Assembly: GCA_020859985.1 (NCBI GenBank)
Contig: JAJBVD010000041.1
Span: 35,387-99,386, forward strand
Source: Clostridiales bacterium
Lineage (GTDB): Bacteria > Bacillota > Clostridia > Lachnospirales > Lachnospiraceae
Reading direction: 5' to 3'
DNA: 64,000 nt
Below, one piece after another: positions 1 through 64,000 of this stretch. Every line of letters begins with the position of its first letter. Position 1 is the first letter of the stretch. Position numbers and translations under genes: made by a program. The notes below the pieces were generated by a model. It was not told where the DNA came from, ran no database searches, and worked only from the letters and a program-made list of their open reading frames with translations.

Positions 1-1170
1 CTGCCACTTCCGTCGTGCAGCCCTCGTCACTGTAATACTTCACGCTTGCCGTATATTTATTATTCGTGCTGTCCAGAGTTACAGACACCTTCGCATATAT
101 CGCTGTGCTGTTCACGCTGTACTGCGGGTTCCCGCTTGCCACCGCTGTCTCGGTGATCGAGTATACGTACTCCCCTGTGCCGCTGTACGTGATCGCGTCA
201 AACTTCACGCTGCTTCCGCTGTTCGTAACGCTCGTTACAGTCGGCATCGGCGCCCCATTCGTCACTGCTGCCAGAGTGAAGGTGAAGATGCTCGGCACGG
301 TCGACGGTGCGCCCGTTCCGCTCACGGCCTTCTCTATCTCAAGCTCCGCCGTCGCATCCGTTGTCTTCGTATAGGTGTTCGTGATCTTCGGCTCTGCCAC
401 TTCCGTCGTGCAGCCCTCGTCACTGTAATACTTCACGCTTGCCGTATACTTATTATTCGTGCTGTCCAGAGTCACAGACACCTTCACATATATCGCTGTG
501 CTGTTCACACTGTACTGCGGGTTACCGCTCGCCACGGCCGTCTCGGTGATCGAATATATATACTCGCCTGTTCCGCTGTACGTGATTGCTCCAAACTTCA
601 CGCTGCTTCCGCTGTTCGTGATACTCGTCACACTCGGTAACGGCGCACCGCTCGTCACTGCTGCCAGGGTGAAGGTGAAGATGCTCGGCACGGTCGATGG
701 TGCTCCTGTACCGCTCACAGCCTTTGTTATTTCAAGCTCTGCTGTCGCGTCAGTTGTCTTCGTGTACGTATTCGTGATCGTCGGGCTTGTCGTTTTATTC
801 GCACACGCCGCATCTGTATAGTATTCCACACTTGCCACATATTTGCTCTGCGTTGAATCATATGTCACAGTAACTTTTGCATATATCGGTGTGCTGTTCA
901 CATTGTACTGCGGGTTCCCGCTTGCCACTGCAGTCTCTGTGATCTTGTATACATATTCGCCAGCTTTATCATACGTAATTGAGCCAAATATTACGCTGCT
1001 TCCACTGTTTGTGATACTCGTCACGCTCGGCATCGGAATATCGCTTACGCTCATCCCACTCACTGTGGTTGATTCCGCTTCTACCTTGAATGTAAAAATA
1101 TTGGGTACAGTGGCTGGTTTCCCGTCACCACTAAGTGCTTTTGTAACTTGTAAATTAGCCGTTGCCTTTT
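1..1170 (-). repeat. Tandem 393-bp repeats encoding FctA/Spy0128-like isopeptide domains
   Basis: Anchor positions in the repeats (the shared GTGCTGTTCA on the + strand at 891, 498 and 105) are spaced exactly 393 bp, i.e. 131 residues. The two copies nearest the window start are nearly identical; the one at ~775-1170 is more diverged. Each encodes a Lys strand, an ITE motif and an ITNTYTK boundary. The array continues beyond the window start. Near-identity of adjacent copies suggests recent duplication and possible copy-number change. Confidence 0.85.
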
Positions 1171-4100
1171 CGGATACCGTATCGGTAACCTCGAATGAAT
1201 AAGGGCCATAAACTATGCTAATATTTATATTGTTATATGAACTAACAACAGCCAGTTTAGTTGTCAAATCAGACTTGGTTACATTCTCATCTGCATTATA
1301 AATTGCAAAGTAATGCCCAGTATCAGAGATTTCATAACCTTCCGGTGCTGTTGTCTCAACTATATAATACAATTGCCCATAAGTAAGTCCGGTAAAAGAT
1401 ATCTCACCATTATTACCAGTAAATACTTCATTTCCTACTTGAGTCGTCCCTGTTATTTCTCCAGTAGTATCATCATAACTAACTGTATATAATGTAAATC
1501 CGGCTTCAGATAAGGTCTGGCTCAACGTTGCATTATACTTTGTAACTACAACCGAGTTTCTCTCGCCGCTAAGAGTAGCACTATGTTCAACTATACTATA
1601 ATATTTAGAAGTTGACGCATTATAGTCTGCATCTCCGCTAAGAAGAACATTATTTTCAAGCGTGTAAGTTCCAACTTCAATAACCTTGACAACAAATTGA
1701 ATCTTCACATAAGTTTCATCCGGAATCGTTACTGTCAATACATTATTCACATACGTATAACTGCATCCAATAACCTCATTTCCAGATTTATCTGTAAAAG
1801 AAACTGTCACGCCATTACCCAAACCGCCTTTTGCCAATTCAACTTCTGAAGGCAAAGTATCTGTCAAAGTCAAGGTATTACCACTTGCAGATAAATCCAA
1901 TGCCTCAGGATTTGCTATAACAGTATAGGTAATCAAATCCTGAGAAGCATCGCTTCCCGATTTTGTAACATATGTGCGCTTTACAGTAATAGTGGATTCA
2001 AATTTTGCTTTTTCCGTTCCACTTCCATCTTGCAAATATACCTTATTTGTATAATCTGTAGATGCATCAATTTTATCATTGTCAACTGTTGTCTGATATT
2101 GGCAATAATAATAGTTTCCATTATATGACCCCAGTTTTACACTTAAAGTAGTAGTTCCATCTGATTGTACCGTGACATTAGCATCGGTATCACTTACTGA
2201 TATCTTTGTTCCACTTTCGTTTACTTCATAATTGAAGGAGCCTGAAACATATGTCAAACCTTCCGGAATTACATCATACACATAAGCATCAAAATCAGTG
2301 GCCAATGTTTGCTGGTCAGCATTTACTTTTACTGTCCATGTTACAATGCCTGTGTCTGAGTTATAGCTACCTGTCTTGCTGAGCTGATAATCAGGAGTAT
2401 AATAAACGGATGCATAATCATAATCCTTCATATTATATTCATTATAAATCTGAATCCAGTTTTTGAATTCAATACCTTCGGAAATTTCCAAAAGCTCACT
2501 ATCAAATTCGGTCGAAAAAGTTAATGTAATAGTTTCACTCAAGTTCGGAATAATAATATCATAACTATTTCCATACTGGATGTAATACGTTTGCGTCATA
2601 GAACTATAATCCGGAGCATTAGAAGCATAAGGATTATATTCTCCACCATAAGTATACGGCGTACCACTACCATTTACAATTTTTAAAGTAGACCAATCTA
2701 TTTTACTGGATAAGCTTCCATATGTCGTCCCTGTTTCTTGTCCAAGATAGGTAATACCCTGATCAACGATTCTTGCTAAACTAAGAGTTGTACCATCAGG
2801 AATATATACTGTTACTGTCCAATAGATTTTATTATTATCTGCATCTAACGTTCCTGTTTTTGAAATTGTAGGATTAGAAGACGGAAGCTCTACCGTTTTA
2901 CTGGTGGAATCCGTTTCTCCTGGTGCCCCATCATTATGATCTGTATCCAGTTCATTTGTCACAGAAATCGTATCTGTCAAAGTTCCTGTCGAAAGTTTTG
3001 TTTTATACGTAATCGTATATATACTGGTCCACGTTTCACTCGAACTAAACGTATAGCTAAAAAGCTGTGCCGTAGCATTGCTGCCTGTTGATAAGGATAA
3101 CGCAGAAGTATCCGCAACAATAGTATACTCTTTACCAGTACTATCAGTCATAACAATCGAACCGCTTACTAATTGTTGATTCTGTGAAATAATATCTGTA
3201 ATTGTATATCCAGCAAGATTAGTAGTGCCATCTCCGATGGTTATCGTATATGTGTAATAAGTTTCTCCTCCTTCTTCTGAAACAGCCACTGTTTTTGTGG
3301 AAACATCTTTATATGGGGTAATGGTTGTTGTATTAGTATTTGTTGTATTGCTTCCATCCCAAGACCATGATGCATTATTAGTCAAAGAGGTTCCCCAGCC
3401 ACTGTTATCAACAGTCACTTCATAGGAAACGTAATATGTTGTATCTGCACTTATAGTACCCATTACACTTGCAACATCAACAGTAAACTGTCCATTACTA
3501 TCTGCAGTAACTGTAACAGCGTGTCTTGTCCCGTCTGTACTACTATAAACATATACGGTATTTCCTACAATACTTTGTCCTGAACCAAGCGTATCGGTTA
3601 ATGTCAAAGTAGTAAGATCTGCATTCGGTGTTACCTGAACAACGTATTTTATTGTTCCATCAGATTGCATCAATACACTTCCCGCATTAGAACTTCCGTT
3701 TACCGTTTTCTGAGCAGTGACGCTAACATCCTCAAACTCAACTGTGACTACATCAGATGTACCAGGAAAACTAATTGTCTCGCTTCCAGAAGTACCTATA
3801 GCTGAAGAATCCAGACTACAATAGAAATCAAAAGTACCTTGCACATTTGTATCCTGATTTGCCAACCAATCGGAATCAATTACAAACGTAACAACTCCAT
3901 TCGTAATAGTGTAAGTACCTACTACTGCAGATCCATTAAAAATAAATCCCGAACCGTCTTTATCAATAGAAGAGAAGATACCACCATTAGAACTTAAAAG
4001 GTCACTTAAATCGTAAGTCCAGGAAGTTGCGTCTTTCGCTGTTGAAAGCATTGAATCCGCAATTGTATATGAAACCGCAATTTTAAGGGTTCCTGTACGA

Positions 4101-5239
4101 GAAACATCATCAACAGAAGATGCACTGGTTACCGTAATGGAACTTGTGATATCCTCTAAATCTACAGACCCCCCAGTAGATGCAGGCATAATCCCCGACA
4201 CCACTGCACCGGTAATCGAAAAGCTATCCTGCGTAAACCCCATCGCGGTCATATCACCGTCTTTATTGACATCAACGTAGTCTGTCACAACCTCTGCTTC
4301 GCCACTGTCCGTGACATGAACAACTTCCGTGTTGACAATCTCACCAGTTAGTCCAAGATCGACCGCCGAACGGAATACCATGCTCACACTCACGGTGCCG
4401 TCTTCCGGCTCCACCTTCTCACCATTGGACAAGAAATAGACATCGTACAATACATACGCTGTCTCTGTATTCTCGTCAGTCAGTCCGAGTGTGCTGCCAA
4501 GCTGGCTCTCGATCTTGCTGACCGCATCGTTATACGCATCGCTGCCCGGCTCGATGTAATCCGCTTTCAGCTCTGCGTCCTGCGGAAGATTTGCTTCTTC
4601 GGTCGCCGTCGCTATGATCACAACGCGGCTGTCAGAATAAGTAAAAGAAGTCTTCGGAGCCTCGGTCTCCGTCTCGGCCTCGGTTGCTTCTTCCGTCTCC
4701 ATTTCCGATGCTTCTGCATTTTCTGAAGCCTCGGTCATTTCTTCCATTTCTGTTGCCGCTTCCGTCGCTTCCTCAGTCTCCGCTTCGCTCTCGGATTCTG
4801 CTTCTGCGTCCGTAGCTGCCTCGGTCATGGACTCAGTAATCTCTTCGGATTCATCTGCTGTCTCGTCCGAAGTTGTCGCTGTTTCTTCTATAGGAGTATC
4901 AAGCGCTGCGTTATTATCGGATGAAGCGGACGATTCCGTAGCCGTAGTAGCTTCGGTTGCCGTTGCTTCTGTCGTCTGCGCAGACGCTTCTGTAGATACG
5001 GCTTCTGTCGTCTCGGTGGACGAGTTTTCTGCCGTCGTTGTTTCATTAGATGTGTTGTTTGAATTGTCTTCTGTCGATCCCTCGACCTCTGTGACGCTCT
5101 CCGTCACTGCCGTCTCGGCGGCCAAAGTCGTGCCGTCATCGGCCAGTGTCGTAAGACTGGTTTGTTGGAGTACCATAGCCATAGCCAATACTATAGCAAG
5201 GAACCGCCCCCCCCGCGAAGTTTTTCCGCTTTTACGCAT
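1..5239 (-). CDS. Giant isopeptide-domain surface adhesin, 5' part (C-terminus beyond window)
   Basis: An open frame of 1746 codons begins at ATG 5239 behind AAGGGG and runs off the window start. Residues 1-36 form a signal peptide (basic n-region, hydrophobic core LAIVLAMAMVL, likely cleavage near TLA-DD). Residues ~40-190 are Ser/Thr/Glu-rich low complexity. The middle contains several Cna/Sdr-like beta segments with repeated KTG...W.V.V patterns. A SpaA-like prealbumin domain lies near residues 1224-1300 (VVVTKY ... IVETTAPEGY). From about residue 1358 there are three repeats resembling the FctA/Spy0128 pilin isopeptide domain, each with candidate Lys (LEITKA), Glu (SITETA) and Asn (ITNTYT) bond partners. 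By family this is an extended, probably wall-anchored adhesin or pilin-like protein. The sorting signal would lie outside the window, so anchoring is inferred. The frame depends on a G8 tract at codons 9-11. Confidence 0.9.
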   Translation of the reverse strand, partial: MRKSGKTSRGGRFLAIVLAMAMVLQQTSLTTLADDGTTLAAETAVTESVTEVEGSTEDNSNNTSNETTTAENSSTETTEAVSTEASAQTTEATATEATTATESSASSDNNAALDTPIEETATTSDETADESEEITESMTEAATDAEAESESEAETEEATEAATEMEEMTEASENAEASEMETEEATEAETETEAPKTSFTYSDSRVVIIATATEEANLPQDAELKADYIEPGSDAYNDAVSKIESQLGSTLGLTDENTETAYVLYDVYFLSNGEKVEPEDGTVSVSMVFRSAVDLGLTGEIVNTEVVHVTDSGEAEVVTDYVDVNKDGDMTAMGFTQDSFSITGAVVSGIMPASTGGSVDLEDITSSITVTSASSVDDVSRTGTLKIAVSYTIADSMLSTAKDATSWTYDLSDLLSSNGGIFSSIDKDGSGFIFNGSAVVGTYTITNGVVTFVIDSDWLANQDTNVQGTFDFYCSLDSSAIGTSGSETISFPGTSDVVTVEFEDVSVTAQKTVNGSSNAGSVLMQSDGTIKYVVQVTPNADLTTLTLTDTLGSGQSIVGNTVYVYSSTDGTRHAVTVTADSNGQFTVDVASVMGTISADTTYYVSYEVTVDNSGWGTSLTNNASWSWDGSNTTNTNTTTITPYKDVSTKTVAVSEEGGETYYTYTITIGDGTTNLAGYTITDIISQNQQLVSGSIVMTDSTGKEYTIVADTSALSLSTGSNATAQLFSYTFSSSETWTSIYTITYKTKLSTGTLTDTISVTNELDTDHNDGAPGETDSTSKTVELPSSNPTISKTGTLDADNNKIYWTVTVYIPDGTTLSLARIVDQGITYLGQETGTTYGSLSSKIDWSTLKIVNGSGTPYTYGGEYNPYASNAPDYSSMTQTYYIQYGNSYDIIIPNLSETITLTFSTEFDSELLEISEGIEFKNWIQIYNEYNMKDYDYASVYYTPDYQLSKTGSYNSDTGIVTWTVKVNADQQTLATDFDAYVYDVIPEGLTYVSGSFNYEVNESGTKISVSDTDANVTVQSDGTTTLSVKLGSYNGNYYYCQYQTTVDNDKIDASTDYTNKVYLQDGSGTEKAKFESTITVKRTYVTKSGSDASQDLITYTVIANPEALDLSASGNTLTLTDTLPSEVELAKGGLGNGVTVSFTDKSGNEVIGCSYTYVNNVLTVTIPDETYVKIQFVVKVIEVGTYTLENNVLLSGDADYNASTSKYYSIVEHSATLSGERNSVVVTKYNATLSQTLSEAGFTLYTVSYDDTTGEITGTTQVGNEVFTGNNGEISFTGLTYGQLYYIVETTAPEGYEISDTGHYFAIYNADENVTKSDLTTKLAVVSSYNNINISIVYGPYSFEVTDTVSEKATANLQVTKALSGDGKPATVPNIFTFKVEAESTTVSGMSVSDIPMPSVTSITNSGSSVIFGSITYDKAGEYVYKITETAVASGNPQYNVNSTPIYAKVTVTYDSTQSKYVASVEYYTDAACANKTTSPTITNTYTKTTDATAELEITKAVSGTGAPSTVPSIFTFTLAAVTSGAPLPSVTSITNSGSSVKFGAITYSGTGEYIYSITETAVASGNPQYSVNSTAIYVKVSVTLDSTNNKYTASVKYYSDEGCTTEVAEPKITNTYTKTTDATAELEIEKAVSGTGAPSTVPSIFTFTLAAVTNGAPMPTVTSVTNSGSSVKFDAITYSGTGEYVYSITETAVASGNPQYSVNSTAIYAKVSVTLDSTNNKYTASVKYYSDEGCTTEVA
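5207..5214 (-). repeat. G8 homopolymer in adhesin signal peptide codons
   Basis: On the coding strand eight consecutive G residues fall at codons 9-11 (TSRGGR). With eight the signal peptide and the >5 kb frame are in phase; gain or loss of one base would truncate the protein early. This is the classical arrangement of a slipped-strand contingency tract, but switching itself is inferred. Confidence 0.6.
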
Positions 5240-5415
5240 AGTTTTGTTCCCCTTTCTTTTTCTGAGCCCCGCTTTGGCCACACACCCCTTTGCTGCCGTT
5301 TAAATCCCGTCTGACATGACCCGCTGCCTGCCCGTTTGCTTTTTTGAGCTTCTCTTTCTATATGATTCCGCTTCTTTTCCTGCATCTTTTGCCCGCTGTC
5401 ATTTCCAGCCTTTTG

Positions 5416-5454
5416 GCCAATCCTTTTATCCGGATTGTTCCGGATCGGATTGGC
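5416..5454 (-). promoter_or_regulatory. Nested hairpin in adhesin 5' leader
   Basis: The leader RNA contains an 8-bp outer stem (GCCAATCC / GGATTGGC) enclosing a 6-bp inner stem (ATCCGG / CCGGAT). It sits ~40-80 nt after the predicted start of a ~255-nt 5' UTR. No known riboswitch consensus was recognised. Confidence 0.4.
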
Positions 5455-5490
5455 ATCCTGCTTTCTGCGGGCGGAGATACCACAAGCGAT

Positions 5491-5531
5491 TATATTGTTT
5501 TCAATATAGCCCGTTCGGAGATTTTTTGCAA
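5491..5531 (-). promoter_or_regulatory. Predicted sigma-A promoter of the adhesin with overlapping inverted repeat
   Basis: On the minus strand TTGCAA (5526-5531) is separated by 17 bp from TATATT (5503-5508). A 7-bp inverted repeat, TATATTG-AAAA-CAATATA (5491-5508), covers the -10 element and could be an operator. The leader to the ATG would be about 255 nt. Confidence 0.5.
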
Positions 5532-5572
5532 TAGAAAATTTACGATTTTTCTCAATTTTTTTTGGATATTTT

Positions 5573-5854
5573 TTACAAACGAAACATTTTCGCTGCGGCG
5601 AAATTCGTTAAGTTGCTGTGGATAACCCATTTTTTATCCACAGCCATGATATGTCTCCCTATCTGCTCAAGCGTATGTGGACCGCAGGCCAGGTCTGTCG
5701 TGAAGCGATCTTCATTGGGCTGATTCTCCGTGAAATGATCCGTTCAAGTCTTCGGAATGGCCAGTAATTCCTGGGTCAGCTGCATAATAATTTTTTCTGC
5801 CTCTGAAGATTCAAAATCTCCGTTTCTAATTTTTTGTAATATTTCTTTTTGTTT
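5573..5854 (-). pseudogene. Possible degenerate small ORF (unrecognised)
   Basis: A minus-strand frame reads as protein-like sequence from ~5854 to a TAA at 5573, interrupted by one in-frame TGA at 5744-5746. The upstream part contains NGDFESSEAEKIIMQL and the downstream part HTLEQIGRHIMAVDKKW. There is no good start codon or ribosome binding site. It could be a decayed gene or chance. No family was recognised. Confidence 0.2.
5615..5644. other. Inverted pair of perfect DnaA-box sequences
   Basis: GCTGTGGATAA (5615-5625) and TTATCCACAGC (5634-5644) form an 11-bp perfect inverted repeat with an 8-bp centre. Each arm contains the consensus DnaA box TTATCCACA. It may be a DnaA-binding site or simply a hairpin; it lies inside the degenerate frame described at 5573-5854. 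Confidence 0.4.
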
Positions 5855-5890
5855 CTAATTATTATTTTATATCATTGCATAAATAGTATA

Positions 5891-5919
5891 TTGACATTTT
5901 ATAAGTTTAGTGATACTAT
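5891..5919 (+). promoter_or_regulatory. Promoter of the coiled-coil nuclease-like gene
   Basis: TTGACA (5891-5896), 17-bp spacer, TACTAT (5914-5919). Transcription would start near 5926, downstream of the GTG at 5910, which supports the ATG at 5988 as the real start. Confidence 0.55.
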
Positions 5920-5987
5920 ATATCAGGTCCGGTTCGATAATATCACCTCAACTTTTTCCTGCAGAAATCAATGAAAGGGGGTTGTTG

Positions 5988-7220
5988 ATGCAAGAGATTA
6001 CAAACACGGCACGATTGGATGAGTTTCCAGATTTATCCTTCGGTGCATTTTTCGAAGAAGGCCTGCAGCATGACGGTCTTCCCGAAAAAATCTCTACAGA
6101 AGCGCAGTTATGGGACGAAATCCTGAAGAAAGAAGTTCTGGAGATGCCGTTTCTTTTACTGCCATTGGTCAAAGAAATACATGGAAAGTCTTATCCCAGA
6201 GACGTAAAAATTATTCCTTTGGGTACAGAATTTTCTATAGAAAGAACCATTACAAAAGACATATCTTCGATCCGCTCCGATATAGCTGTTCGAATTGAAT
6301 CACGAATTTTTCATTTCGAATGCGAAAGCAGCACAAATAAAATAATTGTAAAGCGCGTATATGAATACGGTTCACAATCAGCTCTCGCCTACTCTGAAGA
6401 AGGGACAAAAGCGACTCCATACATATTATGTTTTCCGTACTCTTCCGTCCTCTTTCTGGAGCCCGAAACAACCGTACCCAGCCGCCTCACATGTGAGCTT
6501 CGTCTGCCGGTCTACAATTCGAACCGGTCCGATACCCGAAAGCCTGATTCAATGGATGAGCAAAATACAAATACGGAAATAAAATGCATTGACTACGCCG
6601 TTCCTGCTTTGAAGGTTCAGGATTATACCCTGTCCGAGATTGATGAAAAGAACCTTCTGATTTTGATACCGTTTACACCCATTCGCTTTCGCACCATGCT
6701 CCGAAAGAAAAAGCAGCTGGGGAAATTGAAAGATGATGGAACGCAATCTCCTCATATTAACTATGATTATGCAAAATTAGAGTTGACAAATTACTTCCAG
6801 AAAGTTATACTGATTTTAGATAAAGCAGTTGCGTCCGGATATATCTCAGAGCTTGACAGAAAAGATATTCTGGCGCTTCTGAGAAAAGCATTGATACGCG
6901 TATTCCATGAAGACAAATTTTTATTGGAGGTGGTGAACCATATGACAGCACCTGTATTAGAGCTTGAACGTGAAACGATTGTCAGGCTGCAGAAAGAACT
7001 GGAGGAACAACGTCCTGTTCTTGAGCTTGAACGTGAAACGATCGTCAGGCTGCAGAAAGAACTGGAGGAACAACGTCCTGTTCTTGAGCTTGAACGTGAA
7101 ACGGTCGCCAGGCTGCAGAAAGAACTGGATATCGCGAAAGCGGAAAACAAAAATATTGTTGCGGAAAACAAAATTCTCCGAAATCGTCTCAGCAGGCAAA
7201 AAAAGCGTAAAAGAAAGTGA
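5988..7220 (+). CDS. PD-(D/E)XK nuclease-like protein with C-terminal coiled-coil repeats
   Basis: 410 residues from ATG 5988, which follows AAAGGGGG by seven bases. The N-terminal half has a SDIAVRIES...FHFECES pattern that fits the Asp ... Glu-x-Glu core of the PD-(D/E)XK fold as in Rpn/PDDEXK transposase-like proteins; this assignment rests on motif shape only. Residues ~322-380 are three 21-residue repeats (VLELERETIVRLQKELEEQR type) with strong coiled-coil character, followed by a Lys/Arg-rich tail (SRQKKRKRK). The repeats differ at few bases, so copy number may vary. Monocistronic, with its own promoter. Function is unknown; an oligomerising nucleic-acid enzyme is the best guess. Confidence 0.75.
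   Translation: MQEITNTARLDEFPDLSFGAFFEEGLQHDGLPEKISTEAQLWDEILKKEVLEMPFLLLPLVKEIHGKSYPRDVKIIPLGTEFSIERTITKDISSIRSDIAVRIESRIFHFECESSTNKIIVKRVYEYGSQSALAYSEEGTKATPYILCFPYSSVLFLEPETTVPSRLTCELRLPVYNSNRSDTRKPDSMDEQNTNTEIKCIDYAVPALKVQDYTLSEIDEKNLLILIPFTPIRFRTMLRKKKQLGKLKDDGTQSPHINYDYAKLELTNYFQKVILILDKAVASGYISELDRKDILALLRKALIRVFHEDKFLLEVVNHMTAPVLELERETIVRLQKELEEQRPVLELERETIVRLQKELEEQRPVLELERETVARLQKELDIAKAENKNIVAENKILRNRLSRQKKRKRK
6951..7129 (+). repeat. 63-bp tandem repeats encoding 21-residue coiled-coil units
   Basis: Units start at 6951, 7014 and 7077 (third shortened at ~7129). They preserve the reading frame and differ at only a few bases. Confidence 0.85.
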
Positions 7221-7252
7221 CCTCTCAGGGCCGCGCCTGTCGCATGAGCGAT

Positions 7253-7981
7253 TTAACGGGCGCGGCTCTCCATAATCTTACAGAACACTACCGCCACTAC
7301 GGTGCTCACTGCGGTCGCCACGATCCCCGGTCCGACGACCGCGGTCGGGTTCACACTGCCGTACTGAGTACGGTAGGCGATAATGTTGACGGGGATGAGC
7401 TGCAGCGATGAGATGTTGATGATCAGAAATGTGCACATCTCATTGCTGGCGGTGCCGCGGGGCATGGCGCTGCACCGCGCGCCTTTTCTTTTCTGCCGCT
7501 GTATGACTTTGTCCATATCCCGAGCATCATTACACGATTCCATCCTTTTTTCAGGCTCTCGATTCGCTGTATGACCGATATTTTCTCCGGCGGCATGGTC
7601 TTTTCTCCTCCTTTCCTCTTCCAGTTTCTCTAATGCTTCCATGGCTTTTAGCCCATACACAGTTGAGGCGCTGCCAAGACCAAGCACGTTGGCCGCGCAG
7701 TTGGTCGCGATGTGTTCCAGAGCAGGGTGGTCTTTCGGAATTCGCGGAAATAAAAACTGTATAACCGGACGGATTTTCCGGGTGATCACATGGATGAGTC
7801 CGGCGTCATTTGCGATCTCCATCAGACCGTTCCAGAGCGCCATCACGCCAAACATTGTTATGCACAGGTTTACACCTTCTTTTGCGGATGACAGCACGGC
7901 CTCCGAAATTACTTCTACCTGACCGGTCAGGATGCCGTACACGATTCCTATAAGAAGCATTCCGCCCCAGATTGCGTTCAT
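7253..7981 (-). CDS. spmA: Spore maturation protein A (nucleoside recognition/Gate family)
   Basis: 242 residues, starting at ATG 7981 eight bases after GGAGAGG; the in-frame GTG/ATG codons upstream lack such a site. MNAIWGGMLLIGIVYGILTG opens a membrane protein of the SpmA family, with the conserved NCAANVLGLGSAST segment and C-terminal membrane helices. SpmA, usually with SpmB, acts in spore core dehydration. About 70 hydrophilic residues (roughly 115-180, rich in Arg, Glu and Lys) are inserted between conserved parts, so the protein is longer than the usual ~200 residues. spmB is not adjacent: the next gene downstream is on the other strand. Confidence 0.85.
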   Translation of the reverse strand: MNAIWGGMLLIGIVYGILTGQVEVISEAVLSSAKEGVNLCITMFGVMALWNGLMEIANDAGLIHVITRKIRPVIQFLFPRIPKDHPALEHIATNCAANVLGLGSASTVYGLKAMEALEKLEEERRRKDHAAGENIGHTANREPEKRMESCNDARDMDKVIQRQKRKGARCSAMPRGTASNEMCTFLIINISSLQLIPVNIIAYRTQYGSVNPTAVVGPGIVATAVSTVVAVVFCKIMESRAR

Positions 7982-8235
7982 TTTGAATATCCTCTCCATT
8001 TCATGTCCAGAATCAATTTCTGATACAGAGAGCTGTACAACTCCCGACACAGCTTTTTCTGTTAAAGCATATGTGAGGGAAAACTGATCTATGAAAATTA
8101 TTACGAATTAATGATTGCATACAGTCTGATTTCATTGTAAAATTATTGGTAACTATTTTGGAAGTGTAATGATACGGAACAGTTGCGTAAGATCATTGCA
8201 AAATCATGTAAGACGCATTCAGGGGGGATCATATC

Positions 8236-8850
8236 ATGGACTGCATTATCATTGGGATCGCCGGGGGGACCGGCTCAGGCAAATCAACGTTCACAAACCG
8301 TCTGAAGGAAGCGTTCGCGGACGATATCGCTGTCATTTACCATGACAATTATTATAAGAGACAGGATAATGTGCCTTTTGAGGTGCGCAAGATGGTGAAC
8401 TACGACCATCCGGATGCTCTGGAGACAGATCTGATGGTCAGGCATCTGGAGATGTTGAAAAATGGACAGGCGATTGACTGCCCTGTATACGATTACAGCC
8501 AGCACAACCGCTCGGATCAGACCGTTCATATCGAGCCGCGCAGGATCATTCTGGCGGAGGGCATCCTGCTGCTGGCAGACCCGCGCCTCCGCGATCTGTT
8601 TGATATCAAGATCTATGTCGAGGCGGACGCAGATGAGCGTATCCTACGCCGGATTGTCCGCGATGTGAAGGAACGTGGGCGCGACATTGACAATATTGTG
8701 CAGCAGTATCTGACCACAGTCAAGCCGATGCATTATATGTTCGTCGAGCCGACTAAGGCGACCGCAGACCTTGTTATTAACAGCGGAATGAATGACGTCG
8801 CATTCGATATTGTGAAGACGAAGATCCAGCTGCTGCTGGAGGCAAACTAA
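8236..8850 (+). CDS. udk: Uridine kinase
   Basis: 204 residues; ATG 8236 follows AGGGGGG. The P-loop GGTGSGKST lies at residues 9-17, followed by the phosphoribulokinase/uridine kinase core (HDNYYKRQD, NYDHPDALE, EGILLL). It phosphorylates uridine and cytidine to UMP/CMP in pyrimidine salvage in the cytosol. Length is typical. Its TAA (8848-8850) overlaps the TAG of the convergent tdk by two bases. It complements the nucleoside catabolic genes at 28-33 kb. Confidence 0.93.
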   Translation: MDCIIIGIAGGTGSGKSTFTNRLKEAFADDIAVIYHDNYYKRQDNVPFEVRKMVNYDHPDALETDLMVRHLEMLKNGQAIDCPVYDYSQHNRSDQTVHIEPRRIILAEGILLLADPRLRDLFDIKIYVEADADERILRRIVRDVKERGRDIDNIVQQYLTTVKPMHYMFVEPTKATADLVINSGMNDVAFDIVKTKIQLLLEAN

Positions 8851-9494
8851 GGTCTCAGCATTTTCTGTCGATGGTGCTTGCGGCACAGAGCCGTATAGCT
8901 GTCGTTCGCGCCCAGTACGACCTGATCTCCTTCGGTGATCATCTCGCCCTGCTCGTTGAAGCGGGCGTTGCAGGTCGCGGCCTTGCCGCACCAGCAGACG
9001 GTCTTGATCTCCTCGATCACGTCTGCCCAGGCGAGCAGCCACATGCTGCCGGGAAAAAGATTGCGCTGGAAGTCGGTGCGCAGACCGTAGCAGATCACCG
9101 GCACAGTCAGGTCGTCCACAATGTGTACGAACCATTCTACCTGTTCTTTGGTGCAGAACTGCGCCTCGTCCACGACCACGCAGTCATATTTCCGGATTTC
9201 TTCGGAGGTCATCTGCACCAGGTCCTCCACAAAGCTGCAGCTCTGTTTCAGGCCGATGCGCGAGGAGATTACTGCTACTCCAGAGCCGTCCCCAAAACAC
9301 GGAGTGTTTTCTTCTACGGACGGCTCGTTCTGCCGCCGAGCAGAGCGAGGGGGCGTTTCCAGTTCGCGGTTGTCCAGTCTCGGCTTCACCAGCAGCGCGC
9401 GCTTGCCCCTCTCATAATAATTATACTGAACCATCAGCGCGTTCGCTGTCTTGGAGCTTCCCATCGCGCCGTAGCGAAAATACAATTTTGCCAT
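8847..9494 (-). CDS. tdk: Thymidine kinase (type II) with in-frame insertion
   Basis: 215 residues from ATG 9494, preceded by GGGAGAAAGAGAGAT. It has the P-loop GAMGSSKT, the DEAQF Walker B/catalytic Glu, and Cys residues near the C-terminus (CWCGKAATC ... CRKHH) that fit the family's zinc site. It phosphorylates thymidine in the cytosol. Roughly 25-30 residues between DNRELET and ISSRIGLK have no counterpart in the normal enzyme; the DNA for this stretch (9284-9354) folds into a nested hairpin resembling the intergenic repeats found elsewhere in the window. The insert sits in the variable loop before the SRIGL motif, so activity may be retained. The gene is convergent with udk, with overlapping stop codons. 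Confidence 0.92.
   Translation of the reverse strand: MAKLYFRYGAMGSSKTANALMVQYNYYERGKRALLVKPRLDNRELETPPRSARRQNEPSVEENTPCFGDGSGVAVISSRIGLKQSCSFVEDLVQMTSEEIRKYDCVVVDEAQFCTKEQVEWFVHIVDDLTVPVICYGLRTDFQRNLFPGSMWLLAWADVIEEIKTVCWCGKAATCNARFNEQGEMITEGDQVVLGANDSYTALCRKHHRQKMLRP
9284..9354. repeat. Nested-hairpin element inside tdk (relative of the S1 repeats)
   Basis: On the + strand an 8-bp outer stem AGCCGTCC (9284-9291) / GGACGGCT (9318-9325) encloses a 7-bp inner stem AAAACAC (9294-9300) / GTGTTTT (9304-9310), followed by a purine-rich tail containing GCCGAGCAGAGCGAGG. The order outer-inner-inner'-outer'-tail matches the intergenic S1 copies at 24692, 36417 and 52058. Homology is inferred from architecture and tail resemblance. 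Confidence 0.5.
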
Positions 9495-9682
9495 ATCTCT
9501 CTTTCTCCCTGTTGATTTCATTTGCCTGACAACCATCTTTCGAAACGGGCTCTTTCCCTTACCGTTCCGAATGCTCAAAATTCTGTTTTATTCTACCATA
9601 GCCTTTCATCGTTTGCTACATTTTTTTAGCAAAACGCCCTCTTCTTTCCCGGGCCGCCTTGCAAAACAGGCATTTTTCACTC

Positions 9683-9711
9683 TTGATTTCCGATATCCGT
9701 CCCTTTATAAT
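9683..9711 (+). promoter_or_regulatory. Predicted promoter of the ParB-like/Bmp gene
   Basis: TTGATT (9683-9688), 17-bp spacer, TATAAT (9706-9711). It lies in the 338-bp gap 9495-9832, which otherwise holds only a degenerate copy of the R repeat near 9741-9780. The leader to ATG 9833 would be ~115 nt. Confidence 0.55.
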
Positions 9712-9832
9712 ACGTTTGAAATCTATAGCAGCGCCTTGCTGCAAAGGTACTGAACAATTACCTTTTACTGTTCAGCAACGGTTTTGGATATAGAACGCAG
9801 TAATCGTGCGGACATATCATAAGGAGATTTTT

Positions 9833-11752
9833 ATGTCATTAGAAGATTATAAAAAAGCATACAAAGCAGGAAAAAAGGACTATCAGGCACGGATGATGCG
9901 CGGCGAGCGGCCGACGCTTCAGGTACTGGATGAGATTCTTCCGGCGGAAACGCTGCCGATGACTTCGCTGGGGCTTGTGCAGATCCCGATCGATCAGATT
10001 GTCGGCACGCGGTACGGCGGCCGCGGCAATGCGTTTTCCGGCAATTATATGCCGATTCTTGATGAGGGTTCGGAGTTTGCCACGAAGTGGGCCAATTTAA
10101 GCACAGCACATATGCAGGAGGGCATCCACGACCCTATCAAGGCCTGGGAGTACAAGAATCGTTTTTATGTCGAGGAGGGCAACAAGCGCGTCAGCGTGAT
10201 GAAGTACTTTGAAGCGATCTCCATTCCCGGCACGGTGACCCGTATTCTTCCGAAACGCACCGATGATAAGGAATCGGTCATCTACTATGAGTTTGTCGAT
10301 TTTTATAGTCTTTCACAGATTAATTATATCGAATTTTCCAAAGAAGGCAGCTTCGCGAAGCTGCAGGCGGCGGTTGGAAAGGATCCGGATGAGACCTGGA
10401 ACGACGACGACCGGATAGACTTTAATTCTGTGTATACCAGATTTACCGCCGCGTATAAGGCGAAGGGAGGCAGCAAGCTCCCCATCACCCCCGGCGATGC
10501 GTTCCTCTCATTTTTGACCCTTTACGGCTATGACCGGGTCAACGGCATCACTACCGATGAGATGAAGACGCTGATTGCCAAGGCATGGGAGGAGTTTGAG
10601 CTTCTGACAGAGGATGATAAGATCGAGCTGAAGATGGATCCGTCAGCGGAGAAAAAGCCGCTTCTGACCCGTCTGCTTCCAGTCGGCCTGAAGGGCGGTC
10701 CTTCCCGTCTGAAGATCGCTTTTGTCTACGATAAGACCCCCGGTTCGTCGGCATGGACCTACTCCCACGAGCTCGGGCGGCTCCATCTGGAGCAGACCTT
10801 CCCTGAGGAGGTGAGCACAGTTCCTTACAGCGGCATCACCGCGCAGACGATCGAGTCCTGTCTCGAGCAGGCGATTGCTGATGGCTGCAATCTGATCTTC
10901 ACGACTTCGCCGGTGTTCGCGGCTGCCAGCGTAAAAGCGGCGATCGAGCATCCGAACGTGCGAATTCTGAACTGCTCGCTGAACACCTCGCACCGTTATA
11001 TCCGCACTTATTACGCAAGGATGCATGAAGCCAAATTCCTGATGGGTGCGATCGCGGGCGCGATGGCGGAAAACAACCGGCTCGCTTACATCGCGGATTA
11101 TCCGCTGTTCGGCACAATCTCGAATATCAACGCCTTTGCGCTCGGCGCAAAGATGATCAACCCGAGAGCACAGGTCTATCTGGAATGGTCGACCAAAAAG
11201 GATGTTGATCTTGACGATCAGCTTCGTCGTCTGAATCCGGCCTGCGTTTCCGGTAAGGACATGGTGATCCCGGAAGAAGCCTCCCGCTTTTTCGGCATTT
11301 ATCATATGGTAGACGGTCATCCGCGGAATCTCGCGATGCCGCTGTGCCACTGGGGCCGTTTTTATGAGAAGCTGATCCGGACCATCATGGACGGCACCTG
11401 GAAATATGACGATGATACGGCCAAGGCGATCAACTACTGGTGGGGCATGTCCTCCGGCGTGGTCGACGTCATCTGCTCCCAGAACCTGCCGATCGGCACC
11501 AAGCGCCTGGTCGATCTGTTAAAGCACACCATTCAGGCGGGCGAGTTTAACCCGTTTTCCGGTACGCTGTATTCTCAGACCGGCATTGTAAAATCGCAGG
11601 CGGAATGGGGCGACAGCCTGACAGCAGAACAGATTGTCAAGATGGACTGGCTCGCGGAGAACGTGATCGGCTCCATTCCTGAGGACTATGAGCTGACCGA
11701 GCAGGCAAAGCCGGTCGTTGCGCAGCAGGGGATTAAGAAAAAAGATAAATGA
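9833..11752 (+). CDS. Cytoplasmic ParB-like / Bmp-Med (basic membrane protein) fusion
   Basis: 639 residues; ATG 9833 sits seven bases after AAGGAG. There is no signal peptide. Residues ~40-145 resemble the ParB/sulfiredoxin fold: a VQIPIDQIVGTRYGG strand, GIHDPIKAWEYKNRFYVEEG and the EEGNKRVSVMKYF loop (cf. GxxR in ParB-N). Residues ~290-600 match the Bmp/Med periplasmic-binding fold (LKIAFVYDKTPGSSAWTYSH, FMGAIAGAMAENNR-type segments), normally a secreted nucleoside-binding lipoprotein. Without export the Bmp part would sense a cytosolic ligand, perhaps a nucleoside, by analogy with Med/Bmp regulators. It is followed after 25 bases by a phosphoesterase gene, likely in one operon. The overall role is unknown. 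Confidence 0.8.
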   Translation: MSLEDYKKAYKAGKKDYQARMMRGERPTLQVLDEILPAETLPMTSLGLVQIPIDQIVGTRYGGRGNAFSGNYMPILDEGSEFATKWANLSTAHMQEGIHDPIKAWEYKNRFYVEEGNKRVSVMKYFEAISIPGTVTRILPKRTDDKESVIYYEFVDFYSLSQINYIEFSKEGSFAKLQAAVGKDPDETWNDDDRIDFNSVYTRFTAAYKAKGGSKLPITPGDAFLSFLTLYGYDRVNGITTDEMKTLIAKAWEEFELLTEDDKIELKMDPSAEKKPLLTRLLPVGLKGGPSRLKIAFVYDKTPGSSAWTYSHELGRLHLEQTFPEEVSTVPYSGITAQTIESCLEQAIADGCNLIFTTSPVFAAASVKAAIEHPNVRILNCSLNTSHRYIRTYYARMHEAKFLMGAIAGAMAENNRLAYIADYPLFGTISNINAFALGAKMINPRAQVYLEWSTKKDVDLDDQLRRLNPACVSGKDMVIPEEASRFFGIYHMVDGHPRNLAMPLCHWGRFYEKLIRTIMDGTWKYDDDTAKAINYWWGMSSGVVDVICSQNLPIGTKRLVDLLKHTIQAGEFNPFSGTLYSQTGIVKSQAEWGDSLTAEQIVKMDWLAENVIGSIPEDYELTEQAKPVVAQQGIKKKDK

Positions 11753-11777
11753 AACGGAAAGGATACTCGGGAATGCC

Positions 11778-12422
11778 ATGCGGATACTGGCTATCGCGGA
11801 TGAAGAATCCGCCTATCTGTGGGATCATTTTGAAAAAAGCAAGCTGGAAGGCATTGACCTGATCATATCCTGCGGCGACCTGCATCCGCATTATCTGTCC
11901 TTTCTCGCCACCTTCACATCCGCGCCGGTACTCTATGTGCACGGAAATCATGACGAGAAGTACGAAAAAATCCCGCCGGATGGCTGTACCTGTATCGACG
12001 ATGACCTTGTCGTCGTCAACGGTGTCCGCATCCTCGGGCTGGGCGGCTCAATGCGCTATCGTCCTGGCAACTACCAGTATACGGAACAGCAGATGCGGCG
12101 GCGCATCGGGCGGCTTCGCTGGAAGCTGTATAAAAATCGCGGTTTCGATATTCTGGTGACACACGCCCCCGCCTACCAGCTGAACGACGGACGGGATCTG
12201 CCGCATCAGGGATTCAAAAGCTTTCTCACTCTGATAGAAAAATACAACCCGCGCTTTTTCCTGCACGGGCATGTTCATATGTCTTACGGCCGACAGTACC
12301 GGCGTTATGACAAATATCAGAATACGCATGTTATCAATGCATACGAGCGCTTTGTATTTGATTACGAAGCAGACACAGAGGAAGAGCTGGTGCCATCCTA
12401 TTTTGGAATACAGTCCCGGTGA
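11778..12422 (+). CDS. Metallophosphoesterase (calcineurin-like)
   Basis: 214 residues from ATG 11778. Conserved blocks are CGDLHPHY, GNHDEKY, THAPAYQ and HGHVH, which bind two metals in the calcineurin-like fold. The first block, normally DxH, reads ADEESAYLW, so the usual His is absent, as in some relatives. It probably hydrolyses a phosphomonoester or phosphodiester in the cytosol; the substrate cannot be told. It lies 25 bp after the ParB-like/Bmp gene, suggesting co-transcription. Confidence 0.8.
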   Translation: MRILAIADEESAYLWDHFEKSKLEGIDLIISCGDLHPHYLSFLATFTSAPVLYVHGNHDEKYEKIPPDGCTCIDDDLVVVNGVRILGLGGSMRYRPGNYQYTEQQMRRRIGRLRWKLYKNRGFDILVTHAPAYQLNDGRDLPHQGFKSFLTLIEKYNPRFFLHGHVHMSYGRQYRRYDKYQNTHVINAYERFVFDYEADTEEELVPSYFGIQSR

Positions 12423-12533
12423 AGCAATTGCTCCGGCATTTCCTTTCCCATTTGCTTTTGATAAAAAACAGACATAATCCGATAATCGGCATCCGTTGCA
12501 GACGACTATTCAGGACAAAACAGGAGACCCATC

Positions 12534-13352
12534 ATGCGGAAAATAGACACCGAAGAACTCAAACAAATCGAGCTGAAGCTGCTCCAGGCAGTTGACCGCC
12601 TTTGCAGAAAAGAAGGCATCCGGTATTATCTCTCGGGAGGCACTCTGCTCGGCGCAGTCCGTCACAAAGGATTTATCCCGTGGGACGACGACATTGACAT
12701 CGCCATGCCCCGGCCGGATTTTGACCGTTTTATCGATCTGTGCCTTCATTCTGAGCAGGAGTTTCGCATCTGCTGCAATGTCAACGAGCCGGAATACGGA
12801 TATATTTTCGCGAAAGCGTGGATGCCGGGTACGATATTAAAGGAAGATTTCTGCAACCGTGGACACGTGGAATCCGGCGTCTACATTGATATCTGTCCGA
12901 TCGATGGTCTGGGCGATACGTATGAGCAGGCCATACACCAGTATCGGAAAACGACTTTTCTGCGAGAGCTTCTGGTCGCTTCGAACTGGCAAAGGTTTTT
13001 CCGCTCCAGCACACGGCCCGTCTACCACGAGCCTTTTCGGTTTGCGCTTTATGTCTTAAGCCGTTTTACCTCACCGGGAAAGCTCACCGCCCGGCTGGAT
13101 GCCCGGCTGCGGGAGGTTCCGTTTGAATCGGCAAAATATTGCGCCGGCATTATCGGCGCGTACCGCACCAGAGAAATTGCGGAGCATGACGTTTTTTCTG
13201 ATTATATTGAACTGGAATTTGAAGACAATTTATTTCTGGCTCCGCGCCAGTATGATGTGCTGCTGACACAGTGGTTTGGCGATTATATGACGCCGCCTCC
13301 CATTGAGAAACGGGAGACGCATCACACATTTGAAGCATTTTATACAGAATAA
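12534..13352 (+). CDS. LicD-family phosphotransferase
   Basis: 272 residues; ATG 12534 follows CAGGAG. The LicD/fukutin signature is clear: YYLSGGTLLGAVRHKGF, then PWDDDIDIAMPR with the catalytic acidic cluster. LicD proteins transfer phosphocholine or other phospho-substituents from a nucleotide donor to cell-surface glycans. The gene points toward the glycan operon on the other strand (13433-19310), with a hairpin repeat between them, so it may decorate that polymer; this link is inferred from location. Confidence 0.88.
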   Translation: MRKIDTEELKQIELKLLQAVDRLCRKEGIRYYLSGGTLLGAVRHKGFIPWDDDIDIAMPRPDFDRFIDLCLHSEQEFRICCNVNEPEYGYIFAKAWMPGTILKEDFCNRGHVESGVYIDICPIDGLGDTYEQAIHQYRKTTFLRELLVASNWQRFFRSSTRPVYHEPFRFALYVLSRFTSPGKLTARLDARLREVPFESAKYCAGIIGAYRTREIAEHDVFSDYIELEFEDNLFLAPRQYDVLLTQWFGDYMTPPPIEKRETHHTFEAFYTE

Positions 13353-13398
13353 CAGAATGTACCTCCGGATATTCGATGATCAATAGCTTTGAAAAGAC

Positions 13399-13425
13399 GT
13401 AACTGTTCCGTACCTTCACAGTTAC
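13399..13425. repeat. R repeat copy 1 (short palindrome)
   Basis: 8-bp arms GTAACTGT and ACAGTTAC flank an 11-nt centre (TCCGTACCTTC). It lies between the convergent ends of licD and the GT2 gene. There is no T-tract, so it is not a classical terminator. Confidence 0.75.
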
Positions 13426-13432
13426 GAAAATA

Positions 13433-14383
13433 CTACAAAAGCTGCTCCAATGCAGCATCCGGGCGCGCGCTCCCGGAGATTCTTTTCGAAATCAGATACC
13501 GCGGACGCCCTTTTACCTCCTCATAAATCTTTCCTATATAATATCCGATGATCCCAAGGCTGATCATGACAAGGCTTCCGATGATCAGAATCAACAGAAT
13601 TACCGTCGTGAATCCTTCTACCGCATGACCGGTGAAATAGCGGATCAGCGTCTCCGCACCAAGAAGGATCGCCGCTACAAAGACCGCGATCCCGGCGATT
13701 GTCACAAACTGAAGAGCAGCCGTCGAGAATACAACAATATTTTTGATGGCATACTGCACCAGCGACCAGGTCGACCATTTTGATTCACCTTCGGTGCGCT
13801 CCTGCACATCAAATTCCACCGACGTTGTGCGAAATCCGATCCAGGAAGACAGCGCACGGAAAAACACGTTCCTCTCCGGCAGTGACAGCAGGGCCTCCAC
13901 CGCCCGGCGATCCAGCAGCTTAAAATCCGACGCGCGCGACATATCAATCTTCACCGCTTTTGAAATCATTTTATAAAAAAGTCCGGCGCTGATCCGATGC
14001 ATCGCGCTCTCTTTCCCGCGGGTGCGTTTCACGCCTTCGATGACCTCATAGCCCTGTTCCCAGAGCCGGTACATCTCAACAAGTGTTTCCGGCGGATGCT
14101 GCAGATCGCAGTCCATCACTGCACAGCAGTCTCCCGCGGCCTCCGCCAGCCCCGCGAGCATCGCGGATTCCTTGCCGAAATTCCGTGAAAACAAAATCCC
14201 CGTAACGTGAGGATTCTGTGCAGCCGTTTTCTCAATCTCTTCCCAGGTGTGATCCTTCGAACCGTCATTTACGAATACGATCTCATAGTCAATCCGCTCC
14301 GTCGTAAGGATGCGGTCGATCTCAGAGGCCGCCTTTTGTATCATTTTTTCTTCATTGTAAGCGGGAAGTATTACTGAAAGCAT
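13433..14383 (-). CDS. Polyprenyl-phosphate glycosyltransferase (GT2, DPM1/GtrB type)
   Basis: 316 residues; ATG 14383 follows AAGGGA. LSVILPAYNEEKMI and VMDCDLQHPPETL are signatures of the dolichol-phosphate-mannose synthase-like GT2 branch, and two membrane helices lie near residues 225-300 (VAAILLGAETLIRYF region; TTVILLILIIGSLVMISLG). It would load a sugar from a nucleotide donor onto undecaprenyl phosphate at the inner membrane face. It overlaps the upstream SDR gene by 32 bp and is the last gene of the glycan operon. Confidence 0.9.
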   Translation of the reverse strand: MLSVILPAYNEEKMIQKAASEIDRILTTERIDYEIVFVNDGSKDHTWEEIEKTAAQNPHVTGILFSRNFGKESAMLAGLAEAAGDCCAVMDCDLQHPPETLVEMYRLWEQGYEVIEGVKRTRGKESAMHRISAGLFYKMISKAVKIDMSRASDFKLLDRRAVEALLSLPERNVFFRALSSWIGFRTTSVEFDVQERTEGESKWSTWSLVQYAIKNIVVFSTAALQFVTIAGIAVFVAAILLGAETLIRYFTGHAVEGFTTVILLILIIGSLVMISLGIIGYYIGKIYEEVKGRPRYLISKRISGSARPDAALEQLL

Positions 14384-15455
14384 CTGTATCCCTTCTTTCC
14401 ATGGAGCCCATCAGCCGCTCAAACATCTCAGGCAGCCCCACCCCGGCTTTCCATCCAAGAGCCTGCAGCTTCCCGGAACAGATCAGCATCCGTGAAGTCG
14501 GCGCATAGCCATATTGATTCGCATCCTCCGGGATATCAAACACCAGCCGGGAGCCGCTCTGCGGATATCTCCTGATCAGCATTTCCGCCATCTCCCGAAT
14601 AGTACAATAGGTCTCCTCGTTGGAGATGTTATAGGCCTCCCCGTTTTCGCCTTTCAGCAGCACAGTCAGCAGCCCCAATACCGCGTCTGTCGTATAACAG
14701 TAGCAGTGCGCCTTGCTGCCGTCCGTGTGCAGAACAATGTCCTCGCCATTTTGAATACTGCGGGCAAACTGCGCAAATACACGGTTCTCCGTCCTGGGGA
14801 TGCCCGCTCCAAACGTCTGCGCCAGCCGCGCCGTCTTCACCGGTACCTGATATTCGTGCGCGTAAGCTGCACAAAGGCCTTCCGCCATACGCTTGCCTTC
14901 TGAATAGCTGCTGCGAACCTGCAGCGGATCGATATAGCCGTAGCACTCTTCCCGCATAATAGCCGTTGTCTGCGCATCCGGCGTTCCATAAATCTCCATT
15001 GAAGACAGATACACCATGCTCTCCACACCCTTCTCGCGGGAGAACTCCAGAAGATGCTCCGTCCCTTTCAGCGTCGTCTGGATTGTCTCAACCGGCCGGT
15101 TCACAAAATCCTTCGACGCAGTCACGCTCGCACAGTGAAAAACATAATCCACCGCTCCGTCCAGCTCAAGCGGCGACAGAACATCCCCCACCGCCAGCTC
15201 CAGACCGTCTTCGAGAAACGCACCCAGAACGTCTTTTCCTTTTTCCAGACTCCGCACCAGAGCAACCACCCGGATATCCAGAGACCGCTTCACACTTGCG
15301 CAGATCAGCCCGCGTGCAATCAGCGAACCGATCAGCCCCGTCGCCCCGGTCACCAGCACACGCTTCCCGCGCAGCCGCTCCCAGTCCACCAGCTCCGAAG
15401 CTGCAATCCGCTCCAGGTCTGCCTGAAGGATATTGTCGTCGCTCCATATTTTCAT
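14352..15455 (-). CDS. NAD-dependent epimerase/dehydratase (extended SDR)
   Basis: 367 residues; ATG 15455 follows GGAAAGGATTAG. The Rossmann motif VLVTGATGLIGSLIARGL lies near residue 34, and the catalytic YxxxK is in SSYSEGKRMAEGL. Such enzymes modify nucleotide sugars or reduce sugar-phosphate precursors. The adjoining cytidylyltransferase suggests the two make a CDP-activated unit, but the substrate cannot be read from sequence. Part of the minus-strand glycan operon. Confidence 0.85.
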   Translation of the reverse strand: MKIWSDDNILQADLERIAASELVDWERLRGKRVLVTGATGLIGSLIARGLICASVKRSLDIRVVALVRSLEKGKDVLGAFLEDGLELAVGDVLSPLELDGAVDYVFHCASVTASKDFVNRPVETIQTTLKGTEHLLEFSREKGVESMVYLSSMEIYGTPDAQTTAIMREECYGYIDPLQVRSSYSEGKRMAEGLCAAYAHEYQVPVKTARLAQTFGAGIPRTENRVFAQFARSIQNGEDIVLHTDGSKAHCYCYTTDAVLGLLTVLLKGENGEAYNISNEETYCTIREMAEMLIRRYPQSGSRLVFDIPEDANQYGYAPTSRMLICSGKLQALGWKAGVGLPEMFERLMGSMERRDTDAFSNTSRLQ

Positions 15456-15515
15456 CGTTTTTTCTAATCCTTTCCTATAAAAAACCGGTGCGCATCCGAG
15501 GCCGCCCGCGCCGGG

Positions 15516-16307
15516 TCAGGCGTCCGTATTCTTCTTCGTAGAATGCAGCTTCCTCATCTTCACCCGCATCCGGTCCGGCTGCGCCAGCCCGAACGCCTGC
15601 TCGTTCTCACGGTACTGCAAAAACGCGCGGAATGTGTAAACATCCTCCGGCGTCGTCACTTTAATATTGCCGCGATTGCCGGCCACAATATGCGGCTGAC
15701 GGCCAAGTGCGCGGTAAATTGTGCAGGCGTCCACCATTCCCTCATATCGGTTTTCCCGTGCACGCATCCGCTCATGCGCTTCCAGAATATCCTTTAAATA
15801 AAAACTCTGCGGCGCCTGCGCGGCATAGCTTTCGCTGCGAAGCGGCACATCCTCTACCTTACAGCCGTCCCTGCTTACCAGTATCGTCTCATAACAGGGC
15901 GTGGCCGTGATGGCACTTCCATAGGCCAGCACGCTCTCAATATTATCACTGATCACATCATATTCTACGCAGGGCCGGACGCCGTCATGAATCAGCACGA
16001 CCGAGTCCTCCGGATTCCCGTCAAGCTGTGCTTTCTTTAAGGCATTGTAAATAGAATCCTGCGCGGTCTCTCCTCCCGGTACAATCGCCGCAAGCTTATC
16101 AATGCCGTACTCTTTTACAAGAGCTTCCGTATATTCTATATAATCCCTGCTCATGGCAAGATAGATCCTGTCGATCTCTTCATGCCCCTGAAACAGCTGC
16201 AGCGTGTGGATCAGGATCGGCTTTCCATTGATTTCCAGAAACTGCTTCGGAATTCCGGCGCCCATCCGGACACCGCTTCCTCCCGCAAAGATAATCGCGA
16301 TATTCAT
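15516..16307 (-). CDS. IspD/TarI-family cytidylyltransferase
   Basis: 263 residues. IIFAGGSGVRMGAGIPKQFL is the CTP-binding signature, with IHDGVRPCV and the late TTPEDVYTF block of the IspD family. It transfers CMP either to methylerythritol 4-phosphate (IspD) or to ribitol 5-phosphate (TarI). Location between an SDR and an ABC glycan exporter favours a TarI-like role in polymer synthesis. The C-terminal ~25 basic residues exceed the usual IspD length. Confidence 0.85.
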   Translation of the reverse strand: MNIAIIFAGGSGVRMGAGIPKQFLEINGKPILIHTLQLFQGHEEIDRIYLAMSRDYIEYTEALVKEYGIDKLAAIVPGGETAQDSIYNALKKAQLDGNPEDSVVLIHDGVRPCVEYDVISDNIESVLAYGSAITATPCYETILVSRDGCKVEDVPLRSESYAAQAPQSFYLKDILEAHERMRARENRYEGMVDACTIYRALGRQPHIVAGNRGNIKVTTPEDVYTFRAFLQYRENEQAFGLAQPDRMRVKMRKLHSTKKNTDA

Positions 16308-16430
16308 TCCATCGCACCTCCTGCCTGTTCTCGCTGCTCCATCTCTCGCTTTTTGCTGCTTACTGTCTCAAAGCAAGCCCCGTTCTGCCTGCACTATGCC
16401 ACAGCCAGACTGCAGCATAGCCAATCCTTC

Positions 16431-16457
16431 GTAACTGTTCAGTACCTTCGCAGTTAC
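16431..16457. repeat. R repeat copy 2
   Basis: Arms GTAACTG and CAGTTAC with the same centre sequence as the 30717 copy (TCAGTACCTTC). It lies in the 191-bp gap between the ABC-mutase fusion and the cytidylyltransferase gene of the glycan operon. Confidence 0.75.
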
Positions 16458-16498
16458 GGAAAAAGTCCATTTAAAATCACTGCCAGTCCCCGGCAGGC

Positions 16499-18433
16499 TC
16501 AGTCCTTCTTCCCGGTATTATTCAGCCACGGCATACGCTCCGCCTCCGCCGCTTTCAATGCCGCCGCGATCACCTTGTCCATGTCATAATAGCGGTACGA
16601 ACCCAGCCGTCCGCCGAAGATGACATTTTTCTCATTCTCTGCCAGTGCGCGATACTTCTCATAAAGTGCGGTATTCTTCTCGTCGTTGACCGGATAATAC
16701 GGCTCCATCCCCGGATGCCACTCTGCCGAATACTCTCTGGAAATAATCGAAAAATCCTTCGGATGCTCCTGCTCTGCTTCCGGCTCAAAATGCTTGTGCT
16801 CGATGACGCGCGTATAAGGAACCTCCCGGTCCGTGTAGTTCACCACAGCATTCCCCTGATAATTGGACTCCTCCACACGCTCTGTCTCAAAGCGGACACT
16901 GCGGTATTCCAGATGGCCGTAGCAGAAATCAAAATACTCGTCGATCATCCCGGTGTAAACTACCTTGTCATAGCTGTCCGCGTGATCCTTCCGGTATTCG
17001 AAAAAGTCCGTATCCGTCATCACGTCCACGTCGTCCAGAAGGATATCCACCAGATTTGTGTAGCCGCCGATGGGGATGCCCTGATAGCGGTCGTTAAAAT
17101 AATTATTGTCGTAAGTAAACCGAAGCGGCAGTCTGCGGATGATAAACGCCGGCAGATCCTTACAGTCCCTGCCCCACTGTTTTTCCGTATAGCCCTTTAC
17201 CAGCTTCTCATAGACGTCCCGCCCCACTAAGGAGAGCGCCTGCTCCTCCAGATTCTTCGGCTCCGTGATGTGAAGCTCGGCCACCTGCTCCGCTATTTTA
17301 TCTTTTACCTCCTGCGGCTTTTTCAGATTCCACAGACGGCTGAATGTATTCATGTTGAACGGCAGATTATAAATCTCATCTTTATAAATCGCCACCGGCG
17401 AATTGATGTAGTGGTTAAAATCCACCAGATCGGTGACATATTTCCAGATCATCTCATCGCTGGTATGAAAAATATGCGCGCCGTACCGGTGCACCTGAAT
17501 CCCGTCTACATCCTCTGTATAGATATTTCCTCCGACATGACTGCGTTTATCAATCACCAGACAGCGCTTGCCCGACTTGGTCATCTCATTCGCAAATACC
17601 GCGCCGAACAGCCCTGCTCCCACAATCAGATAATCGTATTTTTTCCCCTGCTCTTTTAACTGCATCCGTCTCTCCTCCCTGCGCTGATGGATCATCCGCG
17701 TCTGCTCTTCTTTGTATGCGTCACAGACCTCCCTGGCATCTCCGGTCATACGCATATGCCCCTTGTCCAGCCAGATAGCCTTGTCACAAAGCGTTTTAAC
17801 CGACTCAATGTTGTGCGAGACATAGAGCAGCGTCGTCCCGGTGGAGAGCATCTGCTGCATCCTCTCATTGCACTTCCGGCGGAAACGCATATCGCCGACC
17901 TCCAGCACCTCATCCACGATCAGGATATCCGGATTGACCACCGTAGCCACAGCAAAGCCAAGCCGCGCTTTCATACCGGAGGAAAAGTTCTTCAGCGGCG
18001 AATCCAAAAACTGGTTCATATCCGCAAATGCGACAATCTCGTCGAAATGCTCTTCCATAAACTCTCTGGAATGGCCCAGCACCAGACCGTTCAGATAAAT
18101 ATTTTCCCGGGCTGTCAGATCCGGATCAAAACCAGCTCCCAGCTCGATCAGCGGGGCTGTCGTACCGCGCACGACCACGGACCCCTTGTAAGGCTTTAAA
18201 ATACCGCTGACCGTCTTCAGCAGCGTGGACTTACCTGCGCCGTTGACTCCAACCAGCCCCCAGGCCTCACCGGGCTGCACCTGAAAATTGATATCCTGCA
18301 GCGGCAGGAATTCCTGAAACATCAGCTCATGCTTCACAAGCTTGATGGCGTATTCCTTAAGGTCATTGACCTTTTCACTTGCCATATTAAACTGAACCGT
18401 CAAATCATTGACTTCGATAATGGGAGTACTCAT
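16499..18433 (-). CDS. ABC-transporter ATPase (Wzt/TagH-like) fused to UDP-galactopyranose mutase
   Basis: 644 residues from ATG 18433, seven bases after AAGGAT. Residues 1-~245 are an ABC ATPase of the polysaccharide-export type: Walker A GVNGAGKST at 62-70, signature FSSGMKARL, Walker B ILIVDEV, His switch VSHN. A basic linker (HQRREERRMQLKEQGKK) leads to a complete UDP-galactopyranose mutase from ~265: FAD motif YLIVGAGLFGA, RYGAHIFHTS, YTEKQWG, GGRLGSYRYYDMD. The mutase converts UDP-Galp to UDP-Galf, the galactofuranose donor. An internal ATG at 17665 (residue 257) is preceded by GGGAGGAGAGACGG, so a stand-alone mutase could also be translated. The permease lies 88 bp upstream. Confidence 0.93.
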   Translation of the reverse strand: MSTPIIEVNDLTVQFNMASEKVNDLKEYAIKLVKHELMFQEFLPLQDINFQVQPGEAWGLVGVNGAGKSTLLKTVSGILKPYKGSVVVRGTTAPLIELGAGFDPDLTARENIYLNGLVLGHSREFMEEHFDEIVAFADMNQFLDSPLKNFSSGMKARLGFAVATVVNPDILIVDEVLEVGDMRFRRKCNERMQQMLSTGTTLLYVSHNIESVKTLCDKAIWLDKGHMRMTGDAREVCDAYKEEQTRMIHQRREERRMQLKEQGKKYDYLIVGAGLFGAVFANEMTKSGKRCLVIDKRSHVGGNIYTEDVDGIQVHRYGAHIFHTSDEMIWKYVTDLVDFNHYINSPVAIYKDEIYNLPFNMNTFSRLWNLKKPQEVKDKIAEQVAELHITEPKNLEEQALSLVGRDVYEKLVKGYTEKQWGRDCKDLPAFIIRRLPLRFTYDNNYFNDRYQGIPIGGYTNLVDILLDDVDVMTDTDFFEYRKDHADSYDKVVYTGMIDEYFDFCYGHLEYRSVRFETERVEESNYQGNAVVNYTDREVPYTRVIEHKHFEPEAEQEHPKDFSIISREYSAEWHPGMEPYYPVNDEKNTALYEKYRALAENEKNVIFGGRLGSYRYYDMDKVIAAALKAAEAERMPWLNNTGKKD

Positions 18434-18521
18434 GTTTTTATCCTTTTCTATATACGATGCTATGATACTGCGGATTGCTCCGTGCTCCGCATCTGCGCTC
18501 CGCTTCGCTCGGCGCCAAGTA

Positions 18522-19310
18522 TCATATATACAGCACAAACCGGTCCTTCGATCTCTGGAACGTCCACGTACCGAAAGCCAGCATCAGGAACGCCATGATC
18601 CAGCCGCCCCAGAACACCCGCGGCCCCGGAATCCTGCCATAATAAACCAGATCCCTGAACTGTGCCACATAATAATACAGCGGATTAAACGCCTTCACAA
18701 GAAGAGCAAGCGTATCCGGCAGCCGGCTGATGTCATAGAGGATCGGCGTCAGATAAAGCCATGCCGTCAGAATCGCGCCGTAAATATGCTCCACATCGCG
18801 GAAAAACACGTTGAACTGTGCCAGAAAGAGGCCGAGTCCGCAGCAAAACAGGTAAATCTGTATCACCACCAGCGGGGTCAGCAGAAGCGTCAGATAAAAT
18901 CTGGCGCCAGTAAACAGCATGACCAGAAACAGCGCTCCAAAAGAAAAGACCATCTCGATCATGCATCCGGTGATGCCGGCCACCGTAAAGATATACTTTG
19001 GCACGTAAACCTTCTGCAGCAGAGCTGAATTCTTCGTCACGGACTTCATCGCGTGGCTCGTACTTGTCTTCAGAAAGTCATACATCAGACGTCCCGAGAG
19101 CAGATAGACCGGATAGTTCTCAATCTCTTTTCCCAGAATATTGGAAAACACGATCGTCAGCACGATCATCAGCAGCAGCGGCTGCAGAATAGACCAGGCG
19201 TAGCCAAGAAAACTGCGCCGGTATTTCAGCTTCAGGTCGCGCTTTACCAGCTCAATCATGAGGTCTTTGTATTTAAAAAAAGTATTGATACGATATTTTA
19301 AAAGTTCCAT
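18522..19310 (-). CDS. ABC-2 polysaccharide export permease (Wzm/TagG-like)
   Basis: 262 residues from ATG 19310 after AAAGGAT. Upstream in-frame codons overlap the predicted promoter and are not used. The protein has the LKLKYRRSFLGYAWSILQPL entry segment of TagG/Wzm permeases and about six membrane helices. It forms the membrane channel for lipid-linked glycan, powered by the ATPase half of the next gene. First gene of the operon. Confidence 0.9.
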   Translation of the reverse strand: MELLKYRINTFFKYKDLMIELVKRDLKLKYRRSFLGYAWSILQPLLLMIVLTIVFSNILGKEIENYPVYLLSGRLMYDFLKTSTSHAMKSVTKNSALLQKVYVPKYIFTVAGITGCMIEMVFSFGALFLVMLFTGARFYLTLLLTPLVVIQIYLFCCGLGLFLAQFNVFFRDVEHIYGAILTAWLYLTPILYDISRLPDTLALLVKAFNPLYYYVAQFRDLVYYGRIPGPRVFWGGWIMAFLMLAFGTWTFQRSKDRFVLYI

Positions 19311-19407
19311 TATCCTTTTCCTGTAATTGTTCCGTATTTTCATGATCCGCATCCCGCCGCGATCATGAGCCATCCTTCTGGCAGTGACCATTTCTATAAC
19401 AGACCGT

Positions 19408-19436
19408 ATTTTACCATATCCGAAAATGCTTTGCAA
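19408..19436 (-). promoter_or_regulatory. Promoter of the glycan export operon
   Basis: Minus strand TTGCAA (19431-19436), 17 bp, TAAAAT (19408-19413) with an upstream TGG. It is divergent from the promoter at 19475. Confidence 0.6.
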
Positions 19437-19474
19437 CCGCTCCGCGTTTTTTCGCGCTTTTATTCATCTTGTTT

Positions 19475-19503
19475 TTGACAAGGAAAAACAGGTATGATAC
19501 ACT
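19475..19503 (+). promoter_or_regulatory. Promoter of the TPR/AAA gene
   Basis: TTGACA (19475-19480), 17 bp, TACACT (19498-19503). Confidence 0.5.
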
Positions 19504-19562
19504 GTTCAAAGCAGAAACAATAGAAAGATAAAATAGAAACAAAATACAACGAGGTGACAAAG

Positions 19563-22373
19563 TTGGATAAGTATGAGTACAATCTCAAGCTGGAAGAAAT
19601 CGACAAGCTGGTAGATCAGGGAGACTATGAGGCGGCGGCAAAGCTGGCGGACTCTATTGAGTGGCGCCGTGTCAGGAATGTCCGTACCCTGTGTCTGATC
19701 AGTGAGATTTATGAAGCTGCCGGACAGCTTGAGAAAAGCAAGGATATGCTGGTGCGCGCGTACCGGAAGTCTCCGGTCGGACGTACAGTCCTTTACCGAC
19801 TGGTTGAGGTGACGACGGCTCTCGGACAGTTTGATGAAGCGCTGGAATATTATTCCGAATATGTACAGACAGCTCCGCATGATAACAACCGCTATATCCT
19901 GAAATATATGATTTACAAAGGCCGGGGCAGTTCTGCTGAAGATCTGATCCCGATCCTTGAGGAATATCTCGGACAGGAATACACAGAGCGCTGGGCTTAT
20001 GAGCTTGCGACGGTTTATCAGCAGGCCGGGCAGATACAGAAGTGCCTGGCCGCCTGCGACGATCTCGTTCTGTGGTTCCACTCAGGAAAATATGTAAAAA
20101 AAGCGCTTGAGCTGAAGAAGCGCTATGCCATGCTGACTCCGAAGCAGCAGCAGATCTATGATGTCTGCCTGCAGGATGATGCGCAGAATGATTATTTTGA
20201 GGACGCGGACGAGGAAGGCACCACCATTCAGAATACGGAAGAAGCGGATGATGAGGTGATCGCCGAGAATATCATTGCCCAGACAGAAAAAGAGATTGCA
20301 GAAGATATTGCCGCACGCAAGGCGGAGATGGAAAAGGATTCTCCGATTGCGCGGACACCTCTTTCATCGGCAGCAGATAACGCTGAACCCCAGATAGATC
20401 CTGTACCGGTCTCTCCTTTGATCGAGGACGGACTGGAGCCCGGTGTTTTCGCCCGGGATGACTCCGAGTTTTCTGAGGATACCGAACAGAACGATCTGCA
20501 GATCGAGCTCGCAAAGAGCGTAAGAAAAGTGATCTCCGGAGTGGCAAGAAGCCCGGAGCTGAATGAGGACGACGTGCCTGCCGCTGTGGAGGAGCGTTTG
20601 AGAAATATTCAGGAGATTCCCGCACGGCGCGAAGCACCGGAGCCCAAAGCGGGCAAGCTTTCTATTGATGATATCCTTCTCTCCATGGGAGAAAAAGGCA
20701 AGCAGGCCGCAGCTGAGGCCAGAGCGCAAAGAGAGGCAGAAGCCGCAGCAGCAGCTCAGATGACCAGGCCGGCGGATACAGCCGACGCGGCGGTGTCTGC
20801 AGACGTACCCAATATGACAGCGCCGACAAGGTCGGCTGGCGCGGCTACATCTGATGATACAGCTGGCGCGACAGCACCTGCAGATACGGCCGATGCGGCA
20901 GCATCCGCAAGTACAGAAGCTGCGGCGAATGAGAATATCCCCGATGCACCGGAAGCGGATATTATTTCCCAGGCCGGGGCTGAATCTCAGCAAGCTTCTG
21001 TCAGCAAATCCATCGCATCAGCGGCTGCTGAAGAACTGACGCCAAAACAGTTGGAAGCGATCAAGTACTCTGACCATCCGGAAAAGCTTCTGAAGAACCG
21101 CGCTTCTCTACCGTCTTACACGGAGGAGACTGACCTTAGCATGACCCGCAGGATTGTTAATACAAAAGAAGAACTGCAGGAGGCAGCCCGGAAAGAGTTG
21201 CTTGCGACTAAGACAATCCGAATCCCCACCGAGGAAGTTGCGGAGATTTATTCTCACCAGCTGCAGGGAATGCAGGAAGACGCTCTTGCTTCTGCGGAGG
21301 AAACAGCGGCCGATCGTGTCCCGGATACTGCAAATGATACTCCGTCCAACAGTCTTCCGGATACTGCAAGTGATGCTCCGTCCAACAGTCTTTCAGGCAT
21401 CTCGCCGGAAATGCCTTCGGAGACGGATACGCTTTTCGCCGAAGACGAATCAGGAACAGACAGCCGCAGCGGAAATCGCTCTGATGAAGCCGGTTATGAC
21501 GAAAACGGCTACATTGAAAACGGCCATGACGAAGATACTTACGAGGATGACGGCTATAATGAAGAAGGCTATGACGGGAACGACTATGAGGACGATGAAG
21601 ATGGCGAATACTACGACGACCCATTGACGATCGAGCCCTATCTGCGAGGGCTCTTCAAGGGCTTCACAGAAATAAACGGACTGGAAGACCAGATTGCAAA
21701 CGCCATACTGCAGGCTATGGCAAAAGGCGACGACCGGACCTCCCGCACCGGCAATCTCCTGATCTTCGGACCGCATGGTTCCGGCAAGACGACACTGGCC
21801 ACCGGCATCGCAAAAGCGATCGCTCAGGAGAAGGGGCAAAAGACAGCCAAGATGGCCCGTATCTATGCATCCGATCTGAATCGCCGGGATATCGCCGCGA
21901 CAATCGCAAAGATCGCGGGCGGTACGCTGATCGTTGAGGAAGCTGGGGATCTGGACGACAATACTGTAGACCAGATGACGACCGCCATGGAGTTCCGCAC
22001 CGACGGCCTGATCGTAATACTGGAGGATGAGCAGCGCTACGTACACGAGCTTCTGATGAAGCACCCTCGCTTCACGATGAAGTTTACCGCACAGATCTAT
22101 CTGCCCGTCTACACGGCGGAAGAACTGTTTCTGTTTGCCCAGCAGCACGCAAACGAGCTGGACTATATGATTAGCGGGGAGGGCTTTGAGGTCATCCGTC
22201 AGAAGGTAGCGGAAGCAGCACCCACTGAGACACCGATGTCTGTGGCGGATGTCATTGCGCTGGTAGATCAGGCCATTCGCCGGTCAAATAAATTTATGCG
22301 CAAAATGTCCATGGGCAAAAAACGTTATGACGAAAATGACTACGTCCTGCTATTTGCCAAAGATTTCAAATAA
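19563..22373 (+). CDS. TPR protein with acidic linker and C-terminal AAA-type ATPase domain
   Basis: 936 residues if translation starts at TTG 19563, six bases after GAGGTGA; a GTG at 19554 lies within that site. Residues 1-~190 are helical TPR-like repeats (ALEYYSEYVQTAPHDNN). Residues ~200-690 are low-complexity, Ala/Asp/Glu-rich, ending in an Asp/Glu/Tyr-rich stretch (YEDDGYNEEGYD). The C-terminus carries Walker A GPHGSGKTT, Walker B GGTLIVEEAGDL and further AAA-like features. Cytosolic, no membrane helices. Probably a scaffold or cell-envelope/division-linked ATPase; no function is known to me. Monocistronic, with a terminator. Confidence 0.8.
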   Translation: MDKYEYNLKLEEIDKLVDQGDYEAAAKLADSIEWRRVRNVRTLCLISEIYEAAGQLEKSKDMLVRAYRKSPVGRTVLYRLVEVTTALGQFDEALEYYSEYVQTAPHDNNRYILKYMIYKGRGSSAEDLIPILEEYLGQEYTERWAYELATVYQQAGQIQKCLAACDDLVLWFHSGKYVKKALELKKRYAMLTPKQQQIYDVCLQDDAQNDYFEDADEEGTTIQNTEEADDEVIAENIIAQTEKEIAEDIAARKAEMEKDSPIARTPLSSAADNAEPQIDPVPVSPLIEDGLEPGVFARDDSEFSEDTEQNDLQIELAKSVRKVISGVARSPELNEDDVPAAVEERLRNIQEIPARREAPEPKAGKLSIDDILLSMGEKGKQAAAEARAQREAEAAAAAQMTRPADTADAAVSADVPNMTAPTRSAGAATSDDTAGATAPADTADAAASASTEAAANENIPDAPEADIISQAGAESQQASVSKSIASAAAEELTPKQLEAIKYSDHPEKLLKNRASLPSYTEETDLSMTRRIVNTKEELQEAARKELLATKTIRIPTEEVAEIYSHQLQGMQEDALASAEETAADRVPDTANDTPSNSLPDTASDAPSNSLSGISPEMPSETDTLFAEDESGTDSRSGNRSDEAGYDENGYIENGHDEDTYEDDGYNEEGYDGNDYEDDEDGEYYDDPLTIEPYLRGLFKGFTEINGLEDQIANAILQAMAKGDDRTSRTGNLLIFGPHGSGKTTLATGIAKAIAQEKGQKTAKMARIYASDLNRRDIAATIAKIAGGTLIVEEAGDLDDNTVDQMTTAMEFRTDGLIVILEDEQRYVHELLMKHPRFTMKFTAQIYLPVYTAEELFLFAQQHANELDYMISGEGFEVIRQKVAEAAPTETPMSVADVIALVDQAIRRSNKFMRKMSMGKKRYDENDYVLLFAKDFK

Positions 22374-22410
22374 AATTTTTTAGACATTCCGAAAAGGGTC
22401 GTTATTCTCC

Positions 22411-22439
22411 AAAAGAGAGCAGCGGCTCTTTTCTTTTTT
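22411..22439 (+). terminator. Rho-independent terminator after the TPR/AAA gene
   Basis: AAAAGAG (22411-22417) pairs with CTCTTTT (22426-22432), followed by a C-interrupted T-run. Confidence 0.7.
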
Positions 22440-22478
22440 CAAAAACAAAATATTAAATTGATTATTTTCAGATTTTTC

Positions 22479-22507
22479 GAGACAGAACAGAAAATTTATG
22501 GTATAAT
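22479..22507 (+). promoter_or_regulatory. Promoter of the cytidylate-kinase-like gene
   Basis: GAGACA (22479-22484), 17 bp ending in ATGG (extended -10), TATAAT (22502-22507). Confidence 0.55.
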
Positions 22508-22601
22508 AATTTTACTATAACATATGCTGTAAGGAGTACCGAGATTCCGGAAATCCAGGGAATCCTTATAAAACAAAAATTGATAACAGGAGGTACTGCG
22601 T

Positions 22602-23213
22602 ATGGCAAAAAAAGTGGTAATCGCGATTGGACGTCAGTTCGGAAGCGGCGGACATGAGATTGGCGAAAAGCTGGCCGGAAAGCTGGGTATCAAATTTTAT
22701 GACAAGGAGCTGATCAAGGTCATCGCGAAGCAGAGCGGACTTTGTGAAAAAGTGCTTGAAAGCTATGACGAAAAGCCGACGAACAGTTTGTTGTACTCTA
22801 TTGTTATGGACGTCTATCCATCCGTAATGTACACCGGGCCAACCATCGATCAGCAGATTTATCAGGCCAACTATGACACGATCAAACAGCTCGGCGAAAG
22901 CTCCTGTGTGATTGTCGGACGTTGCGCAGACTATATCTTAAGAGACTGCCCTGAGCTGGTCAGCGTATTCGTTCACGCGAGCGATGATTTCCGCGCCAAA
23001 CGTATCGCGGCGGAATATCAGCTCCCGGACGCCAAGGTTCGCGATATGCTGGTAAAGACGGATAAGAAGCGGGCGAGCTATTACAATTTCCAGTCGGAGA
23101 AAAAATGGGGTGCAGCCGTCAGCTATAATCTCTGCATCGACAGCAGCTCCATTGGCATCGAGGGCAGCGTGAAACTGATTGAAAATTACATACAGTGCCG
23201 CGGACTGTTGTGA
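22602..23213 (+). CDS. Cytidylate kinase-like family protein
   Basis: 203 residues; ATG 22602 follows CAGGAGGT. IAIGRQFGSGGHEIGEKLA is the P-loop-like N-terminus of the cytidylate_kin2 family, followed by FYDKELI and VIVGRCADYIL. Related to CMP kinase but a distinct family of common Firmicute proteins; a nucleoside monophosphate kinase activity is inferred. Single gene between its own promoter and terminator. Confidence 0.85.
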   Translation: MAKKVVIAIGRQFGSGGHEIGEKLAGKLGIKFYDKELIKVIAKQSGLCEKVLESYDEKPTNSLLYSIVMDVYPSVMYTGPTIDQQIYQANYDTIKQLGESSCVIVGRCADYILRDCPELVSVFVHASDDFRAKRIAAEYQLPDAKVRDMLVKTDKKRASYYNFQSEKKWGAAVSYNLCIDSSSIGIEGSVKLIENYIQCRGLL

Positions 23214-23294
23214 TCCACCGTCACACGCCCCGTTTCACCACCCCGGTTTTTAACAGATTTTTACTGATTCATATGATTCATAAATGAAACCTTG

Positions 23295-23331
23295 CCGCTG
23301 CTCCATTCTAAAAGGATGGGCAGCGGTTTTT
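23295..23331 (+). terminator. Terminator after the cytidylate-kinase-like gene
   Basis: CCGCTGC pairs with GCAGCGG around an AT-rich loop, followed by TTTTTA. Confidence 0.75.
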
Positions 23332-23355
23332 ACTTGTCCCCTACTCGTCTGCGCC

Positions 23356-23404
23356 GGCCGCGTCTGGCATTAGCCAGAGATATTCCCTGCGCGGCCTTGC
23401 GCAT
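23356..23404 (+). repeat. S2 structured repeat, copy a
   Basis: Outer stem GGCCGCG (23356-23362) / CGCGGCC (23390-23396) encloses inner hairpin CTGGC-ATTA-GCCAG (23364-23377). It is followed by TTGCGCAT. Confidence 0.7.
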
Positions 23405-23445
23405 CAATCGGATGGGGGAGCCCTCTCTCCCCTATCCGCCCGCGC

Positions 23446-23495
23446 GAGCCGGGTGCGGCTTTAGCCGCAAAACTCCTTGCCCGGCTCTGCGCATA
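23446..23495 (+). repeat. S2 structured repeat, copy b
   Basis: Outer stem GAGCCGGG (23446-23453) / CCCGGCTC (23480-23487); inner hairpin GCGGC-TTTA-GCCGC (23455-23468); spacer AAAACTCCTTG; trailing TGCGCATA. Stems differ from copy a but the architecture is the same. Confidence 0.75.
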
Positions 23496-23522
23496 AAATC
23501 GGAGGACGTTCTGTCCTCCGAT
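23495..23522 (-). terminator. Hairpin terminator of the candidate ncRNA unit
   Basis: A 10-bp perfect stem (ATCGGAGGAC / GTCCTCCGAT) with 5-nt loop, followed on the minus strand by TTTTA. The U-run is short, so strength is uncertain. Confidence 0.5.
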
Positions 23523-24310
23523 CGTATATTTTATTTAATTTGATTTTTTATTTATCTGTATGTTCTATACAGTTTCATGGAGAGTGATCTTCCTGTTTAT
23601 TTATAAATCCAATCCGTCGTTTCTTTACACGAAAGATTCTCTTTATAAATTCTGCGGCATAAATTTTATCTTTTGAAGATTCATTCTTTTTTCTCTGAAT
23701 TCTTCTTCGAATGTGATATTAATCTCCTGATCCTTCTCTCTTCCAATCTTTTGATCTTCTGATCTTCTGATCTTCTGATTTTAAATCTTAGGATCCTTTG
23801 TCTGATCTCACCTCATAAATGAAATCTCATCTCAGGTATCTCACTCTTTTGATGGATGCCCCTGATATCTTTTTTGGTATCTTTTTTGATATCTTTGTTT
23901 GCAGACTTTTATTTTATACTTTGATCTCATATGTCATTTCATATGTTCTGCGTGGATTCATTTCTCGTCTGAATCTCTTTTCTGTGAATGTAATTCGAAA
24001 TCGGTATCGAACTTTTTATAAATGACTTCTACTGAATCCTGTCAGCACAGGCCACTTTCTGATTCACATTTTTTACGCTGTTCGGCTTTTGCCTTCCGAT
24101 TTTAAATATGTCTGCTTTTCACATTCGAAATTGTATTTAATATTATAATTTTATAATTAAATATTGTACTTATTTTGTATTTATCTTTATAAATACTTTT
24201 GTACTCTTTACGAACCTGCGAGTCCGTATCTCTTCTTCTTAGGATAAATGTGCTCTGCCGATTGATTCTGTATGCTCTCCATCGATCGTTCTTTTACGAT
24301 ATCTCTTGAA

Positions 24311-24394
24311 TCAGATCCGGCTGAGGTCTTTTTTACAGGAAACATCTATCCCGCCGCAATTGTTTTGAAGTAAAGAATGTGAGACTGTGTCCAC
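24311..24394 (-). CDS. Possible 27-residue peptide at the 5' end of the candidate ncRNA
   Basis: GTG 24394 lies nine bases after AGGAGG, about 75 nt into the predicted transcript, and reads to TGA at 24311 (MDTVSHSLLQNNCGGIDVSC and seven further residues). Unrecognised. It may be a leader peptide or a chance frame; an overlapping 45-codon frame (MFPVKKTSAGSDSRD...) has a weaker start. Confidence 0.25.
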   Translation of the reverse strand: MDTVSHSLLQNNCGGIDVSCKKDLSRI

Positions 24395-24475
24395 TGGAAT
24401 CGACCTCCTCTCTTTCTTGTCATCGTCTATAGGTACTTGATCTATAGGAACAACAATTTGTTTGTTGATGGTTGT

Positions 24476-24504
24476 ACTATACCATGGCTTTTTCAATTTG
24501 TCAA
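24476..24504 (-). promoter_or_regulatory. Strong sigma-A promoter of the candidate ncRNA
   Basis: Perfect TTGACA (24499-24504), 17-bp spacer, TATAGT (24476-24481). Confidence 0.75.
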
Positions 24505-24627
24505 CACTATTTTTGAAATTTTATTCAATTTATTTTATTCGAACTGTTTTTATTTTAATTGATGTATTAATTTTGTGAATAATATATAAAATTCAGTCAA
24601 TTTATGCGCATCCCCGGAGGGTTTTAT

Positions 24628-24684
24628 GATATAGGAAACAAAGTTTCCTATATCAATCGAGTAGGGGACAAGTCCCCCTACTCG
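24628..24684. repeat. Two adjacent long hairpins
   Basis: GATATAGGAAAC / GTTTCCTATATC (12 bp, 3-nt loop; 24628-24654) is followed by CGAGTAGGGGAC / GTCCCCCTACTCG (24658-24684, one bulge). The end of the second, CCTACTCGTCYGCGC, recurs at 23339-23354, so both cassettes share modules. Confidence 0.6.
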
Positions 24685-24691
24685 TCCGCGC

Positions 24692-24747
24692 GGCGCTGGA
24701 TGTCCAGTGGACATCCGTTTAGCGCCGACCGAAGCGGAGCGGAGACC
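24692..24747 (+). repeat. S1 structured repeat, copy a
   Basis: Outer stem GGCGC (24692-24696) / GCGCC (24722-24726), then T, inner stem GGATGTCC / GGACATCC (24698-24716) with AGT loop, GTTTA, and the tail GACCGAAGCGGAGCGGAGAC. Confidence 0.75.
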
Positions 24748-24793
24748 CGGGCGCGGCTTTAGCCGCAAAACACCTTGCCCGGCTCTGCGCATA
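24747..24793 (+). repeat. S2 structured repeat, copy c
   Basis: Outer stem CCGGGC (24747-24752) / GCCCGG (24777-24782) around GCGGC-TTTA-GCCGC (24753-24766). It is followed by CTCTGCGCATA and abuts S1 copy a, forming one cassette next to the murA terminator. Confidence 0.75.
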
Positions 24794-24794
24794 T

Positions 24795-24828
24795 AAAAAG
24801 GGGAAAGCCATGTATCCCGGCTTTCCCC
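24795..24828 (-). terminator. murA terminator
   Basis: GGGGAAAGCC (24800-24809) pairs with GGCTTTCCCC (24819-24828); on the minus strand it is followed by TTTTT. Confidence 0.85.
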
Positions 24829-24872
24829 CATACGCTCTCTGTCTATTCCTGTAAGCGTACCATTTTGCCCTG

Positions 24873-26165
24873 TCAGCCTGTCCGCAGACAGAACTTCCGC
24901 GCTTCTTTCTCGCTGCTGATCCGCTCAATCTCCGCCCCAAGGCTTCGAAGCTTCTCATCAAAACACTCATATCCGCGCTGGATATATACAATGTCATCGA
25001 TGGTTGTAATCCCTTCGGCGGCCAGACCCGCGATGACCAATGCTGCGCCCGCGCGCAGATCCGGTGCGCTCAAACGTGCACCTGTCAGCTTCTCTACTCC
25101 CGTGATGATTGCCGTATTGCCCTCTACGCGGACATTGGCGCCCATACGGGTCAATTCATCCATATATTTAAAACGATTCTCAAAAATACTCTCGGTCACA
25201 ATGCTTGTCCCGCGCGCCAAAGCCAGTGTCACGCCGATCTGCGGCTGCATATCCGTCGGATAGCCGGGATACGGCAGAGTCTTGACATTTGTACTGCTCA
25301 ATCGCTTCGACGCCACAACACGCACCGCATTATCAAACTCTTCGACTTCACAATCGATTTCAAGAAGCTTTGCTGTCGTTGCTTCCAGATGCTTTGGAAT
25401 GACATTTTTCACCATCACATCACCCTTGGTCGCAGCAGCCGCAAACATAAATGTACCTGCCTCGATCTGATCCGGAATGATGGAATACTCGGTCCTGTGA
25501 AGCTTCGACACGCCGCGGATACGAATCACGTCCGTACCAGCACCGCGGATGTTGGCTCCCATGCTGTTCAGGAAATTCGCAACATCTACGACATGCGGCT
25601 CACGCGCACAGTTCTCAATAATTGTATAGCCTTCTGCCATCGAAGCCGCCATCATGATATTGATCGTCGCACCGACGGACACTGTATCCAGGAAAATGTG
25701 GCTGCCATGCAGGTGCTCTGCGTTCGCTATGATAAAGCCATTGCGAATCGATACCTTCGCTCCCAGCGCCTTAAACCCTTTAATATGAAGATCAATCGGC
25801 CTGCTGCCAATGTTGCAGCCGCCGGGAAGCGGCACTTCCGCCCTTTTGTATTTGCCAAGAAGAGCTCCTATCAGATAGTAAGAAGCCCGAATTTTCTTAA
25901 TATATTCGTAATCAACGCTGAGGTCGCCAATATCCTTGCTGTTCAGCATGACCGCATGGCGCGTGATGCGCTCTACGCGAACGCCGATGCTCTCCATTGC
26001 TTCCAGAAGAACATTGATATCCCGGACGTCCGGCAGATTGTCGATCAGCACGGTATCATCGGTCATAATGGCCGCCGCAAGAATACCGAGCGCTGCGTTT
26101 TTTGCCCCGGAGATCTCCACCTCGCCCGCAAGCGGGATGCCTCCTCTGATGATATACTGTTCCAT
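24873..26165 (-). CDS. murA: UDP-N-acetylglucosamine 1-carboxyvinyltransferase
   Basis: 430 residues. MEQYIIRGGIPLAGEVEISG with GAKNAAL opens the EPSP-synthase-like fold, and LPGGCNIGSRPIDLH holds the catalytic Cys (Cys115 in E. coli numbering). It transfers enolpyruvate from PEP to UDP-GlcNAc, the first committed step of peptidoglycan synthesis. Length matches the family. Firmicutes often have two murA copies; which paralogue this is cannot be told. Own promoter and terminator. Confidence 0.95.
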   Translation of the reverse strand: MEQYIIRGGIPLAGEVEISGAKNAALGILAAAIMTDDTVLIDNLPDVRDINVLLEAMESIGVRVERITRHAVMLNSKDIGDLSVDYEYIKKIRASYYLIGALLGKYKRAEVPLPGGCNIGSRPIDLHIKGFKALGAKVSIRNGFIIANAEHLHGSHIFLDTVSVGATINIMMAASMAEGYTIIENCAREPHVVDVANFLNSMGANIRGAGTDVIRIRGVSKLHRTEYSIIPDQIEAGTFMFAAAATKGDVMVKNVIPKHLEATTAKLLEIDCEVEEFDNAVRVVASKRLSSTNVKTLPYPGYPTDMQPQIGVTLALARGTSIVTESIFENRFKYMDELTRMGANVRVEGNTAIITGVEKLTGARLSAPDLRAGAALVIAGLAAEGITTIDDIVYIQRGYECFDEKLRSLGAEIERISSEKEARKFCLRTG

Positions 26166-26316
26166 AAGTTACCTCTGCTATTTTTTATCCATACTCCCGT
26201 GCGTCGTCCGTCCTGTCATACACTGGCCTTCCGGTAATCTGTTCTCCGTATATTTTCGGCTCTCCCCTTCCGAAAACTGCCGGAAACGCATTAGCCCACA
26301 AGACGAAATTAGTATC

Positions 26317-26344
26317 AGTATACCACATTTCATTAAATTGTAAA
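26317..26344 (-). promoter_or_regulatory. murA promoter
   Basis: TTTACA (26339-26344), 16 bp ending in TGTGG, TATACT (26317-26322), ~150 bp before the ATG. Confidence 0.55.
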
Positions 26345-26417
26345 CAAAAATTCACAGCTTATAATTTTTTCGTCATAATGAACCAAACATACATTCGGAC
26401 GTGTCCCGGATATTCCA

Positions 26418-27062
26418 TCAGCAGGGAAGTCCGCTTCCTGTGCTCTGCATTTTCCCTTCATCATGCTTTTTGCGGCCTCTGGCCGCCGTATTATTTTTCT
26501 CTTTTCTTCGTACGCTGTATCCAAATGTCCCTAATGCCTTGCCAAGCTCATAGTAGGTGCCATGTGAATACACCATCAGCTCCGCGTCGTTCAGCCGGAG
26601 CTTTCCTTTGTCGTCCAGATACCTGTCGTCCACATCGACGCCGAGCACCTCGGACAAAAACATATGATGAGAGCCGAGCTCCAACACTTCTCTGACGCGG
26701 CACTCAATGTTAACCGGGCTTTCCGCGATCAGCGGAGCGCCGACATGTACCGCCGGTATGGCAGTCAGATGTGCTTCTTTGAATTTATCCACATCGCGGC
26801 CGGATCGGACGCCGCAGTAATCAGCAGCCCGCGCCAGCTTTTTGGTAGTCAGATTGATCACAAATTCGCCGGTGTCCCGGATTATGGAATACGAATAACG
26901 CTCCGGCCGGATGGAAATGGAGACCATAGCCGGATTCGTACATACCGTCCCCGCCCAGGCAACCGTAATGATATTCGGGCGCTCTTTGGCAGCCGCGCAG
27001 CTCACCATCACAGCAGGCAGCGGATAAAGCATGTTGCCGGGCTTCCAGTTCTGTCTGCTCAT
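26418..27062 (-). CDS. Flavin reductase-like, FMN-binding split-barrel protein
   Basis: 214 residues. It has the flavin reductase-like pattern MLYPLPAVMVSCAAAKERPN, ITVAWAGTVCTNPAMVSISI and GEFVINL, followed by an HHMFLSEVLGVDVDD block. The family binds FMN and reduces flavin or acts as a flavoprotein. The last ~30 residues are basic and low-complexity. It begins 3 bp after the pyrophosphatase gene ends, so it is the last gene of the deo operon; a role in nucleoside metabolism is not evident. Confidence 0.85.
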   Translation of the reverse strand: MSRQNWKPGNMLYPLPAVMVSCAAAKERPNIITVAWAGTVCTNPAMVSISIRPERYSYSIIRDTGEFVINLTTKKLARAADYCGVRSGRDVDKFKEAHLTAIPAVHVGAPLIAESPVNIECRVREVLELGSHHMFLSEVLGVDVDDRYLDDKGKLRLNDAELMVYSHGTYYELGKALGTFGYSVRRKEKNNTAARGRKKHDEGKMQSTGSGLPC

Positions 27063-27065
27063 GTC

Positions 27066-28838
27066 TCACGCCCCCGTAATCTGGCTGATACCGGTCATCA
27101 GAGACGGGATCAGCTGCTTTTTGCGGGAAACCACGCCCTTTAAATAAGCACTGCCGTTTTCCAGCTTTTCATGGAAGGATGCGTCAATAATATCCTCAGC
27201 GTCCTTTCCGAAGCAGATCAGATCCGTCCCTTCCTCTATGATGTTTGTCATCATAAAACAAACCATATCCAGCTCTTTTGAGTCGACCAGATTTTTAAGG
27301 AATGGTACGATCCGTTCCCGGATGCCCTGCAGCTCCTCCGTGCTCATGAACGTGATCTGACCGACTCCGATGTTCCGATCGCCAACTTCAAATTTCTTGA
27401 AATCCTGATAGCAGATCTCCTCCGCCGTCTTTGTGGAAAGATCGCTGCCGGCAGTAAACATTTTTTTCGCAAAATCCTCACATTCAATCCCGGCAATCTT
27501 TGCCAGCGCAGTTGCCGCCGCAACGTCCATCGGCGTGCAGGTCGGCGAACGGAAGATCAGCGTATCCGAAAGGATCGCACTGCACATGATCTCCGCGATA
27601 TCCGCCGGAATCTCAACACCATTCTCAAGAAACATCTGATAGATGATCGTGCAGGTGCAGCCGACCGGCTGATTGCGGAAATAGACCGGATTGATCGTCT
27701 CCAGCGAGCCAAGCCTGTGGTGGTCGATAATCTCCATAATCTCGGCGTCGAGCACATTGTCTACCGCCTGAGAGACCTCATTGTGATCCACCAGAATCAG
27801 GTTGCGCTTGCGCACACCCAGCAGGTTCCGTCTGGAGATCATTCCCACATAACTGCCGTTCCGATCCAGAATCGGGAAATCACGATATCGTTTTTTAGAC
27901 ATCGTGTCCCGTATTTCTTCTGTATAGTCGTCGAGGCGGAAGGTTACAAGATTTTCTTCCTCCCGCATAAAAAAGCTTACCGGCATGCTCTGGTTGATCA
28001 GGCGGGCCACCGCGTAGGTATCCAGCGGCGTCACGATGATCGTGCAGCCCCGCTCTCTGGCCATACTCTGGATCGTGCGGGATACAGGTGCGCCCAGACA
28101 GACGACGATGCAGTCCGCCTGCATCTCGATCGCGCAAAGCTGCCCCTCGTAACGGTTGCCGAGAATGACCATATCATGCTCATCGATGTAGTTCTCCATC
28201 ACATCCGGGTTCGCCGCCGCGATCACAACCTTACCATTGTCAAACACACCCTCCGGGTCGCCGACAATCATCTCTGCCTCCAGCGTCTCCAGAATATTCC
28301 GGTACGGCGTCTTCGCTGTGGAAACGATCGAACTGGAATATTCTTCCATGTAGGATTTCGCGATATCGTTGATCGTGATCAAACCCTTCAGCTTGTTTTT
28401 GGAATTCGTGATCGGTAGCGTAAAAATATTCTGCTCCTGCATCAGGGTCCATGCCCGTTTTAAGGAAATATTGCTGCGCACGCCATCCACCTTGCGGATC
28501 TCCATGTCCTTGACACGTGTGCCAATGTTTTCCAGTAAAATCGGCGTTTTCGCGTGAAAGCGTTCCAGCACATACTGTGTCTCCGCGCTGATCCGGCCGG
28601 CACGGGCCGCCACATAATTATAAGAAGGCGGCAGGTCGCTCCGACCATTAAAAGACGCTTCGTGTGGGACGGAGCTCTGATTTTTCAGATAAGCGTACGC
28701 GATCGCGGAACAAATGGAATCCGTGTCCGGATTTTTGTGTCCCACCACACAGACCGTTCGTCTGCGCTGCTTCTGACCGCCCAACCCGGCCTGATCCTTT
28801 TTCGCCTCGGTTGATGTCATTTTTTCTTCATTTGCCAT
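27066..28838 (-). CDS. CBS/DRTGG-regulated manganese-dependent inorganic pyrophosphatase
   Basis: 590 residues; ATG follows GAGGAG. Domain order: N-terminal DHH part (VVGHKNPDTDSICSA, ~30-110), a first CBS motif (~115-170), a DRTGG domain (~185-290), a second CBS motif (~300-355), then the DHH core continues (DHNEVSQAV, IIDHHRLG) and a DHHA2 C-terminus. It hydrolyses pyrophosphate; in the family AMP/ADP inhibit and ATP or Ap4A activate through the CBS pair. Location after pdp suggests removal of PPi or energy-sensing in nucleoside salvage. Confidence 0.92.
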   Translation of the reverse strand: MANEEKMTSTEAKKDQAGLGGQKQRRRTVCVVGHKNPDTDSICSAIAYAYLKNQSSVPHEASFNGRSDLPPSYNYVAARAGRISAETQYVLERFHAKTPILLENIGTRVKDMEIRKVDGVRSNISLKRAWTLMQEQNIFTLPITNSKNKLKGLITINDIAKSYMEEYSSSIVSTAKTPYRNILETLEAEMIVGDPEGVFDNGKVVIAAANPDVMENYIDEHDMVILGNRYEGQLCAIEMQADCIVVCLGAPVSRTIQSMARERGCTIIVTPLDTYAVARLINQSMPVSFFMREEENLVTFRLDDYTEEIRDTMSKKRYRDFPILDRNGSYVGMISRRNLLGVRKRNLILVDHNEVSQAVDNVLDAEIMEIIDHHRLGSLETINPVYFRNQPVGCTCTIIYQMFLENGVEIPADIAEIMCSAILSDTLIFRSPTCTPMDVAAATALAKIAGIECEDFAKKMFTAGSDLSTKTAEEICYQDFKKFEVGDRNIGVGQITFMSTEELQGIRERIVPFLKNLVDSKELDMVCFMMTNIIEEGTDLICFGKDAEDIIDASFHEKLENGSAYLKGVVSRKKQLIPSLMTGISQITGA

Positions 28839-28848
28839 TTAATTCTCC

Positions 28849-30165
28849 TCATTCCACGCCCCGCTCGGTCACCCGCGCGAAAATCAGCGGTTTCCTCTCC
28901 GGCGCTGTCCTGCCGACTGCCACCGCCTCCAGAAAACGCTCTTTTGCGGCGTCCACCTTTGTCGGATCGGAGGTCAGCAAGGTTGCGACAGCTTCACCCT
29001 TTTTCACGGAATCCCCGGTCTTTTTCTTCAGGATAATGCCGGCGAGCGGATCAATCTCGCTCTCCTTGGTCTCGCGTCCCGCGCCGAGCAGCATCGCGGC
29101 AACTCCGATTCCTGCGGAATCCATCTTCGTAATATAACCGCCTTTTTCCGCCGTCACATCCACCTCTACGGGAGCACGGCCAAGCTTTTCCGGATGACGG
29201 ATGCACTCTGCATCGCCGCCCTGCGCCTCGATCATGGCAGCAAGCTTTTCCAGTGCTGCTCCGGATTTCATAGCATCCTGCGCCATCCCTCTGCAGTAAT
29301 CCATCTCCCCGATCCCAGCGAGACACAGCAGCTGGGAGGCAAGTGCAAGACTTACGTCTGTCAGATCCTTCGGTCCCTGCCCGCGCAGGGTGCGAACTGC
29401 CTCCTCTACCTCCAGCGAATTCCCGATCTGGTATCCCAGCGGAATATCCATGTTCGTGATCAGCGCAGCAATCCGCTTTCCGTTATGTACACCGATCGCC
29501 ACCATTTTTTCTGCCAGCAGGACAGAGTCCTCGACCGTCTTCATAAACGCGCCGCTGCCCGTCTTGACATCGAGCACGATACAATCGCTCCCTGCCGCCA
29601 GCTTTTTGCTCATGATAGAAGCGGCGATCAGCGGAATGCTGTCCACCGTGGCGGTCACATCACGTAAAGCGTATAGCTTTTTGTCCGCGGGCGCCAGATT
29701 CGGCGACTGCCCCGTCACCGCAATCCCCGTGCGCCGCACCACATCAAGAAATTCCTCCTTTGAAAGCGAAGTGCGCGTCCCCGGGATGGATTCCAGCTTG
29801 TCAACCGTTCCGCCGGTATGTCCCAGCCCGCGGCCGGACATCTTCGCTACCGTGCACCCGCACGCGGCCACGACCGGCGCTACAATCAGAGTCGTCTTAT
29901 CCCCGACACCGCCGGTGGAATGTTTATCCACCTTCACACCCGGCAGATCGGACAGATCCAGCTGCTCGCCGGATTTCGCCATCGCGTCTGTCAGAAGTGC
30001 CGTCTCCTCATCCGTCATTCCCTTAAAATACACGGCCATCAGAAACGCCGACATCTGATAGTCCGGAATGTCGCCCTTCGTGTAGCCTGTGATCATCCAT
30101 CGGATCTCCTCCTCCGACAGTGCAAGGCCGCTGCGTTTCTTCATAATAATATCATACATTCTCAT
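28849..30165 (-). CDS. pdp: Pyrimidine-nucleoside phosphorylase
   Basis: 438 residues. VDKHSTGGVGDKTTL and SGRGLGHTGGTVDKLE are the thymidine/pyrimidine phosphorylase signatures. It cleaves uridine and thymidine with phosphate to base plus (deoxy)ribose-1-phosphate, which DeoB then isomerises. It lies between cdd and the pyrophosphatase gene in the minus-strand deo operon, 10 bp from the latter. Confidence 0.95.
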   Translation of the reverse strand: MRMYDIIMKKRSGLALSEEEIRWMITGYTKGDIPDYQMSAFLMAVYFKGMTDEETALLTDAMAKSGEQLDLSDLPGVKVDKHSTGGVGDKTTLIVAPVVAACGCTVAKMSGRGLGHTGGTVDKLESIPGTRTSLSKEEFLDVVRRTGIAVTGQSPNLAPADKKLYALRDVTATVDSIPLIAASIMSKKLAAGSDCIVLDVKTGSGAFMKTVEDSVLLAEKMVAIGVHNGKRIAALITNMDIPLGYQIGNSLEVEEAVRTLRGQGPKDLTDVSLALASQLLCLAGIGEMDYCRGMAQDAMKSGAALEKLAAMIEAQGGDAECIRHPEKLGRAPVEVDVTAEKGGYITKMDSAGIGVAAMLLGAGRETKESEIDPLAGIILKKKTGDSVKKGEAVATLLTSDPTKVDAAKERFLEAVAVGRTAPERKPLIFARVTERGVE

Positions 30166-30251
30166 CGAAAATCTTCCTCCACCTTATTTGTGACGAATCA
30201 CGGTTACCTCTGGGCAAGGCCCGCCTCAGCATCCGCCGCAGTCACGTTGAT

Positions 30252-30695
30252 CTATAGATCTTTGGGGCCAAAATTCAACGGCAGCAGCTCCTTCAGCGTG
30301 TAGCTCTGATAGTCCTGCAGGCTGCGCGCCAGAATGATCCGGAAACTCTCCGGATCGCAAAACTCCGCCATCACCTGCCGGCACACGCCGCATGGCGGGG
30401 CAAAGCTGTCCAATTCCATCTCCACCTCTGTCTGTTCTTTCCTCTTCTCGTTTTTAGAGTATCCCCCGACGATCGCGATCTGCCGGAAGCTCCGATGTCC
30501 TTCTGAGACCGCCTTGAAAAATGCAGTGCGCTCCGCACAGACGGTCGGAGTGTAGCTTGCGTTCTCGATATTGCACCCGAGAAAAATCTGCCCATCGTCT
30601 GTCTCCAGCGCCGCTCCCACGGAAAAGTGGGAATACGGAACATAGGCACGCTGCCGTGCCTCAAATGCCTTTTTAATCAATTCCTGATCCTGCAT
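30252..30695 (-). CDS. cdd: Cytidine deaminase
   Basis: 147 residues, typical of the homotetrameric form. Zinc ligands and catalytic Glu are in TVCAERTAF and PCGVCRQV. It deaminates cytidine/deoxycytidine to uridine, feeding Pdp. About a dozen extra residues (NEKRKEQTEVEME) lie between conserved blocks. An R repeat separates it from deoB. Confidence 0.94.
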   Translation of the reverse strand: MQDQELIKKAFEARQRAYVPYSHFSVGAALETDDGQIFLGCNIENASYTPTVCAERTAFFKAVSEGHRSFRQIAIVGGYSKNEKRKEQTEVEMELDSFAPPCGVCRQVMAEFCDPESFRIILARSLQDYQSYTLKELLPLNFGPKDL

Positions 30696-30716
30696 CTTAC
30701 TTCATCTCCTGTTCTT

Positions 30717-30743
30717 GTAACTGTTCAGTACCTTCACAGTTAC
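30717..30743. repeat. R repeat copy 3
   Basis: Perfect arms GTAACTGT / ACAGTTAC with centre TCAGTACCTTC. It overlaps the TAA of deoB (30740-30742), so the element supplies the stop codon of the gene. Confidence 0.8.
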
Positions 30744-31945
30744 CTGTTCTTTACTTCCTTCCAGAAGCTCTTGCCGTCCAGACTCTCCGGAATTCCGAAC
30801 ATCTCCAATACAGTCGCGGCGATATCCGCAAAGCTGCTTCTGGTGCCGATAGAGACGCCCGGCCGCACGCTTTTGCCGTAGAGGAGCATCGGCACATATT
30901 CACGTGAATGATCCGTACCCGGAAATCCGGGGTCGCAGCCATGGTCGGCGGTGATCAGCACTACATCATTGTCATTTAATTTCTCCATCATCTGCCCCAG
31001 CTGCCGGTCAAAAAGAGTCGCAGCGGCCGCGTAACCGTCGATGTCGTTGCGGTGTCCGTAAAGCATGTCAAAGTCCACCAGATTCACAAAGCAGAGTCCC
31101 GTAAATTCTTCATCCATCAGAGCCAGCGTCTTGTTCATGCCATCCTCATTATCTGAGATGGGTGTCGTGTGCGCTATGCCCTGACCTGCGAAAATATCAT
31201 TGATCTTCCCAATCCCATAGGTGTCAAAACCGTGCTCCATCAGGCTCACCAGCATCGTGCGCTTCGGCGGGATGAGCGAAAAATCATGACGGTTCCGCGT
31301 CCTCGTAAAATCGGAAGCATCCTTCCCCACAAAAGGCCGCGCGATCACGCGCCCTACGCCGTGCTTCCCCTGCAGGATCGCACGCGCCTTCCGGCAGTCC
31401 TCATACAGCTCTTCGAGCGGTACAACCTCCTCGTGCGCTGCAATCTGAAACACGCTGTCTGCCGAAGTGTACACGATCAGATCACCGGTTCTCATATGCT
31501 CTTCGCCGTAATCGCGAATCACATCCGTGCCGGAATACGGCCTGTTACAGAGCACACCGCGCCCGGTCTGCTCCCGGAACGGTGCAAGCACTTCCTCCGG
31601 AAAGCCTTCCGGATACACCGGCATCGGCTCCGGTGAGATCATCCCTGCAATCTCCCAGTGTCCAATCGTCGTGTCCTTGCCCATGGAGCTCTCCCGCAGC
31701 CGTCCGTAAGCGGCGATCGGAGCTTTTATAGCAGCCGCGCAGCGCGCAGCGTTTTTCGAATCGCGGCAGGTTACGCCGTCGATATTGAACATCCCGAACC
31801 GCTCCAGATTCGGTGTATCGTAACGGTCCGATTTTACAATCGAAGCCAGCGTATTGGCTCCGACGTCCCCAAACAGATCCGCGTCCGGCTCATAGCCAAT
31901 GCCGAAGCTGTCGAGGACGATAAGAAATACCCGTTTGATATCCAT
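30740..31945 (-). CDS. deoB: Phosphopentomutase
   Basis: 401 residues. Alkaline-phosphatase-superfamily metal site: VFLIVLDSFGIGYEPDA at the N-terminus, GKDTTIGHWE with the phosphorylated Thr, and TADHGCDPGFPGTDHSREYVP late in the chain. It interconverts (deoxy)ribose 1- and 5-phosphate, linking phosphorolysis to central metabolism. Second gene of the operon. Confidence 0.95.
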   Translation of the reverse strand: MDIKRVFLIVLDSFGIGYEPDADLFGDVGANTLASIVKSDRYDTPNLERFGMFNIDGVTCRDSKNAARCAAAIKAPIAAYGRLRESSMGKDTTIGHWEIAGMISPEPMPVYPEGFPEEVLAPFREQTGRGVLCNRPYSGTDVIRDYGEEHMRTGDLIVYTSADSVFQIAAHEEVVPLEELYEDCRKARAILQGKHGVGRVIARPFVGKDASDFTRTRNRHDFSLIPPKRTMLVSLMEHGFDTYGIGKINDIFAGQGIAHTTPISDNEDGMNKTLALMDEEFTGLCFVNLVDFDMLYGHRNDIDGYAAAATLFDRQLGQMMEKLNDNDVVLITADHGCDPGFPGTDHSREYVPMLLYGKSVRPGVSIGTRSSFADIAATVLEMFGIPESLDGKSFWKEVKNR

Positions 31946-32008
31946 GCGACATCCTTCCTCTCTGAACCTTTATATCTGCTTAGCCGAAAAAGCTGCAGAT
32001 GGTTCGTT

Positions 32009-32716
32009 TTACGCGATCTCCATCGCGACCTTCACCATATCACTGAAGCTGGTCTGGCGCTCCTCAGAGGTCGTCTCTTCGCCGGTCACCATGCTGTCTG
32101 AGATCGTGCAGATGGCCAGAGCATTTTTCCCGGCGCGAGCCGCATTCATATAGAGCGCTGCCGCCTCCATCTCGACAGCCAGCGCACCCATCTTCTGCCA
32201 CTTCTCTGTCGTCGGGCGGTCACTGTAAAAGACGTCCGCCGAGACCAGATTGCCGATACGGTAATTCACGCCCATCGCCTCAGCTGCTGCCGCTGCATTT
32301 TTGAGCAGCTCATAGGAAGCGATCGGGGCAAACGTACCCGGCAACTCAAACTGCGCCGCATAGTTGGAATCCGTGCACGCGCCCATGCCCAGCACCAGGT
32401 CGCGGATCTTCAAATCCGGCTGCAGTGCGCCGGCCGTGCCGATGCGGATGATATTTTCTACATTATAAAAATGAAACAGTTCATAGGAATAAATGCCGAT
32501 CGACGGCATTCCCATGCCGCTTGCCATCACGGATACCTTTTTCCCCTGATACAGGCCAGTGTAACCGTTCACGCCTCGTACGTTGTTTACCAGTACTGCG
32601 TCCTCAAGAAATGTCTCTGCGATGTGCTTCGCACGCAGCGGATCTCCCGGCATCAGGACTGTCCTTGCGAAATCTCCCGGTAATGCCGCAATGTGCGGGG
32701 TAGGTGTCTGACTCAT
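32009..32716 (-). CDS. deoD: Purine-nucleoside phosphorylase (hexameric, DeoD type)
   Basis: 235 residues; ATG follows AAGGAGGAACTAATT. TVLMPGDPLRAKHIAE, GMGMPSIGIYSYEL, VEMEAAALY and TISDSM are DeoD signatures. It releases purine base and (deoxy)ribose-1-phosphate. First gene of the deo operon. Confidence 0.95.
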   Translation of the reverse strand: MSQTPTPHIAALPGDFARTVLMPGDPLRAKHIAETFLEDAVLVNNVRGVNGYTGLYQGKKVSVMASGMGMPSIGIYSYELFHFYNVENIIRIGTAGALQPDLKIRDLVLGMGACTDSNYAAQFELPGTFAPIASYELLKNAAAAAEAMGVNYRIGNLVSADVFYSDRPTTEKWQKMGALAVEMEAAALYMNAARAGKNALAICTISDSMVTGEETTSEERQTSFSDMVKVAMEIA

Positions 32717-32850
32717 AATTAGTTCCTCCTTAATTTTATTTATGATTCAGCGGCAAAAGAGATTTGATACTACGGATTGCTTCGTATTTCGTACTTTCGC
32801 CCTTGTATCTTTATATTAAACATTAGCATTTTTTACATATATTTTCTCAC

Positions 32851-32888
32851 AACAGTTTATCACTATATGTGCATAACAGACAACTGTT
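32851..32888 (-). promoter_or_regulatory. deo operon promoter with candidate operator
   Basis: Minus strand TTGTCT (32878-32883), 16 bp, GATAAA (32856-32861). Inverted arms AACAGTT (32851-32857) and AACTGTT (32882-32888) bracket the promoter, a plausible repressor site. The rest of the 384-bp gap (32717-33100) is AT-rich and holds only the hairpin at 33062. Confidence 0.45.
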
Positions 32889-33061
32889 TTTTTAATTTTT
32901 GGCCAGTTTTATGTCATTTTAACTATGTTTTTACTTTTTGTTCATATTTTATTCATATTTCATTGTTATGATGCTCTCAGATTCAAACAGGAAGCACTGC
33001 TAAAACGATCGGCAGGATGCTTCCCCGGAAAATTGACAGACAGATAAATTTTTTCATAATA

Positions 33062-33088
33062 GCCCCCGGTGTGCCAGATGCCGGGGGC
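33062..33088 (-). terminator. Terminator-like hairpin after the TPR lipoprotein gene
   Basis: GCCCCCGG / CCGGGGGC stem directly downstream of the minus-strand stop. The following U-run is poor (TATTATG, then AAAAAATTT). Confidence 0.5.
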
Positions 33089-33100
33089 ACTCCTCATTCT

Positions 33101-34189
33101 TCAGCTCCGCGTCTGCAGGAATTCCCACTCTTTCTGCCCCGCCTCGTCACTTGGATAGTTCTGCACATAAGCCTCCGCTTTTGCAGCCGCAGTCGCATAA
33201 TCCAGCTTTTTCTCATATGCAACAATCTCATTGAAATACAGCTCCTGCTTTCCGTCCGTCCCATCAAGAGCAAGCCCGAGACTGATATAGGAAAGTGCTG
33301 TATCATAATCGCCTTTTTGAATCGCACACATGGCCAGTCCGTTGTAACACTCCGCGCTTTCCCCGAATTCGTCCTGTATCTGCTGATAAATATCGAGTGC
33401 GTGTGTATAATCCTCCTGCGCCAGATATACCTTGCCGATCAGATACATGGCCGGTTCGTATTTCTCCTCCACCGGGCCGATCAGCATCTGCTGCGCTTCG
33501 TCATAATTTCCAAGATAATAATAAATTCGTCCCTGATTATAATAATATTCCGTGTCCTCGCCTTTCAGACTCTGTGCCGACTGCAGATAGGTCACGCCGA
33601 CTGCTGAAAGATTCGCGTTATCATAACTCTCATAAATATTCAGGTACAGATCATAGTTGTCGGAATCAAGAGCCACAGCCGCGTCAAAATCCGACGCTGC
33701 TTCCTCCGTCAGCCCCTGAGTCAGATAGCTCGCGCCTCTTAAAAAATACGCGTCCGCACTCCCGTCCTCAGAATTCTCCAGAAGCTCTGTACAGGTATCA
33801 ATTACACCCTCATAATTCTCCAGACGGTATTGCGCTGTAGCCAGATAAAGGCGGATATCTTCCGTGTTGGACGGCATGCGGCTGTCTGTGTTCGCCAGCG
33901 CTTCCGTAAACGCCTCCACTGCGCTCTCATACTCCCCGAGTCCCATATAAGCCAGACCAAGCCCGCGATATGCCAGCACCAGCTGTTCTCCCACGTCAAT
34001 CGCTTCCTCAAAAAGCTCTTGCGCTTCACTATAGCTGCCTTCCTCCAGTGCAGCCAGTCCAGCCACTGTGTTCTCTCCTGTCGCGCCGCCCATTGCGCAG
34101 CCGCCTGCAAATACGGCAAGCAGCATCACCACCGCGCAGGCTAATGCGTGGAAGCTTATCCTGTTCGCTGATTTTGTCGTCCAATGCAT
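33101..34189 (-). CDS. TPR-repeat lipoprotein
   Basis: 362 residues from ATG 34189 (AGGGG seven bases before); an alternative ATG at 34204 has an equal site. Signal peptide with lipobox FAGGC gives a lipid-modified Cys, so the protein sits on the outer face of the membrane. The mature part is about eight TPR units (ALEEGSYSEAQELFEEAIDV; AYRGLGLAYMGLGEYESAVE). TPR lipoproteins scaffold envelope complexes; the partner is unknown. Divergent from the L,D-transpeptidase gene, hinting at an envelope role. Confidence 0.82.
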   Translation of the reverse strand: MHWTTKSANRISFHALACAVVMLLAVFAGGCAMGGATGENTVAGLAALEEGSYSEAQELFEEAIDVGEQLVLAYRGLGLAYMGLGEYESAVEAFTEALANTDSRMPSNTEDIRLYLATAQYRLENYEGVIDTCTELLENSEDGSADAYFLRGASYLTQGLTEEAASDFDAAVALDSDNYDLYLNIYESYDNANLSAVGVTYLQSAQSLKGEDTEYYYNQGRIYYYLGNYDEAQQMLIGPVEEKYEPAMYLIGKVYLAQEDYTHALDIYQQIQDEFGESAECYNGLAMCAIQKGDYDTALSYISLGLALDGTDGKQELYFNEIVAYEKKLDYATAAAKAEAYVQNYPSDEAGQKEWEFLQTRS

Positions 34190-34341
34190 GTCGTTTCCCC
34201 TCATCAATATTTCCCCTGATTTGTTGCTGTTTGGATCAACCTTTAGCAGATAAATCTGCACAGCCAGTCTTTTCATTTTGTTGCTGTTCAGGACTTTTAA
34301 TACATCTTAGCACAGCTGAAAAAATTAGTAAAGTTTAAAGG

Positions 34342-34369
34342 TTGCAATGCACCTGTTTTCTGCTATAAT
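34342..34369 (+). promoter_or_regulatory. Promoter of the L,D-transpeptidase gene
   Basis: TTGCAA (34342-34347), 16 bp, TATAAT (34364-34369). Confidence 0.6.
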
Positions 34370-34410
34370 CCTTTCATGACAATAGATATGAACTTTATTC
34401 GGAGGTTTTC

Positions 34411-35457
34411 ATGAAGCATTTTTTCATGAACAGTGTTCTTTGCGGCCGGAAACAGGCAGCGGAGCGCTTCCATGATCGCTTTTTGCCGCGGCTCGCGGCA
34501 TCTTTTATACTGATCTGCCTGACGGGCTGCTTTTGCTGCTTCGCCCTGCCCGTCTGCTCAAGTGCGGCTCCGCTATCATCCGGACTCTGCAGGGGTGAAG
34601 ATATTGTCGACGATGAGAAGCTGTTTATCGAACATGCCCGCCAGAATTGGCGGTTCTCGAAGCTTCTGGCAAACGATGCAGGCAGCACGGATTCAAACAT
34701 TTCAAATCCTTATGAAGAGGACGGCAGCTATGAGGATTTCGTGTTATACATTCAGACAGACAAGGTGTACAGTAAACTGACCGCTGAAACCATCGCGGGG
34801 TGGGTATCCGTCTCCGGCGGCAATGAGCTGATTTATGATGAAGACGCACTGAGCGAATGGGTGCAGGAGCTGGCCGATCAGTACAACACGCTGGAAAACG
34901 GGCGGGAATTCACAACAAGCCTTGGCGAGACGATCACGATCACCGAAGGAAATTACGGCTGGAGCATGGACGCGGACGCTACCGCGGAGCGAATTCTGGG
35001 TCTGATCAAAGAAGGCGGCAGCGGCAGAGTCATGACGGAGGCGGTGTGGACACAGACCGGCGCAGCCTTTACTCTGGAGGGCGACATCGGCGACAGCTAC
35101 ATTGAGGCCGATCTCACCAATCAAAAAGTATGGTTTTACAAGAACGGCAAGCTTCTGGGCGAATCTGACTGTGTCAGCGGCGATTATGAAAACAGCCGGA
35201 CGCCGGAGGGTGTTTATACGATATATTATATGAAATCACCCGCCACCTTACGGGGCGCGGATTACGTGTCTGAAGTGGATTATTTTATGGCTTATTTCGG
35301 CAACTACGGTCTGCACGACGCCTCCTGGCGCTCCGAATTTGGCGGCGACATTTATCTGACCGACGGGTCCCACGGCTGCATCAATCTGCCGGATGAGATG
35401 GCGCAGCTGCTCTATGAAAACGTGGATTACGGGTATGTGGTAGTGACGTATTATTGA
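34411..35457 (+). CDS. L,D-transpeptidase (YkuD) with peptidoglycan-binding-4-like domain
   Basis: 348 residues; ATG 34411 after GGAGG. A hydrophobic segment (SFILICLTGCFCCFALPV) acts as signal/anchor; LTGC could be a lipobox. Residues ~105-215 resemble the PG_binding_4 domain that precedes YkuD in clostridial enzymes. The YkuD catalytic motif is YGLHDASW ... SHGCINLP with the nucleophilic Cys. It would form 3-3 peptidoglycan cross-links or attach proteins outside the membrane. mscS follows 58 bp downstream. Confidence 0.9.
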   Translation: MKHFFMNSVLCGRKQAAERFHDRFLPRLAASFILICLTGCFCCFALPVCSSAAPLSSGLCRGEDIVDDEKLFIEHARQNWRFSKLLANDAGSTDSNISNPYEEDGSYEDFVLYIQTDKVYSKLTAETIAGWVSVSGGNELIYDEDALSEWVQELADQYNTLENGREFTTSLGETITITEGNYGWSMDADATAERILGLIKEGGSGRVMTEAVWTQTGAAFTLEGDIGDSYIEADLTNQKVWFYKNGKLLGESDCVSGDYENSRTPEGVYTIYYMKSPATLRGADYVSEVDYFMAYFGNYGLHDASWRSEFGGDIYLTDGSHGCINLPDEMAQLLYENVDYGYVVVTYY

Positions 35458-35515
35458 TGGAAATATGTCAATTATGTATTGACTTGCAAACATTTTTATT
35501 AAGGAGTCGGTTTTC

Positions 35516-36373
35516 ATGTTTACAAACTGGTTTTACAGCCTGCAGGACTACATCAGCAGCTCCGTGCCGCTCGTTGTGGCATTTTTGCTGAAGGTACTGC
35601 TGTGCATTGTTGTCTATCTGGTCGGCAGGAAAGTGATTGCCTGGGCGGTAAATGCGTTCCGAAAGATGCTTACCCGCACGAAAATGCAGGCCGGTGCGGT
35701 CACGTTCTCCTGCTCGATGTGCAAAATCCTGCTGTACTGTGTCCTGGTGCTCTGGATCGGCATGCAGTTCGGAGTGACCGAAGCCTCTGTTGCGGCCCTC
35801 GTGGCATCCGCCGGCGTTGCGATCGGTCTGGCATTTCAGGGCGGCCTGTCCAATCTGGCCGGCGGATTTATGATCCTCGTCTTCCAGCCGTTCCACGTCG
35901 GCGATTATATCATTACGCAGGGGATGGAGGGCACGGTGCAAAAGATTGAAATCATGTACACCACACTTCTGACGACCGATACCCGGCGCGTCATCGTCCC
36001 CAACGGCACGCTCGCCGACAATGTCATGGTCAATGTCACTGCCGCCAACCGGCGCAAGCTTGAGGTCAAAGCTTCCATTTCCTATGAGGACAGTCTGGAA
36101 ACGGCCAAAAAGGTACTGGAGGGGCTGATTGAAGAGAATCCGGATGTCCTGCACGAGGAAGAGCACCTCGTTTTTGTCTCGGAGCTGGGGGACAACGGCG
36201 TCGTACTGGGACTGCGCTGCTGGGTACCTACGGATCAATATTACCCGGTACTCTGGTGGATGAACGAGCGCATTAAGCTCCGCTTTGATGAAGCAGGTCT
36301 GCATATTCCTTATCCGCAGATGGATGTGCACCTCACATCTGCAGCGGACACCTCACCTCAGCAGCCACGTTAG
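35516..36373 (+). CDS. Small-conductance mechanosensitive channel (MscS family)
   Basis: 285 residues; ATG after AAGGAG. Three N-terminal membrane helices, with the pore helix rich in Gly/Ala (ASAGVAIGLAFQGGLSNLAGG), then the MscS beta domain (FHVGDYIITQGMEGTVQKIE, VIVPNGTLADN) and an alpha/beta C-terminus. It releases osmolytes on membrane tension. Likely co-transcribed with the L,D-transpeptidase gene, both dealing with envelope stress. Confidence 0.93.
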   Translation: MFTNWFYSLQDYISSSVPLVVAFLLKVLLCIVVYLVGRKVIAWAVNAFRKMLTRTKMQAGAVTFSCSMCKILLYCVLVLWIGMQFGVTEASVAALVASAGVAIGLAFQGGLSNLAGGFMILVFQPFHVGDYIITQGMEGTVQKIEIMYTTLLTTDTRRVIVPNGTLADNVMVNVTAANRRKLEVKASISYEDSLETAKKVLEGLIEENPDVLHEEEHLVFVSELGDNGVVLGLRCWVPTDQYYPVLWWMNERIKLRFDEAGLHIPYPQMDVHLTSAADTSPQQPR

Positions 36374-36416
36374 TCTTTACTCAAATATCAGGAAAAACCT
36401 CATCGCGGCGCTGAAT

Positions 36417-36472
36417 GGTCCTGCGTGCAGGGGCACGCGTTTAGGACCGACCGAAGCGGCAGCGGAGACGAG
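36417..36472 (+). repeat. S1 structured repeat, copy b
   Basis: Outer stem GGTCC (36417-36421) / GGACC (36444-36448), then T, inner stem GCGTGC / GCACGC (36423-36438) with AGGG loop, GTTTA, tail GACCGAAGCGGCAGCGGAGA. It lies between mscS and cobO. All paired bases of the stems differ in composition from copy a while pairing is kept. Confidence 0.75.
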
Positions 36473-36544
36473 ATTGTAAATCGTTTTTTCGTAACAGTAA
36501 AGGTCCTGGACAGTTAAGAACGGTTCAGAAAGGAGATTTCACAT

Positions 36545-37096
36545 ATGGAAAACCTAACACCCCAACACAAAGAAACCGGCCTCGTCCACATTTACTGCGG
36601 CGACGGCAAGGGAAAGACCACGACCGGTATGGGCTTATGCGCCCGTGCGGCCGGATACGGTCTGCGTGTTCTGATCTATCAGTTCATGAAAGACAATTCC
36701 ACCAGTGAACGAAATGTTCTGAAGCTTTCGGAGAATATCTCCATCGTGGAAGGACTGACGCAGGAAAAATTCAGTTTTCAGATGACGCCTCAGGAAAAGG
36801 CAGAGAGAAAATCGTATTATGAAAATCAGCTGCGGGCAGTCACACAAAAGGCTGATAAGGAGAATTATGACGTGCTTTTTCTTGACGAAGTCATCTATAC
36901 CATCCGCGCCGGGCTGCTTGACGAAGCGATTCTCCTTGATTTTCTGAAAAAAAAGCCCGCGCAGCTCGAAGTGATCCTGACCGGTCAGGGGCCGAGCGAG
37001 GCACTGATCGAGTGCGCGGACTATGTCTCTGAGATTCGAAAAGTAAAGCATCCGTTTGACAAAGGACTACGGGCGCGGAAGGGTATCGAGAGTTAA
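36545..37096 (+). CDS. cobO: Cob(I)yrinic acid a,c-diamide adenosyltransferase
   Basis: 183 residues; ATG after AAAGGAGAT. The N-terminus VHIYCGDGKGKTTTGMGLCA is the BtuR/CobO P-loop, and DEVIYTIRAGLLDE carries the following acidic motif. It transfers the adenosyl group from ATP to the corrinoid cobalt. Other cobalamin genes are absent from the window, so it may serve salvage of corrinoids. Confidence 0.92.
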   Translation: MENLTPQHKETGLVHIYCGDGKGKTTTGMGLCARAAGYGLRVLIYQFMKDNSTSERNVLKLSENISIVEGLTQEKFSFQMTPQEKAERKSYYENQLRAVTQKADKENYDVLFLDEVIYTIRAGLLDEAILLDFLKKKPAQLEVILTGQGPSEALIECADYVSEIRKVKHPFDKGLRARKGIES

Positions 37097-37103
37097 TTAT
37101 AAT

Positions 37104-38105
37104 CTATAATCCATTTACAACGTTCGCGGGCCGCTCTCCGCGGCTTACCCGCTCAAATGCGGTCCAGATGTTGCGGTGTCCTTTCCGGAATACTCCCGTC
37201 GTTACCCCGCCGATATGCGGGGAAAACAAAAGGCGGCTCTCCGCTTCCGCGGACAGTCCCAGCAGAGGGTGGTCGGCTGCAACCGGCTCCGGCGCCACTG
37301 TGTCCAGTCCCGCTCCGGCAATCCAGCCTTCGTTAAGCGCCCGCCCCAATGCTTCATTGTCGACCATCTCCCCTCGCGCCGTGTTGATCAGCAGCGCGTT
37401 CGGGCGCATCGCCCGCAGAAAGGCTTCATCAACCATCCCGACTGTGTCCGGCGTCACCGGGACATGGATGCTGATGATATCACAGGCGGCGATCATTTCC
37501 TGCCGCTCCATCCAGGTCACATGATATTCTGCCTCCTCCCCCGTTGATTTCCGGTGGGTGGCATTGTAAAACACTTCACAGCCAAATGGCTCCAGTCTTT
37601 TTGCCACCGCTTTTGCGATGTCGCCAAAACCGATCAGACCAATCCGGCACTCACCAAGCTCTGTGATCCCGTTTACCATCATCGATTCTTTACGCTGAAT
37701 CTGTTCTCCGGCGCGGACCGCCCGGTCTCCCGCCGTCACATTCCGCAGCAGGCCCAGCATCAGCAGGATCGTCTGCTCCGCCACCGCATCCGCGTTCACA
37801 CCCCGGTTGTTGCAGACATAAATGCCTCTTTTCGCCGCAGCCGCGCAGTCAATCCCGTTATAACCCACGCCCTCCGAGTGAATGATCCGCAAATCCGGCA
37901 GCTGCGCGATCAGGCTCTCCGGCACTTTCGCGATTGCATCCGCCGCCAGAAACAAAGCATCCTGTATTTCCCCGCCGGACAGTCCTGACAGAGCCTGGTT
38001 TACTTCCTCCATCGTCAGATATATTTTTTCAACTGCGTTCGCAAACTCCGTATTCGGGTAAAATTTCTCAAAACGCTCCCTGTTTCCTATTAAAATCGCT
38101 TTCAT
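37104..38105 (-). CDS. D-isomer-specific 2-hydroxyacid dehydrogenase (PGDH-like)
   Basis: 333 residues. NAD-binding motif IGLIGFGDIAKAVAKRL, the catalytic Arg in LINTARGEMVD, Glu in TVAPEPV and His in FSPHIGGVT. It reduces or oxidises a 2-keto/2-hydroxy acid; the specific substrate is unclear. Its start overlaps the stop of the upstream paralogue (ATGA), so the two are translationally coupled and may act on related acids or as a heteromer. Confidence 0.88.
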   Translation of the reverse strand: MKAILIGNRERFEKFYPNTEFANAVEKIYLTMEEVNQALSGLSGGEIQDALFLAADAIAKVPESLIAQLPDLRIIHSEGVGYNGIDCAAAAKRGIYVCNNRGVNADAVAEQTILLMLGLLRNVTAGDRAVRAGEQIQRKESMMVNGITELGECRIGLIGFGDIAKAVAKRLEPFGCEVFYNATHRKSTGEEAEYHVTWMERQEMIAACDIISIHVPVTPDTVGMVDEAFLRAMRPNALLINTARGEMVDNEALGRALNEGWIAGAGLDTVAPEPVAADHPLLGLSAEAESRLLFSPHIGGVTTGVFRKGHRNIWTAFERVSRGERPANVVNGL

Positions 38106-39070
38106 AATACATTTCTCCTGTATAATCGCTCCGCCGCAATCAGCGAGTTGTGCACCATATCCTCCATGGCCTGATCCGTAAAGTAGGCTGCGTGCGGCAG
38201 CATCAGCACATTCGGCATCGCGTTTAGAATCGCCATCTCGTGATGACTCACCAGCTGATTTTTGTGGTCTCTGTAATAGATGCTGCGGTCGCCGTCAAAG
38301 ACATCCAGTCCTGCTCCGGCCAGATGGCCGCTCTCCAATGCTTCGATCAGGGCTTCCGAATCAACCAGCGGCCCGCGCGCCGTGTTGATCAGCACCGCGC
38401 CTTCTTTCATGGCCTGCAGCCGCTCCCGGTTCATAAAGTGATACGTTTCATCGTTCGACGCAAGGTGCAAAGACAGAATGTCGCTCTTTTTCAAAAGTTC
38501 CTCCAGCGGGCAATATTCCGCAAACGGCTCCATCTCCAGTTTTTCATGCCGGTTCCAGTAGAGCACCTTACATCCAAATCCCGCAAGATGCTGTGCCGTC
38601 GTAATGCCAATCCTTCCCGCACCTAAGATCCCCACCGTCATGTTCGGCAGCTCCCGTCCCCGAAGGCCCGGCATGGTGTAATCCTGCCCGGCATAACGGA
38701 GCAGCATCGGCTTCACATGACGGAGCAGCATCAGCATCATCATAATCGCATAATCCGCCACACTCGCCGGCGAATAGGAAATATTACTAACCGCAATCCC
38801 CAGCTTTTTCGCGTACGGCACATTCATATGCTCCATGCCGATCGTGCGCGTCACGGCGATCCGGACGCCATTGGCATAATACTGATCCCACAGCTCGGGC
38901 GTCAGTACCGTGTCCGAAAGAACATTGATGCAGTCCATTCCTTTCGACAGATGCATGTTGTGTAAGCCCGGCTTTTCTTCTGTCATCGTCAGTTCGATAC
39001 CATATTGATCGTGATATTTTTCAAAAATCGGAATTTCCTCTTTGTCCACTGCAAAGGCAAGCATTTTCAT
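38102..39070 (-). CDS. D-2-hydroxyacid dehydrogenase (D-lactate dehydrogenase-like)
   Basis: 322 residues. VGILGAGRIGITTAQHL NAD motif, LINTARGPLVD, DVFDGDR and PHAAYFTD blocks as in D-LDH/VanH-type enzymes. Might make D-lactate, relevant to the lactate racemase homologue at 51 kb, but this is not proven. First gene of a two-gene operon with the PGDH-like paralogue. The 342-bp gap upstream (39071-39412) holds a hairpin TGCGAA / TTCGCA at 39119-39139 and the divergent promoter at 39321. Confidence 0.88.
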   Translation of the reverse strand: MKMLAFAVDKEEIPIFEKYHDQYGIELTMTEEKPGLHNMHLSKGMDCINVLSDTVLTPELWDQYYANGVRIAVTRTIGMEHMNVPYAKKLGIAVSNISYSPASVADYAIMMMLMLLRHVKPMLLRYAGQDYTMPGLRGRELPNMTVGILGAGRIGITTAQHLAGFGCKVLYWNRHEKLEMEPFAEYCPLEELLKKSDILSLHLASNDETYHFMNRERLQAMKEGAVLINTARGPLVDSEALIEALESGHLAGAGLDVFDGDRSIYYRDHKNQLVSHHEMAILNAMPNVLMLPHAAYFTDQAMEDMVHNSLIAAERLYRRNVL

Positions 39071-39320
39071 ATCGGTTCTCCATACACGGTCCGCAATTTT
39101 TCCTGCGAATATATTATGCGAAAAAAGGTACTTCGCATAACACTCCTGAATCCAGCTGTGCTTCGCACATCTGATGTTTAGTCTAACACACCGATGGGCT
39201 GAAACGCAACCACTTCGGAAAATCTGTCCGCGCCCGAAACGTAAATTAATAAAAATGTATCGTTTCAGATCAGCAGGCGGCCGACCTGAACCGTTAAAAA
39301 AAATTTGACAGACTCAGCGG

Positions 39321-39349
39321 TTGAAAAGTCTGCTCCTAATGCCTATAAT
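39321..39349 (+). promoter_or_regulatory. Promoter of the TauE/kinase fusion
   Basis: TTGAAA (39321-39326), 17 bp, TATAAT (39344-39349); a TTGACA at 39305 lies too far upstream. Confidence 0.6.
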
Positions 39350-39412
39350 AAGGATAATGTAAAATCAAACTGATTTTCACGTAAGATTTTTGTAAGAGAA
39401 CAGGTGATGATC

Positions 39413-40939
39413 ATGGAATACTTCTGGTATATTGTTGCGGCCATCGGCGCCGGAGTCGGCACCGGCCTGGCCGGATTGTCGGCGGCTACTGTCATGGTGC
39501 CGATCCTCATTGTGCTCTGCCCTTCCTTCAGCGGAGAGTACGGTGCGTATCAGGCGACCGCTATCGCGCTGGCATCGGATATCCTGGGTTCCGCCGTCAC
39601 CTCGTCTGTATACGCAAGAAACAAGCACATTGACCTGAAGCACGGCTGGGTGATGATGGCCTGCATCGTGGCTTTGAGCACGGTCGGCAGCTACGCCGCC
39701 TACGTCGTGGGCAACGTGGTGCTGGGCGGATTTACCCTTATCCTGACGTTCTTCATCGGCATCCGTTTTCTGATAAAGCCCGACACTTCAAAATCCGGCG
39801 CGGACAGTGCAAATGTGCGGCTGGGTGCAAAAGAAATTGCCATCTCTTTGTTCTTCGGTCTTACGATCGGCTTCGGAACCGGCTTTGTCGGCACGGGCGG
39901 CGGCATGATGATGCTGGTCGTCTTTACCGCTTTTCTGGGATATGATCTCAAGACCGCCGTGGGCACAAGCACCTTTATCATGACCTTCACGGCTCTGATC
40001 GGCTTCATCAGCCATTCGCTGATTCATCCGGCCATTATACTGGAGCGTTGGAACGTGCTGATTATCTGCATTGTCACCGCAACAGCGGCGTCCCTGATCT
40101 CCGCACAGTTCGCGAACCGCGTGAACAATAAAACCGTAGGGCGCGTCACCGGCGTGATCCTGGTCATTCTGGGCGCGGCCATGATCTATCTCAATTATTT
40201 CAGTGATACGATCGGGCTCTCCGCCGCAGCGCTTTCGGCTCTTTTGCCGGAGCTGCTCCACACTCTGGGCGTACTGATCCTGTTTCTGGTGGTCGCCATA
40301 TGCATCGCCCTGCTCGCTTTCCGCTTTCTTCACGTAAACGGTGAAGCGCGCCGCAAGGTGCTGCACACGATCGCCTTTCTTCTGATCGTCGTCCTCATGC
40401 TGGCTTCTGAACACTGGTATGTACCGGCGCTTCTTTCTCTGCTTTTTGCGGTCGTCGTCTACCCGATCCTGCGCCTGCTGGAGAAACAGCCATTTTACAC
40501 CTCCCTGTTTCAAGAGCGTTCCTCCGGAGAGGTTCGTAAAAGCCTGCTGCTGCTTTTCGGGATGGCAGCCGTTCTCATCACCGTATTCTGGGGCATTTTA
40601 CACTCCGAGATCACCGTCCTCTCGGCCATTCTTGCCTGGGGGCTCGGCGATGAAGCCGCGGCGCTCATCGGCAAACGTTTCGGACGCCACAAACTGACAT
40701 TCGGCCTCGCGGACCACAAAAAATCACGGGAAGGCAGCACCGCCATACTCTGCACAGCGTTCCTCGCCATTTTCCTTTCACTGGCTGTGAGCGGTATCGG
40801 TCTGGTCACAGCTCTTATTGCCGCGATTGCGGGAGCCGTTGTGGCTGCGTTTGCGGAAGCGGTCACGAAAAACGGATACGATACCGTATCCGTTCCCTGT
40901 GCTGCTGCTGTGATGATCTGGGTGGTGCTGGCGGTGTGA
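39413..40939 (+). CDS. TauE/SafE exporter fused to dolichol/phytol kinase-like domain
   Basis: 508 residues from ATG 39413, after AGGTGA. Residues 1-~265 are a TauE/SafE (sulfite/sulfoacetate exporter) domain with its duplicated core (GAGVGTGLAGLSAAT and GFGTGFVGTGGGMMML). Residues ~280-508 form a second membrane domain like the CTP-dependent dolichol/phytol kinase family (Sec59/DGK1/VTE5): RKVLHTIAFLL, WGLGDEAAALIGKRFGRHKL, KKSREGSTAI. About fourteen membrane helices in total. I do not know this combination as a characterised protein; it may couple export of an organic anion to phosphorylation of a membrane lipid alcohol, but that is conjecture. Confidence 0.82.
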   Translation: MEYFWYIVAAIGAGVGTGLAGLSAATVMVPILIVLCPSFSGEYGAYQATAIALASDILGSAVTSSVYARNKHIDLKHGWVMMACIVALSTVGSYAAYVVGNVVLGGFTLILTFFIGIRFLIKPDTSKSGADSANVRLGAKEIAISLFFGLTIGFGTGFVGTGGGMMMLVVFTAFLGYDLKTAVGTSTFIMTFTALIGFISHSLIHPAIILERWNVLIICIVTATAASLISAQFANRVNNKTVGRVTGVILVILGAAMIYLNYFSDTIGLSAAALSALLPELLHTLGVLILFLVVAICIALLAFRFLHVNGEARRKVLHTIAFLLIVVLMLASEHWYVPALLSLLFAVVVYPILRLLEKQPFYTSLFQERSSGEVRKSLLLLFGMAAVLITVFWGILHSEITVLSAILAWGLGDEAAALIGKRFGRHKLTFGLADHKKSREGSTAILCTAFLAIFLSLAVSGIGLVTALIAAIAGAVVAAFAEAVTKNGYDTVSVPCAAAVMIWVVLAV

Positions 40940-40973
40940 TAACGTTATTCAATTCGCTCCACACTGTAAGAAA

Positions 40974-41265
40974 TTATGCCGCTTCCTTGTACTGCAAATA
41001 AACATACTCGTAGATTCTCCTTCGATATACTGAGATTCGGATTTCATCATAGCTTTCCGGAAGTTCTTTCCAGAGAACATCCCGAATCAGGTTATCTACT
41101 GCGGCTTTTGTTTCCTGTTTATCCGTCCAATGATCCAGTTCAGCGATTCTTCATTACCAGATTTTCCCCCTCCTTATATGCTCTGTTTTCCTGATCTACA
41201 TCAACTCTATCAGCATATTTCATCAACCGATTTAACTCAACCGCACAGGTCTGGAATAGCTCATA
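40974..41265 (-). pseudogene. hsdR: 3' remnant of type I restriction endonuclease subunit R
   Basis: Two frames carry the C-terminus of HsdR. The upstream piece (41140-41265) reads YELFQTCAVELNRLMKYADR and ends at a TGA. A shifted frame (40974 to ~41150) reads AELDHWTDKQETKAAVDNL, then RDVLWKELPESYDEI, and ends YEYVYLQYKEAA-stop, the typical HsdR terminus. The helicase and nuclease domains are gone. It lies directly downstream of doc, overlapping its stop codon, in the usual position of hsdR in such loci. Confidence 0.8.
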
Positions 41266-41722
41266 AATCCGTCTCCCTGCTAATAGCGTTGTAAATATCT
41301 AACTTTAGTTCCTCGTCCAGTTCATATGTACCATCCATAACACCCTGCATAATTCGTCGCAGTAACTCTTTATCTATTTTCCCAGCTGCCACCTGATAAC
41401 TGATATTCTCCATAACCGTAAAAAAGTTCTTTGCCACCGCCATATAACCGTTGAACAGTAAAAATTGCGCACATAAAGTAATTGCCAGTCTTTTGTTTCC
41501 GTCCGCAAAACAGTGGAATTCACAGGTGCAAAAAAATAAATGCGTCATTTTGTCCACAAATGTCGGATAATAGTCATCATTTTGAATATTTGCTAACACG
41601 CTGTCTAACCGGCCTAAATCAAAATGTTCATACGTCCCGCCTCCACTGTATAAGATTGTCTTTCTGTGGATTTCCTTTGCCTGGTCAAGCGTGAGATATA
41701 CAATTCCATCCATTTCATTCAC
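41261..41722 (-). CDS. Fic/Doc-family protein (death-on-curing type)
   Basis: 153 residues. The Fic/Doc active-site motif is EFHCFADGNKRLA (HxFxDGNKR), with the His base and phosphate-binding Asp-Gly-Asn-Lys-Arg intact. Doc proteins phosphorylate EF-Tu and Fic proteins transfer AMP; this has the small Doc size. Its start overlaps the rhuM-like gene by 8 bp, so the pair is coupled, as expected for toxin and partner. It is retained intact within a decayed type I restriction locus. Confidence 0.87.
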   Translation of the reverse strand: MNEMDGIVYLTLDQAKEIHRKTILYSGGGTYEHFDLGRLDSVLANIQNDDYYPTFVDKMTHLFFCTCEFHCFADGNKRLAITLCAQFLLFNGYMAVAKNFFTVMENISYQVAAGKIDKELLRRIMQGVMDGTYELDEELKLDIYNAISRETDL

Positions 41723-42731
41723 GCTCCTTTAGTCGTCTTAGCACCTCCTGATTTTCGGCCATCAGTTTTTCCAGTTCATCTCCGGCAGTACCAAGAAACT
41801 TCTGATACTCATCCTTATCGAGGGGCTGAATATACTCAGCGAGCTGATAATGAAAAGCATCTCTCAACGCCATATCCCGGCTTGCCATTTTCACACGTCC
41901 GCGCTGAATCAGAGGCTTCCAGAGTGCCATATTTTCAAATTCCCGGAACAAATCCTCTGTCTCATGGCGTGTAAGAGGCCTTTCAATGCGTTCACTTTCT
42001 TTTCTGATTGCATCGGCGAGACCGCTTTCATATGCCGCAATAATATCGAGAATCTCACTGTAAAATGTATCGCGCACTTTATCACTGGCCTTCAGATCAA
42101 GAATTTTTTTATATTCCTTTGCCTTTTCCTTGAAAATACTAACATAAATCATATCCGTAAAGTGGGCATATTTATAGCGATCATCTTCTACGTATAATTT
42201 TAGAGCGTCTGTAAACTGTCTGCGGTAGTTATCCTCCTGCAAAGAAGAAAACAGGAAATCCTTATCTCTCTGATTGATATACTTTGTGCCGCCTCCGGTT
42301 TTTCGGTTAATGAGATCGATCACAATATCCAGCATCAATTGACGCAAAGCTCTGGCCCTTTCACTTTCGGAAAGCAGCATCGCCATATTCAGGAATGCCC
42401 GAAAATCGAACACACCAAGCACCGTTGTTTTGGCAGGGACATTAATGTCCCTACCAGAATCCCGCACTGCACATACAAATGATTTTAACCTTTTACCGCG
42501 CAGCACTTCATAACCATTTGCTGTTAATTCATCATTATTTTGTTCTATATAGCGGCTAATTGTTCGAATATCGACATCGAAATACTTTGCTGTCATTTCT
42601 CGTGTGACATAGACTTTTCCGTCCCACAGAATTCCTTCCATTCCTGCCTTGGCCTGTATTTCCTCTATGGCAAGTTCGTTATTCAAAATATTCTGTCGGT
42701 CAAGACGAGATGTTGTCAAATCCTTACCCAT
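41715..42731 (-). CDS. RhuM-like DNA-binding protein (putative partner of Doc)
   Basis: 338 residues; ATG follows GGAGGTGTAATC. The protein resembles RhuM-family proteins found inside type I restriction operons: N-terminal helix-turn-helix-like part (VTREMTAKYFDVDIRTISRY), a central VFDFRAFLNMAMLLSESERA segment, then a helical C-terminus. The family may regulate or neutralise the Fic/Doc protein encoded next to it; the biochemical role is unproven. It begins just after the hsdS remnant. Confidence 0.8.
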   Translation of the reverse strand: MGKDLTTSRLDRQNILNNELAIEEIQAKAGMEGILWDGKVYVTREMTAKYFDVDIRTISRYIEQNNDELTANGYEVLRGKRLKSFVCAVRDSGRDINVPAKTTVLGVFDFRAFLNMAMLLSESERARALRQLMLDIVIDLINRKTGGGTKYINQRDKDFLFSSLQEDNYRRQFTDALKLYVEDDRYKYAHFTDMIYVSIFKEKAKEYKKILDLKASDKVRDTFYSEILDIIAAYESGLADAIRKESERIERPLTRHETEDLFREFENMALWKPLIQRGRVKMASRDMALRDAFHYQLAEYIQPLDKDEYQKFLGTAGDELEKLMAENQEVLRRLKERE

Positions 42732-42733
42732 GA

Positions 42734-42844
42734 TTACACCTCCAGTTCTCCGCTCATCAGCCTAGGCAATAAGCGGTCACGGGCCTGTAAAGCTCTTATA
42801 GTCTGCTTTCTGCAAGTATCTATTTTTTTGAAAAAGTGCCACAT
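42734..42844 (-). pseudogene. hsdS: 3' remnant of type I specificity subunit gene
   Basis: 36 codons ending in RALQARDRLLPRLMSGELEV-stop, which is the characteristic HsdS C-terminus (RDxLLPRLMSGE). The DNA-recognition domains are missing. The stop lies immediately before rhuM, with the GGAGG of rhuM inside the last codons (GELEV), so the remnant still provides the ribosome binding site. Confidence 0.8.
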
Positions 42845-42851
42845 TCTTCCA

Positions 42852-42962
42852 TTAATTATTAACTTTCCTTTTGCTTATATTTAAGGCATTCCTTAACTCA
42901 TCTGGAAACGCGCCAACTAATTCAATTATCGGTGCTGATTTTTCATTATTTAAATTACAACT
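42852..42962 (-). other. Unrecognised ORF fragment upstream of the hsdS remnant
   Basis: A 36-codon frame without start codon (…APIIELVGAFPDELRNALNI…) ends at TAA 42852. It looks protein-like and may be another scrap of the lost locus. Together with the promoter and terminator noted nearby it accounts for the 327-bp gap before 43172. Confidence 0.25.
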
Positions 42963-42979
42963 TTACTTTTTGTAAAAAT

Positions 42980-43008
42980 AATTTACGCCATTGCGAATGA
43001 GAAGTCAA
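42980..43008 (-). promoter_or_regulatory. Predicted promoter for rhuM-doc
   Basis: Minus strand TTGACT (43003-43008), 17 bp, TAAATT (42980-42985). Confidence 0.4.
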
Positions 43009-43027
43009 TGACTTTTTTCAAATCAAA

Positions 43028-43071
43028 CAAAAAAAATCCGCATGGTTACTAACACACTTGCGCTTATGCGG
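43028..43071 (-). terminator. Orphan minus-strand terminator
   Basis: CCGCAT (43038-43043) / ATGCGG (43066-43071) with a long loop, followed on the minus strand by ATTTTTTTT. No minus-strand gene precedes it here, so it may be a leftover of a deleted gene. Confidence 0.45.
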
Positions 43072-43171
43072 TATCAGATAAATCCATCATTTCTGACCAT
43101 CAGCTTGACAATAACAGCGCATCGTAATAAATTAAAGCTATATTAAACGAAAAAAGTCTGGTGAATTACCA

Positions 43172-44233
43172 ATGAATACATTTGCGCAGGCGGCGCACCT
43201 GATCCTGAGTCTGCTGCAAGAAAAAGCGATTGCTTCAGATTCGGATCATGCGGCCGCATTTGATCTTTCTCTGTGGAAAACATCTGTCTTGTCGCTGCAC
43301 AAAGATCTGAATGCTGCTTCGACGCCCTGCGAAAACAAAGACGCTCTCTGGGCGAAAGATAACAGTCTTTTCTATGACCCGGAAATGCTCGCCGCTTCCT
43401 TTCTGGAAAATCCCAAAGCTCTGGAAGAGCAGTTCGTCTCGCTTTGTCTGGACAATTTTTTTCAAAAATATGGAACCAGCAGTCATAAAGCAGGTTCGTA
43501 TTTTTCCGGAGGGGGACATGGCGGGAATCATGGCGGCAAATCAGGAAAGGAAACTGCTGCGCACCAGGAGACCGTCTCTCTCTCCCGTCGGGAAGGAATT
43601 GATTACCGTACTCTTTTGCGCCGTTTCTGTGTGCCCAGAGAGGAAGCGGTCCCTGATCTGGATTCGTTTGATTACGTCCCTTATCTGTACGGACAATCAT
43701 GCTCCGGAGAGTGCGCTTCTGCACCAACAGCATCCGCAAATATGCGACTCTGCCTGATTGAGCCGCTGGAATACAGCGAGGTCAACCGTCTGGATGAGCT
43801 GGCGATTGCGATCGATACCTCCGGCTCCTGCTCGGGAGAGCTTGTGCAGCGTTTTCTGGAAGAAACATGGAGCATTCTGCGGCAAAGAGAGAATTTCTTT
43901 TCGCGCATGCGCCTCCATCTCATCCAGTGCGATTCCATGATACAGGAGTATCGGATCTTCACCAGCGTAGAGGAATGGGAGGCGGCACTCGGCGATCTGA
44001 AAATTCAGGGCTACGGGAACACGGATTTCCGTCCGGTCTTTGAACTGCTCGACGAGCAGATTGCAAAAAAAGAAATTCGTACGCTGCGGGCACTTCTGTA
44101 TTTTACAGACGGGGACGGAATTTATCCGCGTGAGGCACCGTCTTATGAGACCGCCTTTATTTTTATAAATCGGGATTCGATAAAGGGCAGGGTGCCGGAC
44201 TGGGCGCACTGTATTGTGCTCGATGATATCTGA
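43172..44233 (+). CDS. VWA-like (DUF2201) protein
   Basis: 353 residues. The C-terminal ~150 residues are a von Willebrand A-like domain with the metal site IDTSGSCSGE, GYGNTDFRP and YFTDGDGIYP. The N-terminal half resembles the metallopeptidase-like part of the DUF2201 family, but no HExxH zinc motif is visible, so it is probably not a protease. A Gly/His-rich hinge (GGGHGGNHGGKSG) lies near residue 113. The MoxR-type ATPase gene follows 64 bp downstream; such pairs act as chaperone-like ATPase plus adaptor. Confidence 0.8.
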   Translation: MNTFAQAAHLILSLLQEKAIASDSDHAAAFDLSLWKTSVLSLHKDLNAASTPCENKDALWAKDNSLFYDPEMLAASFLENPKALEEQFVSLCLDNFFQKYGTSSHKAGSYFSGGGHGGNHGGKSGKETAAHQETVSLSRREGIDYRTLLRRFCVPREEAVPDLDSFDYVPYLYGQSCSGECASAPTASANMRLCLIEPLEYSEVNRLDELAIAIDTSGSCSGELVQRFLEETWSILRQRENFFSRMRLHLIQCDSMIQEYRIFTSVEEWEAALGDLKIQGYGNTDFRPVFELLDEQIAKKEIRTLRALLYFTDGDGIYPREAPSYETAFIFINRDSIKGRVPDWAHCIVLDDI

Positions 44234-44297
44234 ACAACATCATTGAACGATATTAAATGCAAAATATTATCCTGAAAATTACGGAGACAACACAATC

Positions 44298-46055
44298 ATG
44301 AATATACAGGAAGCACGAGAAGAAATCATCCGCACGATCCGTGCCTACACCGCACAAAAGGAAGACGGAACCTATATCATTCCTTCCCTGCGGCAGCGGC
44401 CGCTGCTTTTGATCGGCCCGCCGGGCATCGGCAAGACCGCGATCATGGAACAGGCCGCCAGAGAATGCCGAGTAGGCTTTGCTTCCTATACGATGACGCA
44501 CCATACCCGGCAGAGCGCACTCGGCCTGCCTTATATTGAGCGGCGCAGCTTCGGCGGAGAGGAATACGCGGTTACGGAATATACGATGAGCGAGATTATT
44601 GCAAGCGTTTACCGCTGTATGGAGGAAACCGGCGTATCGGCAGGGCTTCTGTTCCTCGATGAGATCAACTGCGTCTCGGAGACACTCGCTCCCGCGATGC
44701 TGCAGTTTTTGCAAAATAAGACGTTCGGAAGCCACCGGCTCCCTAACGGCTGGGTGCTGGCCGCCGCCGGGAATCCGCCGGAATACAACAAATCCGTACA
44801 CGAATTTGACATCGCGACGCTCGACCGCCTGAAATATATTCCGGTCGAGGCGGATTACGATGCCTGGCGCGCATACGCGCTCGGGGAAGCGGTTCACGGC
44901 GCGATCCTCGCTTATCTGGATACGCATCCCGATCAGTTCTATATCCTGAAGCAGACTTATGCCAGCCGCACCTTCGCGACCGCACGCGGATGGGAGGACC
45001 TCTCCTGTATATTGAAGGAATACGAAGCGTTAGATTTTCCGGTTGACGCAAAGCTTGTATGCCAGTATCTGCAGGATCAGGAGCTTGCGGAGGATTTTTC
45101 TTATTTTTATCAGCTTTACCGCACAAAGGAACAGCGCCTGCCGGTAGCGCAAATGCTCGCCGGAGAGGAATCTGCTGTCACTGCCTGCCAGACTTTATTT
45201 TCTGAAAGTCCTTTTGATGAGCAGATTTATCTGGTGCATCTGATGCTCTCCTGCATCAATGAGAAGCTGGATAGCTGGCGCGCGGTCTGCCGACAGAAAA
45301 CGAGATTTGAGGACACAGCCGACCGGCTGATACGGTTTCAAAAACAACAGATCGCAAAACAGGACTCTCCGGCAACGCGGCAAGGTGCTGTGCAAATCAT
45401 CGACGCTTTTCTGGAAAAAGAACAGGAAATTCTCAAAATACGCCGCGAGCATGGCCTGTCTCCTGATTCCGAGCTGGAAGAAATGCGTCAGGCGCTTACC
45501 GCCATGCAGCGCATGGGATATCGGCTGCGTGGAGCAGAAAGTAATAATCCGACCACGGATTTACCAAAGAATCATACAACAAAAGATGCGAAAACAAACT
45601 CGCAAATGACCAACACTAGCAATTATCGGCAAATGAAGCACACTGGAAATTTACAAAGCCAGAACACTGTTGAAGAGCTTCTACGGCAGGGCTGTGCGGA
45701 TGAAATCAGACAATTGAAAAACCACTGCGAGAGCATCGCGGAAGAAATTCTGGTTATGCTAAAATATGGGGTTCAGGCAATTACTTCGGGGAATCCGGGC
45801 AACTCTGGCAATCTGGACAACTCAGGTGGCTCAGGCAACTCGGATAATCATGGCAATCCTGACGATCAGGGCAATTCGGGGAACCCGGCCAGCACAGATA
45901 ATGCGGCGCTGGTCCTTTTCCTGAGTTCCCTGCGGCAGAATCCGGTCGCCAATATATTTTTTAAACAATATCCGGACAATCCCTGTGAACCTTACTGGAA
46001 TCGGCTGGATTTTTCGGCGCGGGAAAATGCGATCAGGGAGATGCTCACGCAATGA
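44298..46055 (+). CDS. MoxR-family AAA+ ATPase
   Basis: 585 residues. Walker A GPPGIGKTAIMEQAA near residue 39, Walker B AGLLFLDEINCVSE near 118, sensor 1 LAAAGNPPEYN, and an arginine-bearing ATLDRL segment, as in MoxR/CobS-like ATPases. The C-terminal third is helical and contains a Gly/Asn/Ser repeat region. With the preceding VWA protein it likely forms a metal-dependent chaperone or remodelling complex; the client is unknown. Confidence 0.85.
   Translation: MNIQEAREEIIRTIRAYTAQKEDGTYIIPSLRQRPLLLIGPPGIGKTAIMEQAARECRVGFASYTMTHHTRQSALGLPYIERRSFGGEEYAVTEYTMSEIIASVYRCMEETGVSAGLLFLDEINCVSETLAPAMLQFLQNKTFGSHRLPNGWVLAAAGNPPEYNKSVHEFDIATLDRLKYIPVEADYDAWRAYALGEAVHGAILAYLDTHPDQFYILKQTYASRTFATARGWEDLSCILKEYEALDFPVDAKLVCQYLQDQELAEDFSYFYQLYRTKEQRLPVAQMLAGEESAVTACQTLFSESPFDEQIYLVHLMLSCINEKLDSWRAVCRQKTRFEDTADRLIRFQKQQIAKQDSPATRQGAVQIIDAFLEKEQEILKIRREHGLSPDSELEEMRQALTAMQRMGYRLRGAESNNPTTDLPKNHTTKDAKTNSQMTNTSNYRQMKHTGNLQSQNTVEELLRQGCADEIRQLKNHCESIAEEILVMLKYGVQAITSGNPGNSGNLDNSGGSGNSDNHGNPDDQGNSGNPASTDNAALVLFLSSLRQNPVANIFFKQYPDNPCEPYWNRLDFSARENAIREMLTQ
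45782..45892 (+). repeat. Gly/Asn/Ser-rich short tandem repeat in the MoxR-like gene
   Basis: Imperfect ~12-bp units encode a run of G-N-x motifs (SGNPGNSGNLDNSGGSGN then similar). Such disordered segments often vary in length between strains. Confidence 0.65.
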
Positions 46056-46056
46056 A

Positions 46057-46083
46057 TTATCTGTGAAGGTACTGAACAGTTAC
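46057..46083. repeat. R repeat copy 4 (one arm degenerate)
   Basis: CTGTGAAGGTACTGAACAG followed by TTAC is the reverse complement of the 30717 copy over 23 bases; the other arm is degenerate. It lies between the convergent ends of the MoxR-like and AlbA_2 genes. Confidence 0.7.
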
Positions 46084-46085
46084 TA

Positions 46086-47339
46086 TTATTTTATCACGTA
46101 CTTCGTTCCTCTCCCCCTGCCCTCAATCTTCACAACACCATTTTTCTCCATATCTTTCAGTAACTGCGTTGTCTTTGACTTTCCAAACGGGACGTACGGG
46201 GCAATCTCACTGATTGATTTCAACACCGTCTTACTTAAAATCCGATATACCATTCTTTCATCTTCCGATAAATTCAGATTCTTCTCAAAAACCGGAAGTA
46301 CAATCTTAATTGTATTTTCTGTTACTTCAAATTCCGGTTGTTTCATCCCTTCTTCATAGAGCTGTTTTATCCGTAAAATCCCCGTGCCGAATATTTCCAC
46401 AAACCCCAGTCTGTAAAATACATTTGCGAGGTTCCTGTTTCTTAAAACAGAAAGTTTTCCTGATAGATACTCCTCCTCTGTAATTCCGGCCGGCAACCCT
46501 CCGGGAGAAATAATTTCGATTCTGTCATCAAACATCGAAACTCTTATCTGAGATTCCACATCCCACACTCTATGGATCAGCGCATTTGCAATTGCCTCTC
46601 TGAATGCAGGTTCCGGTATTATCTCAATCTTCTTTCTGTCAGCACCCTGTATTTCTTCGTACTGATAGTAGTCCCTGAATACCTCCAACGTTTTTTCATA
46701 TACAGTCAAAGCAGATACATGATCAAATGTCGCCCTTTTTTGAATTACACTGATGTTTTCGCCAAACTTCACAATATCAATTCCGGGAAAATGATTGCTG
46801 TCCGCCAGAATACCAGCCGCGTTATTATATCCGCCGGTATTGTTATATAAATTCAGCGTTTTCAAAGTATCCTGATTAAAGGTCTCAATCTGGATACTTT
46901 CTTTTAATTTCTGAAATAAAACATCAAAAGTCAATTCCTGGTCGTCACACGGCAATTCCTCGAATCTGATATTTTTACCATCCAAAATCAGTCTTGATAA
47001 TTCCAGCAGATCCACCTCGATTGTCGCAGTATCATTTCGTTTATATGCTTTTGATTTATATAAATATGGCTTTTGCATTCCGCTCTTTACGGTCAGTTTT
47101 ATCGTCCTGTCATTGTTTTGCAGCTCCAGTGTGTAATCAGGCTGTGGAGTAATACTGTCATTAATTTTATTTTCAATATTCAGGCACGCCTGCTTTGCAT
47201 CCGACAGTCCTTTGATATTGCCAGCGTTATCAATGCCAAAAAATATCTCTCCGCCATCATAATTTGAAAAGGCACTTACTGTTTTCAGAAATGTATTTGT
47301 AATTGTTTCTTTAAATTCCGTGGTTCTCGTTTCGCGCAT
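46086..47339 (-). CDS. AlbA_2/HATPase_c_4 transcriptional regulator-like protein, copy 1
   Basis: 417 residues; ATG after AGGGA. N-terminal AlbA_2 (Schlafen-like) domain (TEFKETITNTFLKTVSAFSN, GGEIFFGIDNAGNIKGL), then an ATP-binding HATPase_c_4-type domain (EPAFREAIANALIHRVWD, IEIISPGGLPAGI), and a C-terminal winged helix (ISEIAPYVPFGKSKTTQLLKD). These COG2865 proteins are thought to be ATP-dependent DNA-binding regulators, often in accessory regions. A 32-bp palindrome covers its promoter, suggesting autoregulation. Confidence 0.85.
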   Translation of the reverse strand: MRETRTTEFKETITNTFLKTVSAFSNYDGGEIFFGIDNAGNIKGLSDAKQACLNIENKINDSITPQPDYTLELQNNDRTIKLTVKSGMQKPYLYKSKAYKRNDTATIEVDLLELSRLILDGKNIRFEELPCDDQELTFDVLFQKLKESIQIETFNQDTLKTLNLYNNTGGYNNAAGILADSNHFPGIDIVKFGENISVIQKRATFDHVSALTVYEKTLEVFRDYYQYEEIQGADRKKIEIIPEPAFREAIANALIHRVWDVESQIRVSMFDDRIEIISPGGLPAGITEEEYLSGKLSVLRNRNLANVFYRLGFVEIFGTGILRIKQLYEEGMKQPEFEVTENTIKIVLPVFEKNLNLSEDERMVYRILSKTVLKSISEIAPYVPFGKSKTTQLLKDMEKNGVVKIEGRGRGTKYVIK

Positions 47340-47372
47340 ATGTTTTTTTCCCTTCCAGGTTTTGTAACTGAT

Positions 47373-47425
47373 ATTATACTTGTAAATACGCGAAAAATCA
47401 ATCGTAAATTTTTACGATTGATTTT
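47373..47425 (-). promoter_or_regulatory. Promoter with 32-bp palindromic operator over the -35
   Basis: Minus strand TTGATT (47396-47401), 17 bp, TATAAT (47373-47378). The -35 lies inside a palindrome at 47394-47425 with 15-bp perfect arms (AAAATCAATCGTAAA and its complement) and a 2-bp centre. This is a near-ideal repressor site. Confidence 0.7.
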
Positions 47426-47504
47426 AACCACTCGCAGTCCTGCGCATAACAACAAACCAGTACGGGAGCAACTGCCCTCAGACTGACAATTCGGGGATGA
47501 TCAT

Positions 47505-48314
47505 CTATGATTCCACTTTCGAAAACAGAATCCGGTCGTTGTCGAGTTCCTTGCCCGCACCGGTACGGAATTTCTCCAGAAGGCCGTCGACCGTCAGTCC
47601 GGCACGCTCCTCACCGCTGATGTCGAGAACGATATGACCGTCGTCCATCATCAGGGTGCGGTTGCCCAGTTCCAGGGCAGAGTGCATATTATGCGTGATC
47701 ATCAGGCAGGCCAGATGATTTTCTTCCACAACGCGCTTTGTGAGTGCGATAACCTTGTCAGCCGTAGCCGGATCAAGCGCCGCCGTGTGCTCGTCGAGCA
47801 GCAGGATTTTCGGAGGAACGAGAGTCGCCATCAGCAGAGTGAGCGCCTGCCGCTGTCCGCCGGAGAGCAGGCCGACCGGCTGTTTCATGCGATCTTCCAG
47901 CCCCATATCCAAAAGCGCCAGCCGTTCGCGGAACATTTTGCGCTCGGCGGAGCTGATTCTGGAAAATACAGCTTTCTTTTTTGCCACGCGCAGATAAGCA
48001 AGCGCCAGATTTTCCTCGATAGTCATGTGGGGCGCGGTGCCTTTCATCGGATCCTGGAACAGGCGGCCGATCTCCACCGCGCGCTTGTATTCCGGCACAT
48101 AGGTGATATCGCAGTCGTCCAGATACACATGCCCCTCGTCCGGGAAAAAACTCCCGCCGATGCAGTTGAACAGGGTCGATTTTCCGGCTCCGTTGCTGCC
48201 GATGATCGTGGCAAAATCGCCGTCATTCACGGTCAGGCTCACGCCCGCGAGGGCGACCTTTTCATTGACCGTGCCGGGATTAAAAACTTTTTTTACATTT
48301 GTAATCTTAAGCAT
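47505..48314 (-). CDS. ABC transporter ATP-binding protein (COG1101 type)
   Basis: 269 residues. Walker A GSNGAGKST, signature LLSGGQRQAL, Walker B ILLLDEHTAALD, and the family's terminal MDDGHIVLD. It is the energising subunit of the transporter formed with the two genes upstream (permease, binding protein). The ATPase of COG1101/COG4120/COG2984 systems; related clostridial systems are predicted to carry aromatic amino acids. Confidence 0.9.
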   Translation of the reverse strand: MLKITNVKKVFNPGTVNEKVALAGVSLTVNDGDFATIIGSNGAGKSTLFNCIGGSFFPDEGHVYLDDCDITYVPEYKRAVEIGRLFQDPMKGTAPHMTIEENLALAYLRVAKKKAVFSRISSAERKMFRERLALLDMGLEDRMKQPVGLLSGGQRQALTLLMATLVPPKILLLDEHTAALDPATADKVIALTKRVVEENHLACLMITHNMHSALELGNRTLMMDDGHIVLDISGEERAGLTVDGLLEKFRTGAGKELDNDRILFSKVES

Positions 48315-48410
48315 ATCCTGCTCCTCATATTCGCTATAACAGTTCAGAACAGCATCGAAAAAAGCGGTCTGTGGCCTGCTGTTCTGAGCAGTCGCATTTC
48401 AAGTCGCATT

Positions 48411-49325
48411 TCAAGCCGCGTTTGCGGCCTTCTGTCTCTGCAACGCCACACGTGACTTCAGATACGGCGCGGCAATGGCAATGGCTACGATCACCGCGGA
48501 CACCAGCTTCATCGCTTCCGCCGGTACATGCAGACGCAGGGCGATGGCAATGACAAAACGATACACACAGCTGCCGACGATGACGCCGACGATGCGCCGC
48601 GGAATCGAGCGTTTGCCGAGCAGCGTCTCACCGATGATCAGGCTGGCAAGCGCGATGGTCACCATGCCGGTGCCCATGTTGATGTCGCAGGATTTCTGGT
48701 ACTGTCCGATCAGACAGCCGGAAAGCGCCGTCAGCGAACCGGAGATGCAAAGCCCCACCGTAATGGTAAAGCCCGGGTTGATGCTCGAAGCGCGCACCAT
48801 GTCCTCATTGTCGCCGGTCGCGCGAATGGAAAGTCCGAGCCTGGTTCCGAGGAACCATGCGAGGAGCACACAGACGATGAGAACGATGATCGCCGACAGG
48901 ATCAGTTTATACCAGGTCGCGCCAAAGAAATCCTTGCACAGACTGTAAATCGTATCTTTCTTGAAAATAGACAAATTGGCCGAGAAGCCCATCACCGCCA
49001 GATTGACCGTGTAAAGTCCGGTATTTACGATGATTCCGGAAAGAATCGGCTCCACGCCAAGACGGGTCTGCAAAGACGCCATAATAAATCCGGAGCAGAC
49101 GCCTGCTGCCATCGCCGCGAAAATTGCCAGAATCGGATGCCCCATGATCGTCACCTGTGCGCCGACCGCACAGCCAAGCGTAAAGCACCCGTCTGTCGAA
49201 AGGTCCGCAATATTTAAAATCGAATAACTCAAAAACAGAGCCAGTGCGATCAAACCGTAGATGATACCCAGCTCCAGAGCATTTGTCACGACTGAGAGGG
49301 AAATGAGTGATGTGAGAAAACTCAT
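48411..49325 (-). CDS. ABC transporter permease (COG4120 type)
   Basis: 304 residues from ATG 49325, after AAAGGAG. Eight or more membrane helices; LFLSYSILNIADLSTDGCF is typical of branched-chain-like permeases. Lies between the binding protein and ATPase genes. Confidence 0.9.
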   Translation of the reverse strand: MSFLTSLISLSVVTNALELGIIYGLIALALFLSYSILNIADLSTDGCFTLGCAVGAQVTIMGHPILAIFAAMAAGVCSGFIMASLQTRLGVEPILSGIIVNTGLYTVNLAVMGFSANLSIFKKDTIYSLCKDFFGATWYKLILSAIIVLIVCVLLAWFLGTRLGLSIRATGDNEDMVRASSINPGFTITVGLCISGSLTALSGCLIGQYQKSCDINMGTGMVTIALASLIIGETLLGKRSIPRRIVGVIVGSCVYRFVIAIALRLHVPAEAMKLVSAVIVAIAIAAPYLKSRVALQRQKAANAA

Positions 49326-49474
49326 ATGGTTTCTGCTCCTTTCTGCTAACAAAATGGTAACGGTATATATGTCTTTCATTTGAAATGCAAAATTCCTTTC
49401 GCAGCACAAATCAAAGACATATCCTCCTGACAGCCGGGCAGGGAATGTCCTGCCCGACCGTTTTTTTTACTTTT

Positions 49475-50488
49475 TTACTCCATATCCTCAGAAGTTACAA
49501 CCTCTACGATCTGTGTCGCTACCTCTTCGAAACCGCTGTAGTCGATGCCAAGCGCTTCCGCAGTCTCCGTGTTGACGGTGACAATACCATTGTCAAAGGT
49601 CACGATCGGAGTCGTTGCCGGGTCTGCGCCCTGCAGAATCTCAACCGCAAGATCAGCCGTCTCTTTGCCGAGCAGCTCATAGTCTACGCCAAAACCTACG
49701 AATGCGCCGTTCGCCGCGAAGGAGTCCGCACCGGTGTAATGTGCGATGCCGTTTTCGATCAGAGTCTCATAGATGGAAAGTTCTGCTGCCATAACCGTGT
49801 TGTCGGTCGGGGTGAAGATGGCCTGTACGCCGTCCGCTGCCAGAGATTCCACTGCCTGCTGGATCTCGGAGGTGCTGGTACCGGTTGCTTCCACGTACTC
49901 AATGCCTTTCTCATCCAAATATGCCTTCGCGTCCGCGATCGGCTGTGTGGAGGAATCCTCAGAAAGGCTGTACAGCAGACCTACCTTGTCGAGATCCGGA
50001 TTCGCGATAAACATCAGATCCAGAATTGCCTCGGTATTCAGCGCGTCGCTCGTACCTGTGATAATGCCGCCCGGCTCTTCCATTGACTCCACCAGCTCAG
50101 AGCCGACCGGATCGGAAACAGCCGCAAATACAATCGGGATGTCCTTGCCGGAATCCTCGATCTCTTCCTGCAGAATACTTACCGGCATCGTCGCAATCGG
50201 GATCACGATGTCTACTTCATCGTCATTAACCAGCTGAGACGCCTGCTGCATCATTGTCGAGGAATCTGCGTTACCGCTGTACACATAGCCCTCATAGACA
50301 TAGGTGTCTTCACCTTCCTCAGAGAGTGCGTCCAGCTCTGCCAGAATCGCGTTCTCGATCTGGTCCAGAGAAGCGTGATCCATGAGCTTCAAAATACCTA
50401 CCTTGTACTCCTCTGCCATTGCCGTGCCTGATACAGACATCGCTGCCATTGCTGCCGCAATTGCGCATACTGCAAATTTCTTTTTCAT
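49475..50488 (-). CDS. ABC transporter substrate-binding protein (COG2984)
   Basis: 337 residues from ATG 50488, after AAAGGAG; upstream in-frame ATGs are not used. Signal peptide KKKFAVCAIAAAMAAMSVSG with AMA-EE cleavage, no lipobox Cys. ABC_sub_bind fold: YKVGILKLMDHASLDQIENA, VPIATMPVS-like region, ADGVQAIFTPTDNTVMA. TrpX-like proteins of this family bind tryptophan or tyrosine, but ligand identity here is inferred. First gene of the operon. Confidence 0.9.
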   Translation of the reverse strand: MKKKFAVCAIAAAMAAMSVSGTAMAEEYKVGILKLMDHASLDQIENAILAELDALSEEGEDTYVYEGYVYSGNADSSTMMQQASQLVNDDEVDIVIPIATMPVSILQEEIEDSGKDIPIVFAAVSDPVGSELVESMEEPGGIITGTSDALNTEAILDLMFIANPDLDKVGLLYSLSEDSSTQPIADAKAYLDEKGIEYVEATGTSTSEIQQAVESLAADGVQAIFTPTDNTVMAAELSIYETLIENGIAHYTGADSFAANGAFVGFGVDYELLGKETADLAVEILQGADPATTPIVTFDNGIVTVNTETAEALGIDYSGFEEVATQIVEVVTSEDME

Positions 50489-50590
50489 TTTGGTTTCTCC
50501 TTTCATTTTGGACATTATTTCTAATTCAGCCCCTTGCGCTTGCCGCAAGACACCGAACAGTTACCTGTTGCTATTTCCGCATCCTTCCCG

Positions 50591-50676
50591 GCAGAAAATC
50601 TGTCGGAAGCGGGAAATATCATTCATCACACCAGCAGAAAAACTGCCGGAAGCGGGAAATATCGTTCATCACACCG
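50591..50676. repeat. 43-bp tandem duplication at the end of larA
   Basis: Two units (50591-50633 and 50634-50676) share GGAAGCGGGAAATATC and CATCACACC. The second unit runs into the 3' end of the lactate racemase gene and includes its stop. Confidence 0.75.
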
Positions 50677-51940
50677 GCACAACGCTTCCCGCATAGGGAA
50701 GCACATATACCTTTTTCCCGGTGAAATCAATCTTTTTCACTAATTCCGCCAGATCAGCGGACGCCTCCATCCCCATCGGGCGGACCATTTCAGGATCAAG
50801 CTCCGTCAGTGTGTAGACGTGACCGGCTTTGTTCAGCTGCTCCACTGTCAAATAAAATATGTAGCCGCCGATGGTAAAATCCGCCCGCAAGGAAGCATCC
50901 AGATGTCCCTCCTTAAGCGGCTTCAGCCAGCTGAAATAATCAGGCGCACCGCCGCCCTCCGGGCATTTGCAGGTCCAGAGCATAGTGCCGCCCGGCTTTA
51001 ACGCCCGCATGGCGTTCAGCATGCCCTTGCAGCCCTGATACAGATTCATATCCTTCGGCGCGCCGCCGCTGGAACAGAGCACAATGTCCGCCGGTTCTTT
51101 CACTTCGATCTCATAGCATTTCCTCTGGAAGTCGCAGCTCGCCTCCCAGGCAGCGTCCATCTCACCCGAGAAAATACCGCTGTGTATGCCGCTCGCGGCC
51201 ACCACAAGATTAATGCCGAAATCCGCGTGAACCAGATGCGCAGCCTCCATCATATCCTCATGGATCGGGTTGTCCGTCAGCTTACAGCAGCCGACGCGGG
51301 CATCTGTCATCGCTTTTTCCGGGTCAAGCGCACGCCTGTGATTCTGGCGGATCGAATCACGACCCGACACGCCCGGCAGCAGGTTTTTCCGTCCTCCGCC
51401 GAATCCGGCCATCATATGGTGGACCGTGCCGCCCACGACGATGACCCTGCGCCCCACCACCAGCGGGTTCACGCACACCTCGGTACCCCGGGACGTCGTC
51501 CCGACGTAGACCAGATCCGGCGCGTCGCAGTCATGATCGACCACGCGCACCCGGTCAACGACCTTCTGCGAGCAAATCTTCACAAGCTCCTGCGGTGTGG
51601 AATGCCGGTGCGTTCCCACTGCGATCAGGACAACTATCCGCTCATACGCCACACCGATTTTGTCATGGAGATAATCGACCAGCAGCGGCATCACCTGATC
51701 CTGATGCATCCAGCTTCTCGTGACATCGCTGACCACGATCGTTACTTCATCTTCTCTCCCGATCACTTCGGCCAGCGGCTTCCCGCCGATCACACCATCC
51801 TCGATGGAATGTACAAACGCCGCCTTCAGATCGGTGATCTCCTCCATCGGATTCGGGAGGATCGTCTCGACCGAGGCCGCCCCGCTGATCTCAAATTCCA
51901 CCTGTTCCTCGCCGTATCCGAGGGAAATTTTTGCGTCCAT
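50669..51940 (-). CDS. larA: Lactate racemase family protein (LarA, DUF2088)
   Basis: 423 residues; ATG after AAAGGAAG. VSDVTRSWMHQDQ, AVGTHRHSTPQE, GGTVHHMMAGFGGGRKNLLPG and the following HRRA segment match LarA, whose His residues and Lys hold the nickel-pincer cofactor. LarA interconverts D- and L-lactate; relatives act on other 2-hydroxyacids. The cofactor genes larB, larC and larE are not in this window, so they must be elsewhere or the protein uses another route. 128 bp separate it from the ECF operon, occupied by an S1 repeat. Confidence 0.87.
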   Translation of the reverse strand: MDAKISLGYGEEQVEFEISGAASVETILPNPMEEITDLKAAFVHSIEDGVIGGKPLAEVIGREDEVTIVVSDVTRSWMHQDQVMPLLVDYLHDKIGVAYERIVVLIAVGTHRHSTPQELVKICSQKVVDRVRVVDHDCDAPDLVYVGTTSRGTEVCVNPLVVGRRVIVVGGTVHHMMAGFGGGRKNLLPGVSGRDSIRQNHRRALDPEKAMTDARVGCCKLTDNPIHEDMMEAAHLVHADFGINLVVAASGIHSGIFSGEMDAAWEASCDFQRKCYEIEVKEPADIVLCSSGGAPKDMNLYQGCKGMLNAMRALKPGGTMLWTCKCPEGGGAPDYFSWLKPLKEGHLDASLRADFTIGGYIFYLTVEQLNKAGHVYTLTELDPEMVRPMGMEASADLAELVKKIDFTGKKVYVLPYAGSVVPV

Positions 51941-51999
51941 ACGCCGCCCGCTTCCTTTCTGTAAAGTCCACCTACTATATGATACACGGATTGCTGCGT

Positions 52000-52058
52000 G
52001 CTTCGGTCTCCGCTGCCGCTCCGGTCCGCGCTAACCGAGCGCCACTGGCGCTCAGCGC
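52000..52058 (-). repeat. S1 structured repeat, copy c
   Basis: Minus strand: outer stem GCGC / GCGC, T, inner stem GAGCGCC / GGCGCTC with AGT loop, GGTTA, then GGACCGGAGCGGCAGCGGAG. Same order as copies a and b with different stem sequences. It lies between ecfT and larA. Confidence 0.75.
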
Positions 52059-52067
52059 CTCTCGCAA

Positions 52068-52838
52068 TCATATCAATATCATCCCTGCTACCGACACGGC
52101 CAGCACCGCCGCCAGAAACAGCAGACACACTGCATCGCACCTGTGGAACGGATACTCATGATAGCCGCTCTGCGTCGTCCGCAGATTAAATCCGCGCAGC
52201 TGCGCACTCATCGCTCCCGCGTCCACCTTTTTCATGCTGGAAATGAGCAGCGGCACAAACAGCGGCACGATCAGCTTCAGCCTCCGGAAAATATTTCCGG
52301 TATCGTATTCCACGCCCCGCGCTTTCTGCGCGTCCTCAATATCATGAAATTCCGTCGTAAAAAGCGGCACAAAACGAAATGCCGTCGTAACAATAAACGC
52401 GTAACGATACGGAACATGCAGCCTTTTAACAAGCGCTCCGCACAGGTCGTTCATCCGCGTGATTGCAAAAAGCAGCATCAGCGGAAGCATGGTCGCCACG
52501 ATACGAAAGCTTAAGAGCAATGCGCTCATCAGACCGCCAACAGTAAATACGCAAAATCCGCCGATCACCAGCAAAGGATCGCCGGTACGCACAAACAGCA
52601 GCTGCAGAATAAACATGATCAGACCCAGAACCAGCAGGTTCTTCGTCAGACGCAGCGCCCGTTTCTGCAGACCCGCAAACGAGGAGATCAGGATCATCAG
52701 CACGATAAAAATAAGCTCCATGATCACATTGTTGCAGATGATACAGGCAATCCCGTACAGGAACGCCGCCAGCAGTTTCATCACCGGATTCAGCTTATGC
52801 AGAAAGGAGTCTCCGGGTACATAATCCAGTAAATTCAT
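52068..52838 (-). CDS. ecfT: ECF transporter transmembrane (T) component
   Basis: 256 residues with about five or six membrane helices. The two coupling motifs are DAQKARGVEYD and GAMSAQLRGFNL (Ala-Arg-Gly type), which contact the ATPases. It forms the energy-coupling module with the two ATPases and the S component. Its ATG overlaps the stop of the upstream ATPase gene (ATGA). Confidence 0.92.
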   Translation of the reverse strand: MNLLDYVPGDSFLHKLNPVMKLLAAFLYGIACIICNNVIMELIFIVLMILISSFAGLQKRALRLTKNLLVLGLIMFILQLLFVRTGDPLLVIGGFCVFTVGGLMSALLLSFRIVATMLPLMLLFAITRMNDLCGALVKRLHVPYRYAFIVTTAFRFVPLFTTEFHDIEDAQKARGVEYDTGNIFRRLKLIVPLFVPLLISSMKKVDAGAMSAQLRGFNLRTTQSGYHEYPFHRCDAVCLLFLAAVLAVSVAGMILI

Positions 52839-53677
52839 GAACTCGCTCCTTTCCCGCCTTTTTCACCTGTCACAGCAGCTTTCTCGCGATGAATCGCCTC
52901 CGCCATTTCCTCCACCGTATAGACATCGGAGAATTTATCCCCGAACCGCAACGCCAGCATCGGAATCTGCGCGGGCAGCACATGTGCCTGCCCAAGCACC
53001 GACATATCCTTCATGATTCTTCCGGTCGGGCCTTCGTCCACGAGACGCCCGTCCGTCAGTACCAGCACACGCTGGGCATACTCCTGCACCAGCTCCATAT
53101 CGTGGCTGACCATCAGTACCGTCAGCCCTTTTTCGAAGCTCAGTCCGGTAATATAATCCATGATACGGATGCATTCCCGGTAGTCCAGTCCGGTCGTCGG
53201 CTCGTCCAGAATAACCAGCCGCGGATTGCACGCCAGCACACTCGCAAGCGCAATCCTCTGGCGCTCGCCTCTCGACCTCGTAAACGGGAACCAGTCCCCA
53301 TCCAGTTCAAAGGTCTGAAGCATCTCTTCCGTGCGTCTTTCAATCTCGTCCTGCGGGACACCCTGCACCTGCGGGCCAAACGCGATCTCCTCGCGCACCG
53401 TATTCTGGCAGATCTGGCGATCCGGATTCTGAAACAGGAAACCGATCTTTTTTGCGATCGCGCTGGTGCGGACTTTTCCGGTGTCCTCCCCGTCTACATA
53501 TACATGACCGGAATCCGGACGCAGCAGGCCGTTTGCCAGACGGCTCACGGTAGATTTCCCCGCGCCGTTGCTGCCGATCATGGCCACAACCTCACCCGCG
53601 TGTACCTCGAACGAGAGGTCCTTCACTGTCTGCTCCATGCCCGGATAAGAGAACGATACATGGTCAAATTTCAGCAT
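52835..53677 (-). CDS. ecfA: ECF transporter ATPase
   Basis: 280 residues. Walker A GSNGAGKST, Walker B VILDEPTTGLD, His switch VSHDME. The signature loop reads FTRSRGERQRIAL instead of LSGGQ, a divergence seen in some ECF ATPases. Pairs with the other ATPase below the T component. Confidence 0.9.
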   Translation of the reverse strand: MLKFDHVSFSYPGMEQTVKDLSFEVHAGEVVAMIGSNGAGKSTVSRLANGLLRPDSGHVYVDGEDTGKVRTSAIAKKIGFLFQNPDRQICQNTVREEIAFGPQVQGVPQDEIERRTEEMLQTFELDGDWFPFTRSRGERQRIALASVLACNPRLVILDEPTTGLDYRECIRIMDYITGLSFEKGLTVLMVSHDMELVQEYAQRVLVLTDGRLVDEGPTGRIMKDMSVLGQAHVLPAQIPMLALRFGDKFSDVYTVEEMAEAIHREKAAVTGEKGGKGASS

Positions 53678-53744
53678 CCCGGTACCTCCCTTATCTTCGT
53701 CAGTGCTCTCACAGCCGGGCTGCGATGAAGTACATGCTCTGTTC

Positions 53745-54671
53745 TCAGCATCCCAGCACCTCCCTCACCATCGTCTCGGCCTGATCGACATCCGTGGGGA
53801 TCGGCCCGCCATAAAGTCCCTCGCATTTCAGACGGTTCCCCAGACGAACGACCCGCGGCACACTGATGCCAAGCGAATCAAACAACTCCTGCTGATCGAC
53901 GATCTCATTGCTTTTCCCGTCAAAGACCAGCTTCCCTTCATCCAGCACCGCAATTCGTTTCGCATACTGGCTTAAGATCATGATCTTCTGCTCCACGACA
54001 ATGATCGTCTTGCCAAACTCCTCATTCAGCTGTTTCAATATTTCATAAATCATGATCGTGCTCTGCGGATCCAGCTCGCCGGTCGGCTCATCCAGCACGA
54101 TGATCTCCGGCTGCATCGCCAGAATCGAGGCGATCGCCACCTTCTGCTTCTGTCCGCCGGAGAGCGAGCTGATCTGACGGTGCCGCAGATCGCTGATCTT
54201 CAGCATCGAGAGCACCTCATCCAGTCTCTGTCCGATCTGATCATGAGGCAGCCCGAAATTCTCCAGACCGAACAGGATCTCATCCTCCACCTCGGAGGAC
54301 ACCATCTGGCTGTCGATATCCTGAAAGACTTCCCCGACAAACCGCGCCAGCTCCTCCGTCTGCACATCTACGGTATCCCTGCCGTTCACCTTCACCGCCC
54401 CGTAAAAATCTCCCGGGAAATGATGCGGCACAATACCGGAAAACGCATAGGTCAGCGTGGATTTCCCCGCGCCGGAATTGCCCGTGATACCGAGAAAATC
54501 CCCGTCCCTGATCACAAGGTTGATGTTGTTCAGGGCATTCTGTTCCTGCCCCTTATAGCAAAAGCTGAAATCCTTACATTCAATCATGTCTGCCGTCTGC
54601 TTTCTTCTCATTTTTTCGCACCGCTTGTCTTCCAACCAGCGTCCGAATCTGTCAGAGCATTTTTTGTTCAT
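53745..54671 (-). CDS. ecfA: ECF transporter ATPase (second)
   Basis: 308 residues if starting at ATG 54671 (AAGGA nine bases before); ATGs at 54707 and 54587 are alternatives, the last matching usual family length. Walker A GNSGAGKST, canonical signature SSLSGGQKQKVAI, Walker B IIVLDEPTGELD. Unlike its partner it keeps LSGGQ, so the two ATP sites of the heterodimer are probably unequal. Confidence 0.9.
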   Translation of the reverse strand: MNKKCSDRFGRWLEDKRCEKMRRKQTADMIECKDFSFCYKGQEQNALNNINLVIRDGDFLGITGNSGAGKSTLTYAFSGIVPHHFPGDFYGAVKVNGRDTVDVQTEELARFVGEVFQDIDSQMVSSEVEDEILFGLENFGLPHDQIGQRLDEVLSMLKISDLRHRQISSLSGGQKQKVAIASILAMQPEIIVLDEPTGELDPQSTIMIYEILKQLNEEFGKTIIVVEQKIMILSQYAKRIAVLDEGKLVFDGKSNEIVDQQELFDSLGISVPRVVRLGNRLKCEGLYGGPIPTDVDQAETMVREVLGC

Positions 54672-54735
54672 TTTCATACATCCTTCGCAGCAAGTACGAA
54701 GCTTCATCCAGAATAGGAACCCCTATTCTTATTTA

Positions 54736-55281
54736 TCATTCTTTGTTAATAATCTTATCCACCGGAATGCTAAGAACTGTAACGATCACGCAGTTCAACG
54801 CCGCAGTCACCACCGTAACAAGCGCCATATTGAGGAACTGTGCCATCGGCATCGGATTCGCGTAGGTCAGCGCTGCCAGTCCGATAAAAGCAAAACCGGA
54901 AACCAGCGTTGTGATAAACGTATATACAAGAGCCTTTCCTGCCTTCGGAAGCGGATTCGGAAGTGTTACGAGCAGGCACATCACGATCGCGCCCAGTGTC
55001 TCACTACCCAGTCCAAGCCATGCCATGGAGGTCCCGATCTGGCTGATGCAGCCGGAGATAAACCCGATAATCGCCGCTTCCTTTACATTCGGGCGAACCA
55101 CCAGAATGGAAAGGCAATATGTCGCGATCAGGAAATTCGGGTGCATATTTCCCAGCACCAGAAAGCCCGCGCAAAGGCGCAGCACCACGCCCACTGCCAT
55201 CATGATTCCCACCAGAATCAGATTGTTGATGTTCTTTAAGCCGGTTTGGTTGTCATTCGTGACCTGTCTTTTCTCTGCCAT
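54736..55281 (-). CDS. ECF transporter substrate-specific (S) component, putative tryptophan type
   Basis: 181 residues, about five or six membrane helices: LILVGIMMAVGVVLRLCAGF, MHPNFLIATYCLSILVV, AAIIGFISGCISQIGTS. Size and pattern fit S components; the MHPN and GFISG blocks recall TrpP-type proteins. A T-box leader upstream shows control by an amino acid, consistent with amino-acid uptake. First gene of the ECF operon. Confidence 0.8.
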   Translation of the reverse strand: MAEKRQVTNDNQTGLKNINNLILVGIMMAVGVVLRLCAGFLVLGNMHPNFLIATYCLSILVVRPNVKEAAIIGFISGCISQIGTSMAWLGLGSETLGAIVMCLLVTLPNPLPKAGKALVYTFITTLVSGFAFIGLAALTYANPMPMAQFLNMALVTVVTAALNCVIVTVLSIPVDKIINKE

Positions 55282-55423
55282 GATTTTTCCCTTTCCGTGC
55301 TTGTTTTAAACCCATCCCCCGCCGCACTCGCGGGAGAAGGAAAATGTGTCATTTTCCGCAGATACCGGGCTGATCAAACAGTTACTATTTTCCACTTTAA
55401 TCACAAAAAAATATCTGTAAAGT

Positions 55424-55819
55424 AAAAAAATCTGCCCTTATATAAGGACAGATCATTCTTCTGCGGTACCACCTTATTTGCCATCTTTGTTTTACCGAAA
55501 GAGTCCGAACCGGTCATTTCTGAACCGAGCTCCTGCTTTTTGCTTTCCTCCGGATAAAGCACAAGACAACCACTCTGCGAAATGCGAACACATTTCCGGC
55601 CTTTAACGCAGGCATGCGTCTCGGCTACTGACCGTGCCGTCCTGCCGCTGCAATACGGATAACATTGCTCTATGCGGCATCAGGCTCCACACGCGGTGTT
55701 CACCTCACCCTCCGTGACCCATTTGCAGGCTGCTTACTGCGGGTATCCCAGCACCACCCGCTCTCTGTGAGCGCATCTCCTGTTTGACCTTCACATCATC
55801 GGTTTTTCTTAAATATATT
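55424..55819 (-). promoter_or_regulatory. T-box riboswitch leader of the ECF operon
   Basis: The minus strand contains the T-box core AAGGTGGTACCGCAG (55461-55475), followed by a terminator hairpin (55431-55453) ending in a run of seven T (55424-55430). A stem I with AGAGAGCGGGTGGTGCTG lies ~250 nt upstream. A candidate specifier is UGG at 55719-55721 (context AAAUGGGUC), suggesting tRNA-Trp; the specifier loop was placed by eye. Uncharged tRNA pairing with UGG and the T-box would favour antitermination and turn on the operon. Confidence 0.88.
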
Positions 55820-55825
55820 GTTTTT

Positions 55826-55854
55826 ATTTTGGCATATGAGTGCGGATTTGTCAA
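55826..55854 (-). promoter_or_regulatory. Promoter of the T-box leader
   Basis: TTGACA (55849-55854), 17 bp, CAAAAT (55826-55831). Confidence 0.6.
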
Positions 55855-55939
55855 CCCGTTTTTTGCTGTAAAAACGCATCAGTCAATAACCCTGATTTCG
55901 CCATGCACGCCTGACTCTTCGGACGGTTCTCCTTCATTT

Positions 55940-57382
55940 TTATTCAACCGTCACCATATCCGGATTTGTCTTATAAAATGCTGCCCTTGAAATTTTTCCT
56001 TTCTCCAGATACTGATTCTTCACAAGATTTTCAAGCACCTGTTTCCGCAAATACGTAGAATCACTGATCCCCAGATATTCTGCAATTTCCGAAGTCTTAT
56101 GAGCCTGATGATAGCAGAATGAAAGAACCCTGCTGTCATAGACAGTCCCATTTTCCACCGGGACAAACATCAGCACAGGAAGCGCACTGTCCTCTACTCC
56201 TTCCTCATAAGTCAGATCAGGCAGCACGAGCGTAAAATGATCCGATGACGAATAAATATACGGGCGGTGCGATTCATCCTGCCCCCTGTATTCTTCAATA
56301 ATCTTGTCAAACCCGGTACCGGCTGCCTCCATGACATTACAGCTTACTAATACAGCGGCTATCAGTTCATTCCTTCTTTTTGATATAATGCCGGACAGAT
56401 CATAGGTCTTCCCTAATTTCTCTCCTCTGTAGAAGCTGCCCGGCGACGATATTTCCAGTCTGTCCCGAAACATATCGACCTGAATCTGCGTCCCGTCCAG
56501 AAAATAGTCCCGATGCGCCACAGCATTTATCACCCCTTCAAACAGGGCCCTCTTCGGATAGGCGTCAATATTTTCCCTTGTATTTTCCCGCTTTATCACA
56601 GAATGGTTCATGCGCTGTGTCACAAACTCTGTCATATAGTTGATGACGGAAATCAGATTCCCCTGAAAACGATTGATCGTTATGATTCGCTCGCTTCCTT
56701 TCGTAAATCCCGAAAAAACAGAACATTGCACCTCTGTCTTTTTCCCCTGATAATCGTCTTCAAACAATACCGCGCCATTTGCAAGTAAACCATCCTCATC
56801 ATAAAACCCCATAGAGCGCAAAGCCTTGTCTGTCAGCGTCTTACCATTGTTATGGGAAGAATAAAACTCACGGAGAATACGAAACTTTGACGCTTCATAT
56901 TTTTCTTCTGAAGCCAAAACGTCATACTGAGTGTTTTTGCTTTTTACACTCATCTCAATGATTTCTTCATAAGTTGCGCCATTTGTGAAACCGTCCCTTC
57001 TCATAAAAATGGACGGAATGCCCTTATATTTCAAAATAACCGGTTTCACTGCGGATTCCGAAATCTGAATATGGAGAATGAATCGTTCACTTCCCTTTAT
57101 CTCATAACGCACAAAAGAAAGCTTCATCTGCGGTCTCGGCACCAGATGCTCGTTTACCTGATTATTAAAAAAATTTCGTTCGTTGTCAGCCTCTGCCCGA
57201 TCAAACCCGATCAGTTTATTTGTCTTATCCTCCACGCCAACATAAAAATCTCCGCCCGATGCATTAGCAAAACCCGCTATGCTCTTCAGCCAGCCAACAA
57301 CATCCTCCCGATTCAGTCTGCTCTTGCTCTCATATTTATCATTTTCCAGCTGTATGTTATTGATGATTTCTTCCAGATACAC
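55940..57382 (-). CDS. AlbA_2/HATPase_c_4 transcriptional regulator-like protein, copy 2
   Basis: 480 residues; GTG 57382 follows GAGGTGATCCT. AlbA_2 N-terminus (NREDVVGWLKSIAGFANASG, GGDFYVGVEDKTNKLIGFDR), ATP-binding middle (KRALFEGVINAVAHRDYFLD, RLEISSPGSF) and a C-terminal winged-helix (TSEIAEYLGISDSTYLRKQV). Same architecture as the 46086-47339 protein but diverged. Upstream lies a helically phased repeat array that may bind this protein. Confidence 0.85.
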   Translation of the reverse strand: MYLEEIINNIQLENDKYESKSRLNREDVVGWLKSIAGFANASGGDFYVGVEDKTNKLIGFDRAEADNERNFFNNQVNEHLVPRPQMKLSFVRYEIKGSERFILHIQISESAVKPVILKYKGIPSIFMRRDGFTNGATYEEIIEMSVKSKNTQYDVLASEEKYEASKFRILREFYSSHNNGKTLTDKALRSMGFYDEDGLLANGAVLFEDDYQGKKTEVQCSVFSGFTKGSERIITINRFQGNLISVINYMTEFVTQRMNHSVIKRENTRENIDAYPKRALFEGVINAVAHRDYFLDGTQIQVDMFRDRLEISSPGSFYRGEKLGKTYDLSGIISKRRNELIAAVLVSCNVMEAAGTGFDKIIEEYRGQDESHRPYIYSSSDHFTLVLPDLTYEEGVEDSALPVLMFVPVENGTVYDSRVLSFCYHQAHKTSEIAEYLGISDSTYLRKQVLENLVKNQYLEKGKISRAAFYKTNPDMVTVE

Positions 57383-57417
57383 AGGATCACCTCAGTTTGT
57401 TTTATTTTTGAATTGTG

Positions 57418-57503
57418 TTTCAATATTACTTCAATTTCATTTCAATGTCAACTTCAATATTACTTCAATTTCAACTTCAATTTGGTTTCAATATCATTTC
57501 AAC
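57418..57503. promoter_or_regulatory. Helically phased TTCAAY repeat array
   Basis: TTCAAT/C hexamers begin at 57419, 57430, 57441, 57453, 57464, 57476, 57487 and 57498 (spacing 11-12 bp), plus one extra at 57470. All face the same side of the helix, directly upstream of the GTG at 57382. This is the layout of cooperative operator or iteron sites. The remaining part of the 347-bp gap (57504-57729) holds only the terminator at 57674. Confidence 0.7.
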
Positions 57504-57673
57504 TTACTTTGAAGTACTGTCTTATCGTTTCCTGAGTGTCCCTGTTTTATAATCATTTATGCGAATCAACAGCTACGACAAACTTATAAAAATGATTTCC
57601 CATCCGGCGCCTTACCAGGAATCCGACTTTTTGCTCAAAGCAGGTCTTTACCCTCGCTGCGAAAGTCTGCACA

Positions 57674-57707
57674 GAAAAACCGCCTGGCAATCCAGACGGT
57701 TTTTCTG
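57674..57707 (-). terminator. Terminator of the transketolase operon
   Basis: AAAACCGTCTGG pairs with CCAGGCGGTTTT (one G-T pair) around a short loop, with a T-run on the minus strand; it could act in both directions. Confidence 0.85.
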
Positions 57708-57729
57708 ATATACATTCTTTATTATCTTT

Positions 57730-58668
57730 TTATACCCACGCCTTTACCTGCTCGTACACACCTGCGCCGTCCAGCTTGTACTTTTTCAGAAGCTCAACCG
57801 CCGGACCGGACTCGCCAAACACATCCTGCACGCCAATCTTCAGCACCTGTGTCGGTGCTTTTGCGCAAAGGGTATCGCAGACTGCGCTGCCGAGGCCTCC
57901 GATCACGGAATGCTCTTCCACAGTCACGACCTTGCCGGTCTTTTTCGCGCACGCAACGACCAGCTCCTCATCGAGCGGCTTGATCGTGTGGATGTTGACT
58001 ACCTGAGCGGATACGCCGTCTTTTTCGAGCATCTCAGCCGCGTCGAGCGCGCTGCCGACGCAAAGGCCGGTCGCAATGATCGTCACGTCTGTGCCCTCTT
58101 TGAGCACTACACCCTTGCCGATCTCGAACTTATAATCCGGATTGTCATTGATCACCGGAACCGCAAGACGGCCGAAGCGCAGATAAACCGGACCCTCGTG
58201 TTCGTAAGCAGCCTTTACGGCAGCTTTCGCCTCAATATCGTCGGACGGGTTAATGACTACCATACCCGGAATCTCGCGCATCAGAGCCAGATCCTCGTTG
58301 CACTGATGGGACGCGCCGTCCTCGCCTACGGAAATGCCTGCATGCGTCGCACCAATCTTGACGTTGAGATGCGGATAGCCGATGGAGTTCCTTACCTGCT
58401 CATACGCACGGCCGGAAGCAAACATTGCAAAGGTGCTGACAAACGGCACCTTACCGGTCGTGGAAAGGCCTGCGGCAATGCCCATCATGTTGCACTCCGC
58501 GATACCGCAGTCGATGTGGCGCTCCGGAAATACTTTCTTAAATGTGTCGGTCTTGGTCGCGTTTGCAAGGTCAGCGTCCAGAACCACAAGGTTTTCATGC
58601 TCTTTTCCGAGCTCAGCCAGAGCCTCGCCGTAGCTCTGTCTTGTCGCAATCTTTTTTACTTCTGACAT
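57730..58668 (-). CDS. Transketolase, C-terminal subunit
   Basis: 312 residues: pyrimidine-binding domain (SYGEALAELGKEHENLVVLD, FPERHIDCGIAECNMMG with catalytic Glu, GEDGASHQ) and the C-terminal transketolase domain. Together with the N subunit it transfers two-carbon ketol units between pentose phosphates, using thiamine diphosphate. Start overlaps the N-subunit gene by 13 bp, coupling translation. Confidence 0.93.
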   Translation of the reverse strand: MSEVKKIATRQSYGEALAELGKEHENLVVLDADLANATKTDTFKKVFPERHIDCGIAECNMMGIAAGLSTTGKVPFVSTFAMFASGRAYEQVRNSIGYPHLNVKIGATHAGISVGEDGASHQCNEDLALMREIPGMVVINPSDDIEAKAAVKAAYEHEGPVYLRFGRLAVPVINDNPDYKFEIGKGVVLKEGTDVTIIATGLCVGSALDAAEMLEKDGVSAQVVNIHTIKPLDEELVVACAKKTGKVVTVEEHSVIGGLGSAVCDTLCAKAPTQVLKIGVQDVFGESGPAVELLKKYKLDGAGVYEQVKAWV

Positions 58669-59495
58669 AATGCTTCCCCCACTTTCTCCAGATCTGCCAT
58701 CGCGATCGCGTATTCTTCATCGTTCGGCGCCTTGCCGTGCCATCCGGCCTGTCCTTCCATGAAGGAAACTCCCTTGCCCTTGACTGTCTTCATAATGATA
58801 GCGGTCGGCATACCCTTGACCGTTCTCGCCTCCGCGAACGCGTCCGCGAGCTGCTGCATGTCGTTGCCGTCCGCCACGTTGATCACGTGGAAATTGAACG
58901 CCTCGAATTTCTTATCGATCGGATACGGAGAGCAGACGTCCTCGATCTTTCCGTCAATCTGCAGACCGTTGTTGTCCACGATCACGCAGAGGTTGTCCAG
59001 CTTGCGGTGTCCGGCAAACATCGCTGCCTCCCAGACCTGGCCTTCCTGGATCTCGCCGTCGCCGAGCAGTGTGTAGACACGGTAAGATTTCTGATCCATC
59101 TTTCCGGCAAGCGCCATGCCGACTGCCGCGGAAATGCCCTGGCCCAGAGAACCGGAGGACATATCAATACCTGCAATATGCTGCATGCACGGATGTCCCT
59201 GCAGATGCGACCCGGTATGACGCAGCGTCACCAGATCCTCTACCGGAAAATAGCCGCGGTGCGCCATTGCGGAATAATACCCCGGAGCGTTGTGTCCCTT
59301 GGAAAGTACGAAACGATCACGATCCGGATCCTTCGGATTCTTCGGATCAATGTTCATTTCCTGAAAATACAGATACGTAAATACATCCGCTGAGGAGAGT
59401 GATCCGCCCGGATGCCCTGCCTTTGCACTGTGCACACCTGTCACAATGCCCTTGCGAACTTCGTTCGCCATTTTTTGAAGCTCAAGAATAGTCAT
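58656..59495 (-). CDS. Transketolase, N-terminal subunit
   Basis: 279 residues from ATG 59495 after AAAGGGA. Contains the thiamine diphosphate motif LLGDGEIQEGQVWEA with VIVDNNGLQ and the GHPGGSLSSADV entry. Split transketolases of this kind occur in many Clostridia. The araD gene upstream suggests use in pentose (L-arabinose or L-ribulose) breakdown. Confidence 0.93.
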   Translation of the reverse strand: MTILELQKMANEVRKGIVTGVHSAKAGHPGGSLSSADVFTYLYFQEMNIDPKNPKDPDRDRFVLSKGHNAPGYYSAMAHRGYFPVEDLVTLRHTGSHLQGHPCMQHIAGIDMSSGSLGQGISAAVGMALAGKMDQKSYRVYTLLGDGEIQEGQVWEAAMFAGHRKLDNLCVIVDNNGLQIDGKIEDVCSPYPIDKKFEAFNFHVINVADGNDMQQLADAFAEARTVKGMPTAIIMKTVKGKGVSFMEGQAGWHGKAPNDEEYAIAMADLEKVGEALCQK

Positions 59496-59600
59496 CACTG
59501 TATCCCTTTCTTTTCTATACATTTTCCCGGCTTTATCGCAGACAGGTGGAGCCTTCTCTCATCTGCCTGCTGCATCAGCCGGTTCTATACCGAAAAAATC

Positions 59601-60293
59601 TCACTGCCCGTAGTACGCATTCGCGCCGTGCTTTCTCATGAAATGTTTCTCCTTGATAGAGTCCGGTGCAGGCGTCACACGCGGATTGATCAGCTCGGTG
59701 CGGCAGGCCATCTTTGCCACCTCTTCCAGCACCACCGCGTTATGTACCGCTTCAGATGCATCCTTGCCCCAGGTGAACGGGCCGTGGTTCGTGCAGAGCA
59801 CCGCCGGCACATAGACCGGATTGATGCCTCTCGTCTTAAATGTCTCAATGATCACCAGTCCGGTGTTCTTCTCATATTCTCCGTTGATCTCCTCCGGAGT
59901 CAGGCTTCTCGCACACGGAATCGGGCCATACATATAATCCGCATGTGTCGTCCCGTAGCAGGGAATATCGCGTCCGGCCTGCGCCCATGAGGTCGCCCAC
60001 GGCGAATGCGTATGAACAACACCTCCCAGCTCCGGAAACGCCTTATACAGCTCCGCGTGCGTCGCCGTGTCCGAAGACGGCTTATAGCGGCCCTCGATCT
60101 TATTGCAGTCAAGGTCCATCACCACCATATCATCCGGCGTCAGCTTTTCATAATCCACGCCGCTCGGCTTGATCACGAAATATCCCGTCTCCCGGTCCAG
60201 TCCGCTCACATTCCCCCATGTGTACGTCACCAGATTCCGCTTCGGCAGTTCCATATTCGCTTCATAGACCTGTTTCTTCAGCTCCTCAAGCAT
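59601..60293 (-). CDS. araD: L-ribulose-5-phosphate 4-epimerase
   Basis: 230 residues from ATG 60293 after GGAGGA. Class II aldolase fold: [44 protein letters not shown] with metal-binding His, and [10 protein letters not shown]. It converts L-ribulose-5-phosphate to D-xylulose-5-phosphate, a transketolase substrate made next door. Other arabinose genes are not in the window. Confidence 0.93.
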
Positions 60294-60335
60294 TTCGTAA
60301 AATCCTCCTCTCTTCATAAATCATTTCTGAAATCT

Positions 60336-60364
60336 ATCATACACATTTTTCTGGTATGCGTCCA
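60336..60364 (-). promoter_or_regulatory. Promoter of the araD-transketolase operon
   Basis: TGGACG (60359-60364), 17 bp, TATGAT (60336-60341). Confidence 0.4.
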
Positions 60365-60396
60365 GTTAAATCTTGCCGAATTTCAAACTTTTACAA

Positions 60397-63300
60397 TCAC
60401 TCCACACTCTTGAGCGACTCCACCATATCAATCTTCTTCAGCTTAAAATGCATCGCGATATTCACGATGACGGAGAACGCGACTGTGAACAGCGTGCTAT
60501 AAAGAAAGCTCATCGGATAAATGGAGCGCCCGAACATACAGGTATCGACCTCAACCGTCGTGATGACAAAAGCATGCAGCCCCTTGCCGATCAGGCAGCC
60601 GGCCACTGCACCGACGATAGTGGTGATGACATTTTCACGGAATATGTAAGCGGATACTTCTCCGTCAAAAAAGCCCAGTACTTTCAAAGTCGCCAGCTCG
60701 CGGCGGCGCTCGTTGATGCTGATGTTGTTCAAGTTATACTGCACAACGAACGCCAGCAGTCCCGCCGATACGATCAGTACAATGATAACCAGATCCAACG
60801 CGCTCAGCATATTTTCAATCGTCTCCTGCAGCGACTCCGTGTAGGTAATACTCAGCGACGCATCGTACGTCAGAAGCACACTGCCGATTTCCTCAAGCGT
60901 CATCGAAATATCCTCATTGCCCAAAGCATCCGAAACATCCCCGCCGCCTGACGAGTCTGCCACACAGAAGAAAATACTGTTGTACTCCGGTTCCTCGCCA
61001 AACACCTCCTCGTAAAGTGCCGGTGTCAGATAGATATAATTATAAAGATAATTCTCACAGACGGCTGCGATCGGCACTTCCACCGTACTGCCGTCATCAA
61101 GACTGAACGAAAGCGTATCTCCTGCGGAAAGGTTAAATTTCTGCGCAATTTTTTCCGTAACAATCGCTCCCTCGTCTGTCAATGCATAAGTCTCGTCTTC
61201 TGTCCGGCTGCGGAAAGTCAGGAATTCGTCGATATCCTGCAGATTCTCCGGCACATAGAGATAGAGTGACCACTGCTTCCCGGTGCCGTCCGCATCCTGC
61301 TGGGCGATATCCACATTCTGCATGTAAAACCGTTTCGAAAAGGTGATCGTCCCCTCAGCATTCACCGCCTCCTGAAGTTCCTCCAGATCGGATGTTTTAG
61401 CATCTGCGTCATAGACAAGCATCGCGTCGTAGGTCTGAAGCTCGCCAAACTGCAGCACACCGACATCTCCGATGGAATCCCGCAGCCCGTAGCCCACCAG
61501 AAGCAGACCCATACAGCCGCCGATACCAAGGATCGTCATCAGCAGGCGCTTTTTGTAGCGCATGAGATTCCGCACCGTAGATTTCCAGTTAAAATTCAGA
61601 TGTTTCCATATAAAAGGAATCCGCTCCAAAAAGACTCGTTTGCCTTCCTTCGGCGCAGGCGGCCGCATCAGCTGCGCCGGAGCGGTGCCGAGCGCCCGGT
61701 AGCATGACGCAAACGCTGCGCCGACCGTGCACACCAGCGCGATGCCGGAAGCCGCCAGACCATATTCCCAGTTGTACGGCAAAAGAATATTTGGCTGGTA
61801 CTGATACAGAATCTGGTACGCCTTGATAATAACCCACGGAAAAACCTTTTCGCCGAACAAAATGCCGAATACACTTCCGCACAGAGTCGCCCAGAATGCG
61901 TATTTCAGATACTTTTTGGCGACATCCCATTTGCCGTAGCCGAGAGCCTTCAGGGTGCCGATCTGCGTACGCTCTTCTTCAACCATACGGGTCATAGTGG
62001 TCAGACTGATCAATGCCGCGACCAGGAAAAAGATCACCGGGAACACCTGGGCAATGTTCGTCATACGGTCCGCGTTCTCACCATACTCCGTATTCTCCGG
62101 GAGGCAGCTGCGGTCATACACATACCAGTTCGGATAACTGAGTTCAGAAAGTTCTGCTTCCGCATCGGCAATCTCCTGCTCCGCGTCCGCGATTTCCTGT
62201 TCGGCGTCTGCGATTTCCTGCTCCGCGTCGGCAATCTCCTGTTCTGCCTCGGCTTTTCCTTCCTCGTAATCTTCCCAGCCGTCAGCGATCGTCTGCTCAT
62301 TTTCCGCGATCTCAGATTCCGCCTCAGCGATCTGATCCTGCGCGTCTTCAAGCTCAGCTCTTGCGTCCGCAAGCTCCTGATGCCCCTCGTTCAGCTGTTT
62401 CACTCCATATTTATATTCATATAAAGAAGAATAGTATTCCGCCCAGCCCTCATCCAGCTCTGCCCGTGCGTCCGCAAGCTGCCCGCGTGCATCTTCCAGC
62501 GCGGCATAGCCGTCGTCCACCTCCGTCTGTGCCTCCGCAAGAGAAATCTCCGACTCCTCGAGCTGCGTCTTCGTCGCGGCAAGCGTTTCCTTCGCTTCCG
62601 CAAGCTCCTGCTTTTTGGTCTCCAGCTCTTTCTTCCCCGACGAAAGCTGTGCCGCAGTTGCATCCAGTGTCGCCTGCCCTTCCTCAAGTTGCGTCTTTGC
62701 TGCTGCAAGCTGTTCTTCACCGGCCGTCAGTGTCGCTTCCCGCTCCGCAATCTGGGCGGAGGCCGCATCCAGAGCCGCTTTTGCCGCTGCCATCTGCGTC
62801 TCCTGTGCATCCAGCTTCTCCTTTGTCGCTGCCAAAGTCGCCGAAGCGGTATCCAGCGCGCTTTTCTGTACAGCCAACGTACTCTCGGCACTCGTCAGCT
62901 GACTTTGCAAAGCAGATGCGGTCGCCTGCGCCTCCGCAATGGTCTGCGGCAGCGACGCCACCTGTGCGTTTGCCGCAGCCAGTTCGCTCTGTTTCTGCTC
63001 CAGATCTGTCTGTTTTTCGGCGACCTGCGCTTCCAGAGCAGATGTGTCTTCTCCCTCATCTGCCGATGCAATCTGTTCTTTCAATGCTGTAATTTCACTG
63101 TTCAGCGTCTCAATCCCGGATGTCAGCGCCGCGGCCTGCGATACCGCCGTATCATACGCGCTTTGCGCACTCGTCACTGCCGCTGCGGCGGTATTATAGC
63201 TTGTACGAAGACTTTCCACCTGCGCCGCAGCCGTATCATACGCACTCTGCGAAGAGGCGAGCTCTGCTGCGCCGGTATTGTAAGTCTCCCACGCCGCATC

Positions 63301-64000
63301 CAACTCGGTGCGTCCGGCATCATACGTGCTCTGCTGTGTCTCAAGCTCCGACTTTGCAGCCTCAAGAGCCGTTTTGCCGGCTTCCAGCTCCGACTCCGAA
63401 GTCTCATAAGCGCTCTGGCTTGCCGCCAGATCTTTCACACCCTGTTCATATGCAGCCTGCCCTTCGGCGAGCTCGGATTCCGCCTGCGCAAACTGTGTCT
63501 CGCCGGACGTGACCTCTGTCAGAGCGGAATTATACTGTTCCCATCCGGATGAAATCTGCTCCCACCCGGAATCAATCTCTTCCTGCGCCGACTCCAGCTG
63601 CGCCGTCGCATCCTCAGACTCGCTCTCATATTCGACAAGCCCGTTTTTATAATCTGCCTCGCCCGATTTCAGCGTAGCAAATGCTTCCTTTATCTGACTT
63701 CGCGCCTCGGCGATCGTCTCCTCATTTTCAGCAAGCTCCGCTTCACCGTCCGCCAGCTCAGACTCAGCCTCCGCAACCGTCTCTTTCGAATCTTCCAATT
63801 CGGTTTTGCCGTCCGCCAGCTGTTCCTCCGCGTCAAGAAGCTCCGATTCCGCCTCTGCCAGCTCAGACTCAGCCTCGGCTTTGGCGTCTTCAAGCTCCGC
63901 CTTTGCATCCTCCAGTTCAGCCCTGCCATCCTCGACTTCCTGCTTCGCATCCTCAATCTCCGACTCAGCTTCCCCGATCACTTCCGCGTAACGGATCTCG
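60397..64000 (-). CDS. FtsX-like ABC transporter permease with giant coiled coil (N-terminus beyond window)
   Basis: At least 1201 codons; the frame continues upstream past 64000 (EIRYAEVIGEAESEIEDAK), so the N-terminus is missing. The first ~600 residues visible are continuous heptad coiled coil rich in Ala, Glu and Ser. They are followed by an FtsX permease core: a membrane segment VFPVIFFLVAALISLTTMTR, more helices, an extracellular domain, and a C-terminal FtsX domain (VIIVLIVSAGLLAFVVQYNL). An N-terminal helix would lie outside the window. The coiled coil should project outside the cell, as in large Firmicute MacB/FtsX-like permeases linked to envelope or lipid functions. Its ATPase partner is not seen here. 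Confidence 0.85.
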   Translation of the reverse strand, partial: EIRYAEVIGEAESEIEDAKQEVEDGRAELEDAKAELEDAKAEAESELAEAESELLDAEEQLADGKTELEDSKETVAEAESELADGEAELAENEETIAEARSQIKEAFATLKSGEADYKNGLVEYESESEDATAQLESAQEEIDSGWEQISSGWEQYNSALTEVTSGETQFAQAESELAEGQAAYEQGVKDLAASQSAYETSESELEAGKTALEAAKSELETQQSTYDAGRTELDAAWETYNTGAAELASSQSAYDTAAAQVESLRTSYNTAAAAVTSAQSAYDTAVSQAAALTSGIETLNSEITALKEQIASADEGEDTSALEAQVAEKQTDLEQKQSELAAANAQVASLPQTIAEAQATASALQSQLTSAESTLAVQKSALDTASATLAATKEKLDAQETQMAAAKAALDAASAQIAEREATLTAGEEQLAAAKTQLEEGQATLDATAAQLSSGKKELETKKQELAEAKETLAATKTQLEESEISLAEAQTEVDDGYAALEDARGQLADARAELDEGWAEYYSSLYEYKYGVKQLNEGHQELADARAELEDAQDQIAEAESEIAENEQTIADGWEDYEEGKAEAEQEIADAEQEIADAEQEIADAEQEIADAEAELSELSYPNWYVYDRSCLPENTEYGENADRMTNIAQVFPVIFFLVAALISLTTMTRMVEEERTQIGTLKALGYGKWDVAKKYLKYAFWATLCGSVFGILFGEKVFPWVIIKAYQILYQYQPNILLPYNWEYGLAASGIALVCTVGAAFASCYRALGTAPAQLMRPPAPKEGKRVFLERIPFIWKHLNFNWKSTVRNLMRYKKRLLMTILGIGGCMGLLLVGYGLRDSIGDVGVLQFGELQTYDAMLVYDADAKTSDLEELQEAVNAEGTITFSKRFYMQNVDIAQQDADGTGKQWSLYLYVPENLQDIDEFLTFRSRTEDETYALTDEGAIVTEKIAQKFNLSAGDTLSFSLDDGSTVEVPIAAVCENYLYNYIYLTPALYEEVFGEEPEYNSIFFCVADSSGGGDVSDALGNEDISMTLEEIGSVLLTYDASLSITYTESLQETIENMLSALDLVIIVLIVSAGLLAFVVQYNLNNISINERRRELATLKVLGFFDGEVSAYIFRENVITTIVGAVAGCLIGKGLHAFVITTVEVDTCMFGRSIYPMSFLYSTLFTVAFSVIVNIAMHFKLKKIDMVESLKSVE
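62158..62250 (-). repeat. 21-bp tandem repeats encoding EIADAEQ heptads
   Basis: Four to five 21-bp units encode perfect seven-residue repeats (EIADAEQ) in the coiled coil, with third-base differences between units. Confidence 0.85.

Follow-up and report, generated by a model that had tools for sequence, protein, structure and literature searches.

S1, a dispersed nested palindrome of Lachnospirales, is probably a non-autonomous miniature mobile DNA element

S1 copies and host repeats in the window

The window (the whole stretch of DNA analysed, 64,000 nucleotides from a Lachnospiraceae genome) carries three copies of a short dispersed repeat, S1, along with an S1 remnant, host repeats and one match to an Rfam family:

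9279-9364, plus strand: GA-cis (Rfam RF02987), 49.2 bits
18491-18516, minus strand: S1 remnant, a tail without the nested hairpin, 24.6 bits
23440-23494, plus strand: S1-free paralogue of the B repeat (empty site), CGCGC-GAG-CCGGG against CGCGC-S1-CCGGG at copy 1
24692-24746, plus strand: S1 copy 1; outer stem GGCGCT/AGCGCC, 8-bp inner stem GGATGTCC/GGACATCC, loop AGT, tail GACCGAAGCGGAGCGGAGAC
24744-24796, plus strand: right part of the repeat "B" hosting copy 1, 92% identical to 23446-23498
36407-36416, plus strand: putative left half of an older S1, GGCGCTGAAT, directly before copy 2
36417-36469, plus strand: S1 copy 2; outer stem GGTCCT/AGGACC, 6-bp inner stem GCGTGC, loop AGGG
52006-52059, minus strand: S1 copy 3; outer stem GGCGCT/AGCGCG, 7-bp inner stem GAGCGCC

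All three window copies share one layout, namely an outer stem, a T, an inner hairpin, a GTTT or GGTT linker, an A with the closing outer stem, and a tail. This order, the outer stems GGCGC, GGTCC and GCGC and the corresponding inner stems had been proposed in the original prediction and are borne out by the sequence, as is a degenerate tail on the minus strand, which corresponds to the remnant listed above. S1 is 53–56 bp long with a fixed 3' tail of 20–21 nt, and has the consensus ends GG(C/T)GCT... and ...GGAGAC (GTCTCC on the other strand); its GTTTAG presumably resembles the attC core of integrons. Two forms of the tail were found at four places in the window with at most 3 mismatches, compared with 0.00–0.01 in shuffles. 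A covariance model trained on nine rows scored copies 1, 2 and 3 at 87.6 bits (E 6e-18), 49.1 bits and 53.8 bits, respectively, copy 1 being itself a training row.

At copy 1, S1 replaces the GAG of the empty B repeat, and the first bases of the right B part are also the end of the copy 1 tail. Copy 2 lies between MscS-like and cobO-like genes, and at this site the relative G009 (L245) retains only a remnant without the hairpin. From its sequence context, copy 2 appears to interrupt the older S1 at 36407-36416 as a nested insertion; an interrupted arrangement with the right half retained was found in L103, L129 (two places) and, more diverged, L003. Copy 3 lies between cbiQ-like and larA-like genes and its first outer pair is G-G, so that five outer pairs are left. 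The orthologous site in G013 carries an identical copy 3, and G009 and G010 have a different S1 and a further hairpin there instead. The nesting of copy 2, insertions into coding genes and the S1-free host repeat upstream of copy 1 are observations on which the original prediction was silent.

The proposed covariance-model search of the genome and its relatives returned 68 matches at E≤10 in the window's genome, 25 of them strong (E≤2.9e-8), and matches in 42 of the 47 genomes of the genus (1–99 copies each) and in 46 of 294 genomes of the order, most genomes being draft or metagenome assemblies, in which repeats can misassemble. S1 ends were sharp and the flanks nearly without information in 115 flank contexts (119 before removal of repeated flanks). 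No S1-centred Rfam match was found in the window at gathering score, in 12 loci at E≤1 or in 16 loci at E≤0.1, and S1 at the scanned loci matched no Rfam 15 family. Viral contigs gave no exact match to one 29-letter pattern, and a literature search reaching a minority of subscription journals yielded no description of S1.

Covariation, strand symmetry and folding

The covariation expected in the stems proved strong. Among 93 distinct aligned copies, 98.8% of stem cells were paired and compensatory changes, whose lack had been named as a possible outcome, affected both sides in 12 of 14 pairs, with 252 both-side-changed cells compared with 70.4 ± 16.5 in shuffled data (0 of 500 shuffles reaching 252; 7 of 116 pattern matches, lying outside the nested layout, were dropped). 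Shifting the partners by 1–3 columns reduced pairing to 29–50%. The view of S1 as a structure rather than a mere sequence repeat thus held in part: pairing is kept, but its sharp ends and empty sites also mark S1 as a discrete, mobile repeat.

In 130 distinct copies (copies <50 nt and repeated sequences removed), stem pairs comprised 1707 Watson-Crick, 14 G.T, 14 A.C and 14 other combinations. As G.T and A.C are equally rare, pairing is read as acting on DNA or on both strands and not on a one-strand RNA, in a comparison comprising 28 wobble-type mismatches in all, and the RNA flavour of the original prediction was not upheld. Folded as DNA, copies 1 and 2 adopted the predicted nested shape on both strands with z-scores of -3.1 to -4.3 (-4.3 and -4.1 for the two strands of copy 1), while copy 3 did so only on the complementary strand (z -2.2), its element strand folding otherwise. 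RNA folding gave z-scores of -3.4, -1.7 and -0.9 for copies 1, 2 and 3, respectively, with copy 3 again folding otherwise; taken alone, the computed folding energy argues weakly for the nested shape of copies 2 and 3. Unrelated terminators had also been envisaged. No terminator-like call overlapped the three window copies (three lay elsewhere in the scanned stretches), and S1 as an intrinsic terminator, i.e. a G+C-rich hairpin with a T run, was rejected, with no overlapping call and no fitting T run.

A structured RNA (cis-regulator or sRNA) under one-strand selection is very unlikely. Its nested stems covary, all three window copies are intergenic and Rfam lists the analogous GA-cis as an RNA, but the G.T and A.C counts are equal, no S1-centred Rfam match or common neighbour gene was found in the loci scanned and in the 25 largest ORF clusters, respectively, ORFs cross S1 in either orientation, and S1 is present or absent at orthologous sites. 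Strand-symmetric mismatches also count against a SINE-like origin, in which a reverse transcriptase would make DNA copies of a structured RNA. Some retroelements insert next to hairpins, which the hairpin-adjacent insertion of S1 recalls, and RVT_1 matches occur in 34 of the 47 genus genomes; however, G009 (100% complete) has 26 S1 copies and no RVT_1 match and G046 lacks S1 matches despite 11 RVT_1 matches, so that this origin is regarded as highly improbable.

Insertion sites, targets and protein genes

Of the eight insertion sites described, five can be compared directly with an empty counterpart: L019/L239, L016/L256, L009/L274, L001, for which 15 loci carry the host repeat without S1, and, within the window, copy 1 against its B paralogue. 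At these five, S1 begins at a target G and replaces 3–4 nt without target duplication, for a net gain of 51–53 nt; L073 is readable as an insertion site without loss of nucleotides. In 111 contexts (those of the 115 with flanks of at least 60 nt), direct repeats of ≥5 nt at the junctions, as expected of a target duplication, were seen in only 4 compared with 2.1% in re-paired flanks. Inverted flank matches of ≥9 nt occurred at 16 of 111 copies (about 1.4% of re-paired flanks), and direct flank matches of ≥9 nt were also raised (9 of 111 against about 2%). As copies within related host repeats lack independence, the enrichment for palindromes is a count of loci rather than of events. S1 is itself a target, with insertions of S1 into S1 in L103, L129 (twice), L157 and L003, and other palindromes also serve; at loci outside the window S1 sits in the GA-cis tail, where GA-cis matches reach its edge. 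Recombinases of the IS110/IS1111 type use a structured RNA and target palindromes, and the palindrome preference of S1 fits such guided insertion, as do PF01548 matches in 36 of 47 genomes (25 above cut-off). Against this, the sole PF01548 match of G009 is below cut-off and inside a frame of 1510 aa, G046 lacks S1 matches despite 15 matches to PF01548, and 3–4 nt are replaced at S1 sites, which leaves this reading scarcely credible.

S1 lies in frame in the macrodomain gene of L019, compared with the empty orthologues L239, L243 and L244, and in galT of L021, compared with the empty orthologue L254. Known Pfam domains were present in 13 of the 17 S1-spanning ORFs scanned, out of 38 listed, one such gene being an isoleucyl-tRNA synthetase by family score. 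ORFs read through S1 in both orientations; in L167 the frame links topB with relaxase sequence, possibly as a chimera or a broken gene. In-gene copies would persist where the net addition is divisible by three. An unusual lack of stops in S1 found no support, with 3.7 of 6 frames stop-free per copy compared with 3.8 in shuffles (the same 130 copies), so coding tolerance is not a demonstrated adaptation. When 2397 ORFs near S1 copies were clustered, the 25 largest clusters showed no common neighbour gene apart from conceptual translations of S1 or host repeats, relaxases (one group being partly S1 in frame) and ORFs belonging to the same host loci.

A mechanism using lagging-strand ssDNA might give a GC-skew bias; relative to GC skew, no replication-strand bias was found (82 of 148 copies, one per locus, after short loci, short copies and repeated contexts were dropped).

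Comparison of loci establishes S1 as a discrete unit with sharp ends, dispersed copies and empty sites. On the same evidence it is likely to be a non-autonomous miniature mobile DNA element of Lachnospirales, REP- or RPE-like, with a nested ssDNA hairpin.

Related systems, GA-cis and a possible mechanism

Movement in trans by a Y1 (HUH) transposase of the IS200/RAYT kind, as for REP sequences, is unlikely. S1 shares with REP/RAYT elements of the GTAG super-family its dispersed, small imperfect hairpins, intergenic and intragenic copies and lack of target duplication, and two Y1 matches of equal score occur in its own genome and at least one in 25 of the 47 genus genomes. However, S1 is longer, its stem is bipartite and its consensus has no GTAG tag; several S1-rich genomes have no PF01797 match (G009, 100% complete, 26 copies; G014, 43; G016, 53; G007, 32; G020, 62), and G029 has Y1 matches and no S1 match. 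No RAYT/Y1 transposase linked to S1 or tracking it was found across the genus genomes and the ORFs near copies, nor any transposase family in the 25 largest ORF clusters; the Y1 gene examined (L035) carries its own, different end hairpins, and Y1 insertion is clean, whereas S1 replaces 3–4 nt. A former transposase since lost is conceivable.

As a probable mobile DNA element, S1 can be compared with other short repeats. Like MITEs, it is small, non-autonomous and can sit in genes, but it has no target duplication and no terminal inverted repeats, its ends being non-complementary because of the fixed tail. Rickettsia palindromic elements (RPE) are described as short mobile palindromes found in frame inside unrelated genes (PMC10969869), as S1 is in protein genes. 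RPE differ in lineage, end tags and length (~150 bp compared with 51–53 net nt), and S1 differs in its hairpin within a hairpin, its long fixed tail and its insertion into hairpins and itself. Two RPE types are assigned to the CGTC-tagged REP super-family, for which another source gives no dedicated transposase and a terminal CGTC (or TGTC/CCTC) tag (PMC3733652); none of these three tags is at the S1 consensus ends.

GA-cis resembles S1 in its variable outer stem, inner mini-hairpin and fixed tail, and both are dispersed in the same genus and found in frame in genes. It differs in sequence and tail, its 78-nt unit and its RNA annotation, and S1 does not match the GA-cis model. GA-cis was reportedly described in a 2017 paper. 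With 40 matches in the window's genome, in-frame copies in genes and absence from empty orthologues, the GA-cis "RNA" itself looks mobile. Its copies comprised 48 unique sequences with 34 distinct arm starts, those without a clear stem having been dropped beforehand, which favours good pairing. A new stem on each move found no support, as six near-identical copy pairs share or nearly share their stem, and neither did copying of the arms from the target, as the insertions in the macrodomain gene and in galT each contain both arms.

S1 may move in hairpin form, single-stranded or extruded, with a trans-acting strand-transfer enzyme that would recognise the shape together with the constant loop, linker and tail and join the element 3' of a G, preferably at hairpin tips. 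The stem letters would be free to drift, pairing nevertheless being required for mobility, and the arms may be corrected against each other or exchanged as whole hairpins. More tentatively, S1, GA-cis and the other hairpin repeats here could possibly belong to a single class of mobile DNA that targets hairpins, each moving as a nested DNA hairpin, landing at a hairpin tip after a G with the loss of 2–3 further nt, and giving rise to branched palindromes of growing size and to new segments of proteins, the enzyme being of a type outside known transposase families; some covariation-backed Rfam "structured RNAs" would then be DNA elements whose covariation comes from DNA pairing.

S1, which has spread among gut bacteria of the Lachnospiraceae, is of a type easily mistaken for regulatory RNAs. 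The present data point to strong covariation as a possible mark of mobile DNA palindromes, so that covariation alone is no proof of a functional RNA, and GA-cis is a concrete Rfam case to re-examine. The occurrence of S1-rich and S1-free species within one genus makes the mobilising enzyme searchable.

The S1 family and the pairing of its stems

The original prediction placed three copies of S1, a repeat of about 55 nt with a hairpin within a hairpin and a fixed 3' tail, in the window (contig C89, positions 35387-99386, from a draft genome of 3.8 Mb), and the sequence bore out both their presence and the order of their parts. The first outer pair of copy 3 is a G-G mismatch.

Features of the window
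9279-9364, + strand: GA-cis RNA, Rfam match (RF02987)
23440-23494: B repeat without S1
24692-24746, + strand: S1 copy 1
24744-24796: right part of the B repeat hosting copy 1
31740-31755, + strand: degenerate GA-cis-like mini-hairpin
36407-36416: left half of another S1, directly before copy 2
36417-36469, + strand: S1 copy 2
52006-52059, - strand: S1 copy 3

A covariance model, R1, built from nine copies of this genome with an 8-bp inner stem, gave 68 matches genome-wide at E<=10 (25 of these at E<=2.9e-8) and, at E<=1e-6, 1-99 copies per genome in 42 of 47 genus genomes and no match in the other five. The tail is no product of chance, shuffled sequence giving 0.00-0.01 matches to it. An even draw across the order yielded at least one match in 46 of 294 genomes and 26 of 132 genera (E<=1e-5; 39 genomes from the same family, six from a second and one from a third), counts kept low by stricter filters and the small number of candidates scored in each genome. 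Among named genomes, a pattern scan found at least 114 stretches with the S1 pattern; among the matches listed, these were mostly from Lachnospiraceae, Blautia, Eubacterium, Choladousia and Clostridiales, with one Oscillospiraceae and one Bacillota, and the nested layout fitted 109 of the 116 pattern matches that these stretches contained. Head-to-tail tandem units of ~54-56 bp each occurred at L282, on contig C113 of a genome (G303) from the second family.

The predicted covariation of the stems held in 93 distinct aligned rows, where 98.8% of cells paired, in an alignment fitted to the structure and thus biased toward pairing, and 12 of 14 pairs had changed on both sides. Cells changed on both sides numbered 252 vs 70.4 +/- 16.5 for shuffled data, no shuffle out of 500 attained any of five covariation measures, and pairing fell to 29-50% when partner columns were slid by 1-3. 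Outer arms such as GGCGC, GGTGC, GTTGC, GGCTC and GGTCC could be read directly in the copies with their complements, as could many inner arms. Stem cells of 130 distinct copies comprised 1707 Watson-Crick, 14 G.T, 14 A.C and 14 other combinations; since in an RNA of one strand G-U should be much better tolerated than A-C, this equality points to pairing kept on DNA, or on both strands. Folded as DNA, copies 1 and 2 took the nested shape on both strands, and the element strand of copy 3 did not.

Insertion sites and targets of S1

An S1-free counterpart was known for five insertion sites, with a net gain of 51-53 nt.

S1 insertion sites and their empty counterparts
L019 vs L239: 55 nt in place of GGGG
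L016 vs L256: 56 nt for CGTT, or 55 nt for GTT, the C being common to filled L257
L009 vs L274: 54 nt in place of GCG
L001 vs 15 loci with the host repeat without S1: 56 nt in place of GCA, GTA or GAA
Copy 1 vs 23440-23494: 55 nt in place of GAG

The first base replaced was G at all five sites. Because S1 itself starts with G, this G may belong to the target, the real loss then being 2-3 nt. Three more sites, one a tRNA-like remnant and the others S1-in-S1 of two kinds, where the empty state is reconstructed, agree roughly, and L073 is compatible with a tRNA-like site without any loss, provided that more bases of the arm belong to the target. In relatives, five orthologous copies were 98-100% identical, with flanks 87-100% identical.

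The flanks of 115 copies held almost no information beyond a weak R-G preceding S1 and a weak C following it. Direct repeats of at least 5 nt at the junctions (4 of 111 copies vs 2.1% in re-paired flanks) were near the control level and hence gave no sign of target duplication. Inverted matches of at least 9 nt between 60-nt flanks were found for 16 of 111 copies vs ~1.4% in re-paired flanks, and direct matches of at least 9 nt were likewise raised (9 of 111 vs ~2%), copies in related host repeats not being independent in these counts.

At L001, S1 takes the place of a palindrome loop (ATCGC-GNA-GCGAT); GA-cis tails, B repeats and S1 itself also serve as hosts. The L001 host, shared with L259-L273, is a ~130-bp repeat, present in several copies per genome in relatives, whose ends are imperfect inverted repeats (GTAACTATTCAGGACAGTACC... 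/ ...GGTACTGAACAGTTAC) and whose central palindrome has a GNA triloop. The B repeat (GCGGCTTTAGCCGC, ...TTGCCCGGCTCTGCGCAT), also seen at L007, L024, L025, L090, L132 and L163, is probably a further dispersed module. In L006, L023, L063, L248 and L249 a second hairpin module (CTCGCCGGGTGGCATCCCG...CGGGATATTCGCC) separates the GTTTAG of S1 from its closing arm; the module also occurs outside S1, and L274 holds it too. A tRNA-like 3' half (GGGACGCAGA...GCAGGTTCAAATCCTG) holds S1, with varied stems, at one same point in L027, L140, L146, L073 and L194, from several genomes, and represents either a hotspot for insertion or a tRNA-S1 unit that was dispersed long ago.

GA-cis and S1 within protein genes

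GA-cis, a nested-hairpin element of different sequence, was matched in 24 of 47 genus genomes at E<=0.001 (23 above the cut-off), with up to 62 matches in one genome, 40 in that of the window and a tandem arrangement at 78-nt spacing in G011. Its stems, in 48 unique sequences chosen for good pairing, comprised 445 Watson-Crick, 3 G.T, 1 A.C and 2 other combinations. Five of nine matches in the loci scanned reached the gathering score (two in L070, one each in L239, L019 and L120); the other four (L172, L085, L021 and L255) fell below it, perhaps because S1 breaks up their tails. Its 40 matches in the window's genome, its presence in 24 of the 47 genus genomes, its position inside the macrodomain gene and other genes, and the lack of a match in the empty orthologues L243, L244 and L254, suggest that GA-cis is a mobile palindromic DNA element inserting in frame, rather than (only) an RNA.

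The macrodomain gene occurred in three states – without an element (L243, L244), with GA-cis in frame (L239), and with S1 in frame in that GA-cis (L019), adding 17 aa – which, on sequence comparison, is read as a two-step history, GA-cis first and S1 then inside it. The galT gene of the window's genome (L021) carries a GA-cis-like element and S1 after codon 9, both lacking from the first 97 codons of galT in G013 (L254).

Overall, 38 ORFs stayed open across S1, with 60 aa or more ahead of it and 40 or more behind, and stop-free frames of S1 were not commoner than in shuffles. Of 17 such ORFs scanned, four showed no known domain and 13 did: ileS (above its NCBIfam cut-off), P-type ATPase, M32 peptidase, MobA-type relaxase, macrodomain, topB, radical SAM, DUF5717, GH2, serine recombinase, acyl-ACP thioesterase, RlmD and phosphoglycerate mutase. 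In L167 the topB frame continues as relaxase sequence; this frame may be a broken gene or a chimera.

Mobilisation and relation to known elements

G009, which is 100% complete and carries 26 copies of S1, gave no Y1 transposase, reverse transcriptase (RT) or over-threshold IS110 match, and conversely G046 had 11 RT and 15 IS110 matches with zero S1 matches. No transposase family was prominent beside S1 among the 25 largest clusters of neighboring ORFs. As G009 could have lost a former mobilizing enzyme, its lack of these genes weakens the Y1, RT and IS110 routes, no more.

Surveys have reported palindromic “structured RNA” candidates, some within genes, which the available text discusses as RNAs, terminators or REPs (PMC9067536, PMC8040213). 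Nearest to S1 in behavior, in the available text of PMC3733652 and PMC10969869, are Rickettsia palindromic elements and REPs; compared with these as described there, S1 shows neither the tags of their sequences nor the link of REPs to RAYT, and is therefore filed as a new family of the same general kind.
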